From Pseudomonas sp. FP1742 (GTDB lineage: Bacteria > Pseudomonadota > Gammaproteobacteria > Pseudomonadales > Pseudomonadaceae), in contig NZ_CP117460.1 of assembly GCF_030687145.1 (NCBI RefSeq), forward strand, positions 1-64,000: DNA of 64,000 nucleotides, written 5' to 3'. Position 1 is the stretch's first letter. The number at the start of each line of letters is the position of its first letter. Positions 1 to 64,000 of the stretch are shown here, piece by piece. The notes beneath the pieces were generated by a model. The model saw only the letters and a program-made list of their open reading frames with translations. It was not told the origin of the DNA and did not search any database. The translations under genes were made by a program, and so were the position numbers.

Positions 1-1494
1 GTAGAGCTTTTGCGCGATGAGCTGCCTGCCCAACAATTCAACACTTGGATCCGTCCACTACAGGTCGAAGCCGAAGGCGACGAGCTGCGTGTCTACGCGC
101 CGAATCGTTTTGTTCTCGACTGGGTCAACGAAAAGTACCTGGGCCGCGTCCTCGAACTGCTGGATGAGCATGGCAATGGCCTGGCGCCGGCGCTTTCCTT
201 ATTAATAGGCAGCAAACGCAGTTCGGCACCGCGTGCGGCACCCAATGCCCCGTTGGCCGCTGCGGCGTCCCAGGCTCAGGCCGCTCAAGCGCCTGTCAGC
301 GCCCCGGCGCCAGCCCCGGCATCGGCCTCGACCAAACGTGCGACACAGAAAGTTGCCGAGGTCAGTGAAGAACCGTCCCGCGACAGCTTCGACCCAATGG
401 CCGGCGCCAGCTCGCAACAGGCCCCGGTTCGTTCCGAACAACGCACGGTGCAGGTCGAAGGTGCGCTCAAGCACACCAGCTACCTGAATCGCACGTTCAC
501 CTTCGAGAACTTCGTCGAAGGCAAGTCCAACCAACTGGCCCGGGCCGCGGCCTGGCAGGTGGCGGACAACCCCAAACACGGTTACAACCCGCTCTTCCTT
601 TATGGCGGCGTCGGTTTGGGTAAAACCCACTTGATGCACGCCGTGGGTAACCACCTATTAAAGAAGAACCCGAATGCCAAGGTCGTGTACCTGCATTCGG
701 AGCGTTTCGTGGCCGACATGGTCAAGGCGCTGCAGCTGAACGCGATCAACGAGTTCAAGCGCTTCTACCGTTCGGTGGATGCGTTGTTGATCGATGACAT
801 TCAGTTCTTCGCCCGCAAGGAACGTTCCCAGGAAGAGTTTTTCCACACCTTCAACGCCCTGCTCGAAGGTGGCCAGCAGGTCATTCTCACCAGTGACCGC
901 TATCCAAAAGAAATCGAAGGCCTTGAAGAACGCCTCAAATCCCGCTTTGGCTGGGGCCTGACGGTTGCCGTCGAGCCGCCGGAGCTGGAAACCCGTGTGG
1001 CGATCCTGATGAAAAAGGCCGACCAGGCCAAAGTCGATCTGCCACACGACGCCGCATTCTTCATTGCCCAGCGTATTCGCTCCAACGTCCGTGAGCTGGA
1101 AGGCGCGCTCAAACGCGTTATCGCCCACTCGCACTTCATGGGGCGCGACATCACCATCGAGTTGATTCGCGAATCCCTGAAAGACTTGTTGGCGCTGCAA
1201 GACAAACTGGTCTCTGTGGATAACATTCAGCGCACCGTCGCCGAGTATTACAAGATCAAGATCTCCGACCTGCTGTCCAAGCGTCGTTCACGCTCGGTAG
1301 CACGTCCGCGTCAGGTCGCCATGGCGTTGTCCAAGGAATTGACCAACCACAGCCTGCCGGAAATCGGCGATGTGTTTGGCGGCCGCGACCACACGACTGT
1401 TTTGCACGCCTGCCGCAAGATCAACGAGCTTAAGGAATCCGACGCGGACATCCGCGAGGACTACAAGAACCTGCTGCGTACACTGACCACTTGA
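1..1494 (+). CDS. dnaA: Chromosomal replication initiator DnaA (5' end cut by window)
   Basis: DnaA binds oriC, opens the duplex and loads the replicative helicase. The frame is open from base 1, so the first handful of codons lies outside the window; 497 residues are visible. Domain I (start to about residue 75) is followed by an Ala/Pro/Gln-rich linker, then the AAA+ domain with Walker A GGVGLGKT (about 604-627) and Walker B LLIDDIQF (about 784-807). The C-terminal DNA-binding domain carries the DnaA signature [15 protein letters not shown]. dnaN follows after 39 bp on the same strand. A DnaA box lies inside the gene at 1215-1223. Identification is certain; only the start is missing. Confidence 0.98.
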
Positions 1495-1533
1495 TGAACA
1501 CCAGCGCAGCTTATTAAGGCAAGGGACTAGACC

Positions 1534-2637
1534 ATGCATTTCACCATTCAACGCGAAGCCCTGTTGAAACCCCTGCAACTGGTCGCAGGCGTCGTCGAGC
1601 GCCGACAGACCTTGCCGGTGCTCTCCAACGTGCTGCTGGTTGTCGAAGGCCAGCAACTGTCGCTGACCGGTACCGACCTGGAAGTCGAGCTGGTCGGTCG
1701 CGTGCAACTCGAAGAGCCTGCAGACCCGGGTTCCATCACTGTGCCTGCGCGCAAACTGATGGACATCTGCAAGAGCTTGCCGAATGACGCGCTGATCGAC
1801 ATCAAGGTCGATGAGCAAAAGCTCGTGGTGAAGGCCGGCCGTAGCCGCTTCACCCTGTCGACCCTGCCGGCCAATGACTTCCCGACGGTGGAAGAAGGCC
1901 CGGGTTCGCTGACCTGCAGCCTGGAGCAAAGCAAACTGCGTCGTCTGATCGAACGCACCAGCTTCGCCATGGCGCAACAGGACGTACGTTACTACCTCAA
2001 CGGCATGCTGCTGGAAGTCTCGGCCGGGATCATCCGCGCCGTGGCGACCGATGGCCACCGTCTGGCCATGTGCTCGATGCAGGCCGATATCGGTCAGCCG
2101 GACCGTCATCAGGTCATCGTGCCACGCAAAGGTATTCTGGAACTGGCGCGCCTGCTGACCGAACCGGACGGCAACGTCAGCATCGTGTTGGGCCAGCATC
2201 ACATCCGCGCCACCACCGGCGAGTTCACCTTCACCTCGAAACTGGTCGACGGTAAATTCCCTGACTACGAGCGCGTCCTGCCTAAGGGCGGCGACAAGCT
2301 GGTACTCGGCGATCGCCAGGCCCTGCGTGAAGCGTTCAGCCGTACCGCGATTCTGTCCAACGAGAAGTACCGCGGCATCCGTCTGCAACTGGCCAACGGT
2401 CAGTTGAAGATCCAGGCGAACAACCCGGAGCAGGAAGAAGCGGAAGAAGAAGTGGGCGTTGAATACAACGGCGGCTCCTTGGAAATCGGCTTCAACGTGA
2501 GCTACCTGCTCGACGTATTGGGCGTGATGACCACCGAGCAGGTTCGCCTGATCCTGTCCGACTCCAACAGCAGTGCGCTGGTGCAAGAGTCCGACAACGA
2601 CGACTCGGCTTACGTTGTCATGCCGATGCGTCTGTAA
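1534..2637 (+). CDS. dnaN: DNA polymerase III beta sliding clamp
   Basis: This is the ring-shaped processivity clamp of DNA polymerase III, which tethers the polymerase and other DNA enzymes to the template. The 367-residue length is the family norm, and the protein shows the usual three repeated clamp domains, starting MHFTIQREALLKPLQ and ending in the typical YVVMPMRL tail. ATG 1534 is preceded by an AAGGGA ribosome-binding site. It lies between dnaA and recF, 20 bp before recF, in the conserved dnaA-dnaN-recF-gyrB order, and is probably co-transcribed with them. Confidence 0.98.
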   Translation: MHFTIQREALLKPLQLVAGVVERRQTLPVLSNVLLVVEGQQLSLTGTDLEVELVGRVQLEEPADPGSITVPARKLMDICKSLPNDALIDIKVDEQKLVVKAGRSRFTLSTLPANDFPTVEEGPGSLTCSLEQSKLRRLIERTSFAMAQQDVRYYLNGMLLEVSAGIIRAVATDGHRLAMCSMQADIGQPDRHQVIVPRKGILELARLLTEPDGNVSIVLGQHHIRATTGEFTFTSKLVDGKFPDYERVLPKGGDKLVLGDRQALREAFSRTAILSNEKYRGIRLQLANGQLKIQANNPEQEEAEEEVGVEYNGGSLEIGFNVSYLLDVLGVMTTEQVRLILSDSNSSALVQESDNDDSAYVVMPMRL

Positions 2638-2657
2638 TCATGCTCAGCAGAAGCTAG

Positions 2658-6183
<3,526 letters not shown>

Positions 6184-6184
<1 letters not shown>

Positions 6185-6241
6185 TCCGGCAGGACTGCTA
6201 AAACGAAAAAGGCCAACGCTTAGCGTTGGCCTTTTTTATTG
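6184..6241 (+). repeat. Direct repeat, left copy, flanking araC-eamA
   Basis: This segment begins at the gyrB stop (ATCCGGCAGGA...) and runs through the terminator to TTTTATTG. The copy at 8218-8274 differs by only a few bases (for example GACTGC versus GATCGC, and CTTAG versus CTCAG in the loop). The pair brackets exactly the AraC/EamA cassette, pointing to insertion by recombination at the gyrB end. Confidence 0.8.
6207..6237 (+). terminator. gyrB terminator (copy 1 of a duplicated segment)
   Basis: GGCCAACGC, a 3-base loop and GCGTTGGCC form a perfect stem at 6211-6231, preceded by AAAAA and followed by TTTTTT. It ends the dnaA-gyrB operon. A nearly identical 57-58 bp segment recurs at 8218-8274. 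Confidence 0.93.
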
Positions 6242-6306
6242 CAATGTACATTTCGTGGTGGAAACACTGCCAAGGGGTCGATTGTTTCCCCTTCTCGATC
6301 AATCGC

Positions 6307-7104
6307 TCAGAACATCGATGCACCTTTGGACTTTGCCAGATAACGCCCAGGTGAATCCCCCAAGTTACGCCGAAATACCGAGGTAAATGCGCTTGGGCTG
6401 CTGTAACCCAGATCAATCGCCACTTCGGTGATAGATGAACCATTGCTCAATCTGGATGTTGCTTCTAGCAAACAGACTTGTTGCCGCCAGAACACAAAAC
6501 TCATGCCAGTCGCTTCCCGAAAACTTCGCGTGAACGTTCGCCGGCTCATGCTCGACCAACTGGCCATTTCACTGATGGAAATATTCTGCGTGGGTGCATC
6601 AAGGAATCGATGGCACGAATGGGCCAGTCGAGGTTCTGACGGCAAAGGTGCGCTCAGTGGAAGCTTCGACATGGCGCCGATTTCATCCACCAGTAGCATC
6701 TGCACGGATTGGCTTCGGATATTGGGTGGTTGCTCTGGATCAATGGCCAATGCTGCTTCCAACAGATGCCTGAGCAGCGGCGAAACATTGTAGACCTGGC
6801 AATGCTCCGGCAAACCGGCGCGGATGGAGGCAACCTCATTGAGGTAAGTATTGATCATGGTCACGTCGCCGCGCATATGCATTTCATGCGACACGCACGC
6901 GGGAACCCAAAGCGCTCTTTGAGGTGGGACAACCCAATTCCCTTGATCGGTGAACATCTTCAACGCGCCCGTTGAGGCGTATGCAAACTGACCACGACTG
7001 TGCGTGTGCCGCGTAAAAACAGTACCCGAAGAATACTTGCGCAGGCTCACCACAGCATCGGGGCTTCCATGCTCGTAGGGATCTAGTGTTGGATTGATCA
7101 ACAT
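6307..7104 (-). CDS. AraC-family transcriptional regulator with cupin N-terminus
   Basis: This 265-residue protein is a probable DNA-binding regulator. The N-terminal half (about 15-100) has the look of a cupin ligand-binding domain (HTHSRGQFAYASTGAL, then VVPPQRALWVPACVSHEM). The C-terminal 100 residues hold the two helix-turn-helix motifs of AraC proteins, ending in the conserved block VAIDLGYSSPSAFTSVFRR. It is divergent from the EamA exporter across 158 bp containing several palindromes, so it most likely controls that gene. Both genes sit between duplicated gyrB terminators, and the cassette looks less GC-rich than its neighbours. The inducer is not predictable. Confidence 0.9.
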   Translation of the reverse strand: MLINPTLDPYEHGSPDAVVSLRKYSSGTVFTRHTHSRGQFAYASTGALKMFTDQGNWVVPPQRALWVPACVSHEMHMRGDVTMINTYLNEVASIRAGLPEHCQVYNVSPLLRHLLEAALAIDPEQPPNIRSQSVQMLLVDEIGAMSKLPLSAPLPSEPRLAHSCHRFLDAPTQNISISEMASWSSMSRRTFTRSFREATGMSFVFWRQQVCLLEATSRLSNGSSITEVAIDLGYSSPSAFTSVFRRNLGDSPGRYLAKSKGASMF

Positions 7105-7127
7105 GGCCCGATTTTGACAAAAATAGA

Positions 7128-7157
7128 CCTGCTATAGCAAGCAGGCCAAAATTTTGG
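7128..7157. promoter_or_regulatory. Tandem inverted repeats in the araC-eamA intergenic region
   Basis: CCTGCT-N6-AGCAGG (7128-7145) directly abuts a perfect 12-bp palindrome CCAAAATTTTGG (7146-7157). They lie 24-53 bp upstream of the AraC start and are candidate operators for the regulator. Function is inferred from position and symmetry only. Confidence 0.45.
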
Positions 7158-7221
7158 ACCATAGAATCGCATCTCCAAAAATATCTGATGTAGAAACGGT
7201 TCGCATTGAACTGATTGGAAT

Positions 7222-7243
7222 GCGGCATACCGCGGTGTGCCGC
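7222..7243. promoter_or_regulatory. 22-bp near-perfect palindrome just upstream of eamA
   Basis: GCGGCATACCG/CGGTGTGCCGC matches at 10 of 11 pairs and ends 19 bp before the EamA start codon. It could be an operator or, if transcribed, a GC-rich hairpin close to the ribosome-binding site. It stands out in an otherwise AT-leaning spacer. Confidence 0.5.
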
Positions 7244-7262
7244 TTAATGTGAGGCTAGGGAT

Positions 7263-8162
7263 ATGCAGAAAAAACATTTGGTTCTGGCGATACTCGTCAC
7301 CTTAGTGTGGGGAGTGAACTTTTCAATCACCAAGCTGGGTTTACGCTCTATCGATCCCTTTGTGTTAACCGGAATACGCTTTGCACTCGCCGCCATACCC
7401 TTGGTGTTCTTCATAAAGCGCCCCGCCATCAAGTTCAGCTATGTTGTCGCCTACGGCTTCATTTTCGGATTGGGTATGTGGGGCGTGATCAACTATGGCA
7501 TTCAGGTCGGTGTCAGCCCCGGTATTGCTTCGCTGATCATCCAGCTCAGCGTGTTCTTCACCATGGGGTGGGGGGCGTTATTCTTTAAAGAGCAGTTACG
7601 TAGGGTTCAGCTTATAGGGGCACTGCTGGCATTGGGCGGGTTGGCGGGCATCATTTCTACCCAGCAAGGAGAGCACGCAATACTTGGAGTACTGCTGATA
7701 GTGTTGAGTGCAGTCGCTTGGAGTGTAGGCAACGTGATTATCAAGAAATCCGGTGTCAAAGAGATCTTTTCATTCATGGTCTGGGCCAGTCTGTTTCCAC
7801 CCATCCCGCTCTTCTTCATCGCTTGGCTCATGCAGGGCGCCACGCCCTTTGAGAACCTGCAAAGCAGTCTCGACTTGACGGCTGTGCTGTCGATTGTTTT
7901 CCAGGTTTACCTAGCCACACACTTTGCCTATTGGGGATGGAATTCGCTGTTAAAGCTTTATCCCGTATCAACAGTGGCACCGCTGTCGTTGCTGATTCCG
8001 GTATTCGGTATTGGCAGTTCGATGCTGATTATCGGCGAACACATCTCGACACCGAACTTGATCTCAATTGCAATGATCATTATGGGATTGGCGGTCGGCC
8101 TCTATCGTAAGTCCCCCGTCATAATCAGTGCCGCCCCCAAAGCCGCGTTCCGCCCTGACTGA
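7263..8162 (+). CDS. EamA/DMT-family exporter
   Basis: This 299-residue inner-membrane protein has about ten hydrophobic helices arranged as two EamA repeats (roughly 5-135 and 145-285), the layout of drug/metabolite transporters. From memory it resembles E. coli EamA, the O-acetylserine/cysteine exporter (LVWGVNFSITKLGL near the start; VAPLSLLIPVFG in the second repeat). A GAGGCTAGGG ribosome-binding site precedes ATG 7263. It is divergent from an AraC regulator that probably controls it. The substrate is unknown; amino-acid or small-metabolite efflux is the family expectation. A duplicated gyrB-type terminator follows. Confidence 0.88.
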   Translation: MQKKHLVLAILVTLVWGVNFSITKLGLRSIDPFVLTGIRFALAAIPLVFFIKRPAIKFSYVVAYGFIFGLGMWGVINYGIQVGVSPGIASLIIQLSVFFTMGWGALFFKEQLRRVQLIGALLALGGLAGIISTQQGEHAILGVLLIVLSAVAWSVGNVIIKKSGVKEIFSFMVWASLFPPIPLFFIAWLMQGATPFENLQSSLDLTAVLSIVFQVYLATHFAYWGWNSLLKLYPVSTVAPLSLLIPVFGIGSSMLIIGEHISTPNLISIAMIIMGLAVGLYRKSPVIISAAPKAAFRPD

Positions 8163-8217
8163 ACCGGTCGTGCCAGAACTATGCATTTTTGCCAGCGTTT
8201 GCCAGGGCTGCCGAATC

Positions 8218-8274
8218 ATCCGGCAGGATCGCTAAATAAAAAAGGCCAACGCTCAGCGTTGGCCTTTTTTATTG
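8218..8274 (+). repeat. Direct repeat, right copy, with terminator 8244-8264
   Basis: This is the second copy of the gyrB 3' segment, including the perfect stem GGCCAACGCT/AGCGTTGGCC and its T-run. It serves as a terminator for the EamA gene and, read in reverse (A-run becomes T-run), also for the response regulator ending at 8284. Confidence 0.85.
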
Positions 8275-8283
8275 TTCGTCGAA

Positions 8284-9003
8284 TCATTCGCTAGCGGTGG
8301 CCACGCTCTCAAGCCGATACCCATACCCGTAAATCGTCAGCAGTTGCCAACCGCGATCAGCCGTCAGGCCCAGCTTGTTGCGCAGGCGATAAATATGAGT
8401 ATCCAGGGGCCGGGAGGATACGATTTCTTCATGGGTCCAAAAGCGCTCATACAAGTATTCACGGGACAAAGGTCGGCCCAGGTTGGCGAACAGACAACGG
8501 GCGAGCCGGTATTCCCGTTCGGTCAGGCTGATGGGGGTGTCGGCGCGGGTGACAGTGAGTTCGGCGTCGTCGAATTCAAGGTCATTGAAGGTGAGTATTT
8601 CAGTGGCTGCCGCGCGTTGCAGTCCATGCCGACGAAGCACCGCGCTCACCCGAGCCATCAGCTCGTTGGGGCGAAACGGTTTGCTTACATAATCGTCGGC
8701 TCCGGCGTTCAAGGCCTGGACGATATCGCTTTCGGTATCGCGACTGGTGAGCATGATCGCGGCCGGCGGTGCGTCCATGTGTTCACGGGTCCAGCGTAAC
8801 AACGACAGGCCACTGATATCGGGCAATTGCCAGTCGAGGATCAGCAGATCGAAGGTTTCGCGCCGAAGTTGCCGTAGCAGGTCCTCTCCCCGCTCGAAAC
8901 TGTGCAACGTCCACGCCTGCTCCCCCGTGACGGGGATCTGTCGCAGTGTCTGTTCCACCCGGCGGAGTTCGGCGGGTTCGTCATCCAGTATTGCGACACG
9001 CAT
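8284..9003 (-). CDS. OmpR/PhoB-family response regulator
   Basis: This 239-residue regulator has a receiver domain (AILDDE acidic pocket at the N-terminus, phospho-acceptor Asp57 in LLILDWQLPD, LTSRD and KPF switch residues) and a C-terminal winged-helix DNA-binding domain (LTEREYRLARCLFANLG, RLRNKLG). The frame is open to 9021, but ATG 9003 is preferred because AAGGA lies ten bases upstream. It is divergent from the FecR-domain gene and lies near the CHASE2 kinase, the obvious cognate sensor. Its stop is close to the duplicated terminator. The target genes are unknown. Confidence 0.92.
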   Translation of the reverse strand: MRVAILDDEPAELRRVEQTLRQIPVTGEQAWTLHSFERGEDLLRQLRRETFDLLILDWQLPDISGLSLLRWTREHMDAPPAAIMLTSRDTESDIVQALNAGADDYVSKPFRPNELMARVSAVLRRHGLQRAAATEILTFNDLEFDDAELTVTRADTPISLTEREYRLARCLFANLGRPLSREYLYERFWTHEEIVSSRPLDTHIYRLRNKLGLTADRGWQLLTIYGYGYRLESVATASE

Positions 9004-9082
9004 GCCGAGTGTTTCCTTCATCTCGTAAGTGCAACGTTAAGAAAATTCCTGCGGGAGTTTAGGCTGATTGGTTGAATCTGAA

Positions 9083-9098
9083 CAATTGTGGCCAATTG
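9083..9098. promoter_or_regulatory. Inverted repeat CAATTG-N4-CAATTG upstream of the response regulator
   Basis: Two 6-bp self-complementary half-sites are separated by TGGC. The position, about 80 bp upstream of the regulator start, suits an operator, possibly for autoregulation. This rests on symmetry and position alone. Confidence 0.35.
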
Positions 9099-9175
9099 CT
9101 GCGAACTTCCCAAGTATGGATACGCTGATATCACTTAGCCGGTAGGCGATGAATGCAAGAGGGACTGTGGGAAAG

Positions 9176-9427
9176 ATGCATCTAAAGATTCTCTTTAACG
9201 GGTTTACAAGATTGGCAGCGTTGATGTTGGCGTCGGGTCTCGGGTTGGGATGCACCACGATTCAGTCAACATCAGCCATCGAGTGGAATGCTGTACCGCG
9301 TTACTTTGGCCCGGCGAAGACAAACACGATGATGGGGGATTCGCCAGGTTTTGCTCCGGTGCACTCCCCACGAGTAGAGGCGGCACAACTCGACATTCAC
9401 CCGGCACAACAACGTTGGGTATTTTAG
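9176..9427 (+). CDS. Possible small lipoprotein, doubtful
   Basis: An 83-codon frame starts at ATG 9176 (or ATG 9149) and begins with a Lys, a hydrophobic stretch and a cysteine (LASGLGLGCTT), like a type II signal peptide, although the residue three before Cys is Gly, which is atypical. The rest has no family I recognise. GGGAAAG lies just before ATG 9176. It sits between a divergent response regulator and the FecR gene and could be a small envelope partner, or chance coding. Confidence 0.3.
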   Translation: MHLKILFNGFTRLAALMLASGLGLGCTTIQSTSAIEWNAVPRYFGPAKTNTMMGDSPGFAPVHSPRVEAAQLDIHPAQQRWVF

Positions 9428-9756
9428 TCCCGGCCAATTCTGAACAAATATTGAGAATTACCTCGCAAGGTTCTTTATGCCAGTAGATTTGTCGTCGCTG
9501 AGCGGCACAGGGGCATTGGGATGTGTCCCGACGCAGGGAGCGTCAACGCTAAGCTGCAGGACCGTCGATCGCCGGTTTTCGGCGGGTCTGCAGTTCAGGG
9601 GAAAACATACGGAGTGCCTGCTCGGCTCCGACACAGGGACGTGTCATCTTATTTCCTTTGTTCCCATGGCTATCTGCCAGAGCGTCCGGTCAGGTATCGT
9701 GCGTCAAGCGCGCGCGTTTCCCGGCATGATTTCTATAAGAGCATAAAAGCCATTCC

Positions 9757-10752
9757 ATGAACCCCATGACCTTATTGCTCCCACGCCGTTCTGGCGTCTG
9801 TCTTTTAATGGTTGCCGGCTTGATGGGATTGCTCACCCAGAGTGCGTCGGCGACTGCCGCCTCGGTGAAACGTCTGCCTTATATCGATGACAACCAACAA
9901 TGCCGCGGTCAACCGCTGCCCGCGACTGTCGAGCACCTGACCGGCGAAGCCTGGAAGCTGGACGCCAAAGGTAAACAGACGCCCCTGCTGGAAGGGATGT
10001 CGATCGATGAACAGGAAGGCGTCATGACCTCGCCCTCGGCGTTTGTCAGCCTGTCCCTGGGCGATGGCTCGCGGGTGGTGTTACCTTCCAGCTCGCACAT
10101 CACGCTGCATCTGAATGAAGAACATTCGATCCCTCAGGTCATTCTCGAGCAAGGGCAAGTCGAGTCGTATGTGATCAAACGTGCCAGCGACCATGACCGT
10201 TTTCAGATCGTCACACCGGTGGGTGTACTGGGCGTACGGGGCACGCACTTCCGGGCACGCAACGATGACGGTGGCGAGGCTCTACTGGAGGTGTTGAACG
10301 GGCAAGTGGCGGTCAATCGTGATGAGGAACTGTCGGGCTCCCGCCCTGCCCGGCCCGCTGCCCAACGGACGCAAAGCCCTGGAGACGATGAGGTCCAGGT
10401 CATGGCCCGTCAGGGTTTGCGTATTCAGAAACAAGGCACGTTGACGCCAATCGACTTGTTACCCGCCCCGCGTTTGTTGGGGCAGGCCGGGCAGACAGGT
10501 AATGTGCCTGTCTGGCAGTTGATCATGAAGCCCATCGAAGGGGCTACGCGTTATCGGGCTCAAGTGGCCACCGACCCCGCCTTTCTGGATATCAAGCAAG
10601 AGCAGTTTTCCAGCACGCCAGAGGTCAGATTCAGCGGGCTGAAAGCGTTTTTCTATCATGTTCGCTTATCGGCGTTTGACGCTCAGGGGCTAGAGGGAGA
10701 AACCGGGGTGTATGACATTTTCTATTACCCCAGGACCACACGTGTCCAATAG
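9757..10752 (+). CDS. Secreted FecR-domain protein
   Basis: This 331-residue protein has an N-terminal signal peptide (hydrophobic residues about 13-30, likely cleavage near ASATA), then a FecR domain from about residue 80 to 190 (SLGDGSRVVLPSSSHI, IVTPVGVLGVRGTHFR are typical). The C-terminal quarter (PVWQLIMKPIEGATRYRAQVATD...) looks like a fibronectin-III-type beta domain. Classical FecR proteins are inner-membrane anti-sigma regulators, but there is no transmembrane anchor beyond the signal peptide and no sigma factor nearby. The CHASE2 kinase starts 18 bp downstream, so the protein is probably a periplasmic partner of that sensor. This role is inferred. Confidence 0.85.
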   Translation: MNPMTLLLPRRSGVCLLMVAGLMGLLTQSASATAASVKRLPYIDDNQQCRGQPLPATVEHLTGEAWKLDAKGKQTPLLEGMSIDEQEGVMTSPSAFVSLSLGDGSRVVLPSSSHITLHLNEEHSIPQVILEQGQVESYVIKRASDHDRFQIVTPVGVLGVRGTHFRARNDDGGEALLEVLNGQVAVNRDEELSGSRPARPAAQRTQSPGDDEVQVMARQGLRIQKQGTLTPIDLLPAPRLLGQAGQTGNVPVWQLIMKPIEGATRYRAQVATDPAFLDIKQEQFSSTPEVRFSGLKAFFYHVRLSAFDAQGLEGETGVYDIFYYPRTTRVQ

Positions 10753-10770
10753 CACCCTGGCCGGCGACCA

Positions 10771-13080
10771 ATGAGGGTTCGACCACGCAAGGACGGTCGC
10801 GAACCGACCCAGGCTCAACGGCTGTTTCGGCGGATGGTTCGCGAATGGCTGTGGGTCAGCCTGATCCTGTTGCCGCTGACGGCGATGCTGTCCATGACCC
10901 AGGGCCTGGCCTTGAGCAATCTGCTGTACGACAACCTGCGTCGGCTGAGTCCGTTGCCGGTGGACCCTCGAATACTCATCGTCACGATCGACGACTACAG
11001 CCTGCAACAGCTTGGCAAATGGCCTTGGTCGCGGGCCATGCATGCACAGTTGCTTGATCGGCTCAGCGCCGCAAACGCCAAAGGCATTCTGTTCGATGTG
11101 ATCTTCAGCGAACCCGATAACCATCCCGACAACGATCAACGTCTGGCCGAGGCGGCCTGTCGGGCCGGGAATGTCTTTGTGCCGCTGCTGCGCGAAAGTG
11201 TCGCGCGTTATGGGCAGCCCCTGGGGGAAATTGAACCGGTGTCTGCGCTGCGCCAGTGCGCCAAAGGCGTCGGGCACATCAATGCCGAAGCGGACGCTGA
11301 CGGGATCGTGCGCAGCGTATATTTAAGCGAAGGATCAGCGTCACAAGTACGTCCGCAACTGGCCTGGCTGCTGTACGAAGAGACCCTTACCGATAAGGGA
11401 AATGCACCGATGCCCGGAATGCCGGCCCTGCCGACGCAAGGCTGGCAGCGAGCCCACGAAATTCGGATACCTTTCATCCGTTCTGACGCAGGTTTCCCCA
11501 GTGTGCCCTACGTCAGTGTATTACGCGGCGAAGTCCCTGCGGAGTTGCTGCGTGATCGTTTGATCCTGATCGGCTCCACCGCTCCGGGCCTGGGAGACCG
11601 TTATGTGACACCGCAGTCGGGGAGCATCGGCACGACACCAGGCATCGTGATTCAGGCGAATATCCTCAACGGGCTGCTGCAACAGCGAAACATCGTTGTG
11701 CTCGATCAGCGCCCGGCGGCGTTGTTATCGGTGGTGATTGTCGGTGAGTTGCTGGGCCTGCTGCTGGTGCGTCCGCGTCGCGCCCTATGGCTGACCCTGG
11801 GCGCAATGGCGGTCGCCCTGGTGGGTTCGGGCCTGCTGTTACGCCTTGGCTGGTGGTGGTCACCGGCCGCGAGTCTGCTGGGTATGCTGCTGGGTTACCT
11901 GATCTGGAATTGGCGCAGGCTGAATGCGGTGCTGGCCTATTTCGGCTGGGAACTGGCGCGCCTGGACGGCGAACCGAAAGTCTTTCCCGAACGCCGCCGC
12001 ACCCAAGCTCCGGCCGGCGATGTGCTGCAAGGGCAAATCGTCGCGTTAGAGCAGGCCATGAGCCGGACCCGCGACACCCGGCGCTTCATTGCCGATGGTC
12101 TTGAGTACCTGCCTGTAGCGACGCTGATCAGCGATCCGAACGGGCGCATTCTGCTGGCCAACCGCAAGGCTCGAGAGATATTTTCCAGCGGCCTGGTGGG
12201 CGAAGACATGCTCGAGCAACTGAGCAACCTGGGTTACCCGCTGCCATCCGATGGAACGCCACCTGCGTTGTCGACCCTGGAATCGCTGGAGTTTCGTGAC
12301 ACCCAGACGCGCAGCCTGCGTCTGGACCTGGCGCCGCTGTTGCCGGCCGAAGGCGACTCGGTGATTGGCTGGCTACTGAGCCTCACCGACCTGAGTGTGG
12401 AGCGTGACGCCGAGGAGCAGCGAGCCGTGTTGCTGCGCTTTTTGTCCCATGACCTCAGGGCGCCTCACTCGGCGATTCTGGCGTTGCTCGACGTTCAGCG
12501 ACATCAAGTGACCGGTGACACTCAAGTGTTCAGTCAGATCGAGTTACAAGTGCGCAAGGCGCTGAACCTGACCGAGGCTTTTGTGCAGTTGGCAAAGGCC
12601 GAATCCGAGGCCTACCAGTTCCAGCCAAGTATGTTCGCGATGTTGCTGCTCGATACCTTCGACCAGGCGTCGAGCATTGCTCATCTGAAGAATATTCAAT
12701 TGCTGCATGATCTCGACGAAGACGCCGAAGCGTTGGTCCTGGCCGATCAGTCGCTACTGACACGGGCGTTGTTCAACCTGCTGGAAAACGCCATCAAGTA
12801 CAGTCCGGCGGGTTCGCGGATCAGCGTGGGGGTGAGCTGTGCCAAGGGCTGGTTGACGTGCGAGATCGCCGATCAGGGCCGAGGCATTGCCGTCGAAGAA
12901 CTTCCCGAGTTGTTCAGTCAATATCGACGTTTTACCTCGGCGCATGGCAGTGACGGCCTGGGACTGGGGCTGTCGATGGTCAAGGCCGTGGTGGATCGTC
13001 ACGGCGGGCGGATTTCCTGCCATAGCGTGGTGGGACAAGGCACAACGTTCAGCATGCAGTTGCCCCTGTTGAGCGAGTGA
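10771..13080 (+). CDS. CHASE2-domain sensor histidine kinase
   Basis: This 769-residue membrane kinase has one N-terminal transmembrane segment (about 27-47), a periplasmic CHASE2 domain (about 48-300; YDNLRRLSP, LGKWPWSRAMHA, ILFDVIFSEPD), three clustered membrane segments (about 313-383), a PAS domain (about 435-525), a HisKA domain with phospho-acceptor His560 (LSHDLRAPHSA) and a HATPase_c domain (N-box LFNLLENAIKYS, G1 DQGRGIA, G2 DGLGLGLSM). It is 18 bp after the FecR gene. The divergent response regulator is the likely partner. The H-box has His where a hydrophobic residue usually follows Pro, but catalytic residues are present. Confidence 0.93.
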   Translation: MRVRPRKDGREPTQAQRLFRRMVREWLWVSLILLPLTAMLSMTQGLALSNLLYDNLRRLSPLPVDPRILIVTIDDYSLQQLGKWPWSRAMHAQLLDRLSAANAKGILFDVIFSEPDNHPDNDQRLAEAACRAGNVFVPLLRESVARYGQPLGEIEPVSALRQCAKGVGHINAEADADGIVRSVYLSEGSASQVRPQLAWLLYEETLTDKGNAPMPGMPALPTQGWQRAHEIRIPFIRSDAGFPSVPYVSVLRGEVPAELLRDRLILIGSTAPGLGDRYVTPQSGSIGTTPGIVIQANILNGLLQQRNIVVLDQRPAALLSVVIVGELLGLLLVRPRRALWLTLGAMAVALVGSGLLLRLGWWWSPAASLLGMLLGYLIWNWRRLNAVLAYFGWELARLDGEPKVFPERRRTQAPAGDVLQGQIVALEQAMSRTRDTRRFIADGLEYLPVATLISDPNGRILLANRKAREIFSSGLVGEDMLEQLSNLGYPLPSDGTPPALSTLESLEFRDTQTRSLRLDLAPLLPAEGDSVIGWLLSLTDLSVERDAEEQRAVLLRFLSHDLRAPHSAILALLDVQRHQVTGDTQVFSQIELQVRKALNLTEAFVQLAKAESEAYQFQPSMFAMLLLDTFDQASSIAHLKNIQLLHDLDEDAEALVLADQSLLTRALFNLLENAIKYSPAGSRISVGVSCAKGWLTCEIADQGRGIAVEELPELFSQYRRFTSAHGSDGLGLGLSMVKAVVDRHGGRISCHSVVGQGTTFSMQLPLLSE

Positions 13081-13100
13081 GCCAGAGCATTTTCCCAGGC

Positions 13101-13130
13101 ATAAAAAAACCGGCTATATCAGCCGGTTCC
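13101..13130 (-). terminator. Terminator between sensor kinase and plsC
   Basis: AACCGGCT (13108-13115) pairs perfectly with AGCCGGTT (13121-13128). The A-run at 13102-13109 becomes a T-run on the minus strand, so it best ends the plsC transcript, and it can also slow plus-strand transcription from the kinase gene. Confidence 0.8.
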
Positions 13131-13206
13131 TTTACGTCTCAAAAAACTTATGCACGTTTTTTGATGTTTTATTTGCTTAAGAAATATGCATATAAATCAA
13201 AAGCTT

Positions 13207-13226
13207 AAACACTGAATACAGTGTTT
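13207..13226. terminator. Second hairpin downstream of plsC
   Basis: AAACACTG-AATA-CAGTGTTT is a perfect 8-bp stem with a T-run on either strand, in an AT-rich spacer between the convergent kinase and plsC genes. It is probably an additional bidirectional terminator. Confidence 0.6.
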
Positions 13227-13247
13227 TTCAACAAAACGGTACACAGG

Positions 13248-13256
13248 TTATCCACA
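13248..13256 (+). other. DnaA box (TTATCCACA), intergenic
   Basis: This exact strong DnaA box lies 5 bp beyond the plsC stop. It is the first of a dense set of identical 9-mers between 13 and 36.5 kb (see findings). Confidence 0.6.
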
Positions 13257-13261
13257 GAATC

Positions 13262-14041
13262 TCAGACAACCACTTGATCGGTAGCGCTCGGTGCCGCCGG
13301 GGCGGCGGGCAGCGAGCCCATCTCGCGCTGCATCTGCTCGTTCCAGGCCTGCACCCGGTCATTCAGGTCGGCAATGGCCCGAGGCCCGCTACCCTCGGCA
13401 TACATCGGAGCGCCGATGATCACGGTGATCACGCCCTGCTTTTTGGCCCAACCGGTTTTTGGCCAGAACTTGCCGGCATTGTGTGCAATCGGCAGCACGG
13501 GCAATGACGCATTGACGGCCAATGCGGTGCCGCCCCGGGAGAATTTGCCGATGGTGCCATAGGGAACGCGAGTCCCCTCCGGGAAGATCAGTACCCAGAC
13601 ATTGTCCTTGAGCAGCTCATCACCCTTCTTCGCCACATGCTTGAGCGCAGCTTTCGGGTTGTCACGGTCGATGGCGATCGGTCGCAGCATGGCCATGGCC
13701 CAGCCGAAGAACGGAACATAGAGCAGTTCGCGCTTGAGCACCTGACTCAACGGTTCGAAGTACGCCGAGAGAAAGAAGGTCTCCCAGGTGCTCTGGTGGT
13801 TCGACTGAATCACGCAGGGCTGCTCAGGCACGTTCTCGGCGCCCTTCACTTCGTAGCGGATACCCAGAAAGACTTTGCTCAGCCACAAGGCACAGCGGCA
13901 CCAGTACACGTTGATAAAGCGATAACGGGCCTTGAACGGCAGAAACGGCGCGATAAAAAAGCTCAGGGTGCACCAGAGCAACGAGCTGGTGCCCAGCAGC
14001 AGGTAAAAGAGGAAAGTTCTGATGGCCTGCAGTATCGACAT
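13262..14041 (-). CDS. plsC: 1-acyl-sn-glycerol-3-phosphate acyltransferase (PlsC/LPLAT family)
   Basis: This enzyme transfers an acyl chain to lysophosphatidic acid or a related lysophospholipid at the inner membrane. The start at 14041 (MSILQAIRTFLFYLLL) is preferred over the longer frame to 14086 because family members begin there; this gives 259 residues. After an N-terminal membrane segment it shows the acyltransferase blocks NHQSTWE (HX4E rather than the usual HX4D) and FPEGTR. It is the last gene of the minus-strand glyQ-glyS-gmhB-plsC run, matching PA0005 beside gyrB in P. aeruginosa as I recall it. The C-terminus is Ala/Pro-rich and ends at two terminator hairpins. Confidence 0.9.
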   Translation of the reverse strand: MSILQAIRTFLFYLLLGTSSLLWCTLSFFIAPFLPFKARYRFINVYWCRCALWLSKVFLGIRYEVKGAENVPEQPCVIQSNHQSTWETFFLSAYFEPLSQVLKRELLYVPFFGWAMAMLRPIAIDRDNPKAALKHVAKKGDELLKDNVWVLIFPEGTRVPYGTIGKFSRGGTALAVNASLPVLPIAHNAGKFWPKTGWAKKQGVITVIIGAPMYAEGSGPRAIADLNDRVQAWNEQMQREMGSLPAAPAAPSATDQVVV

Positions 14042-14122
14042 GGCGACATTTACCGTTGCGGGCACTGCCCGCCTATTCAAGCGCACTCCCGATCAGTCCT
14101 TGGCCAGGATGTCAGAAGAGCC

Positions 14123-14656
14123 TTAGTTGTGGATAAGTTCCGCGGCAATCGCCGCCAGATCGTCAAAAATCAAGGTGCCTGCCGGTAGGGTCTTGCCCTG
14201 AGTCTTTTCGCCTTTTCCGGTCTTTACCAAAACTGGCTGACAGTCGACGGCTTTGGCGGCTTCCAGGTCACCGAGAGTATCGCCGACGAACCATAGATTC
14301 GTCAGCGAAACGTTGTAATGCGCGGCGATGGTTTTCAACATCCCCGGTTTTGGCTTGCGGCAATCGCAGCCATCGTCTGGCCCGTGCGGGCAATAGACGA
14401 TCAGCCCGACCTCGCCGCCCCGCTCCGCCACCAACTCGCGCAAGCGAGCATGCATGGCCTCCAGGGTGGCGATGTCGTAATAGCCGCGAGCGATGCCCGA
14501 CTGATTGGTAGCCACGGCTACCGTCCAGCCAGCCTTGCTCAACTGCGCGATCGCTTCGATCGAACCGGGGAGTGGAATCCACTCCTCCACCGACTTGATG
14601 TACGCGTCGGAGTCGTAATTGATCACCCCGTCCCGATCGAGAATCAGCAGTTTCAA
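14123..14656 (-). CDS. gmhB: D-glycero-D-manno-heptose-1,7-bisphosphate 7-phosphatase
   Basis: GmhB removes the 7-phosphate from heptose bisphosphate on the way to ADP-heptose for the LPS inner core. It is a cytosolic HAD phosphatase: motif I DRDGVIN, motif II ATNQSG, and the zinc-binding loop CPHG...CDCRKPKPGM. The frame runs up to 14710, but homology begins at LKLLILDRDG; a TTG at 14656 with GAGGGG six bases upstream is the likely start, giving 177 residues. This start lies 10 bp after the glyS stop, so the genes are probably translationally linked. plsC follows 81 bp downstream. Confidence 0.93.
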   Translation of the reverse strand: MKLLILDRDGVINYDSDAYIKSVEEWIPLPGSIEAIAQLSKAGWTVAVATNQSGIARGYYDIATLEAMHARLRELVAERGGEVGLIVYCPHGPDDGCDCRKPKPGMLKTIAAHYNVSLTNLWFVGDTLGDLEAAKAVDCQPVLVKTGKGEKTQGKTLPAGTLIFDDLAAIAAELIHN

Positions 14657-14666
14657 CAGCAGCCCC

Positions 14667-16721
14667 TCAGCCCAGCAGCGAAATGTCGGCGACGCCGAGG
14701 AACAACCCACGCAGACGCGCCAGCAGCGCGTAGCGGTTGGCTCGCACCTTGGCGTCTTCGGCGTTGACCATCACCGCTTCGAAGAACGCATCCACCGGCT
14801 CGCGCAATGCCGCCAGACGTGCCAGCGATTCGCTGTACTGACGAGCAGCGGCCATTGGTTGCACAGCCTGGTCAGCCTGCTGGATCGCCGAATACAGCGA
14901 GAACTCGTTGGCATTGTCGAAGTATTTGGCTTCAACGACGGTAGGAACGGAGCCTTCGACCTTGCTCAGCAAGTTCGAAACGCGCTTGTTCACGGCGGCC
15001 AGGGCAGCGGCTTCCGGCAATTTGCGGAAGGCTTCCACCGCTTGTACGCGCTGATCGAAGTCCAGGGCCGAACCCGGTTTCAGGGCACGTACCGACAGGT
15101 AAGTCGCGACGTCCACGCCTTCGTCTTCGTAACGGGCACGCAGACGGTCGAAGATGAACTCCAGCACCGCGTCATTGAGGCCGGCAGCCTTGACCTTGGC
15201 GCCGAACGCATTCACGGCAAACGCCACGGCGTCGTTCAGGTCGAGGTCGAGCTTCTTGTCGATCAGGATCCGCAACACACCCAGCGCTGCACGGCGCAGG
15301 GCATACGGGTCCTTGCTACCGGTTGGCAGCATGCCGATGCCGAAAATGCCCACCAGGGTGTCGAGCTTGTCGGCAATGGCCACGGCCGCACCGGTCAGGG
15401 TGGTCGGCAGTTCAGCGCCGGCACCGCGCGGCATGTACTGCTCGTTCAGCGCCAGGGCGACATCTTCCGGCTCGCCATCGTTGAGGGCGTAGTAGTAACC
15501 GGCGACACCTTGCATCTCCGGGAACTCACCGACCATCTCGGTCGCCAAGTCACACTTGGACAGCAGGCCGGCACGCGCCGCCCAGGAAGCGTTGCCACCG
15601 ATGCGGGCGGCAATGTAGGCCGCCAGCTTCGACACGCGTTCGGCCTTGTCGTAGACGCTGCCGAGTTTTTCCTGGAACACCACGTTCTGCAGGCGCAGAT
15701 TGAATTCTTCGAGTTTTTGCTTCTTGTCTTGCTTGAAGAAGAACTCGGCGTCGGTCAGGCGTGGGCGCACCACTTTCTCGTTACCGGCGATGATCTGCTG
15801 CGGGTCCTTGCTTTCGATGTTGGCCACGGTAATGAAACGCGGCAGCAACTTGCCGTCGGCATCCAGCAGGCAGAAGTACTTCTGGTTGTCCTGCATGGTG
15901 GTGATCAGCGCTTCTTGTGGCACGTCGAGGAAACGTTCTTCGAACGAGCACACCAGCGGCACCGGCCATTCAACCAGCGCGGTCACTTCGTCGAGCAGGC
16001 TTGGCGGCACGATGGCCGTACCTTCCTGCATCGTCGCCAGTTCTTCGGTGCGCTTGCTGATCAGCTCGCGACGCTCGTTGGCGTCAGCCAGTACATAAGC
16101 AGCACGCAGATCGTTCAGGTAGTTGGCTGGCGAGGTGATGCGCACGCTTTCCGGATGGTGGAAGCGGTGACCACGGGAATCGCGGCCGGCCTTCTGGGCG
16201 AGGATGGTGCAGTCGATGACGTGGTCACCGAGCAGCATCACCAACCATTGGGTCGGACGAACGAATTCTTCCTTGCGAGCACCCCAGCGCATGCGCTTGG
16301 GGATCGGCAGGTCATTCAGGGAATCTTCGACGATGGTCGGCATCAGGCTTGCGGTCGGCTTGCCGGCGATGCTTTGGCTGTAGCGCAGCTTCGGGCCGCT
16401 CTGATCGATTTCGCTCAGTTCGACGCCGCACTTCTTGGCGAAGCCCAGGGCCGCTTGAGTCGGGTTGCCTTCGGCATCGAACGCGGCCTGACGTGGCGGG
16501 CCGTCGAGGTTGATGCTGCGATCCGGCTGCTGGGTGGCCAGCGCGGTGATCAGCACAGCCAGGCGACGCGGCGCGGCGTAGACGGTTTTGCTCTCGTAGT
16601 TCAGGCCAGCGGCTTGCAGGCCTTTGTCGATACCGGCCAGGAATGCCTCGGCCAGGGTGTTCAGGGCTTTGGGTGGCAGTTCTTCGGTGCCCAGTTCAAC
16701 CAGAAAATCTTGAGCACTCAT
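14667..16721 (-). CDS. glyS: Glycyl-tRNA synthetase beta subunit
   Basis: The 684-residue beta subunit of the alpha2-beta2 bacterial glycyl-tRNA synthetase recognises and binds tRNA-Gly. It begins [20 protein letters not shown], the classical GlyS N-terminus, and the C-terminal region corresponds to the DALR anticodon-binding part. Its ATG overlaps the glyQ stop by four bases (ATGA), which couples translation of the two subunits. The long open frame on the opposite strand (14619-16808) is a codon-bias shadow. Confidence 0.98.
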
Positions 16722-17671
16722 TGTGCAGCCTCCAGCTTGGCCAGTACTTCATCACGCAGGTCCGGGGTCGCCATCGGGAAGCCCAGCTTGGCGCGAGCCA
16801 GCAGGTAGGCTTGCGCAACGGAACGCGCCAGGGTGCGTACACGCAGAATGTATTGCTGACGCGCGGTCACCGAGATCGCCCGGCGCGCATCCAGCAGGTT
16901 GAAGGTGTGGGAAGCCTTCAACACCATTTCATAGCTCGGCAACGGCAGCGGCTGATCGAGTTCGATCAGGCGCTTGGCTTCGCTTTCATAGAAATCGAAC
17001 AGTTCGAACAGCTTCTCGACGTTGGCGTGTTCGAAGTTGTAGGTCGACTGCTCCACTTCGTTCTGGTGGAACACGTCGCCGTAGGTCACCTTGCCGAACG
17101 GACCGTCAGCCCAGACCAGGTCGTAGACCGAGTCCACGCCTTGCAGGTACATGGCCAGACGCTCCAGACCGTAAGTGATCTCGCCGGTCACCGGGTAGCA
17201 CTCGATGCCGCCCGCTTGCTGGAAGTAAGTGAACTGCGTCACTTCCATGCCGTTGAGCCAGACTTCCCAGCCCAGACCCCAGGCGCCCAGCGTTGGCGAC
17301 TCCCAGTTGTCTTCGACGAAACGGATGTCGTGCACCAATGGGTCCAGGCCCACGTGCTTGAGGGAGCCCAGGTACAGTTCCTGGAAGTTGTCCGGGTTCG
17401 GCTTCAGCACTACCTGGAACTGATAGTAGTGCTGCAGACGGTTCGGGTTTTCACCGTAGCGGCCGTCAGTCGGGCGACGACTGGGCTGCACATAAGCGGC
17501 GTTCCAGGTTTCCGGGCCGATGGCGCGCAGGAATGTGGCAGTGTGGAAAGTGCCGGCGCCTACTTCCATATCGTAGGGCTGAAGTACCACACAACCTTGC
17601 TCGGCCCAGTATTGCTGGAGGGCGAGGATCAAGTCTTGGAAGGTACGCACGGCTGGCGTAGGCTGGCTCAC
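16718..17671 (-). CDS. glyQ: Glycyl-tRNA synthetase alpha subunit
   Basis: GlyQ is the catalytic subunit that activates glycine and charges tRNA-Gly. The core is unmistakable ([61 protein letters not shown]). The open frame extends to 17803, but the family start is the GTG at 17671 ([12 protein letters not shown]), with AGGTG six bases upstream; this gives 317 residues, the usual length. It is divergent from tag across 81 bp and heads the glyQ-glyS-gmhB-plsC unit. Confidence 0.97.
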
Positions 17672-17752
17672 GAAATTCACCTGTTTCTTGGGCTGCGATT
17701 TAAAGAGCGGGAGTATACCCGATTCGGTCCTGCGCACGCCCCCTGGAGCCTT

Positions 17753-18310
17753 ATGCCACGCTGCTTTTGGTGTACCGAAGATCCGCTGTACATGGCTTAT
17801 CACGATCAGGAGTGGGGCACGCCGCTACGCGATGCGCAGGGATTGTTCGAGTTGCTTTTGCTCGAAGGGTTCCAGGCCGGGCTTTCCTGGATCACTGTAT
17901 TGCGCAAGCGAGAGCGTTATCGCGAGGTGCTGTTCGGCTTCGACGTGCAGCGCGTGGCGCAGATGAGCGATGCGGAAATCGATGAACTGATGCTCGATCC
18001 GGGGATCATCCGCAATCGTCTCAAACTCAACGCAGCCCGGCGCAATGCCCAGGCCTGGCTGGAGCTGGAAGACCCGGTGGCGTTTCTCTGGTCGTTCGTC
18101 GGCGGCACGCCGGTGATCAATCATTTCAAGGATCGCAGTGAAGTGCCGGCGGTGACACCGGCCGCCATCGAGATGAGCAAAGGCCTGAAAAAAGCCGGCT
18201 TCACGTTCGTCGGCCCGACCATTTGTTACGCGCTGATGCAGGCTTCAGGCATGGTCATGGACCACACCCTGGATTGCGATCGCTACGCCACCTTGGCGAA
18301 CGGCGGTTAG
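17753..18310 (+). CDS. tag: DNA-3-methyladenine glycosylase I
   Basis: Tag excises 3-methyladenine from alkylated DNA to start base-excision repair. The 185-residue protein starts at ATG 17753 with GGAG six bases upstream; the much longer open frame from 16643 is only antisense read-through over glyQ. The zinc ligands of the family are visible: Cys in MPRCFWC, His in YHDQEWG and the C-terminal HTLDC pair. The helix-hairpin-helix region with the glycine-rich turn lies in the middle. The gene is divergent from glyQ and precedes lpxL by 40 bp. Confidence 0.96.
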
Positions 18311-18349
18311 AATAGCCGCCTCGCGCACAGCACAAGATCAGGAGTGACC

Positions 18350-18358
18350 TGTGGATAA
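18350..18358 (-). other. DnaA box overlapping the lpxL start codon
   Basis: TGTGGATAA (TTATCCACA on the minus strand) contains the GTG start codon of the lpxL-type gene. DnaA bound here would cover the translation start region of the DNA. This is one of 16 exact boxes counted in the window. Confidence 0.55.
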
Positions 18359-19238
18359 GTTTAAAGGCGCCTTGCTGGTAGGCGCTCTGCGACTGTTTGC
18401 CCTGCTGCCATGGCGGGCAGTGCAGGCGGTGGGTTCGGCGATTGGCTGGATCATGTGGAAAACCCCCAACCGTTCCCGCGACGTGGTGCGGATCAACCTC
18501 GCCAAGTGCTTCCCGCAGATGGACCCGGCCGAACGTGAGCGTCTGGTGGGCCAGAGCCTGAAAGACATTGGCAAGTCTCTGACTGAAAGCGCCTGCGCGT
18601 GGATCTGGCCGGCCCAGCGTTCCATTGAATTGGTGCGCGAAGTCGAAGGCCTCGATGTTTTGAAAGAGGCTTTGGCGTCCGGCAAAGGTGTGGTTGGCAT
18701 CACCAGCCACCTGGGTAACTGGGAAGTGTTGAACCACTTCTATTGCAGCCAGTGCAAACCGATCATTTTCTATCGCCCGCCGAAGTTGAAGGCGGTGGAT
18801 GAATTGCTGCGCAAGCAGCGGGTGCAATTGGGTAACCGGGTGGCCGCTTCCACCAAGGAAGGCATCCTCAGCGTGATCAAGGAAGTGCGCAAGGGTGGCG
18901 CGGTGGGCATTCCGGCTGACCCGGAACCGGCCGAATCCGCCGGGATCTTCGTGCCGTTCTTCGCCACTCAGGCCCTGACCAGCAAATTCGTGCCGAACAT
19001 GCTCGCCGGTGGCAAAGCGGTCGGCGTGTTCCTGCACGCCCTGCGCCTGCCGGACGGCTCGGGGTACAAGGTGATCCTCGAAGCTGCGCCGGAAGCCATG
19101 TACAGCACCGATACGGAAACGTCCTGTGCGGCCATGAGCCAGGTGGTCGAGCGCTACGTGCGGGCCTATCCGAGCCAGTACATGTGGAGCATGAAGCGCT
19201 TCAAGAAGCGTCCGCCGGGTGAAGAACGCTGGTATTGA
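18351..19238 (+). CDS. lpxL: Lipid A biosynthesis late acyltransferase (LpxL/HtrB family)
   Basis: This inner-membrane enzyme adds a secondary acyl chain to the lipid A precursor. It has 295 residues, an N-terminal hydrophobic segment and the acyltransferase motif SHLGNWE near residue 123, with the later block PADPEPAESAGIFVPFF. It begins with GTG at 18351, with AGGAG about seven bases upstream. It corresponds to PA0011, one of two HtrB-type enzymes in P. aeruginosa, as I recall it. The start codon lies inside a DnaA box. It is 40 bp downstream of tag on the same strand. Confidence 0.92.
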   Translation: MDKFKGALLVGALRLFALLPWRAVQAVGSAIGWIMWKTPNRSRDVVRINLAKCFPQMDPAERERLVGQSLKDIGKSLTESACAWIWPAQRSIELVREVEGLDVLKEALASGKGVVGITSHLGNWEVLNHFYCSQCKPIIFYRPPKLKAVDELLRKQRVQLGNRVAASTKEGILSVIKEVRKGGAVGIPADPEPAESAGIFVPFFATQALTSKFVPNMLAGGKAVGVFLHALRLPDGSGYKVILEAAPEAMYSTDTETSCAAMSQVVERYVRAYPSQYMWSMKRFKKRPPGEERWY

Positions 19239-19244
19239 TGCTGC

Positions 19245-19253
19245 TGTGGATAA
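19245..19253 (-). other. DnaA box in the lpxL-TPR intergenic spacer
   Basis: An exact TGTGGATAA lies 7 bp after the lpxL stop codon. A weak GGCCGAGA/TCTTGGCC stem-loop follows at about 19261-19284 and may end the lpxL transcript. Confidence 0.5.
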
Positions 19254-19298
19254 CTTCGCAGGCCGAGAGCTTCTGATCTTGGCCGGCGTTATCTCTGA

Positions 19299-19613
19299 TC
19301 AGTGCGCCTGACGTTCAAGCTTTTTCAGAAACACCGTCATCTCCTTCTCCGCCTGCTTGTCGCCATGGGCGCGGGCAGCTTCCAGACCCTGCTCCCAGGC
19401 CTGCCGCGCCGCCGCGTAATCCGCCAGCGCCAGATGGGCCTTGCCCAAAAGCTTCCAGGCTGCCGAATACTTCGGATCGAACTCGACGCAGCGCTGGAAA
19501 TGCTCCGCGGCCTTGGCATTTTCACCCAGATCCAGATAACCCTTGCCCAGGCCGAAGCGCAGCAATGAGTTATCCACACCCTTGGCGAGCATTTTTTCCA
19601 GGGATTCGATCAT
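19299..19613 (-). CDS. Small TPR-repeat protein
   Basis: This 104-residue soluble protein consists of about two and a half tetratricopeptide repeats (LRFGLGKGYLDLGENAKAAEHFQRCVEFDPKY is one unit, split here between alanine-rich helices). Such modules mediate protein contacts; no enzymatic function is expected. ATG 19613 (MIESLEKML) is chosen because AAGGA lies seven bases upstream; the extension to 19724 would translate a REP element. It is convergent with lpxL. A DnaA box (19570-19578) lies in its coding sequence. Its own partner is not evident. Confidence 0.8.
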   Translation of the reverse strand: MIESLEKMLAKGVDNSLLRFGLGKGYLDLGENAKAAEHFQRCVEFDPKYSAAWKLLGKAHLALADYAAARQAWEQGLEAARAHGDKQAEKEMTVFLKKLERQAH

Positions 19614-19668
19614 GGTGGATTCCTTATCGAGGTTATTCAGGGATGCCTGTTTGTCCTTGAGATTGCTT

Positions 19669-19691
19669 TCGCGGGCAAGCCCGCTCCCACA
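19669..19691 (-). repeat. REP element, intact arm of a REPIN split by the IS
   Basis: The stem GCGGGC-AA-GCCCGC followed by TCCCACA is the standard Pseudomonas REP. It faces a second REP whose two halves now lie at 19735-19742 and 20910-20926, on either side of the IS110 element. Confidence 0.85.
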
Positions 19692-19745
19692 GGAATCTCG
19701 GTCGTACACAAGATATGTGTTCACTGCAAAACACTGTGGGAGATT

Positions 19746-20707
19746 CTATGTTGCAGGACAACCCTGCAACGGTCGATTCGGTTGGTATTCGCTCTGGTTT
19801 TTCATCAGAGCGAACGCCACCCGGGCGAGTTTTCGGGCAAGGATTACCAGGGCCTGAGTCCTCTTGAAACCTCTGGCCAGGTACCCTTCATAAAATGGTT
19901 TCCAGGTCGCTGAACGACAGGCGGCCATGGCCGAGTTGTGGGCCAGACGTCGTATTTCCGGATCCCCTTTCTTGGTCAGACTGCGACTCCCCGTCTTTTT
20001 TCCCGAGTCATCGACCCTCAAGTCCATGCCCAAAAAAGCGATGAAGGCATTGCTGTCCTTAAACTCGCCACGCAAAAAAGCCGTCGCAAATCCAGTTGCC
20101 GTCAGTACACCAACGCCTTCAATGGCCTTGCAACGCTCAATATTTTCGGCGGCTCCGGCCTCTTTGCTCAGGTCACGCAGCTGTTTTTGAATGGCCAAAT
20201 CCGAGCGCTTAAACGTCTCCATCAACATTTCAGCTCTTCTTCCAGGCGCGGCTCATTGGCCCAGCTCTGAGCCAGGCTGACACGCGCCTTGATCAGTGCT
20301 GCCCGTCGATGAAGCAGGCTTTGCAGGGCCTTGTAAGCCTTGGGCGGCGGGCTCCAAGCGCGTAACCCACCCTGTTCATGCGCCAGATACCGAGCCAGAA
20401 GACGAGCATCACACGGATCATTTTTAGCTCGTTGGCCGACACTGCGGCGGTAATGACTCAAGCGATAACCGTCCACGACGTAGACCTGATGACCCAACTC
20501 ATAGGCCAACTCAACCGTGTCCAAGTGGTAAATGTTGGTGGCCTCAACGGCAATGCCACTTTTGGCGGGCAGCGTCTTGAGCCAACGTTTGAGTGCTGCT
20601 CGATTATTGGAGATGGCTTGTGTGGTTTGCAGATCGGCGCGATAGACGAGCACCTCAGCCTTGGCCACATCAACACCCACGACCGCTTGCGAAGTAAGGA
20701 TTGTCAT
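19746..20707 (-). pseudogene. IS110-family transposase, frameshifted
   Basis: Two consecutive frames make up one transposase. The first (20222-20707, 161 residues) is the DEDD RuvC-like domain: Asp in VVGVDVAKAE, Glu in GIAVEATN, and the Asp pair in KNDPCDARLLARY. The second (19746-20228, 160 residues) is the Transposase_20 domain with the serine region DDSGKKTGSRSLTKKGD. The frames overlap by 7 bp near LEEELK/LMETFK, where a base seems lost, so the native ORF would be about 320 residues. It could be inactivation, a sequencing error or, less likely, programmed frameshifting. A hairpin (19750-19770) lies over its last codons. Confidence 0.85.
19750..19770. terminator. Hairpin at the 3' end of the IS110 transposase
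   Basis: GTTGCAGG-ACAAC-CCTGCAAC is a perfect 8-bp stem inside the last transposase codons. Without a T-run it is a weak terminator; it may instead be a structural end of the element. Confidence 0.45.
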
Positions 20708-20909
20708 GACGAATCCTCGGAGCTAGGGTTTAAGAGCTTGTTGGGGTCTACCGTTGCGCTGGCTTGTCTCTATCGTCGGCCTAGCCGATGAATTCCTTAT
20801 TGGCGCTTTTAGGTAGAAGGGGTGGGACGAAGTCTCCCACGGTCTGTACTGGCTAGAGTCAGAATCGGGCTTTTAGTCCCACCCACCCCTTCAAGTCTAA
20901 ACATACAAG
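20708..20909 (-). ncRNA. Candidate bridge RNA region of the IS110 element
   Basis: About 200 nt without coding capacity lie upstream of the transposase and inside the element. IS110 elements are known to encode a bridge RNA in this kind of non-coding end, which pairs with donor and target DNA. The region contains GAAGGGGTGGGAC (20816-20828) complementary, with a 4-nt bulge, to the segment at 20876-20892, and smaller stems. The folding and loops were not computed, so the call is by position and family. Confidence 0.45.
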
Positions 20910-20926
20910 CGGGCTTGCCCGCGAAG
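20910..20926 (+). repeat. Right half of the IS-interrupted REP
   Basis: CGGGCTTGCCCGCGAAG is the REP stem and tail without its usual TGTGGGAG head, which is found at 19735-19742 on the other side of the element. Confidence 0.8.
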
Positions 20927-20955
20927 AGGCCCGCCTGGCCGCCGCACATTCCGGG

Positions 20956-22329
20956 TCAGAAGAAGCTCAGCCCCACATGGAACAGCTTCTCCACATCCCG
21001 AATATGCTTTTTATCCACAAGGAACAGAATCACATGGTCGCCGGTTTCGATCACGGTGTCGTCGTGGGCGATGATTACTTCTTCGTCGCGGATGATCGCG
21101 CCGATGGTGGTGCCCGGCGGCAGGCCGATGTTTTCGATGGCCTTGCCGATCACCTTGCTCGACTTCGCATCGCCGTGGGCGATGGCCTCGATGGCTTCCG
21201 CCGCGCCCCGGCGCAATGAGTGCACGCTGACGATATCGCCGCGGCGCACGTGGGCCAGCAAGGTGCCGATGGTCGCCAGTTGGGGGCTGATGGCGATGTC
21301 GATGTCGCCGCCCTGGATCAGGTCGACGTAGGCCGGGTTGTTGATGATCGTCATCACCTTCTTCGCGCCCAGGCGCTTGGCCAGCAGCGAAGACATGATG
21401 TTGGCTTCGTCATCGTTGGTCAGGGCCAGGAAAATATCGGCGTCGGCGATGTTTTCTTCCAGCAGCAGATCCCGATCCGAAGCACTGCCCTGCAACACCA
21501 CGGTGCTGTCGAGGTTGTCCGAGAGGTAGCGGCAGCGGGCCGGGTTCATCTCGATGATCTTCACCTGGTAACGGCTTTCGATGGCTTCGGCCAGGCGTTC
21601 ACCGATCTGCCCGCCACCGGCGATGACGATGCGTTTGTAGCTTTCATCGAGGCGGCGCATTTCGCTCATCACTGCACGAATATTCGCTTTGGCGGCGATG
21701 AAAAACACTTCGTCGTCAGCCTCGATCACCGTATCGCCCTGGGGCAGGATTGGCCGGTCACGACGGAAAATCGCCGCGACGCGGGTTTCGACATTCGGCA
21801 TGTGTTCGCGTAGCTGGCGCAGTTGCTGGCCCACCAACGGCCCGCCGTAGTACGCCTTGACCGCTACCAGCTGCGCTTTGCCTTCGGCGAAGTCGATCAC
21901 CTGCAATGCGCCCGGATGCTGGATCAGGCGCTTGATGTAATTGGTGACCACTTGCTCCGGACTGATCAGCACGTCGACCGGGATCGCTTCGTTATCGAAC
22001 AGTTCGGCGCGGGTCAGGTACGCGGCTTCGCGGACCCGGGCGATCTTGGTGGGGGTGTGGAACAGGGTGTGGGCGACCTGACAGGCGACCATGTTGGTTT
22101 CGTCACTATTGGTCACGGCCACCAGCATGTCGGCGTCGTCGGCACCGGCCTGCCGCAGCACGGTCGGCAGCGAGCCGCGACCCTGCACGGTGCGGATGTC
22201 CAGCCGATCGCCGAGGTCGCGCAGGCGTTCGCCATCGGTGTCGACCACGGTGATGTCGTTGGCCTCGCTGGCCAAGTGTTCCGCCAGCGAACCGCCGACC
22301 TGCCCTGCGCCGAGGATGATGATCTTCAT
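20956..22329 (-). CDS. trkA: Trk potassium uptake regulator TrkA
   Basis: TrkA is the cytosolic NAD(H)- or nucleotide-binding gating subunit of the Trk K+ uptake system, working with TrkH/TrkG in the membrane. The 457 residues contain two RCK_N Rossmann domains ([13 protein letters not shown] at the N-terminus; [14 protein letters not shown] near residue 238), each followed by an RCK_C domain. Length matches E. coli TrkA (458). It lies 22 bp downstream of rsmB on the same strand, the conserved Pseudomonas order. A DnaA box lies in its 3' part (21011-21019). No membrane partner gene is in the window. Confidence 0.97.
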
Positions 22330-22351
22330 CCAGTCACTCCCTTAAACCCGG

Positions 22352-23662
22352 TTAACCGCGCGCGGCGGCAATCTTGATCAGCTTGGCGTAGTAGAACCCG
22401 TCGTGGCCGCCTTCCTGGGCCAGCAACTGGCGACCATGGGGCTGCTTGATGCCGGCCGTCGTGGCGAGGTCCAGTTCACGGGCGCCTGGCGTGCGGGCGA
22501 GGAACGCTTCGATGACTTCGGTGTTTTCGGTCGGCAGCGTGGAGCAGGTGGCGTAAAGCAGAATGCCGCCCACCTCCAGAGTTATCCACATGGCGTCGAG
22601 CAGTTCGCCCTGAAGCACCGCCAGTGCGGCGATGTCGTCGGGTTGGCGGGTCAGTTTGATATCCGGGTGACGGCGGATCACCCCGGTGGCCGAGCATGGC
22701 GCGTCGAGCAGAATGCGCTGGAACGGTTTGCCGTCCCACCAGGTGGCGGTGTCGCGACCGTCGGCGGCAATCAATTCTGCGCTCAGGCCCAGGCGTGCGA
22801 GGTTTTCCCGCACCCGCACCAGACGCTTGGCTTCCAGATCCACGGCCACCACGCCGGCCAGTTTGGGCTCGGCCTCAAGGATGTGGCAGGTCTTGCCGCC
22901 CGGTGCGCAGCAGGCGTCCAGCACCCGTTGGCCCGGCGCCAGGTCCAGCAGATCGGCGGCCAGTTGTGCGGCTTCGTCCTGCACGCTGATCCAGCCTTCA
23001 GCGAACCCTGGCAGGCTGCGCACGTCGGCAGCGGTGTCGAGGATGATGCCGTCGCGACTGTAAACGCAGGGCGTGGCGGCCACACCGGCGTCGCTCAGCA
23101 AGCCGAGGTAAGCGTCGCGAGTATGATGACGACGATTCACCCGCAGAATCATCGGCGGATGCGCGTTGTTCGCTGCACAAATGGCTTCCCATTGTTCAGG
23201 CCAGAAGGCCTTGAGGGATTTTTGCAACCAGCGCGGGTGGGCGGTGCGCACCACCGGGTCGCGTTCCAGCTCGGCCAGCAGCGCTTCACTTTCCCGTTGG
23301 GCGCGGCGCAGTACGGCGTTGAGCAAGGCTTTGGCCCACGGTTTTTTCAGTTTGTCGGCGCAACCGACGGTTTCGCCGATGGCGGCGTGAGCCGGCACGC
23401 GGGTATAGAGCAGTTGATAAAGCCCCACCAGCAACAGCGCCTCGACATCGGCATCAGCCGCCTTGAACGGCTTTTGCAGCAGCTTGGCCGCCAACGCCGA
23501 CAAGCGCGGCTGCCAGCGAGCCGTGCCGAACGCCAGGTCCTGGGTGAAGCCGCGATCACGGTCTTCAACCTTGTCCATTTGCGTCGGCAGAGAACTGTTG
23601 AGTGAGGCTTTTCCGTTAAGAACGGCAGCAAGTGCCTTGGCGGCGGCCAGACGTGGGTTCAT
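22352..23662 (-). CDS. rsmB: 16S rRNA (cytosine-967-C5) methyltransferase RsmB
   Basis: RsmB methylates C967 of 16S rRNA with S-adenosylmethionine. The 436-residue protein has an N-terminal NusB-like RNA-binding domain and a C-terminal Rossmann methyltransferase with the SAM motif [11 protein letters not shown] and the two catalytic cysteines in DAPCSATG and [11 protein letters not shown] 23662 overlaps the fmt stop by four bases, so translation is coupled; the frame extension to 23779 is not used. It lies in the conserved fmt-rsmB-trkA run. A DnaA box lies at 22582-22590. Confidence 0.97.
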
Positions 23663-24618
23663 TGGGCGTCTGCCGTTTGACCGAGGACGGTGCCGACGGC
23701 GAATTTCTCTCGACGGCTGTTGAACAAGTCGCTGAAGTTCAGTGCTTTGCCGCCGGGTAATTGCACTCGGGTCAGGCACAGCGCCTGTTCACCGCAGGCG
23801 ACGATCAAGCCGTCCTTGCTGGCGCTGAGGATTTCACCCGGCGCGCCCTGCCCTTCGGCCAGGCTTGCGGCCAACACTTTCAGCGCTTCGCCGTTCAGCG
23901 TGCTGTGGCAGATCGGCCATGGGTTGAAGGCGCGAACCAGACGCTCCAGCTCAACCGCCGGGCGGTTCCAGTCGATGCGTGCTTCGTCCTTGTTCAATTT
24001 GTGCGCATAGGTGGCGAGGCTGTCGTCCTGCACTTCGCCTTCCAGAGTGCCCGCAGCCAGACCGGCGATCGCCTGAATCACGGCGGGTGGGCCCATCTCT
24101 GCGAGGCGATCGTGAAGGCTGCCGCCGGTGTCTTCGGCGCTGATCGGCGTGGTGACCTTGAGCAGCATCGGCCCGGTATCGAGGCCGGCTTCCATGCGCA
24201 TCACCGTCACGCCACTTTCACTATCACCCGCTTCAACGGCGCGCTGGATCGGCGCCGCACCGCGCCAGCGTGGCAGCAAGGAGGCGTGGCTGTTGATGCA
24301 ACCGAGGCGCGGAATATCCAGCACCACTTGCGGCAGGATCAGGCCATAGGCGACCACCACCATCAAATCCGGCTTCAGCGCGGCGAGTTCCGCCTGGGCG
24401 TCGGCGTTGCGCAGGGTTGGCGGTTGCAACACCTGGATGTTGTGCTCCAGCGCCAACTGCTTGACCGGGCTCGGCATCAGCTTCTGCCCACGACCTGCCG
24501 GACGGTCCGGTTGGGTGTAGACCGCAACGATCTCGTAAGGACTGCCCAGCAGGGCCTTGAGGTGTTCGGCGGCGAATTCCGGGGTGCCGGCAAAGACAAT
24601 GCGCAGTGGCTCAGTCAT
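23659..24618 (-). CDS. fmt: Methionyl-tRNA formyltransferase
   Basis: Fmt transfers a formyl group from 10-formyl-tetrahydrofolate to initiator Met-tRNA. The 319-residue protein starts at ATG 24618 ([20 protein letters not shown]), the family N-terminus; the open frame to 24795 runs through the def terminator and is not used. The catalytic region [14 protein letters not shown] and the GLDTG block are present, and the C-terminal OB-like domain follows. It overlaps rsmB by four bases. A hairpin separates it from def, unlike a tight def-fmt operon. Confidence 0.97.
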
Positions 24619-24650
24619 GGAAGCTCTCGATTGCAAAGCATCTTGAAAAG

Positions 24651-24676
24651 AAAAAGGCTTGCCGCGGCAAGCCTTT
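24651..24676 (-). terminator. Hairpin between def and fmt
   Basis: AAAGGCTTGCC (24653-24663), GC, then GGCAAGCCTTT (24666-24676) is a perfect 11-bp stem. Read on the minus strand it is followed by TTTCTTTTC, so it is a credible terminator or attenuator after def and before fmt. Confidence 0.75.
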
Positions 24677-24688
24677 GAAAGAAGGGCA

Positions 24689-25195
24689 TCAAGCGTTCTG
24701 GCGGTGGAGCTTTTCCAGTTTTTTCTTGATCCGGTCGCGTTTGAGCGTGGACAGGTAATCGACGAACAACTTGCCGTTGAGGTGGTCGCATTCATGTTGG
24801 ATGCACACGGCGAGCAGGCCTTCGGCGATCAGTTCGTAAGGCTGGCCGTCGCGGTCCAGGGCCTTGATCCTGACCTTTTGCGGGCGATCGACGTTTTCGT
24901 AGAAGCCCGGCACCGAGAGGCAGCCTTCCTGGTACTGGCCCATCTCGTCGGTCAGGGTTTCGAATTCGGGGTTGATGAACACCCGAGGTTCGCTGCGGTC
25001 TTCGGAGAGGTCCATCACGACGATACGTTTGTGCACGTTGACCTGGGTCGCGGCGAGGCCGATGCCTGGAGCTTCATACATTGTTTCAAACATGTCATCG
25101 ACCAACTGACGCACTTCGTCGTCCACTACGGCCACTGGTTTGGCGATAGTGCGCAGGCGCGAATCGGGGAATTCGAGGATGTCTAAAATGGCCAT
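24689..25195 (-). CDS. def: Peptide deformylase
   Basis: Def removes the N-formyl group from new proteins using a ferrous iron or zinc ion. The 168-residue enzyme has all three motifs: [16 protein letters not shown] and HECDHLNG, with the metal ligands Cys and two His. ATG 25195 ([15 protein letters not shown]) is the family start; the frame to 25375 is over-extended. It precedes fmt, its functional counterpart, but a hairpin lies between them. It is divergent from the LysM gene across 167 bp, which probably holds promoters for both. Confidence 0.97.
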
Positions 25196-25362
25196 AAGCT
25201 TAATTGCTGCACGTGTGAGGTAAAGTCGGGTCGATGGCCTGGCGGGTCCGAAGATGCAGGCTACCGTTGTGAACGTAGCTTCCCGCTTTTCAAATGAGCA
25301 GGAAGCGAGCCACGAGGGCTCTGGCGTTTCACGCGAACGTACATAATAAAGGGATTCACCGC

Positions 25363-26388
25363 ATGAGGAAATCACTACTCGCCTTGCTCCTTCTGGCCTC
25401 GGCCGGTTTTGCGCACGGGCAAGTGCAACTCAGGGAAGGTTTTCCACAGCAATACACCGTGGTGGCAGGGGACACACTCTGGGACATTTCCGGCAAATAC
25501 CTGCGTGAGCCGTGGCAGTGGCCGCAGCTGTGGCAGGCCAATCCACAAATCGAAAACCCCAATCTCATCTATCCCGGCGATACGCTGTCGCTGGTCTACG
25601 TCAACGGTCAGCCGCGGCTGACCGTCAATCGCGGTGCTTCCCGGGGCACCATCAAGCTGTCGCCACGCATTCGCACCTCTCCGGTGGCAGATGCCATTCC
25701 GAGCATTCCGCTGAAATCGATCAACAGCTTTCTGCTGAGCAACCGCATCGTCAACAAGGCCGAGGATTTCGACAAGGCGCCCTACATCGTTGCCGGCGAT
25801 GCCGAACGGGTGCTCAGTGGCACTGGCGATCGAATTTTCGCGCGCGGCCATTTCGACCCGGCACAACCGGTCTACGGCATCTTCCGTCAGGGCAAGGTCT
25901 ACATCGATCCGCAGAGCAAGGAGTTCCTGGGGATCAACGCCGACGACATCGGCGGCGGCGAGATCATCGCCACTGAGGGCGACGTCGCTACCCTGGCCTT
26001 GCAGCGCACTACGCAAGAGGTACGACTCGGCGACCGGCTGTTCAGCGGCGAGGAGCGCTCGATCAATTCGACCTTCATGCCCAGTGCGCCAACCACCGAC
26101 ATCAATGGCCTGATCATCGATGTGCCGCGTGGGGTCACCCAGATTGGCGCGCTGGATGTCGTCACGCTGAACAAAGGGCAGCGCGATGGCTTGGCCGAAG
26201 GCAATGTGCTGGTGGTGATGAAGACTGGCGAAACCGTGCGCGACCGGATCACCGGTCAGCCCTTGAAAATCCCCGACGAACGGGCCGGTTTGCTGATGGT
26301 TTTCCGCACCTACGACAAGCTCAGCTATGGGCTGGTCCTTAACGCATCGCGCTCCTTGGCGGTGATGGACAAGGTGCGAAATCCTTAA
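25363..26388 (+). CDS. Secreted LysM-domain protein
   Basis: This 341-residue exported protein starts [20 protein letters not shown], a clear signal peptide, with AAAGGG nine bases before ATG 25363. A single LysM domain (about residues 30-80: [17 protein letters not shown]...[11 protein letters not shown]) suggests peptidoglycan binding in the periplasm. The rest is a beta-rich region typical of this Pseudomonas family with no assigned enzymatic activity. It corresponds to PA0020 in the same position before dprA, as I recall it. It is divergent from def and probably co-transcribed with dprA, 80 bp downstream. Confidence 0.92.
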
Positions 26389-26413
26389 GCCTGCTCACAA
26401 GTTACCAACAGAG

Positions 26414-26422
26414 TTATCCACA
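26414..26422 (+). other. DnaA box between the LysM gene and dprA
   Basis: An exact TTATCCACA lies 47 bp before the dprA start, in the 80-bp spacer. It is part of the local enrichment described in the findings. Confidence 0.5.
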
Positions 26423-26468
26423 GCTTATTCCCGATTCGACGGGACTCTATAACGATCAAGGATGATCC

Positions 26469-27575
26469 ATGTCGCTGTCTGCCTGTATGCCGGTTTCCCC
26501 TGCGGAACTGGAAGCCCGTTTACGCCTGCACCGTTTGCCGGAGCTTGGTCCGGCACGGTTCAAGAAGTTGCTTGAAGCTTTCGGCTCTGCCTCCAAAGCC
26601 ATCAGCGCACCGGCCAGCGCCTGGCGCGCGTTGGGTCTGCCCCTCGCTTGCGCGCAGGCCCGGCGCTGCAGTGAAATTCGCGATGGCGCCAGCCGCGCAT
26701 TGGCCTGGCTAGAGTGTCCGGGCCAGCATTTACTGATGTGGGACCAACCTGACTACCCTGCACTGCTGGCGCAAATCAGTGATGCGCCGCCGCTGTTATT
26801 CGTCGCGGGCGATCCGGGCATTCTGGAAAAACCGCAGTTGGCGATGGTCGGCAGCCGTCGCGCGTCGCGCCCGGGCATGGACACTGCAGCGGCGTTTTCC
26901 CGCAGCCTGGCCGGCGCCGGGTTTGTCATCACCAGCGGTCTGGCGCTGGGCATCGATGCCGCCGCGCATCAGGCGGCTCTGGACGTTGGTGGGCAAACGG
27001 TCGGGGTGCTTGGCACCGGGCTTGAAAATTTTTATCCACAGCGCAATCGAAGGTTGGCGGACGCCATGATCGCCTCGGGAAGCGCGGTACTTTCGGAGTT
27101 CCCGCTGGACGCCGGTCCTTCGCCCGGCAATTTCCCCCGGCGCAATCGAATCATCAGCGGTTTGTCCCTTGGTGTGCTGGTGGTCGAGGCGAGTGTCGCC
27201 AGCGGTTCATTGATCACCGCGAGGCTGGCGGCGGAACAGGGGCGTGAGGTGTATGCGATTCCAGGTTCGATTCACCACCCTGGCGCAAAGGGTTGCCATC
27301 AGTTGATCCGCGATGGTGCGGTGCTGGTGGAAACCATCGAGCACATCCTTGAAGCCTTGCGCGGCTGGCAACGGCTGCCGTTATCCACAGAAACGCCGCA
27401 AACGACGGTGACTCATCCACTGCTCACGTTGCTCCACGCGGCGCCTCATACCAGTGAGGCCTTGGCAGCCTCCAGTGGCTGGACTTTGTCGAAAGTACTG
27501 GCAGCGCTGACGGAACTGGAAATGGACGGCCGGGCGGTCTGCGAAAGCGGTCGATGGTTTGCGCGGGTAAACTAG
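26469..27575 (+). CDS. dprA: DNA processing protein DprA
   Basis: DprA binds incoming single-stranded DNA during transformation and loads RecA onto it. The 368-residue protein shows the Rossmann-like core with the family motifs VGSRRASRPGM and SGLALGIDAAAH, GTGLENFYPQRNRRL and the FPRRNRIISGLS block. A winged-helix domain forms the C-terminus. AAGGATG precedes ATG 26469. It is followed by tsaC 54 bp downstream, the order also seen in P. aeruginosa. Two DnaA boxes fall in its codons (27032-27040 and 27381-27389). Confidence 0.96.
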   Translation: MSLSACMPVSPAELEARLRLHRLPELGPARFKKLLEAFGSASKAISAPASAWRALGLPLACAQARRCSEIRDGASRALAWLECPGQHLLMWDQPDYPALLAQISDAPPLLFVAGDPGILEKPQLAMVGSRRASRPGMDTAAAFSRSLAGAGFVITSGLALGIDAAAHQAALDVGGQTVGVLGTGLENFYPQRNRRLADAMIASGSAVLSEFPLDAGPSPGNFPRRNRIISGLSLGVLVVEASVASGSLITARLAAEQGREVYAIPGSIHHPGAKGCHQLIRDGAVLVETIEHILEALRGWQRLPLSTETPQTTVTHPLLTLLHAAPHTSEALAASSGWTLSKVLAALTELEMDGRAVCESGRWFARVN

Positions 27576-27629
27576 GTTTTATAAGGAAGATCGGTAAACT
27601 GCGCAGAGCCTTATTCCGGAGAGTTTTTC

Positions 27630-28187
27630 ATGGTTAACAGTTGGCGTGTGCAACAAGCCGCACGAGAAATTCGCGCCGGGGCGGTGATTGCCTACCCAAC
27701 CGAAGCTGTCTGGGGCCTGGGTTGCGACCCGTGGAACGAAGATGCGGTGGATCGGCTACTGCTGATCAAGGGACGGTCTGTGGATAAGGGCCTGATTCTG
27801 GTGGCCGACAATATCCGTCAGTTCGACTTCCTGTTCGAAGATTTCCCCGAATTGTGGATGGATCGCATGGCCAGCACCTGGCCCGGCCCCAACACCTGGC
27901 TGGTGCCGCATCAGAATCTGTTGCCGCAGTGGATTACCGGTGTGCATGAAACAGTGGCGTTGCGGGTCAGCGATCACCCGGTGGTGCGGGATTTGTGTGC
28001 GTTGGTCGGGCCGTTGGTGTCGACCTCGGCGAACCCTCAGGGGCGGCCGGCGGCACGGACGCGGATTCGCGTGGAGCAGTATTTCCGGGGGCAGGTTGAT
28101 TATGTGCTCGGTGGCCATCTGGGAGGGCGCAAGAACCCGAGTGTGATTCGCGATCTGGCCACCGGCCATGTGGTGCGCCCGGATTGA
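27630..28187 (+). CDS. tsaC: Threonylcarbamoyl-AMP synthase TsaC (YrdC)
   Basis: TsaC makes threonylcarbamoyl-AMP from threonine, bicarbonate and ATP, the first step of t6A37 modification of ANN-decoding tRNAs. At 185 residues it is the short YrdC form without the Sua5 extension. The N-terminal block [13 protein letters not shown] and the later [11 protein letters not shown] are characteristic. GGAGAG lies upstream of ATG 27630. It follows dprA and ends at a REPIN. A DnaA box lies at 27779-27787 in its coding sequence. Confidence 0.95.
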
Positions 28188-28205
28188 GACCTGAGGTGGC
28201 CTCAT

Positions 28206-28296
28206 TCGCGAGCAAGCCCTCCCACAGTAGATCATCAGTGAATACAGATTTTGTGTTCGACAATGATCGAGTGTGGGAGCGGACTTGCTCGCGAAG
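28206..28296. repeat. REPIN between tsaC and qor
   Basis: Two REP elements face each other: TCGCGAGCAAGCCCTCCCAC near 28206-28225, and TGTGGGAGCGG...GCGAAG at 28272-28296, around a 45-bp spacer. It lies between convergent genes, where such elements may protect mRNA ends. Confidence 0.85.
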
Positions 28297-28320
28297 AGGC
28301 CCTCACAGGCAGTCTGAATC

Positions 28321-29298
28321 TCAGGGCAACAGAATCGTCGAACCAGTCGTACGCCGCGCCGACAACTCGCTCTGCGCCTTCGCCGCTTCAGCCAGTGGAT
28401 ACTGCTGGCTGATGTCCACCTTCAGCTTGCCGCTGATGATCATCTCGAACAGCTCATCGGCCATGCGCTGCAGGTTTTCGGCGTTGTTGGCGTAAGTCGC
28501 CAGCGTCGGCCGGGTCACGTACAGCGAACCCTTCGCCGCCAGAATTCCCAGATTCACCCCATCGACTGCACCTGAAGCATTACCGAAACTCACCACCAGC
28601 CCCCGCGGCGCGACGCTGTCGAGCGATGTCAGCCAGGTATCTTTGCCTACACCGTCGTACACCACCGGGACTTTTTTACCGTCAGTCAATTCCAGCACGC
28701 GTTGTGCGACGTTTTCATGGCTGTAATCGATGGTTGCCCAGGCACCATTGGCTTTCGCCAAGGCGGCTTTCTCGGGGGAGCTGACCGTGCCGATCAGCTT
28801 CACGCCCAAGGCCTTGGCCCATTGGCAGGCAAGCGATCCGACACCGCCGGCCGCGGCGTGGAACAGGATGGTTTCGCCACCCTTGAGTTCATACGTCTGA
28901 CGCAGCAGGTATTGCACGGTCAGGCCTTTGAGCATCACGCCGGCGGCTTGCTCGAAGCTGATGGCGTCCGGCAGATGGACCAGATTGGCTTCCGGCAATA
29001 CATGCACGTCGCTATAGGCGCCCAACGGGCCGCTGCCGTAAGCCACGCGATCGCCCACCTTGAAGCGGGTGACTGCGCTTCCGACTGCTTCGACCACCCC
29101 CGCGCCTTCAGCCCCCAGGCCCGAAGGCAAGGCGGGTGGCGCATAGAGGCCACCGCGATAATAGGTGTCAATGAAGTTCAGGCCGATGGCCTTGTTGGCC
29201 ACGCGCACCTGCAGCGGGCCAGGTTCGGCGGGCTGGTAATCGACATGCTCGAGTACTTCGGGGCCGCCATGGGCGCGGAACTGGATACGCTTTGCCAT
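28321..29298 (-). CDS. qorA: NADPH:quinone oxidoreductase (zeta-crystallin type)
   Basis: This cytosolic medium-chain dehydrogenase/reductase reduces quinones with NADPH. The 325-residue protein has an N-terminal GroES-like domain without zinc ligands and a C-terminal Rossmann domain with AAAGGVGSLACQWA. ATG 29298 (MAKRIQFRAHGG) is preferred over a GTG six bases upstream because AAGGA lies eight bases before it. It corresponds to PA0023 (qor), beside hemF, in P. aeruginosa. It is divergent from hemF across 158 bp and ends at a REPIN. Its substrate is inferred from the family. Confidence 0.92.
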   Translation of the reverse strand: MAKRIQFRAHGGPEVLEHVDYQPAEPGPLQVRVANKAIGLNFIDTYYRGGLYAPPALPSGLGAEGAGVVEAVGSAVTRFKVGDRVAYGSGPLGAYSDVHVLPEANLVHLPDAISFEQAAGVMLKGLTVQYLLRQTYELKGGETILFHAAAGGVGSLACQWAKALGVKLIGTVSSPEKAALAKANGAWATIDYSHENVAQRVLELTDGKKVPVVYDGVGKDTWLTSLDSVAPRGLVVSFGNASGAVDGVNLGILAAKGSLYVTRPTLATYANNAENLQRMADELFEMIISGKLKVDISQQYPLAEAAKAQSELSARRTTGSTILLP

Positions 29299-29348
29299 CT
29301 GCACTTTCCTTAAGTCATTTTGCTAAGCGCCCTATCGAACTCCCAAGC

Positions 29349-29362
29349 TTGACCTTCGTCAA
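29349..29362. promoter_or_regulatory. ANR/DNR-type (FNR-like) box upstream of hemF
   Basis: TTGAC-CTTC-GTCAA is a perfect FNR-family palindrome. Its centre lies about 41-43 bp before the start expected from a TATCCT at 29387-29392, the class-II activation spacing. Anaerobic control of hemF by Anr/Dnr is known in P. aeruginosa. Confidence 0.65.
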
Positions 29363-29432
29363 CTGCGACGGCACAAGGTGCAGTGTTATCCTACGCAGCA
29401 ATTTGCCGCCGGCCTGTATGAGCGCCGCGTAG

Positions 29433-30371
<939 letters not shown>

Positions 30372-30384
30372 ACGAGGAATCCTG

Positions 30385-31206
30385 ATGGACCGTTACGTCG
30401 TATTCGGCAACCCGATCGGCCACAGCAAGTCGCCGTTGATCCACCGTCTGTTCGCCGAGCAGACCGGGCAGAAACTGGACTACAGCACCTTGCTGGCACC
30501 CCTCGACGATTTTTCCGGCTGTGCGCTGGAATTTTTCCGCGAAGGCCGTGGGGCGAATGTGACGGTGCCGTTCAAGGAAGACGCCTATCGTTTGGCGAAC
30601 AGCTTGACCCAGCGGGCGCAGCGGGCCGGCGCGGTGAATACCCTGAGCAAACTGGCCGATGGCAGTCTGCTGGGCGACAACACCGATGGTGCCGGGCTGG
30701 TACGGGACCTGACGGTCAACGCCGGATTCAGCCTCGCGGGCAAACGCATTTTGCTGCTGGGTGCCGGCGGTGCCGTGCGCGGCGCACTGGAGCCGCTGCT
30801 GGCGGAGCAACCGGCGTCGGTGATCATCGCCAACCGCACGGTGGAAAAAGCTGAATTGCTGGCGGAATTGTTCGCTGATCTGGGGCCGGTATCGGCCAGC
30901 GGATTCGATTGGTTGCGCGAGCCGGTGGACCTGATCATCAACGCCACGTCCGCCAGTCTGTCAGGCGATGTACCGCCGATTGCCAGCAGTTTGATCGAAC
31001 CGGGCAAGACGGTTTGCTACGACATGATGTACGGCAAGGACCCGACCTCGTTCTGTCGTTGGGCCAGTAAGCATGGCGCCGCGGTGGCGATGGATGGTTT
31101 GGGGATGCTCGCGGAACAAGCAGCGGAAGCGTTCTTCCTGTGGCGCGGTGTGCGCCCGGATACAGCGCCGGTGTTGGCCGAGCTCCGTCGGCAACTGGCC
31201 GCATAA
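30385..31206 (+). CDS. aroE: Shikimate dehydrogenase
   Basis: AroE reduces 3-dehydroshikimate to shikimate with NADPH in aromatic amino-acid synthesis. The 273-residue protein has the substrate-binding N-terminus ([21 protein letters not shown], with catalytic Lys; DNTDGAGL with catalytic Asp) and the NADP-binding motif [12 protein letters not shown] near residue 128. GAGGA precedes ATG 30385. It lies 13 bp behind hemF and is convergent with the SulP gene 19 bp away; no clear terminator is visible between them. Confidence 0.98.
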
Positions 31207-31225
31207 ACCCTGTAGGGGCAGTGGT

Positions 31226-32794
31226 TTAATCTTCGAAACGGATCGGGCATTTTTCCGCGCCTTCGAGCTTCCTCAATTCCTCCACCACCTGCGGCCGTGC
31301 CTGCCGCAGGGTCAGGCTGCGGTTCTGGCGCAGCAGTCGTCGCGCTTCCTGATGCAGCATCTCCACCCCGGAATAGTCGATGAAGTTGATCTGCTGCGCC
31401 TCGATCACCACCCGTGGGCCGTGCATCCGTTGCAGGCGCACTTGCAGGTAATGGCTGGCGCCGAAAAAAATCGAGCCGCCGACCCTCAGAATGTCTTCAT
31501 CGCCATCACGCCAGTGCTGCACCCGTGGCTGCGAGGTGCGTTTGAGGTAGAAGAACAGCGATGCCAGCACCCCGGCGTAAATCGCCGTTTGCAATTCCAG
31601 CAACAGGGTGGCGACACAGGTCAGCGTCATGACCAGAAACTCGGCACGGCTGACCCGCAGCAAGGCGCGGATGCCGCGATGGTCCACCAACCCCCAGGCG
31701 ATCAGCAAAATGCTGCCGGCCATGGCCGGGATCGGGATGTGTGCAATCAATGCCGCACCGAAGATCGCGAACAGCGCCACCCACAACGCCGAGAACACGC
31801 CGGCCAGCGGTGAACAGGCCCCGGCGTCGTAGCTCAGGGCCGAGCGGGTGAAGGAACCGGCTGACAGCGAGCCGGAAAAAAACGCACCGACCATGTTCGA
31901 CAAACCCTGGGCGCGAACTTCCTGGTTAGCGTCGAGCAACTGCTGTGAGCGAGCCGACAAGGAGCGGGCAATCGACAGGCTCGTCACCAGCCCGAGCATT
32001 CCGACCGCCACCGCGCTGGGCAGCAGGCGCAACACCAGGTCCAGATCCAGCGGCAGCGGGCTGAAGGGCGGCAGCCGCCCGACAAACGCGCTGACCAGCG
32101 TCACATGGCCAAACATCGCTGGCCACAGCCACACCAGCAATCCGCTCAGGGCCAGGGCGATCAACAGCGTTGGCCAGCGTGGCACCAGCAGTTTCAGTAC
32201 GACACCCACCACGACCGTGGCCAGGCCCAGCAGCAGCGAGGGTTTGTCCACCTCGCCGAGGTGATTGAGCAGCATCATCAAACTGTTGAGCGCCGTGGCC
32301 TGGTTAGGCACATCCAGCCCCAGCAGGTTCGGCAGTTGCCCGATGGCAATCACCACTGCCGCGCCGAGGGTGAAGCCCAGCACCACCGAGTGAGAGACGA
32401 AATTCACCAGGGCGCCGAACCGCAGCAAACCCAGCAACCACTGGAAAATCCCTGCAAGGAACGTCAGAAGCAGGATCAGCGTGACGTAATCCTGCGACGC
32501 AGGGACCGCCAGAGGGCTGACACTGGCGTACAGGACGATGGAAATGGCCGCCGTAGGACCGCAGATCAAATGCCACGACGAACCCCAGAGGCAGGCGATC
32601 AGCACCGGGATGATGGCGGCGTACAAGCCATATTCCGGCGGGAGGCCGGCGATCAGGGCGTAGGCAATCGATTGTGGCAACGCGAGAATCGCACCGCTCA
32701 GGCCGACGATCAGGTCACGACCGACGCTGGCGCGGGTTTGCCGGGGCAACCAGGTCAGGAAGGGAAAGAGTGAGTGGCGGCTGGGGAAGGCCAT
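31226..32794 (-). CDS. SulP-family sulfate permease with STAS domain
   Basis: This 522-residue inner-membrane transporter has the SulP core (about residues 15-400; FVSHSVVLGFTLGAAVVI, QGLSNMVGAFFSGSLSAGSFTRSA) and a cytoplasmic STAS domain at the C-terminus (about 420-515). It probably moves sulfate or another anion by cation symport. It lies downstream of choX and betC on the same strand, with a REPIN between, like PA0029-PA0031 in P. aeruginosa as I recall it. The context suggests handling of the sulfate released from choline sulfate, or its uptake. Substrate is not proven by sequence. Confidence 0.92.
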   Translation of the reverse strand: MAFPSRHSLFPFLTWLPRQTRASVGRDLIVGLSGAILALPQSIAYALIAGLPPEYGLYAAIIPVLIACLWGSSWHLICGPTAAISIVLYASVSPLAVPASQDYVTLILLLTFLAGIFQWLLGLLRFGALVNFVSHSVVLGFTLGAAVVIAIGQLPNLLGLDVPNQATALNSLMMLLNHLGEVDKPSLLLGLATVVVGVVLKLLVPRWPTLLIALALSGLLVWLWPAMFGHVTLVSAFVGRLPPFSPLPLDLDLVLRLLPSAVAVGMLGLVTSLSIARSLSARSQQLLDANQEVRAQGLSNMVGAFFSGSLSAGSFTRSALSYDAGACSPLAGVFSALWVALFAIFGAALIAHIPIPAMAGSILLIAWGLVDHRGIRALLRVSRAEFLVMTLTCVATLLLELQTAIYAGVLASLFFYLKRTSQPRVQHWRDGDEDILRVGGSIFFGASHYLQVRLQRMHGPRVVIEAQQINFIDYSGVEMLHQEARRLLRQNRSLTLRQARPQVVEELRKLEGAEKCPIRFED

Positions 32795-32853
32795 GGGTCC
32801 TCTCGGGCGGGGTTTTACGGAAGAGTATCAGGACCGACGCTGATCGTTCGTAC

Positions 32854-32943
32854 TGTGGGAGCGGGCTTGCTCGCGAAGGGGGCATCAGATCCGGCATTTA
32901 TGTCGACTGACACACCGCATTCGCGAGCAAGCCCGCTCCCACA
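32854..32943. repeat. REPIN between SulP and choX
   Basis: TGTGGGAGCGGGCTTGCTCG begins the left arm at 32854; the mirror arm runs from 32921 to 32943. The spacer resembles those of the REPINs at 48.6 and 50.0 kb (GACTGACACACCGC). Confidence 0.9.
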
Positions 32944-32948
32944 TGGGG

Positions 32949-33881
32949 TTACAGTTTGGCTTTGACCGCAGGCAACGCATCCTTCCCGTCCACAGTCTTC
33001 ACACCGTCCAGCCATTTATCCAGCACCGCCGGGTTGGCCTTGATCCACGCCTTGGCCGCGTCGGCGTTGCTGACCTTTTTGTTCACCACCTCGGCCATGA
33101 TGCTGTTCTCCATTTCCTGGGTAAAACTCAGGTTGGTGAGCAGTTTGCCGACGTTCGGGCAGGCCTGTGCATAACCTTTGCGGGTCAGTGTATAAACGCT
33201 GCCGGTGTCACCGAAATACTTCTCGCCGCCCTTCAGATAATGCATTTTCAACTGCACGTTCATCGGGTGTGGCGTCCAGCCGAGGAAGGTCACGAACTTC
33301 TGTTTCTTCACCGCGCGGGACACTTCGGCCAGCATCGCCTGCTCGCTGGACTCGACCAGTTTCCACTGACCCATGTCGAAGTCGTTCTTCTTGATGATCT
33401 CTTGCAGCGAAATGTTCGCCGGGGCGCCGGAGCCGATGCCATAGATCTTCTTATCGACTTCTTTTGGGTGTAGCTCGGCGTACTTGTTCAGGTCGTTAAA
33501 GTTATGCACACCCGCGTCCCAGACGTAATCCGGGACCGCCAGGGTGAACTCGGTGCCGTCGAGGTTCTTCGCCAGTTGCGTGACGTCGCCGTTGGCCACG
33601 AATTTGTCGTAGAAGCCTTGCTGCGCCGGCATCCAGTTGCCGAGGAAGACGTCCACCTGGCCATCCTTCAGGCCGCCAAAGGTGATCGGCACCGCCAGCG
33701 TGTCGACCTTGGCCTTGTAGCCCATGCCGTCCAGCAGAAAACCGGTGATGGCGTTGGTGGCGGCGATGTCGCTCCAGCCAGGGTCGGCCATCTTCACCGT
33801 TTCGCAGCTTTGCTCGGCGTAGGCCGAGGTGCTGCCCAGAGCCAGAAACCCGACTGTCAGTACTGTGGATAACTTTTGCAT
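32949..33881 (-). CDS. choX: Choline-binding periplasmic protein ChoX
   Basis: ChoX is the substrate-binding protein of a choline ABC importer. It has 310 residues with a signal peptide cleaved near AYA-EQS and an OpuAC-type glycine betaine/choline-binding fold (ADPGWSDI, FLGNWMPAQQ, FLGWTPHPMN hold typical aromatic-box residues). There is no permease or ATPase gene beside it, so it must use a transporter encoded elsewhere, as in other pseudomonads. It lies 16 bp after betC on the same strand, and choline would be the product of BetC. A DnaA box (33865-33873) falls in its signal-peptide codons. Confidence 0.93.
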   Translation of the reverse strand: MQKLSTVLTVGFLALGSTSAYAEQSCETVKMADPGWSDIAATNAITGFLLDGMGYKAKVDTLAVPITFGGLKDGQVDVFLGNWMPAQQGFYDKFVANGDVTQLAKNLDGTEFTLAVPDYVWDAGVHNFNDLNKYAELHPKEVDKKIYGIGSGAPANISLQEIIKKNDFDMGQWKLVESSEQAMLAEVSRAVKKQKFVTFLGWTPHPMNVQLKMHYLKGGEKYFGDTGSVYTLTRKGYAQACPNVGKLLTNLSFTQEMENSIMAEVVNKKVSNADAAKAWIKANPAVLDKWLDGVKTVDGKDALPAVKAKL

Positions 33882-33897
33882 GGACGTCCCCTTAACA

Positions 33898-35412
33898 TTA
33901 TTGGTTTTGGCAGGGTTGTGGATAACGGGCTTTACGCTCCAGATCGTCGAGGTCGATGTGGTTGCGCATGTACTGCTGACTGGCGTCCACCAGCGGCTGG
34001 TGATCCCAGCTCTTCAGCTTGCCGATGGTCAGGGCGCCGGCGACGAAGCGCCGGCGTCGCTGACTGGCGAGCACCTGTTGGTGGATCGCCGGGATATTCC
34101 ATTTGGCCCGTGCTTCGGCGAGAAAATCCTCGAACAGCTGACGATGTTGCGGCGAATGGCTGAGTTCTTCCTGTTCACGCGGGTCGTTGTGCACGTCGAA
34201 GAGCAGGCAAGGGTCGTCTTCGCTGTAGATGAATTTGTAGGCGCCGCGACGAATCATCATCAACGGGCTGATGGTGCCTTCGGCCATGTATTCACCGAAC
34301 ACCTCGTCGTGACCGCCCTGCCCTTGCAGGTGTGAAACCAGCGAGCGGCCGTCCAGCGGTAAACCCGGTTCCAGTGAGCCGCCGGCTAATTCCACAAAGG
34401 TCGGCAACAAGTCGGCGGTGGAGACCGCCGCACTGACGCGGGCGGCGCCGAATTGTCCCGGCGCACTGATCAGCAGCGGGACGCGGGCGGCCATTTCGTA
34501 CCAGTGCATTTTGTACCAGAGCCCGCGCTCGCCGAGCATGTCGCCGTGGTCACCGGAGAACACGATGATGGTGTCGTCGATCAACCCGGTTTCTTCCAGT
34601 GTTTGCAGGAGTTTGCCGACGTTGCTGTCGATATAACTGCACGCACCGAAGTAGGCACGGCGCGCGTCGCGAATCTTATCCACAGGCAGCGGCTTGTCCC
34701 ACAGGTCATAGACTTTGAGCAGACGCTTGGAGTGTGGATCGAGTGCTTCCTGGTCTGGTGTTTCGGGTAAAGGGATGTCGGCATCGTCGTACAGATCCCA
34801 GAAGGCCTTGGGAATCGTGTACGGGTCGTGTGGGTGAGTCATCGACACGGTCAGGCAGAACGGCTGATCGCCATCCTCACGGATATGATCGAACAGGTAT
34901 TGCTGGGCCTTGAACACCACCTCTTCGTCGAAATCCAGCTGATTGGTGCGCACGCAGGGCCCGGCTTGCAGTACGGACGACATGTTGTGGTACCAGCTCG
35001 GCCGTACGTCCGGCTCGTCCCAGTTCACCGCCCAGCCGTAGTCCGCCGGGTAGATGTCGCTGGTCAGCCGTTCTTCATAGCCGTGCAACTGGTCCGGGCC
35101 GCAGAAGTGCATCTTGCCCGACAGCGCGGTGCGGTAACCGAGGCGCCGCAGGTAGTGGGCATAGGTCGGAACGTCGGCGGGGAAATCGGCCGCGTTGTCG
35201 TAGGCGCCGATCTTGCTCGGCAACTGACCGCTGACCAGGGTGAAACGTGACGGTGCGCAGAGCGGGCTGTTGCAGTACGCGGCGTCGAACACCACACCTT
35301 CGGCGGCGAGGCGGCTCAGATTCGGCAGTTTGATGGGCGAAGGGCCGTAGAACGGCAACATTGGCGCGGCCATCTGATCGGCCATGATGAAAAGAATATT
35401 TTTGCGCTTCAT
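33898..35412 (-). CDS. betC: Choline-sulfatase BetC
   Basis: BetC hydrolyses choline-O-sulfate to choline and sulfate, supplying the osmoprotectant precursor and sulfur. The 504-residue sulfatase has the formylglycine motif CAPSR at Cys52, metal-binding Asp near the N-terminus (FIMADQ) and the HTDPHD-like block SMTHPHDPY. The start ATG 35412 (MKRKNILFIM) is preferred over ATG 35430. The cluster with choX and a divergent LysR regulator identifies it within the sulfatase family. Two DnaA boxes fall in its codons (33917-33925 and 34676-34684). No signal peptide is seen, as expected for cytoplasmic BetC. Confidence 0.95.
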   Translation of the reverse strand: MKRKNILFIMADQMAAPMLPFYGPSPIKLPNLSRLAAEGVVFDAAYCNSPLCAPSRFTLVSGQLPSKIGAYDNAADFPADVPTYAHYLRRLGYRTALSGKMHFCGPDQLHGYEERLTSDIYPADYGWAVNWDEPDVRPSWYHNMSSVLQAGPCVRTNQLDFDEEVVFKAQQYLFDHIREDGDQPFCLTVSMTHPHDPYTIPKAFWDLYDDADIPLPETPDQEALDPHSKRLLKVYDLWDKPLPVDKIRDARRAYFGACSYIDSNVGKLLQTLEETGLIDDTIIVFSGDHGDMLGERGLWYKMHWYEMAARVPLLISAPGQFGAARVSAAVSTADLLPTFVELAGGSLEPGLPLDGRSLVSHLQGQGGHDEVFGEYMAEGTISPLMMIRRGAYKFIYSEDDPCLLFDVHNDPREQEELSHSPQHRQLFEDFLAEARAKWNIPAIHQQVLASQRRRRFVAGALTIGKLKSWDHQPLVDASQQYMRNHIDLDDLERKARYPQPCQNQ

Positions 35413-35526
35413 GTGATCGCGGCATTCCATAGTGGATATTTATGCGAGAGTGCTGTGATCGAGCATGCAACCCATGGAACTTGTGGTAAAGCCCATGCCA
35501 GGCAATGACTAGGATAAGCACAGCTT

Positions 35527-36477
35527 ATGTATGACGCCCTCGGTGATTTGTCTCTGGATCTGCTGCGTGCCTTTGAAGCCGCGGCCCGGCAGCGCAGTTT
35601 CACTGCCGCTGCAGTAGAGCTCGGCACCACGCAGCCGGCCATCAGCCAGCAGATCAAACGGTTGGAAGAGCAGCTCGCTACACGGTTGTTCGACCGCATT
35701 TATCGCGGTATCGAACTGACCGAGGCTGGCGCCATTCTGTTTGAGCAAGTTCAGCTCGGTTTACAGAATATCGACGCAGGATTGAGTGCGATCAGTGCAC
35801 AGCAGCAACACGAAGTGTTGCAGGTGGCCACCGACTTCGCTTTCGCCGCGTACTGGCTGATGCCGCGTCTGCACCGCTTCCATACCGCCAATCCTCAGGT
35901 GGACGTCAGCCTGGTGACCAGCGAGCGCAGCCACAACATGCTGCGCACCGATATCGATGTGGCCGTGCTGTTCGGTGATGGTCGGTTCAAACAGGGTGAG
36001 AGCCACTGGCTATTCAGTGAAGAGGTGTTTCCGGTGTGCAGCCCGCTGTTATTGAGGGACCGCCCCCTGCCCTTGCCGGCTCAGTCATTGCTGGAGTTTC
36101 CGCTGCTGCACTTGCGAGGCGAACACAGCAGCAACTGGTTCGACTGGAGCGGCGTGTTTCGCGAGCTGGGGATTACATCGGCACCCGCGCCGGGGCAACT
36201 GCGCTTCGACAATTACACCTTGCTGATTCAGGCGGCGATTGGCGGCCAGGGCGTTGCGATCGGTTGGCGGCACCTTGTGGATAACTTGCTGGCGCAAGGT
36301 CTGTTGTGTCGACCTATTGCCGAGACGGTGATTTCCAGGCTGGGTTATTACGTGGTCCTGCCCCAGCGCAAACGGCGCGGAGCGTTGATTCAAACGTTTG
36401 TGGATTGGTTGATGGCGGAACAGGCCAACAGTGCGCAATCGCTCAATGGCCTTCCTTTGCCATCGATTGCGGTATGA
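35527..36477 (+). CDS. LysR-family regulator of the choline-sulfate cluster
   Basis: This 316-residue regulator has an N-terminal winged helix (LDLLRAFEAAARQRSF, TTQPAISQQIKRLEEQL) and a C-terminal periplasmic-binding-like effector domain. It is divergent from betC across 114 bp, the classic LysR arrangement, and equals PA0032 beside betC in P. aeruginosa as I recall it. It is expected to activate betC-choX in response to choline sulfate or choline; the effector is inferred. A DnaA box lies at 36276-36284. Confidence 0.9.
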   Translation: MYDALGDLSLDLLRAFEAAARQRSFTAAAVELGTTQPAISQQIKRLEEQLATRLFDRIYRGIELTEAGAILFEQVQLGLQNIDAGLSAISAQQQHEVLQVATDFAFAAYWLMPRLHRFHTANPQVDVSLVTSERSHNMLRTDIDVAVLFGDGRFKQGESHWLFSEEVFPVCSPLLLRDRPLPLPAQSLLEFPLLHLRGEHSSNWFDWSGVFRELGITSAPAPGQLRFDNYTLLIQAAIGGQGVAIGWRHLVDNLLAQGLLCRPIAETVISRLGYYVVLPQRKRRGALIQTFVDWLMAEQANSAQSLNGLPLPSIAV

Positions 36478-36482
36478 GGGCT

Positions 36483-37148
36483 TTACGGTTCCGAAGTCGC
36501 GACAAAATTCACATGCTGACCGACATGCAAATTCAGCCATAACTCATCGGCAATCCCGACGGCAACTCGGTTCAGCCGTTCCAGCGGTTCGGCCAGGCCA
36601 GGTTCCAGGCTCGTGCTGACGTGACTGAAATGCTCGATGGACAGTCCCGGTACGCCGCGTGGGGCATTCACCAGGGTCCAGTGCAATGGACTGCTTTGCA
36701 GCGCCTCGCGGATTTCTTCAGCGGCGTGGCGTTGCAGTTCGTCTTCTATCTCCGGATCGTCCAGCACCTCGAAATCACCCACCACAAACAACCGCGCGAT
36801 ACCCGCGGCCTGCATGCCGTCAATCAGTGCATCCACTGCCAGCACCTGCTCGACCGGGCCGGGCACGATGGATTTCTCGATGTGTTCACTGTTCATAGGC
36901 AAACCCGGCGCATCGAGCAGGCAGATCACTGCCGAACAGCCGGCCACGCTCTGCTTGACCCGCTTGGCATCGAACAGGTTACCGGCCTTGGTACGCAGTC
37001 CGGGGCGGGGTGCGAGCGCCGTCAGGTCATCGAGAATCGCGATCACTTCATGTTGGCGCCGCAGCATTTCCGCCATCAGCGCGCTGCCCAGGCTACTCAT
37101 GGCACCATAAAGCACTACCTTCACTACCGGGGTTTCGGCATTTTTCAT
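36483..37148 (-). CDS. NAD(P)-binding Rossmann-fold protein
   Basis: This 221-residue protein begins with a Rossmann nucleotide-binding segment (VVLYGAMSSLGSALMAEML) typical of NAD(P)H-binding, atypical short-chain dehydrogenases. The catalytic YxxxK is not apparent, so it may act as a sensor or reductase of the NmrA/NAD(P)H-binding type. It is convergent with the LysR gene, 5 bp away, and divergent from the DOPA dioxygenase-like gene. No substrate can be named. Confidence 0.75.
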   Translation of the reverse strand: MKNAETPVVKVVLYGAMSSLGSALMAEMLRRQHEVIAILDDLTALAPRPGLRTKAGNLFDAKRVKQSVAGCSAVICLLDAPGLPMNSEHIEKSIVPGPVEQVLAVDALIDGMQAAGIARLFVVGDFEVLDDPEIEDELQRHAAEEIREALQSSPLHWTLVNAPRGVPGLSIEHFSHVSTSLEPGLAEPLERLNRVAVGIADELWLNLHVGQHVNFVATSEP

Positions 37149-37231
37149 GGCTGTGCTCCGTACTTCCTGCCTATATAACGTGTGACCTGCGGGAAACGGT
37201 GTGGGTTCGACCAGGTTTAAAGAGGTTTCAG

Positions 37232-37558
37232 ATGCAACGGATCAAGGGCTACCACGCCCATGTCTATTTCGACGCCAGCACGCTCGCTCAGGCGCGGGCC
37301 TTGTGTGAGCAGGCCGCGCAATTGTTTCCACTGAAGATGGGACGCGTGCACGAGCGCCCGGTCGGCCCGCACCCGGACTGGAGCTGCCAATTGGCCTTCG
37401 AGCCGCAATACCTTGGCGAGGTGTTGCCGTGGCTGGCGCTCAATCGCAAGGGGTTGGTGGTGTTCCTGCACCCGGATACCGGCAACGATCTGCTCGACCA
37501 TACCGAACACGCGATCTGGATGGGGGCGATCCGTCCGCTGAACCTGTCTGTTTTTTGA
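37232..37558 (+). CDS. DOPA 4,5-dioxygenase family protein
   Basis: This small cytosolic protein of 108 residues matches the short bacterial DOPA 4,5-dioxygenase-like family (IKGYHAHVYFD at the N-terminus, VHERPVGPHPDWSCQLAF, FLHPDTGNDLLDHT). The conserved histidines could bind a metal ion for extradiol cleavage of catechols; the natural substrate in bacteria is unclear. ATG 37232 has AGAGG seven bases upstream. Its stop directly abuts that of the convergent GFA gene. Confidence 0.88.
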   Translation: MQRIKGYHAHVYFDASTLAQARALCEQAAQLFPLKMGRVHERPVGPHPDWSCQLAFEPQYLGEVLPWLALNRKGLVVFLHPDTGNDLLDHTEHAIWMGAIRPLNLSVF

Positions 37559-37960
37559 TCAGAGTTGTTCTTCGGTCTCGCCAGGCAAATGTTCGTCCAG
37601 ATGCAGCCAGGGCAACCGACTACTCGTCCAGATATGCCGCTCGGCCGGCGCCTGCTCGGGATGCTCGAGGGTGGCGATAGTCACGTCGATGCTTTCGGGA
37701 CTGAGCGTTGTCACCAGCGCCAATTGCGCCCCGCAGTTGGGGCAGAAATACCGCGTGCAAGTGGATGATGAGCCATACCGGGATGGCGTACCCGCGACCC
37801 AGGCAAATGCCGAGGCAGGCACGGTGATCCAGGTGGTCACGATCCCGCCGCTGACCCGCCGGCAAATCGAGCAATGGCAGTGGGCGATATCCCGCAACGG
37901 CCCGCTGAATTGATAGCGGATTTGTCCGCAGTGGCAGCCGCCAGTGTGAAGTTCGCCCAT
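37559..37960 (-). CDS. GFA-family (glutathione-dependent formaldehyde-activating-like) protein
   Basis: This 133-residue zinc protein of the CENP-V/GFA family has the cysteine ligands GGCHCG, CHCSICRR and CPNCGAQL. Only the namesake enzyme is linked with formaldehyde; most relatives have unknown carbon-sulfur lyase-like roles. It is convergent with the DOPA dioxygenase-like gene, the two stop codons lying back to back in TGATCA. It is divergent from the CitMHS transporter across a 319-bp spacer. Confidence 0.88.
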   Translation of the reverse strand: MGELHTGGCHCGQIRYQFSGPLRDIAHCHCSICRRVSGGIVTTWITVPASAFAWVAGTPSRYGSSSTCTRYFCPNCGAQLALVTTLSPESIDVTIATLEHPEQAPAERHIWTSSRLPWLHLDEHLPGETEEQL

Positions 37961-38005
37961 GTTTTTTCCTCCTGAGCCCGTGTTTGCTGACTTTCAACCC
38001 GGCCG

Positions 38006-38017
38006 ACGACCGGTCGT
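38006..38017. promoter_or_regulatory. 12-bp palindrome ACGACCGGTCGT
   Basis: A perfect palindrome 46 bp upstream of the GFA gene start and 263 bp before the CitMHS start. It could be a regulator site for either gene. No regulator gene lies next to it. Confidence 0.35.
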
Positions 38018-38149
38018 ACATTCGGTCAATGCTTTCATCCGCGAAAGCTGGCTGAAAGCTTCCCCGATTAGGATCGCCTCACTGCCGGCAACAGACCGGT
38101 TGGCCAACGCGAGTGTTTCATTGCCCGCCCGGCCCATTTAACAACAACA

Positions 38150-38230
38150 ATGGTGATTCTGATGTCCGCTCCTATCCGCCTCTTCGCTGCACCTCCGCCC
38201 GTACGTTTCGTGCTTTCCGTTCTGCGCTGA
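38150..38230 (+). CDS. Possible 26-codon leader peptide before CitMHS
   Basis: ATG GTG at 38150 opens a 26-residue frame (MVILMSAPIRLFAAPPPVRF...) ending 49 bp before the CitMHS start. Three consecutive prolines could stall ribosomes, which fits a leader peptide, but the frame could be chance. No ribosome-binding site of quality precedes ATG 38150. Confidence 0.25.
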   Translation: MVILMSAPIRLFAAPPPVRFVLSVLR

Positions 38231-38279
38231 CCTCATCGGTTCGCCCATTCCCTAGCCGCGCTACGCCTGGAGTATTCCT

Positions 38280-39587
38280 ATGCTGACTTTCCTTGGCTTT
38301 GCCATGGTCATCACGTTCATGTTCCTGATCATGACCAAGCGCCTGTCCGCGCTGATCGCCCTGATCATTATCCCGATCATTTTCGCCCTGTTCGGCGGTT
38401 TCTCGCCGAAGATCGGCCCAATGATGCTCGAAGGCATCACCAAGCTTGCGCCGACCGGCGTGATGCTGATGTTCGCCATCCTCTATTTCGCCCTGATGAT
38501 CGACTCCGGCCTGTTCGACCCGGCCGTGCGCAAGATCCTCAAGCTGGTCAAGGGCGACCCGTTGAAAGTGTCGGTCGGTACCGCCGTGCTGGCGCTGATC
38601 GTGTCCATGGACGGTGATGGCGCCACCACTTACATGATCTGTGTGGCTGCCATGCTGCCGCTTTACAGCCGCATCGGCATGAGCCCGCGGATCATGGCCG
38701 GTCTGATCATCCTTGCCGGTGGTGTGATGAACATGACCCCCTGGGGTGGCCCGACCGCTCGTGCGGCCAGTGCGCTACATGTGGACCCGTCCGCGATTTT
38801 CGTGCCGATGATTCCGGCGATGCTGGCTGGCGTGGTGGCGATTCTGGCGATTGCCTATGTCTACGGTAAACGCGAGCGTGCGCGTCTGGGTGAACTGCAT
38901 CTGGTCGGTGATGAAATCGACCACAGCGAAATCAGCGTTTCGCAGTTCCCGGACGCCCGTCGTCCAAAGCTGATCTGGTTCAACGGCGCGCTGACCCTGG
39001 CGCTGATGGGCACCCTGATTGCCGGCCTGTTGCCGCTGCCGGTGCTGTTCATGGTGGCGTTCAGTATCGCGATGATCGTCAACTACCCTTGCCTGCAACA
39101 GCAGAAGGACCGCGTTGCGGCCCACGCCGGTAGTGTGTTGGCGGTGGTCGGGTTGATCTTTGCCGCGGGTATCTTCACAGGTATCCTGACGGGCACCGGC
39201 ATGGTCGACGCCATGTCCAAGAGCCTGCTGGCGGTTATCCCGGATTTCCTCGGCCCGTACCTGGCGGTGATCACGGCGCTGGTGAGCATGCCGTTCACGT
39301 TTTTCATGTCGAACGATGCTTTTTATTACGGCGTGTTGCCGGTGCTTGCCGAAGCCGCCAGCCATTACGGTATAACCGCGGTGGAAATGGCACGTGCCTC
39401 GATCGTCGGCCAGCCCGTCCACTTGCTGAGCCCGCTGGTACCATCGACCTACCTGTTGGTGGCCCTGGCCGGTATCGAGTTCGGTGACCACCAGCGGTTC
39501 ACCCTGAAGTGGGCAGTACTGGTTTGCCTGTGCATACTGGTCGCTGCATTGCTGATGGGGATCTTTCCGCTGTTCAGCACGCTATAA
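38280..39587 (+). CDS. CitMHS-family citrate:divalent cation symporter
   Basis: This 435-residue inner-membrane protein with about eleven hydrophobic helices belongs to the CitMHS family, which imports metal-citrate complexes (MLTFLGFAMVITFMFLIMTKRLSALI, split; DGDGATTYMIC; GGPTARAAS). It should bring in citrate with Mg or another divalent ion. TGGAG lies eight bases before ATG 38280. A regulator is not adjacent, although CitMHS genes are often two-component-controlled. A weak hairpin at about 39618-39650 precedes TerC. Confidence 0.92.
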   Translation: MLTFLGFAMVITFMFLIMTKRLSALIALIIIPIIFALFGGFSPKIGPMMLEGITKLAPTGVMLMFAILYFALMIDSGLFDPAVRKILKLVKGDPLKVSVGTAVLALIVSMDGDGATTYMICVAAMLPLYSRIGMSPRIMAGLIILAGGVMNMTPWGGPTARAASALHVDPSAIFVPMIPAMLAGVVAILAIAYVYGKRERARLGELHLVGDEIDHSEISVSQFPDARRPKLIWFNGALTLALMGTLIAGLLPLPVLFMVAFSIAMIVNYPCLQQQKDRVAAHAGSVLAVVGLIFAAGIFTGILTGTGMVDAMSKSLLAVIPDFLGPYLAVITALVSMPFTFFMSNDAFYYGVLPVLAEAASHYGITAVEMARASIVGQPVHLLSPLVPSTYLLVALAGIEFGDHQRFTLKWAVLVCLCILVAALLMGIFPLFSTL

Positions 39588-39672
39588 GCTCAAGACTCAC
39601 CATGACGGGTCCAGGCTTTGCTATATGAAGCCCGGGCCCTTCGTGGTTTAACACATCCTCAAAGGAATACAC

Positions 39673-40440
39673 ATGGAATGGCTGACCAACCCTGAAATCT
39701 GGGTTGCCTTCTTCACCCTGACTGCCCTGGAGATCGTTCTGGGCATCGACAACATCATCATGATTTCGATCCTGGTCAGCCGCATGCCCAAACACATGCA
39801 GGCGCGTACCCGGATCTTCGGCCTCGCACTGGCCATGGTCACGCGGATTCTGTTGCTGTTGTCGATCACCTGGGTCATGCGCCTCACCGCAGACTTGTTC
39901 GAAGTGTTCGGTCAGGGTATTTCCGGACGTGACTTGATTCTGTTCTTCGGTGGTCTGTTCCTGCTGTGGAAAAGCTCGCAAGAGATGTACCACGCACTGG
40001 AAGGTGAAGATGAAACCAATGAGGAGCCCGGCGGCAAGGGCGGCAATTTCCTCTACACCATCATTCAGATCGCGATCATCGACATCGTGTTCTCGCTGGA
40101 CTCGGTCATCACTGCCGTTGGCATGGTGTCCCATGTACCGGTCATGGTCGCGGCGATCATCGTTGCTGTGCTGGTGATGATGTGGGCTTCCGGCACCATC
40201 AGCGAGTTCATCGACAAGCACCCATCGCTGAAGATGCTGGCGCTGTCTTTCCTGTTGATCGTCGGTACCGTGCTGATTGCCGAATCCTTCGATGTGCATG
40301 TGCCAAAAGGCTACGTCTACTTCGCCATGGCGTTCTCGCTGGCGGTGGAAGCAATCAACATCAGGATGCGCACCGCGATTGCGAAAAAACGCAAACAGCA
40401 GGAGCCGGTGAAACTGCGCAAGGATGTTCCGGGCCAGTAA
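39673..40440 (+). CDS. TerC-family integral membrane protein
   Basis: This 255-residue membrane protein has about seven helices of the TerC family and the characteristic acidic motifs ALEIVLGIDNIIMI and DIVFSLDSVITAVGM. TerC proteins are linked with tellurite resistance and with metal-ion (manganese) export. AAAGGAA lies upstream of ATG 39673. The 85-bp leader is too short and unlike a yybP-ykoY riboswitch. It stands alone and ends at a GGGGCC hairpin. Confidence 0.92.
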   Translation: MEWLTNPEIWVAFFTLTALEIVLGIDNIIMISILVSRMPKHMQARTRIFGLALAMVTRILLLLSITWVMRLTADLFEVFGQGISGRDLILFFGGLFLLWKSSQEMYHALEGEDETNEEPGGKGGNFLYTIIQIAIIDIVFSLDSVITAVGMVSHVPVMVAAIIVAVLVMMWASGTISEFIDKHPSLKMLALSFLLIVGTVLIAESFDVHVPKGYVYFAMAFSLAVEAINIRMRTAIAKKRKQQEPVKLRKDVPGQ

Positions 40441-40461
40441 CCCAAACATCCTGTCGTGACA

Positions 40462-40481
40462 AAGGGGCCTTCGGGCCCCTT
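40462..40481 (+). terminator. Hairpin after TerC
   Basis: AAGGGGCC-TTCG-GGCCCCTT is a perfect 8-bp stem with a stable TTCG loop; the tail lacks a strong T-run. It is the likely TerC transcription end. Confidence 0.65.
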
Positions 40482-40497
40482 CGTCATGTCTGCATCA

Positions 40498-40516
40498 AAC
40501 TGTTTTCATGACAGTT
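40498..40516. promoter_or_regulatory. Inverted repeat upstream of the Na/Pi cotransporter
   Basis: AACTGT-N7-ACAGTT lies about 140 bp before the cotransporter start. On the minus strand it begins CTGTCAT, a Pho-box half, but the second half does not fit. A different regulator is possible. Confidence 0.3.
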
Positions 40517-40651
40517 TTGTTTCAATCGCTTCTTTAGCTGTGCGATGCTGGCGTCCAGACCGTTAGCCAACTACAGCTTAAGTACAGAACGTAAAAGAAC
40601 GCGGTACCGTCGACTTGCCCCGCTGGGGCGCTACCACCACAGGGGGCCTGT

Positions 40652-42310
40652 ATGCTCACCCTGCTCAATTTGTTATCGGCCGTGGCCTTGTTGATCTGGG
40701 GCACGCACATCGTCCGAACCGGCATCCTGCGGGTTTATGGCTCCAACTTGCGCCATGTGATCGGCCAGAACATGTCCAGGCGTTGGTTGGCGTTTATCGC
40801 CGGGATCATGGTGACCGCCATGGTCCAGAGCAGCAACGCCACCGCCATGCTCGTCACTTCTTTTGTCGGTCAGGGCCTGATGGCGCTGACCCCCGCCCTG
40901 GCGACCATGCTCGGCGCCGACGTCGGTACCGCGCTGATGGCGCGGGTACTGACCCTCGACCTGTCGTGGCTGTCGCCGTTGCTGATCTTCCTCGGGGTGA
41001 TTTTCTTTCTGTCGCGCAAGCAGACCCGGGTTGGGCAGATGGGACGGGTCGGCATCGGTCTGGGGCTGATCATTCTGGCGCTGCAATTGATCGTCGAGGC
41101 CGCCACGCCGATCACTCATGCTCAGGGAGTGAAGGTGATTTTCGCTTCTCTGACCGGCGATATCTTGCTCGATGCGCTGGTCGGTGCACTGTTCGCGATG
41201 ATTTCATACTCCAGCCTGGCCGCCGTTTTGCTGACCGCGACCCTCGCCGGCGCCAGCGTGATCAGTCTGCCAGTGGCCATCGGCCTGGTGATCGGCGCCA
41301 ACATCGGCAGCGGCGTTCTCGCCTTCCTCAGCACCAGCATGCAGAACGCCGCCGGCCGTCAGGTGGCGCTGGGCAGCCTGTTGTACAAACTGATCGGTTT
41401 GCTGCTGATCATTCCGGTGCTTGATCCATTGGTGCACTGGATCGACAGCTTCGATTTCAGCGCTCAGGAAATGGTCATCGGCTTCCACCTGCTCTACAAC
41501 ACCGCGCGTTGCCTGATCCTGTTGCCCAGCGTCGGGCTGATGGCCAGGCTCTGTGCGTGGCTGCTGCCGGAGCGGCCGGACATCAACGGCACGGCCAAGC
41601 CGCGGCACCTTGACCCGACGGCGTTGGTGACCCCTAGCCTGGCGCTGGCCAATGCCGCCCGGGAAACCCTGCGCATCGGCGATCTGGTCGACAACATGCT
41701 CGAAGCCATGCTCGCCGTACTGCGCGGCAAACAGACCGCCGTCACCCAGGAAATCCGTCGCCTGACCGATGATGTCGAAGCGCTCTACAGCGCGATCAAA
41801 CTCTATCTGGCGCAAATGCCTCGCGAAGACCTCAGCGAGCAGGATAGCCAACGGTGGGCGGAAACCATCGAGCTGGCGATTAACCTGAAACTGGCCAGTG
41901 ATCTGATCGAACGCATGCTGCGCAAGGTTCAGCAGCAGAAAACCGCGCAGCGGCGGTCGTTTTCCGAGGTCGGTCTGGAAGAGTTGGCCGGGCTGCACAG
42001 CCAGTTGATAGCCAACTTGCGTCTGGGGTTGTCGGTGTTCCTCAGCGCCGATCCGGAAAGTGCTCGCCAGTTACTGCGGGAGAAACGTCGCTTTCGCGCA
42101 CAGGAACGCCGCCTGGCCCACGCTCATGTCAGCCGTTTACACCGTAAGATCGTGCAAAGTATCGAGACCAGTTCGCTGCATCTGGAGCTGATCGCTGACA
42201 TGAGGCGCCTCAATTCGCTGTTTTGCAGCAGTGCCTATGCGGTGTTGGGCACTTCGGACACCGGTGCTCTGGCGGTCGACGATATGGCTGACATCACTCA
42301 TTCACCCTGA
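40652..42310 (+). CDS. Na+/phosphate cotransporter family protein with PhoU-like tail
   Basis: This 552-residue protein has a membrane domain of two inverted Na/Pi cotransporter repeats (MVQSSNATAMLVTSF, SYSSLAAVLLTATLAG carry the family glutamine/serine signatures) and a helical PhoU-like cytoplasmic C-terminus from about residue 340. It probably carries phosphate with sodium, or exports it. AGGGGG precedes ATG 40652. It follows the TerC gene after a terminator and precedes an M16 peptidase by 55 bp. Regulation by phosphate is possible but no clear Pho box is seen. Confidence 0.92.
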   Translation: MLTLLNLLSAVALLIWGTHIVRTGILRVYGSNLRHVIGQNMSRRWLAFIAGIMVTAMVQSSNATAMLVTSFVGQGLMALTPALATMLGADVGTALMARVLTLDLSWLSPLLIFLGVIFFLSRKQTRVGQMGRVGIGLGLIILALQLIVEAATPITHAQGVKVIFASLTGDILLDALVGALFAMISYSSLAAVLLTATLAGASVISLPVAIGLVIGANIGSGVLAFLSTSMQNAAGRQVALGSLLYKLIGLLLIIPVLDPLVHWIDSFDFSAQEMVIGFHLLYNTARCLILLPSVGLMARLCAWLLPERPDINGTAKPRHLDPTALVTPSLALANAARETLRIGDLVDNMLEAMLAVLRGKQTAVTQEIRRLTDDVEALYSAIKLYLAQMPREDLSEQDSQRWAETIELAINLKLASDLIERMLRKVQQQKTAQRRSFSEVGLEELAGLHSQLIANLRLGLSVFLSADPESARQLLREKRRFRAQERRLAHAHVSRLHRKIVQSIETSSLHLELIADMRRLNSLFCSSAYAVLGTSDTGALAVDDMADITHSP

Positions 42311-42365
42311 ACGTCCACAGTTGCCTGAAGTCTGTTGTACTTACGCTGTCGTACGGAAACTCGTT

Positions 42366-43742
42366 ATGCGTTGTCTGCTGTTCGCTTGTCTGCTGCTCGG
42401 CGCCCTGCCTTCGTTTGCCCTGGATCGCTTTCAGGTCGAGGGCTATACGCTGCCCAACGGCCTGCAATTGATCCTCAAGCCAGGCGCCGAGCGCGGGCAT
42501 GTGGCGATCCGGCTGGTGGTTGGTGTTGGCCTGGATGATTTCAGCTGCGCCGACAAAGAACTGCCGCACCTGCTCGAGCACTTGTTGTTCAGCGGCATCG
42601 ACGCCACCGGCGAAGGGGGGCTGGAAGAGCGCATGCAAGCCCTGGGGGGTGAGTGGAATGCTTACACCAGCAACGCCGACACGACGTTCGTCATCGAAGC
42701 CCCGGCGAAAAACCAGCGTAAGGTGCTCGATCTGCTGTTGGCATTGCTGACCCAGACCCATATCGACGACAACGCCATCAACGTCGCCAAGCAAGTGGTC
42801 GAGCGCGAAGACGGTGGCCATTATTCCCACCTGCAACGTTGGCTGGATCGCCAGGACCTGGGCCACACCGCCAGCAACCAATTGGCGGTGGAACTGGGCC
42901 TCAAATGCTCCGAGCGCGCCGAAGTCGATCACCTGACCCGCGAGCAACTGGATAAGGTGCGCAAGGCCTGGTACGCGCCCAATAACATGACCCTGATCGT
43001 GGTTGGTGAGCTCGACCACTTGCTGCCGGCCTATCTGGAACGGACTTACGGTGCGCTCCAGGCAGTTGAGCCGACTGAGCACCTGTCCCTGCCGGACATT
43101 CAGGCCAGCGCGGCCCATCAGCGCAATCTGAGTAGCGGTTTGGTCGGTGGCGGCGCCAAGTTGCACTGGCTGGTGCCGGAACCGGTGCTGGAAGACCTGC
43201 ACGATGAAACCTTCGACTTGCTCAAGGAGTATCTGGACTGGGCGCTCTATCGCCAGCTGCGTCTGGTCCATGGGCTGTCCTACGGCCCCTCGGCCGAGCG
43301 TGAAGTGTTTGGCGGGGTGGGCTTCATGAGCCTGAACGCCGACCTTGATCGCGGCGACGTGCCAGCAGCCGAACAGGTGCTGGATGAACTCAAGGCCGAT
43401 CTGCTCAAGAACGGTCTCGACGCCACCACCTTCGCCCGCCTCAAGCAGGCCGCCATCGCTCGCCAGACCTGGGCCGTGCAAGGCAATAGCGCCCTGGCGG
43501 ATTATTACTGGAGCGCCCTCGGCGACTACGCGGACGGCCATTTCGCCAACCCGGCCAAGGCACTGCAAGAAGTGACGCTGGCCGAGGCGAACAAGGCGAT
43601 GCGTGAGTTGTTGTCGCAACCGGGGTATTTGCGGATCGAGAAGCCGTTGATGAGTTATGACCAGGTGATGTGGGCGATTGCCGGGGGATTTGGATTGATG
43701 GTGCTTGGGGCATTGGGTTGGCGTGTTCACCGCAGAAAGTAG
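42366..43742 (+). CDS. M16-family zinc peptidase with signal peptide and C-terminal anchor
   Basis: This 458-residue protein starts at ATG 42366 (MRCLLFACLLLGALPSFALD, a signal peptide), although the frame is open from 42231. The N-terminal half has the inverted zinc motif HLLEH (PHLLEHLLFSGI) and the downstream Glu (AKQVVERED) required for activity; the C-terminal M16 half follows from about 190. A hydrophobic segment (about 430-450) plus RRK at the end suggests a membrane tail anchor. M16 enzymes often occur as adjacent pairs, but here there is one. The substrate is unknown. It ends at a REPIN. Confidence 0.9.
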   Translation: MRCLLFACLLLGALPSFALDRFQVEGYTLPNGLQLILKPGAERGHVAIRLVVGVGLDDFSCADKELPHLLEHLLFSGIDATGEGGLEERMQALGGEWNAYTSNADTTFVIEAPAKNQRKVLDLLLALLTQTHIDDNAINVAKQVVEREDGGHYSHLQRWLDRQDLGHTASNQLAVELGLKCSERAEVDHLTREQLDKVRKAWYAPNNMTLIVVGELDHLLPAYLERTYGALQAVEPTEHLSLPDIQASAAHQRNLSSGLVGGGAKLHWLVPEPVLEDLHDETFDLLKEYLDWALYRQLRLVHGLSYGPSAEREVFGGVGFMSLNADLDRGDVPAAEQVLDELKADLLKNGLDATTFARLKQAAIARQTWAVQGNSALADYYWSALGDYADGHFANPAKALQEVTLAEANKAMRELLSQPGYLRIEKPLMSYDQVMWAIAGGFGLMVLGALGWRVHRRK

Positions 43743-43768
43743 TTATTTCCCTGTGGCAACGGGTTTTG

Positions 43769-43902
43769 TGTGGCGAGGGGGCTTGCCCCCGTTCGGCTGC
43801 GCAGCAGTCGCAATATCGGTGAATGCGGTGTACCTGATAAACCGGGTTGCCGCATTTTCAGGGCCGCTTCGCAGCCCAACGGGGGCAAGCCCCCTCGCCA
43901 CA
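43769..43902. repeat. REPIN of a second family (GGGGGCTTGCCCCC)
   Basis: TGTGGCGAGGGGGCTTGCCC and its inverted counterpart CGGGGGCAAGCCCCC...CCACA (ending 43902) face each other around a long spacer. The stem sequence differs from the GCGGGCTTGC family elsewhere in the window. Confidence 0.85.
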
Positions 43903-43960
43903 GGGCCCCTCGGACGGTACCCTGTCGGGGATTTTTCCCACGACTATTGTGAACCGCCGA

Positions 43961-44989
43961 ATGCCGACTCTGACCCTGTACATCCAGCGCATCCTGGAAC
44001 TGATGAAGCGCTACCCCGGAGTCATCGCGCTCGGCGGTTTCATTTCCGGGGTCGGCAGCTTCATGCTGGTGGATCGCCAACAAGGTCTGGCGAGCTGGAT
44101 CACCACCATCATGCTGGTCAGCTGGGTCTGGTTGATGCTGGAAAACAGCCTCACCAAGCTGTTCGCCAGGGTCTTCAAGCGCGAAATACCCCAGCCCCTG
44201 CTGCGTTACGCGACGCAGATGATCCATCAGGAAAGCCTGTTCTTCGTCCTGCCGTTCTTTTTAATTACCACCACCTGGAACAGCGGCCAGTTGTTCTTCA
44301 CTGGATTACTGAGCATGGCGGCGCTGATTTCGATCATCGACCCGCTCTACTACAAATGGCTGGCACCGCGCCGTTGGGCGTTTCTGGCGCTGCACACCCT
44401 GACCCTGTTTGCGGCCCTGCTGACCGCCCTGCCCGTCATCCTGCACCTGACCACTGCCCAGAGCTTCAAGCTGGCGCTGGGCATTGCCATGCTGCTGTCG
44501 TTCCCGAGCCTGGCCTCGATCTTCCCTATTCGCACCGTGCGCAACGCATTGGCGATCCTCAGCATCACCGTCGGCATCGGCGCCGCCGGTTGGGTGCTGC
44601 GCTCCTGGGTGCCGCCGGCGACCCTGTGGATGACCGATGTGGCGATCAGTACCCAAATGCAGGACCGCACCCCTGGCAAGAGTCTGGAAGAGGTCAGCGT
44701 CGAGCAGATTCGTGGCGACGGCTTGTACGCCTACACCGCGATCAATGCCCCACGGGGGCTGGACGAGCGGATCTATCACGTCTGGATATTCAACGGTAAA
44801 GAGGTTGACCGCATCCCGCTGGACATCCACGGCGGGCGCAAGGAAGGCTACCGCGCCTGGACCCACAAGCAGAACTTCCCCGGTAATCCGGCGGGCAAAT
44901 GGCAGGTCCGGGTGCTCACCGAAGACGGCCAGGTGATCGGTGTGCTGCGCTTCAAGGTCATGGACAGCACACCCATCAAAGATAAGTAA
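43961..44989 (+). CDS. DUF2914-domain membrane protein
   Basis: This 342-residue protein has about six hydrophobic helices in the first 230 residues and a C-terminal soluble DUF2914 domain (about 265-340: ERIYHVWIFNGKEVDRI, HKQNFPGNPAGKWQVRV). Function is unknown. ATG 43961 is chosen; an in-frame GTG at 43949 is an alternative, and the open frame from 43847 runs through the REPIN. It lies 53 bp upstream of an MCE-type lipid transport operon on the same strand, so a role in the envelope is plausible but unproven. Confidence 0.85.
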   Translation: MPTLTLYIQRILELMKRYPGVIALGGFISGVGSFMLVDRQQGLASWITTIMLVSWVWLMLENSLTKLFARVFKREIPQPLLRYATQMIHQESLFFVLPFFLITTTWNSGQLFFTGLLSMAALISIIDPLYYKWLAPRRWAFLALHTLTLFAALLTALPVILHLTTAQSFKLALGIAMLLSFPSLASIFPIRTVRNALAILSITVGIGAAGWVLRSWVPPATLWMTDVAISTQMQDRTPGKSLEEVSVEQIRGDGLYAYTAINAPRGLDERIYHVWIFNGKEVDRIPLDIHGGRKEGYRAWTHKQNFPGNPAGKWQVRVLTEDGQVIGVLRFKVMDSTPIKDK

Positions 44990-45042
44990 CGCGGTTCGTG
45001 CTATTAATCTGGTCTGCGCAATTGCCGAACAAGCAGGAGCTT

Positions 45043-46191
45043 ATGACCAGCAGCACAACGCCCGGCAGTGTCCGACTGGATACCTCGCACATCCCAGCCA
45101 TGCTGCGGGTCACGGGTGACTGGACGCTCGCTCATTACGCCGATCTCAGCCACCTGAGCGACAAGCTCCGTGGCCAATACGACGACAACACCCGGATCGA
45201 CCTTAACGGCCTCGGTGCCCTGGACACGGCGGGTGCATCGCTGCTGGTGGAGTTGCTGGGTTCCGAGCGTCTGGGCAAATTCGCCGAACACCCCGATTGC
45301 ACCCTTTCCTCCGCCGATCGCGCCTTGCTGCAGACGGTGTATTGCTCGCTGACTGATTTCTGCGTGCCGATCAAAGAACCGGAAATCAGCGTCGGCATTC
45401 AACTGCTGACCCGTATCGGCCGCGCGGTCGATGCGATCTGGCAGGACACCCTGCAGCTGCTGGGTTTCGTCGGCCTGATCCTGCAAACCATCGCGCGCAG
45501 GCTGTTTTGTCCCAAGCGCTGGCGTCTCACGCCAATGGTCGCGCACATTGAGCAGACCGGCCTGGACGCTGCCCCCATCGTCGCCCTGCTGACCTTTATG
45601 GTGGGCGCCGTGGTAGCGTTTCTCGGTGCGACTGTGCTGGCGAGCTTCGGCGCGAGCATTTTTACCGTGGACCTGGTGGCGTTCTCTTTTCTGCGGGAAT
45701 TCGGCGTGTTGCTGACCGCGATCCTGATGGCGGGCCGCACCGCCAGCGCGTTCACCGCGCAGATCGGCTCGATGAAGGCCAACGAAGAAATCGACGCGAT
45801 CCGTACCCTCGGCCTGGACCCCATGGAGTTGCTGGTGGTGCCGCGTGTCCTGGCGTTGCTGGTGGCGCTGCCGATGCTGACCTTTCTGGCGATGTTGTCG
45901 GGGATTGTCGGCGGTGGTGTGGTCTGTGCGCTGTCGCTGGATATTTCGCCGGCGATGTTCCTGTCGTTGCTGCAATCGGACATTGGCGTTCAGCACTTTC
46001 TGGTGGGGATCGTCAAAGCGCCGATTTTTGCGTTCCTGATTGCCTCTATCGGCTGTCTCGAAGGCTTCAAGGTCAGTGGCAGCGCCGAGTCTGTCGGCGC
46101 ACACACCACGTCCAGTGTGGTCCAATCAATCTTCGTGGTGATCGTGCTTGATGCCGTGGCCGCGTTGTTTTTCATGGAGATGGGCTGGTGA
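45043..46191 (+). CDS. MlaE-type permease with N-terminal STAS domain
   Basis: This 382-residue inner-membrane permease belongs to the MlaE family of MCE lipid transporters. Residues about 15-105 form a STAS-like domain (RVTGDWTLAHYADL..., LNGLGALDTAGASLLVELL), and the rest is the five-helix MlaE permease (AGRTASAFTAQIGSMKANEEIDAI is the family hallmark). GCAGGAG precedes ATG 45043. It overlaps the ATPase gene by four bases. The STAS module fused to MlaE resembles MlaB-like regulation in one chain. The cargo is probably phospholipid. Confidence 0.92.
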   Translation: MTSSTTPGSVRLDTSHIPAMLRVTGDWTLAHYADLSHLSDKLRGQYDDNTRIDLNGLGALDTAGASLLVELLGSERLGKFAEHPDCTLSSADRALLQTVYCSLTDFCVPIKEPEISVGIQLLTRIGRAVDAIWQDTLQLLGFVGLILQTIARRLFCPKRWRLTPMVAHIEQTGLDAAPIVALLTFMVGAVVAFLGATVLASFGASIFTVDLVAFSFLREFGVLLTAILMAGRTASAFTAQIGSMKANEEIDAIRTLGLDPMELLVVPRVLALLVALPMLTFLAMLSGIVGGGVVCALSLDISPAMFLSLLQSDIGVQHFLVGIVKAPIFAFLIASIGCLEGFKVSGSAESVGAHTTSSVVQSIFVVIVLDAVAALFFMEMGW

Positions 46192-46991
46192 GTCGTCTAC
46201 CCCGAACGCCTGGCGAGGCGGTGATCGACGTTCGCGGGCTGTGCAATCGCTTCGGCCGTCAGAGCGTGCACGAGAACCTCGACCTGGATTTGTACAAAGG
46301 CGAGATCCTTGCCGTGGTCGGCGGTTCCGGCAGCGGCAAATCGGTGCTGTTGCGCAGCATCGTCGGCTTGCGCCAGCCCAGCGAAGGGCTGGTGAAGGTG
46401 TTCGGCAAGAACTTGCCGAGCCTGTCGGAGCACGAGCGTTCGCTGGTCGAACGGCGCTTCGGTGTGTTGTTCCAGAAAGGTGCCCTGTTCTCTTCGCTGA
46501 CGGTGACCGAGAACGTCGCCCTGCCCCTGATCGAACACGCCGGCCTGAGTCGTGCCGACGCCGAGCACCTGGCAGCGGTGAAGCTGGCATTGGCCGGGCT
46601 GCCGTTGTCGGCGGCCGACAAGTACCCTGCTTCACTGTCCGGCGGCATGATCAAACGTGCGGCGCTGGCCCGGGCGCTGGCGCTGGACCCGGACATCCTG
46701 TTTCTCGACGAACCCACCGCCGGCCTCGATCCGATTGGCGCGGCGGCCTTCGATCAATTGATCCTGACCCTGCGTGATGCGTTGGGTTTGAGTGTGTTTC
46801 TGGTCACCCACGACCTCGACACGCTCTACACCATCACCGACCGGGTGGCGGTGTTGGCACAGAAGAAAGTGCTGGTGGCTGATGCCATCGATAAAGTATC
46901 GGAAACCGACGACGCGTGGATTCACGAATACTTCCATGGCCCTCGCGGCCGCGCGGCGCTGACGGCCGCTAACCAGCTCAATGAGGTCTGA
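46188..46991 (+). CDS. ABC transporter ATPase (MlaF-like)
   Basis: This 267-residue ATPase powers the adjacent MlaE-type permease at the inner membrane. It shows Walker A GGSGSGKSVLL (near residue 45), the signature LSGGMIKRAALARALAL, Walker B ILFLDEPTAGLDP and the switch histidine in VTHDLDTL. The start is GTG 46188, overlapping the permease stop by four bases (GTGA), so translation is coupled. It differs from lone ABC ATPases in lacking export domains. It is part of the MlaE-MlaF-MlaD-lipoprotein operon. Confidence 0.95.
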   Translation: MSRLPRTPGEAVIDVRGLCNRFGRQSVHENLDLDLYKGEILAVVGGSGSGKSVLLRSIVGLRQPSEGLVKVFGKNLPSLSEHERSLVERRFGVLFQKGALFSSLTVTENVALPLIEHAGLSRADAEHLAAVKLALAGLPLSAADKYPASLSGGMIKRAALARALALDPDILFLDEPTAGLDPIGAAAFDQLILTLRDALGLSVFLVTHDLDTLYTITDRVAVLAQKKVLVADAIDKVSETDDAWIHEYFHGPRGRAALTAANQLNEV

Positions 46992-46992
46992 C

Positions 46993-47931
46993 ATGGAAAC
47001 CCGAGCCCATCACGTATTGATCGGCCTGTTCACCGTCATAGTGGTGGCAGGCGCCCTGCTCTTCGGTCTGTGGCTGGCCAAGTCCAGCGTCGACACCGAA
47101 TTCAAGGATTACGAAATCGTCTTCAATGAGGCGGTCAGCGGCCTGTCCAAGGGCAGTGCCGTGCAGTACAGCGGGATCAAGGTCGGTGACGTGGTGACGC
47201 TGCGCCTGGACCCGAGCGACCCACGCCGGGTGTTGGCGCGGATCCGCCTGGGCGGAGACACCCCGATCAAGGAAGACACCCAAGCCAAACTGGCGCTGAC
47301 CGGGATCACCGGCACCTCGATCATTCAGCTCAGCGGCGGCACGCCACAAAGTCCGAAGCTCAAGGGCAAGGACGGCAATTTGCCGACCATCGTGGCGTCG
47401 CCCTCGCCCATCGCCCGTTTGATGAGCGACAGTAACGATCTGATGACGGGTGTGAACATGTTGATGCAGAACGCCAATCAGATGTTTTCTTCGGAAAACG
47501 TCGAGCGCATCAGCAAGACCCTTGAGCATCTGGAGCAAACCACCGGCACCATCGCCGACCAGCGCGGCGACATCGGTCAGGCCATGCAGCAACTGGCGTC
47601 GATCGGTAAACAGGCCTCCGCCACACTCGAACAAACCGCTGGGCTGATGCGCAACGCCAACGGCTTGCTCAACGATCAGGGCAAGCAGATGTTCGGCAGT
47701 GCCGAGCAAGCCATGAAGTCCCTGGAACAGAGCAGCGCGACCCTCAACTCATTGCTCACCACTAATCAGGATTCCCTCAACAACGGCATGCAGGGCCTCA
47801 ATGGCCTGGCGCCGGCGGTACGTGAGTTGCGCGATACCTTGAGTTCGTTGCGCACCATTTCCCAGCGCCTTGAGGCCAACCCCAGCGGATATCTGCTGGG
47901 CAGTGACAAGAACAAGGAGTTCACGCCATGA
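46993..47931 (+). CDS. MlaD-family MCE substrate-binding protein
   Basis: This 312-residue protein has one N-terminal membrane helix (about 8-30) and a periplasmic MCE domain (about 38-115: FKDYEIVFNEAVSGLSKGS, VQYSGIKVGDVV), followed by a long helical tail to about 300 with coiled-coil character. MCE proteins form hexameric rings or tubes that pass lipids between membranes. ATG 46993 has GAGGT upstream and lies one base after the ATPase stop. The long tail suggests a longer needle than Mla-type MlaD, nearer to Pqi or Let-type systems. Confidence 0.92.
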   Translation: METRAHHVLIGLFTVIVVAGALLFGLWLAKSSVDTEFKDYEIVFNEAVSGLSKGSAVQYSGIKVGDVVTLRLDPSDPRRVLARIRLGGDTPIKEDTQAKLALTGITGTSIIQLSGGTPQSPKLKGKDGNLPTIVASPSPIARLMSDSNDLMTGVNMLMQNANQMFSSENVERISKTLEHLEQTTGTIADQRGDIGQAMQQLASIGKQASATLEQTAGLMRNANGLLNDQGKQMFGSAEQAMKSLEQSSATLNSLLTTNQDSLNNGMQGLNGLAPAVRELRDTLSSLRTISQRLEANPSGYLLGSDKNKEFTP

Positions 47932-48554
47932 AGCTGATCCCGTTAGCCTTGGCTGCCGGTTTTGCACTGACCAGCGCCTGCTCGATTCTGCCCAAGTCCG
48001 AGCCGTCCGATGTCTATCGATTGCCGTCGTCCCAGAGCGGCGCACCGGCCAATCACAGCGCGGTGCTGCACTGGTCGTTGCGACTGGCCAAGCCACAGAC
48101 CAGCGAAGCCCTGAACAACCCGAAGATCGCCGTAATCCCTCAGGGTGACCTGATCAGCAGTTACAAGGCTTCACGCTGGAGCGATCCGGCCCCGGTACTG
48201 TTGCGCAATCGCCTGCTCGATGGTTTCCAGCGTGACGGTCGTGTGCCGTTGCTCAGCACCGATGACAGCAATCTCCAGGCGGACCTGGAACTGGGCGGCA
48301 ACCTGCAGGCGTTCCAGACCGAATACCAGGGCGCGACGGCGAGCGTGGTCGTGCGGCTGGATGCGTTGCTGGTGCGTGGATATGACCAGCGAATCCTCGC
48401 CAGTCGGCGTTTTGAAGTGCGTCAGCCGTTGAGCGATGTGAAGGTGCCGGCGGTGGTCGCCGGGTTCGGCCAGGCCAGCGACCAGTTGACGGCGCAGGTG
48501 GTGGCCTGGACGGTGGAGCAAGGTCAGAAGATTGCGCCGCCGCGGAGGCCTTGA
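47928..48554 (+). CDS. PqiC/ABC-type auxiliary lipoprotein
   Basis: This 208-residue protein starts MKLIPLALAAGFALTSACS, a type II signal peptide with the lipidated Cys near residue 18. It belongs to the ABC-type transport auxiliary lipoprotein family (YRLPSSQ, HWSLRLAKPQTSEAL, LLSTDDSNLQADLEL), of which PqiC is the best-known member. It should sit in the outer membrane and link to the MCE protein. It overlaps the MlaD-like gene by four bases (ATGA) and ends the operon before a REPIN. Residue 15-18 (TSAC) deviates slightly from the strict lipobox. Confidence 0.9.
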   Translation: MKLIPLALAAGFALTSACSILPKSEPSDVYRLPSSQSGAPANHSAVLHWSLRLAKPQTSEALNNPKIAVIPQGDLISSYKASRWSDPAPVLLRNRLLDGFQRDGRVPLLSTDDSNLQADLELGGNLQAFQTEYQGATASVVVRLDALLVRGYDQRILASRRFEVRQPLSDVKVPAVVAGFGQASDQLTAQVVAWTVEQGQKIAPPRRP

Positions 48555-48571
48555 AGCCACCGCCGAACTCC

Positions 48572-48662
48572 TGTGGGAGCGGGCTTGCTCGCGAAAGAGG
48601 CCGGTACATTCAACATGTCTGTTGACTGACACACCGCTTTCGCGAGCAAGCCCGCTCCCACA
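48572..48662. repeat. REPIN between the MCE operon and the spmAB-like gene
   Basis: TGTGGGAGCGGGCTTGCTCG (48572) faces its mirror arm ending at 48662. The spacer (TTCAACAT...GTTGACTGA...CACCGC) is nearly the same as in the REPIN at 50007-50096. Confidence 0.92.
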
Positions 48663-48672
48663 GGTTTGTCGG

Positions 48673-49902
48673 TTAGCCGAAGAACCAGTAGCAAACCCCG
48701 ATCGCGCCAAGAACACCGGCCAGCTCTGCCAGCAGCGCGCAACCCACCGCATGCCGTGCGCGCTGGATGCCTACCGCGCCGAAATACACCGCCAATACAT
48801 AGAAGGTCGTTTCGGTACTGCCCTGGACTGTCGCCGCCACCAGCGCCGGGAAACTGTCCACCCCCTCGGTCTTCATGGTTTCAATCAGCATTGCCCGGGC
48901 GGCACTGCCGGAGAACGGTTTGACCATGGCCGTCGGCAGCGCATCGACGAAGCGTGTGTCCCACCCGGCCCACGCCACCAGGTGACGAATCCCGTCCAGA
49001 CCGAAGTCCAGCGCCCCGGACGCCCGCAGCACCCCCACGGCGCAGAGCATCGCCACCAGATATGGCAGCAGGTTCTTGGCGACGTCGAAGCCTTCTTTCG
49101 CGCCTTCGACGAACGCTTCATAGACCTTCACCTTGCGTAACGCGCCAATGATCAGAAACAGCATGATCAGCCCGAACAGCGTCACGTTGCCGAGGATCGA
49201 TGACAGGCTCGCCAGCGCGGTCGCCGAAAGCGTCGCCAGCAACGCCATGAAGCCGCCGAGGGCGAGGGCGCCGGGAATCAGATAGGCCAGCACCACCGGG
49301 TCCCAGATGCGCAGGCGTTGCATGAAGGCGACGGACAGAAAACCAACGATGGTCGAGCAACTGGTGGCCAGCAGGATCGGCAGGAAAACCAGCGTCGGAT
49401 CAGGTGCACCTTGTTGCGCGCGGTACATGAAGATCGTCACCGGCAGCAGGGTCAGGGAAGAGGCGTTGAGTACCAGAAAGAGGATCTGCGCGTTGCTGGC
49501 GATCGTCTCGCTGGGGTTGATGTCCTGCAACGCACGCATGGCCTTGAGGCCGATGGGGGTGGCGGCGTTGTCCAGGCCCAGGCCATTGGCGGCGAAGTTG
49601 AGCGTGATCAGGCCGATGGCGGGATGACCGGCCGGGACTTCCGGCATCAGGCGCAGGAACAGAGGGCCCAGCGCCTTGGCCAGCCACTCGACGATGCCGG
49701 CCTTTTCGGCGATCCGCAGAAAGCCCAGCCAGAGGGTGAGGGTGCCGAACAGCAGGACCATGACCTCGACCGATAATTTGGCCATGGCGAAAATGCTTTC
49801 CACCATCGCCGCGAAGATCCCGGCGTTACCGCCGATCAGCCACTGCGCCAGCGCCGATACGGCTGCCACGATGAAGAAGCCAAGCCACAGGCCATTAAGC
49901 AT
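48673..49902 (-). CDS. Nucleoside-recognition (SpmA/SpmB-like) membrane protein
   Basis: This 409-residue inner-membrane protein joins two gate (nucleoside-recognition) units, corresponding to SpmA (first half, GLITLNFAANGLGLDNAATPIG) and SpmB (second half, PFSGSAARAMLIET, QGSTETTFYVLAVYFG). Such proteins resemble nucleoside transporters, but the function in bacteria is unknown. It is on the minus strand, convergent with the MCE operon and in tandem with gltP; a 13-bp-stem terminator and a REPIN separate it from gltP upstream. Substrate is not evident. Confidence 0.88.
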   Translation of the reverse strand: MLNGLWLGFFIVAAVSALAQWLIGGNAGIFAAMVESIFAMAKLSVEVMVLLFGTLTLWLGFLRIAEKAGIVEWLAKALGPLFLRLMPEVPAGHPAIGLITLNFAANGLGLDNAATPIGLKAMRALQDINPSETIASNAQILFLVLNASSLTLLPVTIFMYRAQQGAPDPTLVFLPILLATSCSTIVGFLSVAFMQRLRIWDPVVLAYLIPGALALGGFMALLATLSATALASLSSILGNVTLFGLIMLFLIIGALRKVKVYEAFVEGAKEGFDVAKNLLPYLVAMLCAVGVLRASGALDFGLDGIRHLVAWAGWDTRFVDALPTAMVKPFSGSAARAMLIETMKTEGVDSFPALVAATVQGSTETTFYVLAVYFGAVGIQRARHAVGCALLAELAGVLGAIGVCYWFFG

Positions 49903-49953
49903 CAGTCAAATCCCCCGGAAGATGGGGCGAATGATAGCGGGGTAGGCAGAAAC

Positions 49954-49983
49954 GACAAACCCCGGATTTCTCCGGGGTTTGTC
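49954..49983 (-). terminator. Strong terminator between gltP and the spmAB-like gene
   Basis: GACAAACCCCGGA (49954-49966) pairs perfectly with TCCGGGGTTTGTC (49971-49983) around TTTC. On the minus strand it follows gltP (and the REPIN) and ends in GTTTCT. It prevents gltP read-through into the downstream gene. Confidence 0.75.
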
Positions 49984-50006
49984 TGGCACTGCTGGCAAAA
50001 GACCAA

Positions 50007-50096
50007 TGTGGGAGCGGGCTTGCTCGCGAAGAGGCCGGAATATTCAACATCTACGTTGACTGATCCACCGCTTTCGCAAGCAAGCCCGCCCCCACA
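50007..50096. repeat. REPIN downstream of gltP
   Basis: TGTGGGAGCGGGCTTGCTCG begins at 50007; its mirror CGCAAGCAAGCCCGCCCCCA ends by 50096 with two substitutions. It sits between the gltP stop and a terminator. Confidence 0.92.
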
Positions 50097-50106
50097 GGGT
50101 TATGCG

Positions 50107-51438
50107 TCAGTTGCTGGAGGTTTCGCCAGCCGGCAGCTTTTCCTTGCTGCGCCAGTGCGGCAGGGAGTTCCAGTAGCGCTGGCCCTTGGCGTCGTCGTAC
50201 ATGCCTTCCCAGCGCGAGATGACCAGTACGGCCAAGGCATTGCCGATCACGTTGAGCGCGGTACGGGCCATGTCCATGATGCGGTCGACACCGGCGATGA
50301 ACGCCAGGCCTTCCAACGGAATACCGACGCTGCCCAGAGTGGCCAGCAGCACCACGAAGGACACACCCGGCACACCGGCGATGCCTTTGGAGGTGACCAT
50401 CAGGGTCAGTACCAGCAGCAATTGCTGGCTGATCGACAGGTCGATGCCGTACAGCTGGGCAATGAAGATCGCCGCGATGCTCTGGTACAGGGTCGAACCG
50501 TCGAGGTTGAACGAGTAGCCGGTCGGTACCACGAAGCTGCAAATGGCTTTCGGCGCGCCGTAGGCTTCCATCTTCTCGATCACGCGCGGCAGCACGGTTT
50601 CGGAACTGGCGGTGGAGTAGGCCAGGACCAGCTCATCCTTGAAGATGCGCATCAGCTTGATCACCGAGAAGCCGAACAGGCGAGCGATCAGGCCCAATAC
50701 CACGAAGGCGAAGAAGGCAACGGCGAAGTAAACCAGGACGACCAGTTTGGCCAGCGGCAGCAGCGAGGCGAAACCGAAGTTGGCCACGGTCACCGCGATC
50801 AGTGCGAACACGCCGATCGGGGCGTAGTTCATGATCATGTGGGTGACTTTGAACATGCTTTCCGACACGCCCTGGAACGTCTTCACCAGCGGTTCGCGCA
50901 GGTCCGATTGCAGGCTCGACAGACCGAGACCGAACAACACGGAGAAGAAGATGATCGGCAGCATCTCGCCACGGCCCATGGCCGCAAAGATGTTCGACGG
51001 GATCAGGTTGAGGATGGTTTCGACGAACGCGTGTTCATGCTGAACCTCGGCGGCAGTGGCCTGGTACTTGGAAATATCCACGGTACCCAGGGTGCTCATG
51101 TCGATGCCGCTGCCTGGATGGACCACGTTGGCCAGCACCAGACCGACCAGGATGGCGATGGTGGTGACGATCTCGAAGTAAATGATGGTCTTCAGACCGA
51201 TACGCCCGAGTTTTTTCGCGTCGCCAACACCAGCAATGCCGACAATCAGCGAGGAAATCACGATCGGGATCACGATCATTTTGATCAGACGGATAAAGAT
51301 ATCGCCTGCCGGTTGCAGCACGTTGCTGATCCACCAGGCTTTTTCGGCACTGAAGTGGTTGAGCAGTGCACCTATTGCTATCCCCAGAACCAGACCGATG
51401 AGGATCTGCCAGGCGAGGCTAAGCTTTGCCTTCTTCAT
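50107..51438 (-). CDS. gltP: Glutamate/aspartate:proton symporter GltP
   Basis: This 443-residue inner-membrane transporter of the dicarboxylate/amino acid:cation symporter family imports glutamate or aspartate with cations. It has about eight helices and two re-entrant loops with the typical TGYSFNLDGSTLYQ and GVPGVSFVVL blocks. ATG 51438 (MKKAKLSLAWQILIGL) with AAGGAT upstream is the start; the frame to 51477 is over-extended. Length fits GltP (437) better than DctA. It is preceded upstream by a long non-coding stretch and followed by a REPIN and terminator. Exact substrate is inferred. Confidence 0.9.
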   Translation of the reverse strand: MKKAKLSLAWQILIGLVLGIAIGALLNHFSAEKAWWISNVLQPAGDIFIRLIKMIVIPIVISSLIVGIAGVGDAKKLGRIGLKTIIYFEIVTTIAILVGLVLANVVHPGSGIDMSTLGTVDISKYQATAAEVQHEHAFVETILNLIPSNIFAAMGRGEMLPIIFFSVLFGLGLSSLQSDLREPLVKTFQGVSESMFKVTHMIMNYAPIGVFALIAVTVANFGFASLLPLAKLVVLVYFAVAFFAFVVLGLIARLFGFSVIKLMRIFKDELVLAYSTASSETVLPRVIEKMEAYGAPKAICSFVVPTGYSFNLDGSTLYQSIAAIFIAQLYGIDLSISQQLLLVLTLMVTSKGIAGVPGVSFVVLLATLGSVGIPLEGLAFIAGVDRIMDMARTALNVIGNALAVLVISRWEGMYDDAKGQRYWNSLPHWRSKEKLPAGETSSN

Positions 51439-52120
51439 ATCTTTATCCTTACTTGCGTTTGACTCAGGCTGATGCAAGAACTGAAACGCTCAACGGCGAA
51501 GCAGTTTTGCATCGGCCCCCGTATAAGGTCCCCGCGAGCGAGCATTTACAGCTCTCAGGCAGCGAAAAAGGCGCAACTATTCCGATGCCGGGAAGCGACG
51601 TCTAATGCCGTAAGCGCCTACCCTATGCCGAATCGGCATGAGATCTTTTAACCGAAACCCGCGTCCCAGCCGGTTCGAATGCGACATTTCGGCAGGCATA
51701 AGTGCCGTGAACCGGCCATTTCAGCGCAGGTTGATGTTTTTTGAACCAATGAAAATTTAGGAGATGTCCTACGTTCGACTGCGATTTTTCTTCTCGTGAA
51801 AGTCAGAGCTTTCTCGATATACGGTCACGAAGAAACACCGCGAAACGGTTTTGCGGGGAATATGCAGCAAGAAATTATAAGCAGAATGCTCTAGATCAAC
51901 GTTTTGCACGTTGAAGCTCTCCGCAAGTCCGTCGAGCCGCCCAGGGCCGGCGAACTTGCGTAGCAGCTTTACCTGACCCGGCCCTTGCGCGGCTACTCCC
52001 TGTACCCGTAGGTCACTCCGACCCTGAAACAGTCAGAACGTCCCGACCCCTTGATCATGCGTCTACCGTCCTCGGGTAGCGCAGTGGAAAGAAGCGTGCG
52101 GCCTCTTTCGTGTTTCGAAC
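51439..52120. other. 682-bp non-coding region upstream of gltP
   Basis: No coding frame is convincing. The first 250 bp contain ATGCCGA-A-TCGGCAT (51625-51639) and further TGCCG/CGGCA copies at about 51586, 51606 and 51691-51707, perhaps regulator sites for gltP. A hairpin TAGGA-GATG-TCCTA lies at about 51757-51770, CAACGT-TTTGC-ACGTTG at about 51898-51914, and CTACC/GGTAG at about 52062-52079. An unrecognised small RNA is possible. Confidence 0.5.
51625..51639. promoter_or_regulatory. Palindrome ATGCCGA-A-TCGGCAT
   Basis: Perfect 7-bp half-sites around one base, about 190 bp upstream of gltP. The same TGCCG core recurs nearby. It is a candidate activator or repressor site for gltP. Confidence 0.4.
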
Positions 52121-52273
52121 TCAATACCGGCGTGGATCTTTCTTCAGCAGTTCCATCAACAACTTCTGCATGCCTTCATCCGGTTTACCGAGAAAGCGGT
52201 AGTCGGCATGTCGTATAGGCGACTGCCGCCCAGAAGCAGGGCGGCCGCCAATGTCTTTAACCGAAATCCGCAT
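52121..52273 (-). CDS. Small basic protein, 50 residues, unknown function
   Basis: This short gene (MRISVKDIGGRPASGRQSP..., ending LLKKDPRRY) begins one base after the stop of the DUF1328 gene and is probably translated with it. It is basic, has no membrane segment and no family I recognise. The upper frame limit at 52312 lies inside the DUF1328 gene, so ATG 52273 is chosen. Its position with two other small proteins beside algB suggests a stress-envelope role, which is only an inference. Confidence 0.6.
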   Translation of the reverse strand: MRISVKDIGGRPASGRQSPIRHADYRFLGKPDEGMQKLLMELLKKDPRRY

Positions 52274-52274
52274 A

Positions 52275-52520
<246 letters not shown>

Positions 52521-52808
52521 TCAAAACACCCAACGTTCCTGAGAGGACGTCTCGTCCACAGGTCGGGCCTGGTCGACGTCCATCATTCGTATCGAGGCAT
52601 TGTCAGCCGGGTTGCTGCTGACGGCACTGAAGTGGGTTTGGGGGGCATGTGCAATCGACAGGTGCGATGCCTCTGGTCGCTGGGTCTGTTCCCAGCGCAG
52701 TAACTGTTGGCCGCCAATCAACGTGAGCAACAGCGCCAACAGGGCAAACAAGCCTTGCTGGACATGCAGTGGCGAGATAGGCAGTTGGGCAGCACCTTGG
52801 CGACTCAT
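52521..52808 (-). CDS. Small single-pass membrane protein next to algB (PA5482-like)
   Basis: This 95-residue protein has one hydrophobic helix (LFALLALLLTLIGG, about 20-34) and a soluble tail ending ERWVF. ATG 52808 (MSRQGAAQLPISPL) has GGAGG ten bases upstream; the frame to 53012 is over-extended. Position beside algB and general look fit the small hypothetical genes preceding algB in P. aeruginosa. Function is unknown. A weak GGCGCG/CGCGCC hairpin at 52492-52508 separates it from the DUF1328 gene. Confidence 0.65.
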   Translation of the reverse strand: MSRQGAAQLPISPLHVQQGLFALLALLLTLIGGQQLLRWEQTQRPEASHLSIAHAPQTHFSAVSSNPADNASIRMMDVDQARPVDETSSQERWVF

Positions 52809-53244
52809 CCTGAAGTTCCTCCCACGTTGGGTAGTAAATCTTGGGCGGGCTCTATAAATGCCCTGATTACCCAGACTCCTGCAGCCTGCATGCCAGCTTT
52901 TTATCGGAATAAATATTATTGAATTCAATAAGTTATATGGCTTGCGAAAATCATTCTGGACGCATCCTGCACGATGGCCCGTCTGAGGTCGTGCGGAATG
53001 CACGATGAGCACGCCGAAACTTTCAATATTTTTGGAATTGAGGGAAGGGCGCGGATGTCAGAAAGTGACGCAGGCAATCACCGAAAGAAGGGTCTATTAA
53101 TAAAAAATCAAATAAATCAGTTAATTAGCTGGGTACTGAGCAAATAGCTCTCGTGTTATGGCTGGAATCGACCAGAATCAATCATGCAACTTGCCCGATT
53201 TTTCCGGGCCTAACCAAGATCATCAACTAAAGGAGCGTAGGAAC
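52809..53244. other. 436-bp divergent intergenic region before algB
   Basis: This AT-rich spacer probably holds the promoters for algB and the divergent small gene. A hairpin GAGC-AAATA-GCTC lies at about 53137-53149. I see no clear sigma-54 or AlgU consensus. The frame open from 53158 is not used because the algB start is at 53245. Confidence 0.5.
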
Positions 53245-54591
53245 ATGGAATCAGCCACTGAGCATCAAGGCCGCATTCTGCTGGTAGACGACGAGTCTGC
53301 CATCCTTCGAACCTTTCGCTATTGCCTCGAAGACGAAGGCTACAGCGTGGCCACCGCGACCAGCGCTGCTCAGGCCGAAGCCTTGTTGCAGCGTCAGGTT
53401 TTCGATTTGTGCTTCCTCGATTTGCGCCTGGGTGAAGATAATGGCCTCGATGTGTTGGCCCAGATGCGCATTCAGGCGCCATGGATGCGTGTCGTGATCG
53501 TTACCGCCCACTCGGCCGTGGACACTGCCGTGGATGCGATCCAGGCCGGTGCCGCCGACTATCTGGTCAAACCTTGCAGCCCCGACCAGTTGCGTCTGGC
53601 TACCGCCAAGCAACTGGAGGTGCGGCAGCTTTCGGCGCGCCTGGAAGCCCTCGAAGGTGAAGTACGAAAGCCCAGGGAAGGTCTGGACTCCTACAGCCCG
53701 GCCATGAAAGTGGTGCTTGAAACCGCACGCCAGGTTGCGACTACGGACGCCAATATCCTGATTCTCGGAGAGTCCGGCACCGGCAAGGGTGAGCTGTCAC
53801 AGGCCATTCATGCCTGGAGTAAACGCCAGAAGAAATCCTGCATTACCATCAACTGTCCGTCCCTCACTGCGGAATTAATGGACAGTGAACTCTTTGGTCA
53901 CAGCCGTGGTGCGTTTACCGGTGCCAGCGAAAGCACCTTGGGACGTGTCAATCAGGCTGACGGCGGAACGTTGTTTCTCGACGAGATCGGCGATTTTCCC
54001 TTGACCTTGCAACCCAAGTTACTGCGTTTCATTCAGGACAAGGAATACGAACGCGTGGGCGACCCGGTGACCCGTCGCGCCGATGTGCGAATCCTCGCAG
54101 CCACTAACCTCAACCTCGAAGACATGGTTCGCGATGGTCGCTTTCGTGAAGACTTGCTCTATCGGCTCAACGTCATCACCTTGCACTTGCCGCCGCTTCG
54201 CGAGCGCAGGGAAGACATTCTGAACCTGGCAGACCGTTTCCTGGCGCGCTTCGTCAAGGAGTACTCGCGTCCTGCCCGGTGTTTCAGCGACGAGGCCCGC
54301 GAGGCGCTGCTCAGCTACCGCTGGCCCGGCAATATCCGTGAGTTACGTAACGTAGTGGAGCGCGCGAGCATTATTTGTCCACAGGAACGGGTCGAGATCA
54401 GCCACTTGGGCATGGCCGAGACTCCCACCAACAACGCACCGCGCATTGGTGCTGCGTTGAGCCTGGATGAGCTGGAGAAAGCTCACATCGGCGCGGTCCT
54501 TGCCACGGCCGATACCCTGGATCAGGCGGCCAAGACGCTCGGTATCGACGCATCGACCCTGTATCGCAAACGCAAGCAGTACAACCTGTGA
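53245..54591 (+). CDS. algB: NtrC-family response regulator AlgB
   Basis: AlgB activates exopolysaccharide (alginate) genes and, in P. aeruginosa, represses quorum-sensing behaviours. The 448-residue protein has a receiver domain with phospho-acceptor Asp59 (FLDLRLGEDNG), a sigma-54 AAA+ domain (Walker A GESGTGKGE, GAFTGA loop, ILAATNLNLED) and a Fis-type helix-turn-helix (LDQAAKTLGIDASTLYRKRK). The start ATG 53245 (MESATEHQGRILLVDDE) matches AlgB; the frame from 53158 is over-extended. kinB follows 10 bp downstream, its cognate kinase. Confidence 0.96.
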   Translation: MESATEHQGRILLVDDESAILRTFRYCLEDEGYSVATATSAAQAEALLQRQVFDLCFLDLRLGEDNGLDVLAQMRIQAPWMRVVIVTAHSAVDTAVDAIQAGAADYLVKPCSPDQLRLATAKQLEVRQLSARLEALEGEVRKPREGLDSYSPAMKVVLETARQVATTDANILILGESGTGKGELSQAIHAWSKRQKKSCITINCPSLTAELMDSELFGHSRGAFTGASESTLGRVNQADGGTLFLDEIGDFPLTLQPKLLRFIQDKEYERVGDPVTRRADVRILAATNLNLEDMVRDGRFREDLLYRLNVITLHLPPLRERREDILNLADRFLARFVKEYSRPARCFSDEAREALLSYRWPGNIRELRNVVERASIICPQERVEISHLGMAETPTNNAPRIGAALSLDELEKAHIGAVLATADTLDQAAKTLGIDASTLYRKRKQYNL

Positions 54592-54601
54592 GCCGTACCC
54601 G

Positions 54602-56392
54602 ATGAAACTGGCGATGACGTTGCGCACCCGGCTGTTTCTGAGTATCTCGGCCCTGATCACGGTGGCGTTGCTCGGGCTGTTGCTCGGGCTGGTCAGCGTG
54701 ATGCAGATGGCAGGGACTCAGGAGGCCCTGATCCGTGACAACTTCATCAGGCTGGACCTGGGATTGAAGCTGCGTCAGACCCTGGGTGATCAACTGATCA
54801 TCATGCTCAACGAGAAACCTGATCCCGCGGCGTTCGAGGCATCCAGGCAGCGCTCCCTCGAATTGCTTGATGAAGGCATTGCTCACGAGTCGTCCAGCGA
54901 GGATGTCCAATACAGTTTCAAAAAGGCCAAGGCAGATTATCAGAGCCTATTGCAGGCCTTCGATCTTTCCCGGGCTCCGGTACAGGTGCTCAGTGGCAGC
55001 GAGGATCTCACGGAAAAATTCAACGTATTGCGCAACGGTTTGATCTCCGAACAGAGGCGCGCACTCGATAACATCAATGAGACCGAACGCCTGGCCCGGG
55101 AACGCGCGTTGCTGGTCGCCGGACTGCTTGGGCTGGTCGGGGTAGCGGTGCTGTTCATCGGGTTCATTACCGCCCATGGGATCGCCCAGCGTTTCGGAGC
55201 CCCGATCGAGGCGCTGGCCGCGGCGGCTGACAACATTGGCCAGGGTAATTTCGAAGTGACCCTGCCGATTTCCTCCGCGGTGGAAATGAACCAGCTGACC
55301 CGGCGTTTCGGCATCATGGCCGAGGCGCTGCGTGAACACCAGGCGACCAATATCGACGAGCTGCTCGCTGGCCAGCAACGTTTGCAAGCGGTGCTCGACA
55401 GCATCGACGACGGTTTGCTGATCATCGATCGCCAAGGTCATCTTGAGCACCTCAACCCCGTGGCTCAGCGCCAGTTGGGTTGGGACACCGATCGTCTCGG
55501 CCAAGGGCTGGGCACGGCACTCGAGCATCCCGAGCTGGATGAGCAGCTGCAACTGGTGTTGCGTGGCGGCACTCTGGAGCGAGCGCCGGATGACCTGAGC
55601 ATCGAGGTTGATGGGGAGTCGCGATTGCTGACGTATAGCCTGACGCCGGTCAGCCATACCCAGGGTCATATTCTCGGCGCCGTGATGGTGTTGCATGACG
55701 TCACCGAACAGCGTGCCTTCGAACGGGTGCGCAGCGAGTTCTTCTTGCGGGCATCCCATGAGTTGCGCACGCCGGTTACCGGGATGCACATGGCATTCGG
55801 CCTGTTCCGCGAGCGGACGCATTTTGCCGCAGACTCCCGCGAAACCGATTTGCTGGATACCGTGAATGAAGAAATGCAGCGCCTGATGCAGTTGATCAAC
55901 GACCTGCTGAATTTCTCTCGCTATCAGAACGGCCTGCAAAAACTCATCCTTGCGCCATGCTCCATTGAAGATTTGCTGGAGCAGGCCCAGGCACGTTTTG
56001 CCGGCCCGGCGCAGGAGAAGGACATTGAGCTGTTGGTGGAAGTGCAAGGGCCGTTGCCGCGGCTGCAAGCCGATCAGGCGCAACTGGAGCGGGTGCTCGA
56101 TAACCTGATCGACAACGCCTTGCGCCATACCTCCCGTGACGGGTTGATACGGTTGCAGGCCCGACGTCATGGGGAGCGGGTGATTATCAGTGTCGAAGAC
56201 AATGGCGAAGGCATCGCCTACGGTCAGCAGGGGCGGATTTTCGAGCCCTTCGTTCAGGTCGGTCGCAAGAAGGGCGGCGCCGGGCTCGGTCTGGCGCTGT
56301 GCAAGGAAATCGTGCAGTTGCACGGCGGGCGGATGGGCGTGTATTCGCGGCCGGGGCAGGGTACGCAGTTTTATATGGCACTGGCGGTATAA
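54602..56392 (+). CDS. kinB: Sensor histidine kinase KinB
   Basis: KinB is the membrane histidine kinase/phosphatase of AlgB. The 596-residue protein starts at ATG 54602 (MKLAMTLRTRLFLSI), with two membrane segments (about 12-35 and 167-190), HAMP, a PAS domain, HisKA (RASHELRTPVTG) and HATPase_c (N-box DNLIDNALRHT, G1 EDNGEGI, G2 GAGLGLALCKEIV). The length equals P. aeruginosa KinB (595), and it follows algB by 10 bp. Signals are sensed in the periplasm; KinB loss elevates alginate in P. aeruginosa. A convergent hairpin ends the gene. Confidence 0.95.
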   Translation: MKLAMTLRTRLFLSISALITVALLGLLLGLVSVMQMAGTQEALIRDNFIRLDLGLKLRQTLGDQLIIMLNEKPDPAAFEASRQRSLELLDEGIAHESSSEDVQYSFKKAKADYQSLLQAFDLSRAPVQVLSGSEDLTEKFNVLRNGLISEQRRALDNINETERLARERALLVAGLLGLVGVAVLFIGFITAHGIAQRFGAPIEALAAAADNIGQGNFEVTLPISSAVEMNQLTRRFGIMAEALREHQATNIDELLAGQQRLQAVLDSIDDGLLIIDRQGHLEHLNPVAQRQLGWDTDRLGQGLGTALEHPELDEQLQLVLRGGTLERAPDDLSIEVDGESRLLTYSLTPVSHTQGHILGAVMVLHDVTEQRAFERVRSEFFLRASHELRTPVTGMHMAFGLFRERTHFAADSRETDLLDTVNEEMQRLMQLINDLLNFSRYQNGLQKLILAPCSIEDLLEQAQARFAGPAQEKDIELLVEVQGPLPRLQADQAQLERVLDNLIDNALRHTSRDGLIRLQARRHGERVIISVEDNGEGIAYGQQGRIFEPFVQVGRKKGGAGLGLALCKEIVQLHGGRMGVYSRPGQGTQFYMALAV

Positions 56393-56412
56393 GCCTGAGC
56401 CGTCTCAGGCTT
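56391..56412. terminator. Bidirectional terminator between kinB and the EAL gene
   Basis: AAGCCTGAG (56391-56399), CCGT, CTCAGGCTT (56404-56412) form a perfect 9-bp stem that overlaps the kinB stop codon and the end of the convergent EAL gene. Confidence 0.7.
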
Positions 56413-58021
56413 CGTCATCCAGGCGTCGCGTGCCCAGTCGGCGCCCACGGGTAATCAGTTCGATGAACTGCACGGCACTCAATGCGTGGGCGAACAACCA
56501 GCCCTGACCGAACTTCACTCCTTCGCTGCTTAGGAACACCGCTTGGGCTTCATGTTCGATGCCTTCTGCAATCACCTTGAGTTGCAGGGCCTGGGCCATG
56601 CGAATGATGTGCGGTGCCACGCCGCTGCTGGCGGCGTCATGGCCCAGCGCGTCGATAAATGCCTTGTCGATTTTCAGGCAGTCCACCGGTAGGGTTTGCA
56701 GGTAAGCGAGGCTGCAATAGCCGGTGCCGAAGTCATCGATCAGCACCTGATGCCCGAGATCGCGCAAGGCTTGCAGGTTTTCTCTGGCCACCACCACATC
56801 CACCAGCCCGCGCTCGGTCACCTCAAAGGCAATCTGTCTGGCCGCCACCCGGTGCAAGGCCAGCAGGCGCGCCATCACCTCGCCAATGCGAGGCACCATG
56901 ACGTCGCAGGCTGCCAGGTTGACCGAGATGTACAGCTGCGGATTGGCGCGCAACAGTTGCCCGAGCTGTTCCAGCAGGCGCTGCAACACGAAGTCGGTCA
57001 TCTGGCGGATCTGGCCGGTGTTCTCCGCCATCGGAATGAACAGGTCGGGGCTGGTCAGGGTGCCGTCAGGCCTTCGCCAGCGCAACAGGGCTTCGGCGCC
57101 GACACAGTTGCGACTGTCGAGGTCGAAGATCGGTTGATACAACACCTGCAACTCGCCTCGCTGTATGGCGCCGTGCAGTTCTGCATCCAGCGATTGACGC
57201 TGGCGTACCAACAGAAACACCAGAATGCCGACGCAGGCACTTAGCGCCAGGCTGGCCGGAAGCAGCCACCACCAAACCGCCGGCACATGCAGGCCGCTGC
57301 GTGGTGTGATCAGTACCAGTTGATAGTCAGGGGTGTTGGTCGGCATTCGGTAAATCAGGCGGGTAGGGGTGACTTGCAGCGCATCGAGATTTTTCGGGGG
57401 CCAGGGCTCCGTCGGGGGCCAGGCTTGAGCGACACCGAGCACGGGAATCGCGCGGGTGCCGTGGTCGAGCACGACCAGCAGGCTGCTCCCCGGAGACAGA
57501 TCAACCATGTCGGTCAAATGCCCGCGAGACGTCGCCACCCGGAAGTTGCCACGCCCAAGCATCAGTGCGGCGCGGTTCTCATCGGGCTCGGTGGTGGTGT
57601 TCAACCAATAGTTGTAGGTGGGCCCCTTGATGTCCGGTGGCCGGATCAGCGACAACCCTTCCTGGCGGGGGCGATTGGAGCAGATGCGTGACGCATCCAT
57701 GTAAGCGGCTTCGTAAACGAAACGGTAGTTGAAGCTGACCTGTTGCAAGGTCGCGATCATTTCATCATCGCAGCCCCGCAGTGGTTGAGCTTCCAGGTCA
57801 TCGAGGCTTTCGCGCAGTTGCCCGAACAACTGCTCCAGACGGGCGAGGAAGCGCTCTCCCTGAGCGTTCATTTCCTGACTTTCGTTGTACTCGACCTGAT
57901 GCATCGCCACGAACAGACTGCCGGTCATCAGGAGCGTTGCACTCAAGGCAGCCGCCAGCGTCGCCAAAAACCAGGGGCGATAGAACCAGCTACGCAGCCT
58001 CTCTCGAGCAGCCGTCATCAT
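56405..58021 (-). CDS. CSS-motif cyclic-di-GMP phosphodiesterase (EAL domain)
   Basis: This 538-residue inner-membrane protein has two membrane helices (about 18-40 and 248-272), a periplasmic CSS domain with two cysteines (Cys84 and Cys114 in ICSN), and a cytoplasmic EAL domain from about 285. Catalytic residues are intact: EAL at 310-312, SVNLA, FEVTE, DDFGTGY, LKID, EGIE and the final GQGW. It should hydrolyse c-di-GMP to pGpG. CSS proteins in E. coli sense periplasmic redox state through the disulfide. It is convergent with kinB and tandem with the amidase gene. Confidence 0.93.
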   Translation of the reverse strand: MMTAARERLRSWFYRPWFLATLAAALSATLLMTGSLFVAMHQVEYNESQEMNAQGERFLARLEQLFGQLRESLDDLEAQPLRGCDDEMIATLQQVSFNYRFVYEAAYMDASRICSNRPRQEGLSLIRPPDIKGPTYNYWLNTTTEPDENRAALMLGRGNFRVATSRGHLTDMVDLSPGSSLLVVLDHGTRAIPVLGVAQAWPPTEPWPPKNLDALQVTPTRLIYRMPTNTPDYQLVLITPRSGLHVPAVWWWLLPASLALSACVGILVFLLVRQRQSLDAELHGAIQRGELQVLYQPIFDLDSRNCVGAEALLRWRRPDGTLTSPDLFIPMAENTGQIRQMTDFVLQRLLEQLGQLLRANPQLYISVNLAACDVMVPRIGEVMARLLALHRVAARQIAFEVTERGLVDVVVARENLQALRDLGHQVLIDDFGTGYCSLAYLQTLPVDCLKIDKAFIDALGHDAASSGVAPHIIRMAQALQLKVIAEGIEHEAQAVFLSSEGVKFGQGWLFAHALSAVQFIELITRGRRLGTRRLDDEA

Positions 58022-58094
58022 GGAATATCCGAAGGATTACCAATGAGTTATAGCTGCTGATTAGGAAAAGACCCTGACCGTCGGGCGGGCGTCA

Positions 58095-58874
58095 TTATTT
58101 TGTCTGGTTCAATACCTGCAGAAGCGCCGCGGTTTGTGCGTCCGGCGTACCGTCGAAACGGGAGGGGCGGAAATGCAGCTGAAAGGCCGCCAGTACATTG
58201 CGTGTCGCTACATCCAGTTCGCCGGTTTGCGGCGTGGCATAACCCAGGCGGGCAAGCTGTCCCTGAAACCAGCTGATGCTTGGCAGTTGCACGGCGAACT
58301 GCGCTTGCTGACGCGCCACGGCCTGCTCGTTCGGCCAGATTCCCAGGCCTTCGGCAGCCAGGCGTTTCCAGGGGAACAGCGGGCCAGGGTCGAGCTTGCG
58401 CATGGGGGCGATGTCGCTATGGCCGATGATATGGCGGGGGGTGATGCCATGGCGTTTGCTGATGTCCTTGAGCAGGAAGATCATCGATTGGACCTGGGCT
58501 TCGCTGTAGGGATACCAGAGGCGCCCGGTCGGGGTGTCCTGGAAGCCCGGATTGACGATCTCGATGCCAATGGAGCTGGAATTCAGCCAGGTCCGGCCTT
58601 GCCATTCGCTTTCGCCTGCGTGCCAGGCTCGTAGATTCTCATCCATCAGCTTATAGATGGTGGCGTGCTTGTCGTCGCCGATCAGGTAATGACTGCTGAC
58701 CTCGCCATGGGTCAGTAATTGCAGCGAGCTCTCCAGGGATGCGGAGGTGTAATGCATCACCACGAATTGAATGCGACTGTCGTGATTGGCGGAAGGGTGG
58801 CTGGTATCAATCCGGGGGCCGCTGGCACAGCCGGCTAATAGAAGCAGCGACGCAATAAGAGCAAGACATTTCAT
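58095..58874 (-). CDS. ampDh2: N-acetylmuramoyl-L-alanine amidase, lipoprotein (AmpDh2-like)
   Basis: This 259-residue zinc amidase cleaves muropeptides in peptidoglycan turnover. It has a type II signal peptide (MKCLALIASLLLLAGC, lipidated Cys16), an Amidase_2/AmpD domain (FVVMHYTSAS with zinc His, SSIGIEIVNPG with catalytic Glu, HSDIAPMRKLDPG with zinc His and Asp) and a C-terminal peptidoglycan-binding domain (about 190-255). ATG 58874 is chosen over the frame to 58886. Its place after kinB equals ampDh2 (PA5485) in P. aeruginosa as I recall it. AmpDh2 is outer-membrane-anchored and influences AmpC induction. Confidence 0.93.
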   Translation of the reverse strand: MKCLALIASLLLLAGCASGPRIDTSHPSANHDSRIQFVVMHYTSASLESSLQLLTHGEVSSHYLIGDDKHATIYKLMDENLRAWHAGESEWQGRTWLNSSSIGIEIVNPGFQDTPTGRLWYPYSEAQVQSMIFLLKDISKRHGITPRHIIGHSDIAPMRKLDPGPLFPWKRLAAEGLGIWPNEQAVARQQAQFAVQLPSISWFQGQLARLGYATPQTGELDVATRNVLAAFQLHFRPSRFDGTPDAQTAALLQVLNQTK

Positions 58875-58977
58875 GGCGGGAGGCAATACGCGCGAGACAA
58901 TAATGCAACAGTGTAACGTATTGCCTCGCGCGTTGAGGGCAAAAGCGCTCCTTTAAACAAAATGGAACAATTGAGAG

Positions 58978-61017
58978 TCAACCCAGTTCGACTCGATTGC
59001 GACCGGTATTTTTCGCGCGATAAAGCGCCTGATCGGCTCTTTTAAGCACCAAGTCGCTATGCTCACCGGGTCTGAAGGCGGTCAGTCCCATGGAAATGGT
59101 GATGGTGACTCGCTCGCCCTTGAAGTGGAACGGGCAGGCTTCGATCGATGCGCGCAAGGTTTCCAGCAGCTTCGCACCGGTCATCGGCGCCGTGGCAGGC
59201 ATCAGCAGCACGAATTCCTCGCCGCCAAACCGGGCAATGAAGTCTGTTCCGCGCAGACGCTTGCGCAGCACGTTGGCGATGATTTTCAGCACCTTGTCGC
59301 CCGCAAGGTGGCCATAGTTATCATTGATGCGTTTGAAATGGTCGAGGTCGAGCATCGCCAGTAACAGGGTGTTGCCGTGTTGCTGCCATTGGCCTATTTC
59401 CTGGTCCAGTCGTTCGCTCCAGGCCGCTCGATTCGGCAGGCCGGTCAACGGATCGATCAAGGCCTTCTGGCGCTGCTCTTCGAGATGCTCGCGGTAGCCC
59501 AGCGCTTCCTGTTCCATGTGGGCCACTCTTTCGGCCAGGCTTTGCAGGCGGGCGGCTACTTCCTTCTCACGTTCGTCGCGTTGCTTCTGGTGCTGATCCA
59601 TCGTACCGAGCAGGCCTTCGAGATGGTTTTCCAGCATATGCTTGAGATCATCAAGGTCCGCTGCCTCCTGCATGCTGCTTTGCAAGCCGTCGACTTGCTC
59701 GCGAATCTGCGTGTCCATCGCGCGCGCGGCAGAGCTGTTGTCGGCGTGGCCTTCGCTGGCGGCCTGCAGATTGCTCTGAAATGACTCGAGGCGCTCGTTG
59801 AGGTGCTGTAGATACGCTTCGAATTCGTGCTGGCCGCTGTCGGTAATGGCCAGCATCAATGTTGCCAGATCATCGAGGATGGGCAGCAGTTCATACCAGT
59901 TCAAGCCGTTTTGGAGACGATGGCGCATTGTTTCGGCTTGCGGTCGATGGCGTTCGGGCAGCGTCAGGTCGTCGAGAAGGCCCAGAAGGGTATCTTCGAT
60001 GTGTTTGGCCACAGAGCTGTAGGACGGTTCAGGCGAGTCCGGCAGGGCATACAGAATGTCGTGTTCAGGCAGTTGCGGATCGACGGCTGCCGGGATCAGT
60101 TCGTCTGGGTTGATTGCCGGCGGAGCCTGAGTGGCGGGTATGGCGAATGATGGAGCCGGCTCTTGCAGTTGTTCAATGTTCGACGGGATGTGTAGCTCTG
60201 GGGTGTGGCCACTCGTCGTTTCTGGCTCCGGCACGGGCGGTTCGAATGCCACGATTTCAGCTGGGGTGACCGTTGCTGAAGTGGGTGCCGGAGTTTCCAC
60301 TGGCTCAGGGGACGCAATAGCAGGCAGGGTGGCTTCAACGGTTGGCATCACCCCTTGGGGGGCATCCGCCACTGGCGCGAGATCGACTGTTGCGTGTGGG
60401 CGCGCGGCCAGCGGTACTGCAACTGGTTCGACGGGTTTCGGGGCAGGCATTGGCAATTCATGGGTGGCAATCTGTGGCGCGATCTCATCCGCTTCCCGGT
60501 TACCGAACAGGCGCTGCAGCAAACCCGGGCGACCGGGCTCTACCGGGTTCTCCAGCAGGCTCAAGGCTTTGCCTTGCAAGCCGCTCAGTTCGCTGAGCAG
60601 CAGCGGGATTTCGCGAGCCTGGCCGACGCGTCCGTCCAGCTGTTTGGCGAAATTCTTCAGTGGCCGGCTCACTTCCCGTGGCAGCGGCAACGCTTGTAAC
60701 TGAGAGACCAGCGCTGTCAGTGCGGCGCTGACTTGATCAACCCGGGTTTCCCGGCGCTGCTCGGAGTCGAGCACGGCTTTTTCCAGGCGTGGCAGCAAGG
60801 CCGCCAGGCCGGCGTCCATGTCGTCCGTGCGTACGACTTCGCGCATTTCCTTCATGCATTGGTCAACGGCGCGATCGGTACCCTCTGCAGCCAGGGTGCT
60901 GCGCACCAGCCCGCGGCGCAGCAGGTCGAGCCGGGCGTCCCATCGACGTTCGAGCTTCTCCTGTTGTTCGATGCTTTTGAGGTATTTCTCTTTCCAGCGC
61001 TGTGCTTCGTCGCTCAT
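58978..61017 (-). CDS. Diguanylate cyclase, GGDEF domain
   Basis: This 679-residue soluble protein synthesises c-di-GMP. The N-terminal half is helical (about 1-180), followed by a Pro/Glu/Ala-rich linker (about 185-340), a further helical region and a C-terminal GGDEF domain with active-site GGEEF (598-602) and, nine residues before it, an inhibitory RxxD site (589-592). No membrane segment is seen. It starts at ATG 61017, directly after the stop of the EEP gene upstream, so the two are co-transcribed. It corresponds to PA5487 by position. Confidence 0.93.
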   Translation of the reverse strand: MSDEAQRWKEKYLKSIEQQEKLERRWDARLDLLRRGLVRSTLAAEGTDRAVDQCMKEMREVVRTDDMDAGLAALLPRLEKAVLDSEQRRETRVDQVSAALTALVSQLQALPLPREVSRPLKNFAKQLDGRVGQAREIPLLLSELSGLQGKALSLLENPVEPGRPGLLQRLFGNREADEIAPQIATHELPMPAPKPVEPVAVPLAARPHATVDLAPVADAPQGVMPTVEATLPAIASPEPVETPAPTSATVTPAEIVAFEPPVPEPETTSGHTPELHIPSNIEQLQEPAPSFAIPATQAPPAINPDELIPAAVDPQLPEHDILYALPDSPEPSYSSVAKHIEDTLLGLLDDLTLPERHRPQAETMRHRLQNGLNWYELLPILDDLATLMLAITDSGQHEFEAYLQHLNERLESFQSNLQAASEGHADNSSAARAMDTQIREQVDGLQSSMQEAADLDDLKHMLENHLEGLLGTMDQHQKQRDEREKEVAARLQSLAERVAHMEQEALGYREHLEEQRQKALIDPLTGLPNRAAWSERLDQEIGQWQQHGNTLLLAMLDLDHFKRINDNYGHLAGDKVLKIIANVLRKRLRGTDFIARFGGEEFVLLMPATAPMTGAKLLETLRASIEACPFHFKGERVTITISMGLTAFRPGEHSDLVLKRADQALYRAKNTGRNRVELG

Positions 61018-61878
61018 TCAGACAGGACTCAACGCGGGGAATGCATCGGCCGTGAGCGAGCCCGGCAGACGAATCTCTACCGCGACCGGCAGGTGATCGG
61101 AAATGGGTTGTGCCAGCACCTCGACCTTTTCGAGGGTCAGGGTGGGGCTGAGCAGAATATGGTCCAGGCAGCGCTGTGGCCGCCAGCTGGGAAAGGTCGC
61201 TTCCAGTTGTGGTGCGAGCAGGCCTAAATCACGCAGCGGGGAATTCTGCAGCAAGTCACTGGCATGGGTATTCATATCGCCCATCAGCACCTGGTGTTTA
61301 TAACCGCCGATCAGCTCGCGGATGTAAGCCAGTTGCATGCTACGGGCGCGAGCGCCCAGCGCCAAGTGCATCATCACCACCACGAGCGCCTCCGGACCTT
61401 CGCCGAAGCGCACCAGAATGGCCCCGCGACCCTTGGGCCCCGGCAGCGGATGATCTTCAATCGCCCACGGGCGCAGGCGACTGAGCACGCCATTGCTGTG
61501 CTGGCCGAGGCGACCGAGATTGCGATTGAGTTGTTGATACCAGTAGGGGAAGGCGCCGAGTTGCGCCAGGTGTTCGACCTGATTGACGTAGCCTGATCGC
61601 AGGCTACCGCCATCGGCTTCCTGCAAGGCGACCAGGTCGAAGTCGCCCAGCAGATTGCCGATTTTTTGCAGATTGTCGGCACGCCCGGTGTGCGGCAACA
61701 GATGCTGCCAGCCGCGGGTCAGATAGTGCCGATAACGCTCGGTACTGATGCCGACCTGGATATTGAAACTGAGCAAACGCAGACGGCTGTCCACGGGCAA
61801 CCCCGTTGATTCCAGGTGATGCTCGTTGACCCGCGGGTCATGCAGGCCAACGACGCGTTCAGTTCCCCAGCGGCGCAT
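61018..61878 (-). CDS. Endonuclease/exonuclease/phosphatase-family hydrolase
   Basis: This 286-residue protein has the EEP superfamily motifs: LLSFNIQVG (Asn), LQEADGG (metal Glu), the MMHLAL catalytic His, GDMNTHA and the final SDHLPVAVEI pair. EEP proteins cleave phosphodiester or phosphomonoester bonds of nucleic acids, inositol lipids or other substrates; the substrate here is unknown. No signal peptide is clear. It lies 14 bp after dsbA and directly before the diguanylate cyclase gene, stop to start. Confidence 0.9.
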   Translation of the reverse strand: MRRWGTERVVGLHDPRVNEHHLESTGLPVDSRLRLLSFNIQVGISTERYRHYLTRGWQHLLPHTGRADNLQKIGNLLGDFDLVALQEADGGSLRSGYVNQVEHLAQLGAFPYWYQQLNRNLGRLGQHSNGVLSRLRPWAIEDHPLPGPKGRGAILVRFGEGPEALVVVMMHLALGARARSMQLAYIRELIGGYKHQVLMGDMNTHASDLLQNSPLRDLGLLAPQLEATFPSWRPQRCLDHILLSPTLTLEKVEVLAQPISDHLPVAVEIRLPGSLTADAFPALSPV

Positions 61879-61892
61879 GGCGGTCGCCGCGC

Positions 61893-62534
61893 TTAGTTGG
61901 CGGCGGCCTTGGTTGCCGCTCGCTCTTTGGCGACCAATTGGTCGGCCAGTTTCAGCGCTTGTTCGGCACCGCCGGCAGAGCCGATGTCAAAGCGATACTT
62001 GCCGTTGACGATCATGGTCGGCACGCCGGTGATTTCATATTTCTTTGCGAGTTCCTTGGCTTTGTTGATCTGGCCCTTGATGGCGAAGGAGTCGAAGGTG
62101 GCCAGGAACTTGTCCTTGTCTACACCTTGTGTCGCCAGGAAGTCCGCCATGTCTTCTTTGTCAGTCAGCTTCTTGTGTTCTTTCTGGATCGCGTTGAACA
62201 CAGCGGCGTGAACCTTGCTCTCGACGCCCATGGCTTCAAGTGTCAGGAACATCTGGCCGTGAGCATCCCAAGGGCCGCCGAACATGGCTGGAATACGCAC
62301 GAAATTCACGTCTGAAGGCAGTTTTTCAATCCAAGGGTTAATGACGGGTTCAAAGGCATAGCAGTGCGGGCAGCCGTACCAGAACAGCTCCACGACTTCG
62401 ATCTTGCCAGGCACGGCCACCGGGACCGGGTTGCTCAGTTCGACATAGGGCGCTTCAGGTTTTTCGGCGGCTTGGGCAGTCATGCCAAACAGGCTGGCAG
62501 CGACGAGTGCGGCGCTGATGATCAGATTACGCAT
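61893..62534 (-). CDS. dsbA: Periplasmic thiol:disulfide oxidase DsbA
   Basis: DsbA introduces disulfide bonds into secreted proteins. The 213-residue protein has a signal peptide (MRNLIISAALVAASLFGMTAQA), the thioredoxin-fold active site CPHC (FWYGCPHCYAFEP) and the cis-Pro region near GVPTMIVNG. AGGAGT precedes ATG 62534. A terminator separates it from the cytochrome c4 gene upstream. The EEP and GGDEF genes follow in tight succession on the same strand. Redox control of the nearby CSS phosphodiesterase by DsbA is a plausible link. Confidence 0.97.
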   Translation of the reverse strand: MRNLIISAALVAASLFGMTAQAAEKPEAPYVELSNPVPVAVPGKIEVVELFWYGCPHCYAFEPVINPWIEKLPSDVNFVRIPAMFGGPWDAHGQMFLTLEAMGVESKVHAAVFNAIQKEHKKLTDKEDMADFLATQGVDKDKFLATFDSFAIKGQINKAKELAKKYEITGVPTMIVNGKYRFDIGSAGGAEQALKLADQLVAKERAATKAAAN

Positions 62535-62627
62535 GCTTTACTCCTGGACAATTGGGTCGCCTCGCGCGACCTGTTTTAAGACAGATTCCGGCGGGCTTGA
62601 GTTCTGTAGTGTAACGGCAGCGGCCAC

Positions 62628-62656
62628 AAAAAAGGGCAGCCAAAGCCACCCTTTTT
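62628..62656 (-). terminator. Terminator after the cytochrome c4 gene
   Basis: On the minus strand AAAAAGGGTGGC pairs with GCTGCCCTTTTTT (two G-U pairs) around a short loop, with a long T-run at the end. It separates cytochrome c4 from dsbA. Confidence 0.8.
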
Positions 62657-62732
62657 ATGTTTGCATCGACGGATTAATCGAGTGTTAACGTTGCAAGAGA
62701 TGTACATCACTCGCAACGCTCGATCGCAGGTC

Positions 62733-63344
62733 TCAGTGCAAGCCTTGAATATAGCTGGAGACTGCAGCGATATCTTCGTCGCTCAGCTTTTTGGCGATGC
62801 TTTGCATCGGTTTGGTATCGCCGTCGTTGGTCCGGCCACCTTCTTCTTTTCTGAAGTCGGTCAGTTGTTTGCCGACGTACTGAGCATGCTGGCCGCCCAG
62901 GTGTGGGAAGCCGGCAGCTGCGTTGCCGGCGCCATTCGGCGAGTGGCAACCGGTGCACGCTGGCAGCCCTTTGGCCAGGTCGCCACCACGGAACAGTGCT
63001 TCACCGCGAGCCACGACTTTCGGGTCGGCGGCGCCGACGCTGCCTTTCTGGCTGGCGAAGTAGGCAGCGATATCAGCCAGGTCCTGATCGCTCAGGTTGG
63101 TCAGCAGGCCGGTCATTTCCAGGACCTGGCGCTTGCCGGACTTGATGTCGTGCAGCTGCTTGTTCAGATAACGCTCGCCCTGGCCTGCCAGTTTCGGAAA
63201 GTTAGGCGCCATGCTATTGCCATCCGGGCCATGACAGGCGCCACATACTGCGGCTTTCGCCTGACCAGCAGTCGCATCACCTGCAGCATGGGCAATGCCG
63301 GAGATCCCCACGGTCAACAGCAGACTCACGATCAATTTGTTCAT
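62733..63344 (-). CDS. Cytochrome c4 (dihaem)
   Basis: This 203-residue periplasmic protein carries two haem c sites: CGACHG (about residue 35) and CTGCHS (about 132), each followed by a methionine axial ligand further on. A signal peptide (MNKLIVSLLLTVGISGIAHA) is present. Cytochrome c4 passes electrons to terminal oxidases such as cbb3 or caa3. It lies 46 bp downstream of a smaller cytochrome c gene, a standard Pseudomonas arrangement, and is followed by a terminator before dsbA. It matches PA5490 by position and architecture. Confidence 0.95.
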   Translation of the reverse strand: MNKLIVSLLLTVGISGIAHAAGDATAGQAKAAVCGACHGPDGNSMAPNFPKLAGQGERYLNKQLHDIKSGKRQVLEMTGLLTNLSDQDLADIAAYFASQKGSVGAADPKVVARGEALFRGGDLAKGLPACTGCHSPNGAGNAAAGFPHLGGQHAQYVGKQLTDFRKEEGGRTNDGDTKPMQSIAKKLSDEDIAAVSSYIQGLH

Positions 63345-63390
63345 CAGCTAATCCAACTACGGCTAAGGGTTAAAGAGTTATGGACCGGGT

Positions 63391-63681
63391 TTACTCGCTC
63401 ATCCACTGGATGATGGCTCGGTAATCCTCGGCACTGCAGTCCATGCACAAACCACGCGGCGGCATCGCCTTGAAACCCTGGGTCACGTGTTGCACCAGCG
63501 TCTCCATACCTTTCGCCAACCTCGGCGTCCAAGTTTCCTGATCGCCCTTGCGGGGCGCCATGGGTAGTTGGCCGGAATGACAGGCACCACAAACACGGTT
63601 GTACACAGCTTCCGGATCCTGTGTAGCCTGAGCGCTGTAAAGCGGCATCACGACACCGGCAGCTAGCAGCCATTTCGTCAT
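63391..63681 (-). CDS. Cytochrome c5-like monohaem protein
   Basis: This 96-residue periplasmic protein has a signal peptide (MTKWLLAAGVVMPLYSAQA) and one haem-binding site CGACHS, with the downstream PPRGLCMDCS stretch also seen in cytochrome c5, whose two extra cysteines form a disulfide. It serves as an electron carrier to oxidases. It is the first gene of the cytochrome unit on the minus strand and is divergent from engB across 191 bp. Confidence 0.9.
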   Translation of the reverse strand: MTKWLLAAGVVMPLYSAQATQDPEAVYNRVCGACHSGQLPMAPRKGDQETWTPRLAKGMETLVQHVTQGFKAMPPRGLCMDCSAEDYRAIIQWMSE

Positions 63682-63872
63682 AAAACGACCTTTTCAGGGT
63701 TGAGAGCGTGCTGCGTTCTAGTGCGCAATCAAGGTCAATCGCTCTCGTGAACTTCATCCTACGCTGGGACAAAGCGCACACAAAATCTGCGGCATTATAT
63801 ACTGGCGTCACTGAAACGGAAACGACACTGCTTGCCGCGTCCATTCCCGGCGCCGCCCACATCGGAAATCCC

Positions 63873-64000
63873 ATGCAACTCAAGAACCCCATCCTCGGCC
63901 TGTGCCAACAGTCCACCTTCATGCTCAGTGCCGCCAAAGTCGACCAATGTCCTGACGATGAAGGCTTTGAAGTGGCTTTCGCCGGGCGTTCCAACGCCGG
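63873..64000 (+). CDS. engB: Ribosome biogenesis GTPase EngB (YsxC/YihA), 3' end cut by window
   Basis: The first 42 codons of the gene lie in the window: ATG 63873, then a short N-terminal region and the start of the G1 motif (FAGRSNAG). EngB is a GTPase needed for 50S ribosomal assembly. The remaining sequence lies beyond the right edge. The position next to the cytochrome pair equals PA5492 in P. aeruginosa. The call is based on the N-terminal sequence and synteny. Confidence 0.9.

What the first reader, a model, noticed from the sequence alone, without database searches (positions are those of the whole stretch)
1215..36284. Sixteen exact DnaA boxes, 15 packed between 13.2 and 36.3 kb
TTATCCACA or its complement occurs at 1215, 13248, 14128, 18350, 19245, 19570, 21011, 22582, 26414, 27032, 27381, 27779, 33865, 33917, 34676 and 36276 by my reading. 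With roughly 60% GC a random 9-mer of this composition is expected about 0.2 times in 64 kb on both strands, so the excess is about 70-fold. Many lie inside codons of unrelated genes, so coding does not explain it. I see none from 36.3 to 64 kb. A DnaA titration or oriC-proximal regulatory domain (as datA or DARS in E. coli) is the simplest idea.
Basis: partly seen in the sequence, partly recalled or inferred. Interest (0 to 1): 0.75.

Follow-up and report, generated by a model that had tools for sequence, protein, structure and literature searches.

The report
DnaA-site field around Pseudomonas replication origin
Around the replication origin of this Pseudomonas chromosome, the 9-letter docking site of the replication starter protein DnaA is packed far beyond chance, with several copies preserved across related species, most likely as a sponge that mops up DnaA right after replication starts.

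Summary
The window opens with dnaA on a 6.67 Mb Pseudomonas chromosome and shows the right arm of a field straddling oriC. The chromosome holds 143 copies against 23 of the reversed motif; 36 lie within 50 kb of dnaA (2.1 expected), 133 in the oriC half, 10 in the terminus half. It is the commonest 9-mer in 960 kb of oriC flanks of eight Pseudomonas genomes. Four same-order genomes hold 1-4 copies near dnaA, E. coli 4 in 100 kb around oriC. Composition and codon choice (22 coding copies against 0.93) do not explain it. Six of 13 scored sites are highly conserved (e.g. 53 of 53, 77 of 79), in two genes at synonymous positions; seven are not. Best reading: an early-copied sink of high-affinity sites that titrates DnaA after initiation, in a genome without a SeqA match. 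Binding and titration are inferred. A five-box array 552 kb left of oriC has every aligned box exact in 19 relatives. New variant of a known kind.

The parts
10..1494 (+). dnaA; the end of its reading frame encodes DNA-binding domain IV
   Evidence: NCBIfam TIGR00362, 623 bits; domain IV closely matches E. coli 1j1v over 93 residues, 164 bits
1215..1223 (-). exact DnaA box inside dnaA
   Evidence: exact in 5 of 8 genus genomes
13248..13256 (+). exact DnaA box in a convergent intergenic gap (not a promoter position)
   Evidence: exact in 53 of 53 aligned relatives, flank identity 0.69; convergent
14128..14136 (-). exact DnaA box at the 3' end of ORF 14123-14710(-)
   Evidence: exact in 34 of 58
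18350..18358 (-). exact DnaA box over the GTG start of a lysophospholipid acyltransferase gene
   Evidence: exact in 29 of 72; gene NF004190
19245..19253 (-). exact DnaA box just after the acyltransferase stop, convergent gap
   Evidence: exact in 5 of 12; convergent
19570..19578 (+). exact DnaA box inside a TPR-protein ORF (19299-19724, -)
   Evidence: exact in 64 of 72; TPR
21011..21019 (+). exact DnaA box inside trkA
   Evidence: exact in 63 of 79; TrkA
22582..22590 (+). exact DnaA box inside rsmB, present in few relatives
   Evidence: exact in 6 of 80; RsmB
26414..26422 (+). exact DnaA box between a LysM-protein gene and dprA
   Evidence: exact in 72 of 73, flank identity 0.81
27032..27040 (+). 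exact DnaA box inside dprA, conserved at synonymous positions
   Evidence: exact in 77 of 79, flank identity 0.75; TAT 78/79 and CCA 78/79
27381..27389 (+). exact DnaA box inside dprA, not conserved
   Evidence: exact in 7 of 48
27779..27787 (-). exact DnaA box inside tsaC
   Evidence: exact in 20 of 79
33864..33872 (-). exact DnaA box near the 5' end of an OpuAC-family ABC substrate-binding gene
   Evidence: exact in 24 of 53; OpuAC
33917..33925 (-). exact DnaA box near the 3' end of a choline-sulfatase gene
   Evidence: exact in 51 of 57; CCA 54/57, TAT 54/57
34676..34684 (+). exact DnaA box inside the choline-sulfatase gene
   Evidence: exact in 13 of 33
36276..36284 (-). exact DnaA box inside a LysR-family regulator gene
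   Evidence: exact in 1 of 3 aligned loci; LysR
33166..33174 (-). near-consensus box TTATGCACA
   Evidence: relatives carry the exact box here in 9 of 61

Best explanation
The boxes are the right arm of a field of consensus, high-affinity DnaA sites that straddles oriC and that selection maintains in Pseudomonas. Mechanism proposed: oriC fires when free DnaA saturates its own boxes; the forks then copy the flanking field within about a minute (fork speed recalled), so the number of strong DnaA sites next to oriC doubles at once and draws DnaA away from the two new origins. Later, the broader ori-half sites and the five-box array at -552 kb extend the sink. Single sites are partly exchangeable, and several are fixed. 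SHOWN: density, presence on both sides of oriC, occurrence in all eight genus relatives examined, conservation of six sites beyond their surroundings, conserved synonymous codons in two genes, a DnaA reading head close to that of E. coli. INFERRED: occupancy by DnaA, titration, effect on timing.
For: Exact count. 143 against 23 genome-wide; 36 of 143 within 50 kb, ori half 133, ter half 10; in two relatives listed whole, 29 of 80 and 19 of 50 within 50 kb. Eight of eight genus genomes fetched (of 12) have a field: 12-33 boxes in 120 kb for seven, 23 in 40 kb for the eighth. Commonest 9-mer of all in 960 kb. Permuted 9-mers show no ori bias: 325 of 3219 within 40 kb against 36 of 62 boxes in the same 764 kb. 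Synonymous shuffle mean 0.93, maximum 4 of 300 shuffles, against 22. Box windows are conserved more than other 9-mer windows: mean 0.60 against 0.25, 0 of 20000 random sets reach it. dprA TAT and CCA 78 of 79 each, while CCA is 197 of 2002 Pro codons elsewhere in dprA. The five most frequent one-mismatch variants in the core are changed in the first four bases and keep CCACA; they are rarer far from oriC (far set: own genome only). Domain IV match to 1j1v; the P. putida high-affinity box is TTATCCACA (PMC4285127, passages). No SeqA match, Hda present.
Against: No occupancy or timing data. The field is lopsided: more boxes left than right of dnaA in the own genome (22 and 16 in 120 kb) and in 8 of 8 relatives, two of which have only 1 and 2 on the right. 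The right arm varies: 4-15 boxes in 72 full-length loci. The weakest relative, G008, has 12 boxes against 3 of the reversed motif in 120 kb. Seven of the 13 window boxes scored are not unusually conserved (each equalled or exceeded by more than 10% of windows). With the looser motif TTWTNCACA the contrast to E. coli shrinks to 46 against 17 in 100 kb. 143 sites may be few against the DnaA copies per cell (hundreds or more in E. coli, recalled). The lagging-strand preference reported in E. coli is absent: 74 of 143 in leading orientation. No boxes from -200 to -100 kb and +40 to +100 kb, so the decline is not smooth. Excess is not confined to the peak: coding boxes beyond 60 kb are 21 against 2.0.
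Confidence: 0.62

Rival explanations
1. Local transcription control: each box is a DnaA operator that couples a neighbouring gene to the replication cycle.
For: Intergenic share is above the non-coding share: 13 of 36 core boxes wholly intergenic (four of them oriC) against 12% non-coding; 7 of the 13 intergenic boxes within 60 kb lie between codirectional genes, where a promoter could be; 26414 lies 47 bp before dprA and is kept in 72 of 73; 18350 overlaps a start codon.
Against: 25 of 38 boxes within 60 kb are in coding sequence; of 13 intergenic ones 4 are oriC itself and 2 are convergent, including 13248, which is exact in 53 of 53. The named genes are unrelated. Does not predict a peak at oriC.
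Confidence: 0.13
2. Origin architecture or segregation: DnaA bound to the field organises the origin region together with ParB/parS.
For: The field shares the region with parS-like sites (motif recalled): one exact site at +3.7 kb and one-mismatch sites at +3.1, -35.1 and -47.4 kb, in a search from -400 to +364 kb.
Against: The box-free interval 1.2-13.2 kb holds the parS pair; no interaction data; the ori-half enrichment to about 1.3 Mb is wider than this parS region.
Confidence: 0.12
3. The cluster contains compact datA- or DARS-like elements that change the nucleotide state of DnaA, and the scattered boxes are secondary.
For: Elements of this kind exist in E. coli (PMC4585315, passages); a conserved five-box array lies at -552 kb.
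Against: In the window the closest exact boxes are 53 bp apart and no three exact boxes fall within 100 bp. The -552 kb array shows no exact IHF consensus (motif recalled). Degenerate boxes were not mapped for this.
Confidence: 0.07
4. Artefact of composition, codon usage or a dispersed repeat.
For: Six of the coding boxes encode V-D-K or V-D-N, so coding supplies some of the raw material.
Against: Permutations and synonymous shuffles speak against it; outside the 9-mer there are only weak preferences (G at -1 in 38 of 62, G at +1 in 39 of 62), so it is not a longer repeat.
Confidence: 0.02

Closest known systems
OriC-centred DnaA-box accumulation in E. coli and Salmonella (Olivi et al. 2025, PMC12371093; abstract, section 6 and passages seen)
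   Same: Box density peaks around oriC; proposed to favour DnaA titration; permuted motifs do not show it.
   Different: There the peak was measured with degenerate motifs (about 900 boxes per genome) in windows of 2 to 10 centisomes. Here the exact consensus alone peaks within about 37 kb each side: 36 in 100 kb against 4 in E. coli, or 46 against 17 with TTWTNCACA. No lagging-strand preference. The main text does not mention Pseudomonas.
OriC-proximal DnaA-box clusters of Bacillus subtilis (Okumura et al. 2012; not held, known through the review PMC5295017, passages)
   Same: DnaA boxes outside oriC; removing six clusters gave early initiation, re-adding one partly relieved it.
   Different: Those are six discrete clusters; here single boxes are scattered over about 60 kb, mostly in genes. 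[quoted passage not shown] subtilis.
datA of E. coli (PMC4585315, passages)
   Same: Lowers active DnaA; conserved relative distance from oriC; five boxes, like the -552 kb array.
   Different: The window part is dispersed and mostly in genes; no exact IHF site in the -552 kb array.
Pseudomonas oriC between rpmH and dnaA (genome papers PMC3596284, PMC3056050, PMC3918161, PMC6053426; passages)
   Same: Same TTATCCACA boxes; four exact copies in about 380 bp before dnaA here.
   Different: The passages seen describe only boxes inside oriC, not the flanking field.

Membership tests
High-affinity DnaA box | Exact TTATCCACA, the P. putida high-affinity sequence | tested here: met
   table in PMC4285127
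High-affinity DnaA box | Host DnaA has the matching DNA-binding domain | tested here: met
   domain IV against 1j1v, 164 bits over 93 residues
High-affinity DnaA box | Bound by DnaA in the cell | not testable with these tools
   needs ChIP-seq
OriC-centred DnaA-box accumulation (E. coli type) | Density maximum near oriC beyond permuted-motif controls | tested here: met
OriC-centred DnaA-box accumulation (E. coli type) | Preference for the lagging strand | tested here: not met
   74 of 143 in leading orientation
OriC-proximal DnaA-box clusters (B. subtilis type) | Boxes outside oriC but close to it | tested here: met
OriC-proximal DnaA-box clusters (B. subtilis type) | Removal causes early initiation | not testable with these tools
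   needs genetics
datA | Compact intergenic element with several boxes (window part) | tested here: not met
   irregular gaps of 53 bp to 6.1 kb between 13 and 36 kb, 13 of 16 boxes in genes
datA | Five boxes in one element (array at -552 kb) | tested here: met
   spacing 147, 182, 182, 161
datA | IHF site in the element (array at -552 kb) | tested here: not met
   no exact WATCAANNNNTTR (recalled) in L036 12701-13900, both strands; weaker sites not scored
DARS | Core of three adjacent boxes | tested here: inconclusive
   no three exact boxes within 100 bp in the window; degenerate boxes not mapped

The most novel reading that the evidence does not exclude
Pseudomonas, lacking a SeqA match, times replication mainly by counting: an early-copied field of consensus DnaA sites around oriC doubles right after firing and takes the place of origin sequestration, backed by a conserved five-box array about 0.5-0.65 Mb away. 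Part of the field is written into codons of unrelated genes and kept there by selection on synonymous positions.
Probability: 0.35. Interest if true: 0.82.

Novelty: new variant of a known kind. Interest (0 to 1): 0.62.

Why it matters
Whether chromosomal DnaA boxes time replication by titration has been argued for decades. E. coli is a hard test case: many of its sites are degenerate and SeqA and datA act in parallel. Here nature supplies a sharp field of consensus sites at oriC, found in all eight genus relatives examined, in a genome without a SeqA match. The six most conserved window sites name specific targets, and lab strains such as P. putida KT2440 make the test practical. It also points to a genome-scale regulatory signal embedded in coding sequence.

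Tried and rejected
Composition bias: rejected by permutation controls. Codon usage: rejected by synonymous shuffling within genes (my own ORF caller, so gene limits are approximate). Dispersed longer repeat: only weak flank preferences. Strand bias: none. Known RNA family at the boxes or the array: none at gathering scores in window, L036 and L020; the two Rfam hits lie elsewhere. Uniqueness in the class: in the sample of 274 genomes G000 has the largest raw count (143), but some smaller genomes have a similar or higher density in excess of the reversed motif, e.g. G115, G135, G270; positions near oriC were not checked in those. High count alone does not give an oriC peak: G018 has 147 boxes (34 reversed) but 4 within 40 kb of dnaA. 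The dprA codon table was read in the wrong frame and is replaced. In one search box 19570 was called intergenic from hand-set gene limits; one search places it in an ORF. In one search only plus-strand array loci were scored; one search repeats it for all 19. differ by 1-2 loci at two boxes because of gap handling; one search is quoted.

Rows left out: windows aligned in fewer than 30 loci were dropped (13 of 16 boxes scored); loci under 20.8 kb (8 of 80) were left out of the range 4-15. Of 12 genus relatives, eight had their dnaA flanks fetched; G004, G006, G007 and G009 did not. Of six same-order genomes, G014 gave no DnaA match and G017 was not fetched. G011 covers only 20 kb each side of dnaA and is not among the eight genomes (own plus seven). 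The 19 array loci are the best of 61 matching relatives among 78, so they favour similar sequences; G001, G003, G008 and G012 are among the 17 genomes without a match. Around the array's neighbour gene, two of five relatives (G006, G009) show no exact box within 3.6 kb.

Literature: the listings of ten searches showed no paper on DnaA-box distribution around oriC in Pseudomonas; subscription papers and preprints are mostly not held.
Full report
Observation. All 16 exact TTATCCACA matches are in the window, one at 33864 and not 33865; shuffles give 0.19. The stretch 36.3-64 kb is free of them. The window is G000:C1:1-64000 of a single-contig 6,669,235 bp genome and opens with dnaA. Of the 80 closest named loci, 79 are titled Pseudomonas and one Pantoea.

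Whole chromosome. 143 exact boxes against 23 for the reversed motif. Searches list 142; the last, at 6669048, was read from the sequence. Densities per 100 kb by distance from dnaA: 56 (0-25 kb), 16 (25-50), 5 (50-100), 2.0-4.4 (100 kb to 1 Mb), 2.3 (1-1.5 Mb), then 0.6, 0.4, 0.1 and 0. There are two layers: a sharp peak within about 37 kb of oriC and a broad ori-half excess to about 1.3 Mb. The terminus half, 10 boxes, is about what the reversed motif predicts. The finding is the right arm of the peak; 20 boxes lie in the 25 kb to the left, four of them in about 380 bp before dnaA. Permuted 9-mers in 764 kb around dnaA show no such bias (325 of 3219 within 40 kb, share 0.101; length share 0.105; boxes 36 of 62), and GC is flat at 0.585-0.604.

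Not coding. In genes of the core (-25 to +37 kb) 22 boxes against a mean of 0.93 and a maximum of 4 in 300 within-gene synonymous shuffles; far genes 21 against 2.0 in 60 shuffles. The core has 36 boxes: 13 wholly intergenic, 22 wholly coding, one straddling.

Relatives. Eight of the 12 genus relatives were fetched around dnaA (located) and all have the field: 29, 30, 19, 26, 12, 21 and 33 boxes in 120 kb, and 23 in 40 kb for the one fetched at 20 kb each side; reversed control 0-3. In all eight, and in the own genome, more boxes lie left of dnaA than right, so the field straddles oriC but is lopsided. For two of them, G003 and G012, the whole chromosome was listed: 29 of 80 and 19 of 50 boxes lie within 50 kb. 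Four same-order genomes have 3, 1, 2 and 4 boxes in 62-80 kb; E. coli K-12 has 4 in 100 kb around oriC. With the looser TTWTNCACA the contrast is 46 (own) against 17 (E. coli). In 960 kb of oriC flanks from eight genomes (own plus seven) TTATCCACA is the most frequent of all 9-mers, 208 copies; the best permutation has 39. In G005 the right-hand block lies about 32 kb further from dnaA with boxes kept at matching intervals, so boxes travel with the gene block.

Conservation of single sites. Against 80 loci around the gene at 23761-24678: 13248 exact in 53 of 53, 26414 in 72 of 73, 27032 in 77 of 79, 33917 in 51 of 57, 19570 in 64 of 72, 21011 in 63 of 79; the others range from 6 of 80 to 34 of 58, and 1215 is outside these loci. 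Mean exact conservation of the 13 scored boxes is 0.60 against 0.25 for all 9-mer windows; none of 20000 random sets reaches it, and 1 in 20000 sets of windows with the same GC count does. In dprA the box codons TAT and CCA are the same in 78 of 79 loci although CCA is about 10% of proline codons elsewhere in the gene. In the choline-sulfatase gene CCA and TAT are kept in 54 of 57 each while some nearby synonymous sites vary; within that gene this level is not rare, 6-10% of other codons reach it. Boxes in rsmB, tsaC and the second one in dprA are not conserved. Of 676 boxes in the 80 loci, 606 map to 40 window positions, 17 of which occur in only one or two loci. So the field mixes fixed sites with turnover. 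On the left side the boxes at -5.6 and -3.8 kb are exact in 8 of 8 and 7 of 8 genus genomes.

Who reads the motif. DnaA domain IV matches the E. coli structure 1j1v closely, and the P. putida high-affinity box is this 9-mer (PMC4285127, passages). The one-mismatch variants most frequent in the core are changes in the first four bases (ATATCCACA 41, TTTTCCACA 29, TTACCCACA 29, TTGTCCACA 20 in 720 kb).

Mechanism. The likeliest role is titration. From these positions a quarter of all exact boxes are copied by the time forks have gone about 36 kb and half by about 552 kb, that is within about a minute and roughly 10-15 minutes (fork speed recalled). The genome has no SeqA match while the E. coli control does, and it has Hda above the cut-off, so another block to re-initiation besides Hda would be useful; this step is inference. 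Transcription control does not explain convergent or mid-gene conserved boxes or the oriC peak; an architectural role is not excluded.

A second element. Eight exact boxes fall in 3 kb at -552 kb. Five form an array with spacings 147, 182, 182 and 161. A DNA match to it is found in 62 of 79 genus genomes, own included, many of them weak. In the 19 best relatives every aligned box is exact (11 of 11 for the first box, 19 of 19 for each of the other four) while other columns average 0.77 identity. In the four genomes where I worked out the distance, the array lies left of dnaA by 552 kb (own), 647 kb (G005), 526 kb (G010) and 556 kb (G011); others were not worked out. It resembles datA in box number but shows no exact IHF consensus; no function is shown.

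Known or new. Enrichment of DnaA boxes near oriC was reported for E. coli and Salmonella in 2025 with degenerate motifs (PMC12371093, section 6), and removal of oriC-proximal clusters gave early initiation in B. subtilis (through PMC5295017, passages). I found no paper describing it for Pseudomonas in the listings of ten searches of the open library. I rate it a new variant of a known kind.

Noticed in passing
L036:12935-13615 (G000:C1:6116935-6117615): Array of five exact DnaA boxes at spacings 147/182/182/161, about 552 kb left of oriC; every aligned box exact in the 19 best-matching relatives while the rest averages 0.77 identity; a DNA match in 62 of 79 genus genomes, own included.
   Followed up: partly
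L017:3215-3318 (G000:C1:6592450-6592553): Three exact DnaA boxes 46-48 bp apart with near-boxes between them.
   Followed up: no
window 1224-13247: Box-free interval of 12 kb beside oriC; 1.5-12 kb is empty in four of eight genus relatives and holds 1-4 boxes in the other four.
   Followed up: partly
window 3079 and 3709: A parS-like site with one mismatch and an exact parS palindrome 0.6 kb apart (motif recalled).
   Followed up: no
window 9497-9664 (+): RsmV small RNA, Rfam RF04320, 118.7 bits.
   Followed up: no
window 51966-52057 (-): ivy-DE RNA element, Rfam RF02999, 86.9 bits.
   Followed up: no
window 19746-20707 (-): IS110-family transposase whose two domains lie in two overlapping reading frames, inside the box field.
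   Followed up: no
G018: A same-order genome with 147 exact boxes (34 reversed) but only 4 within 40 kb of dnaA: many boxes without an oriC peak.
   Followed up: no
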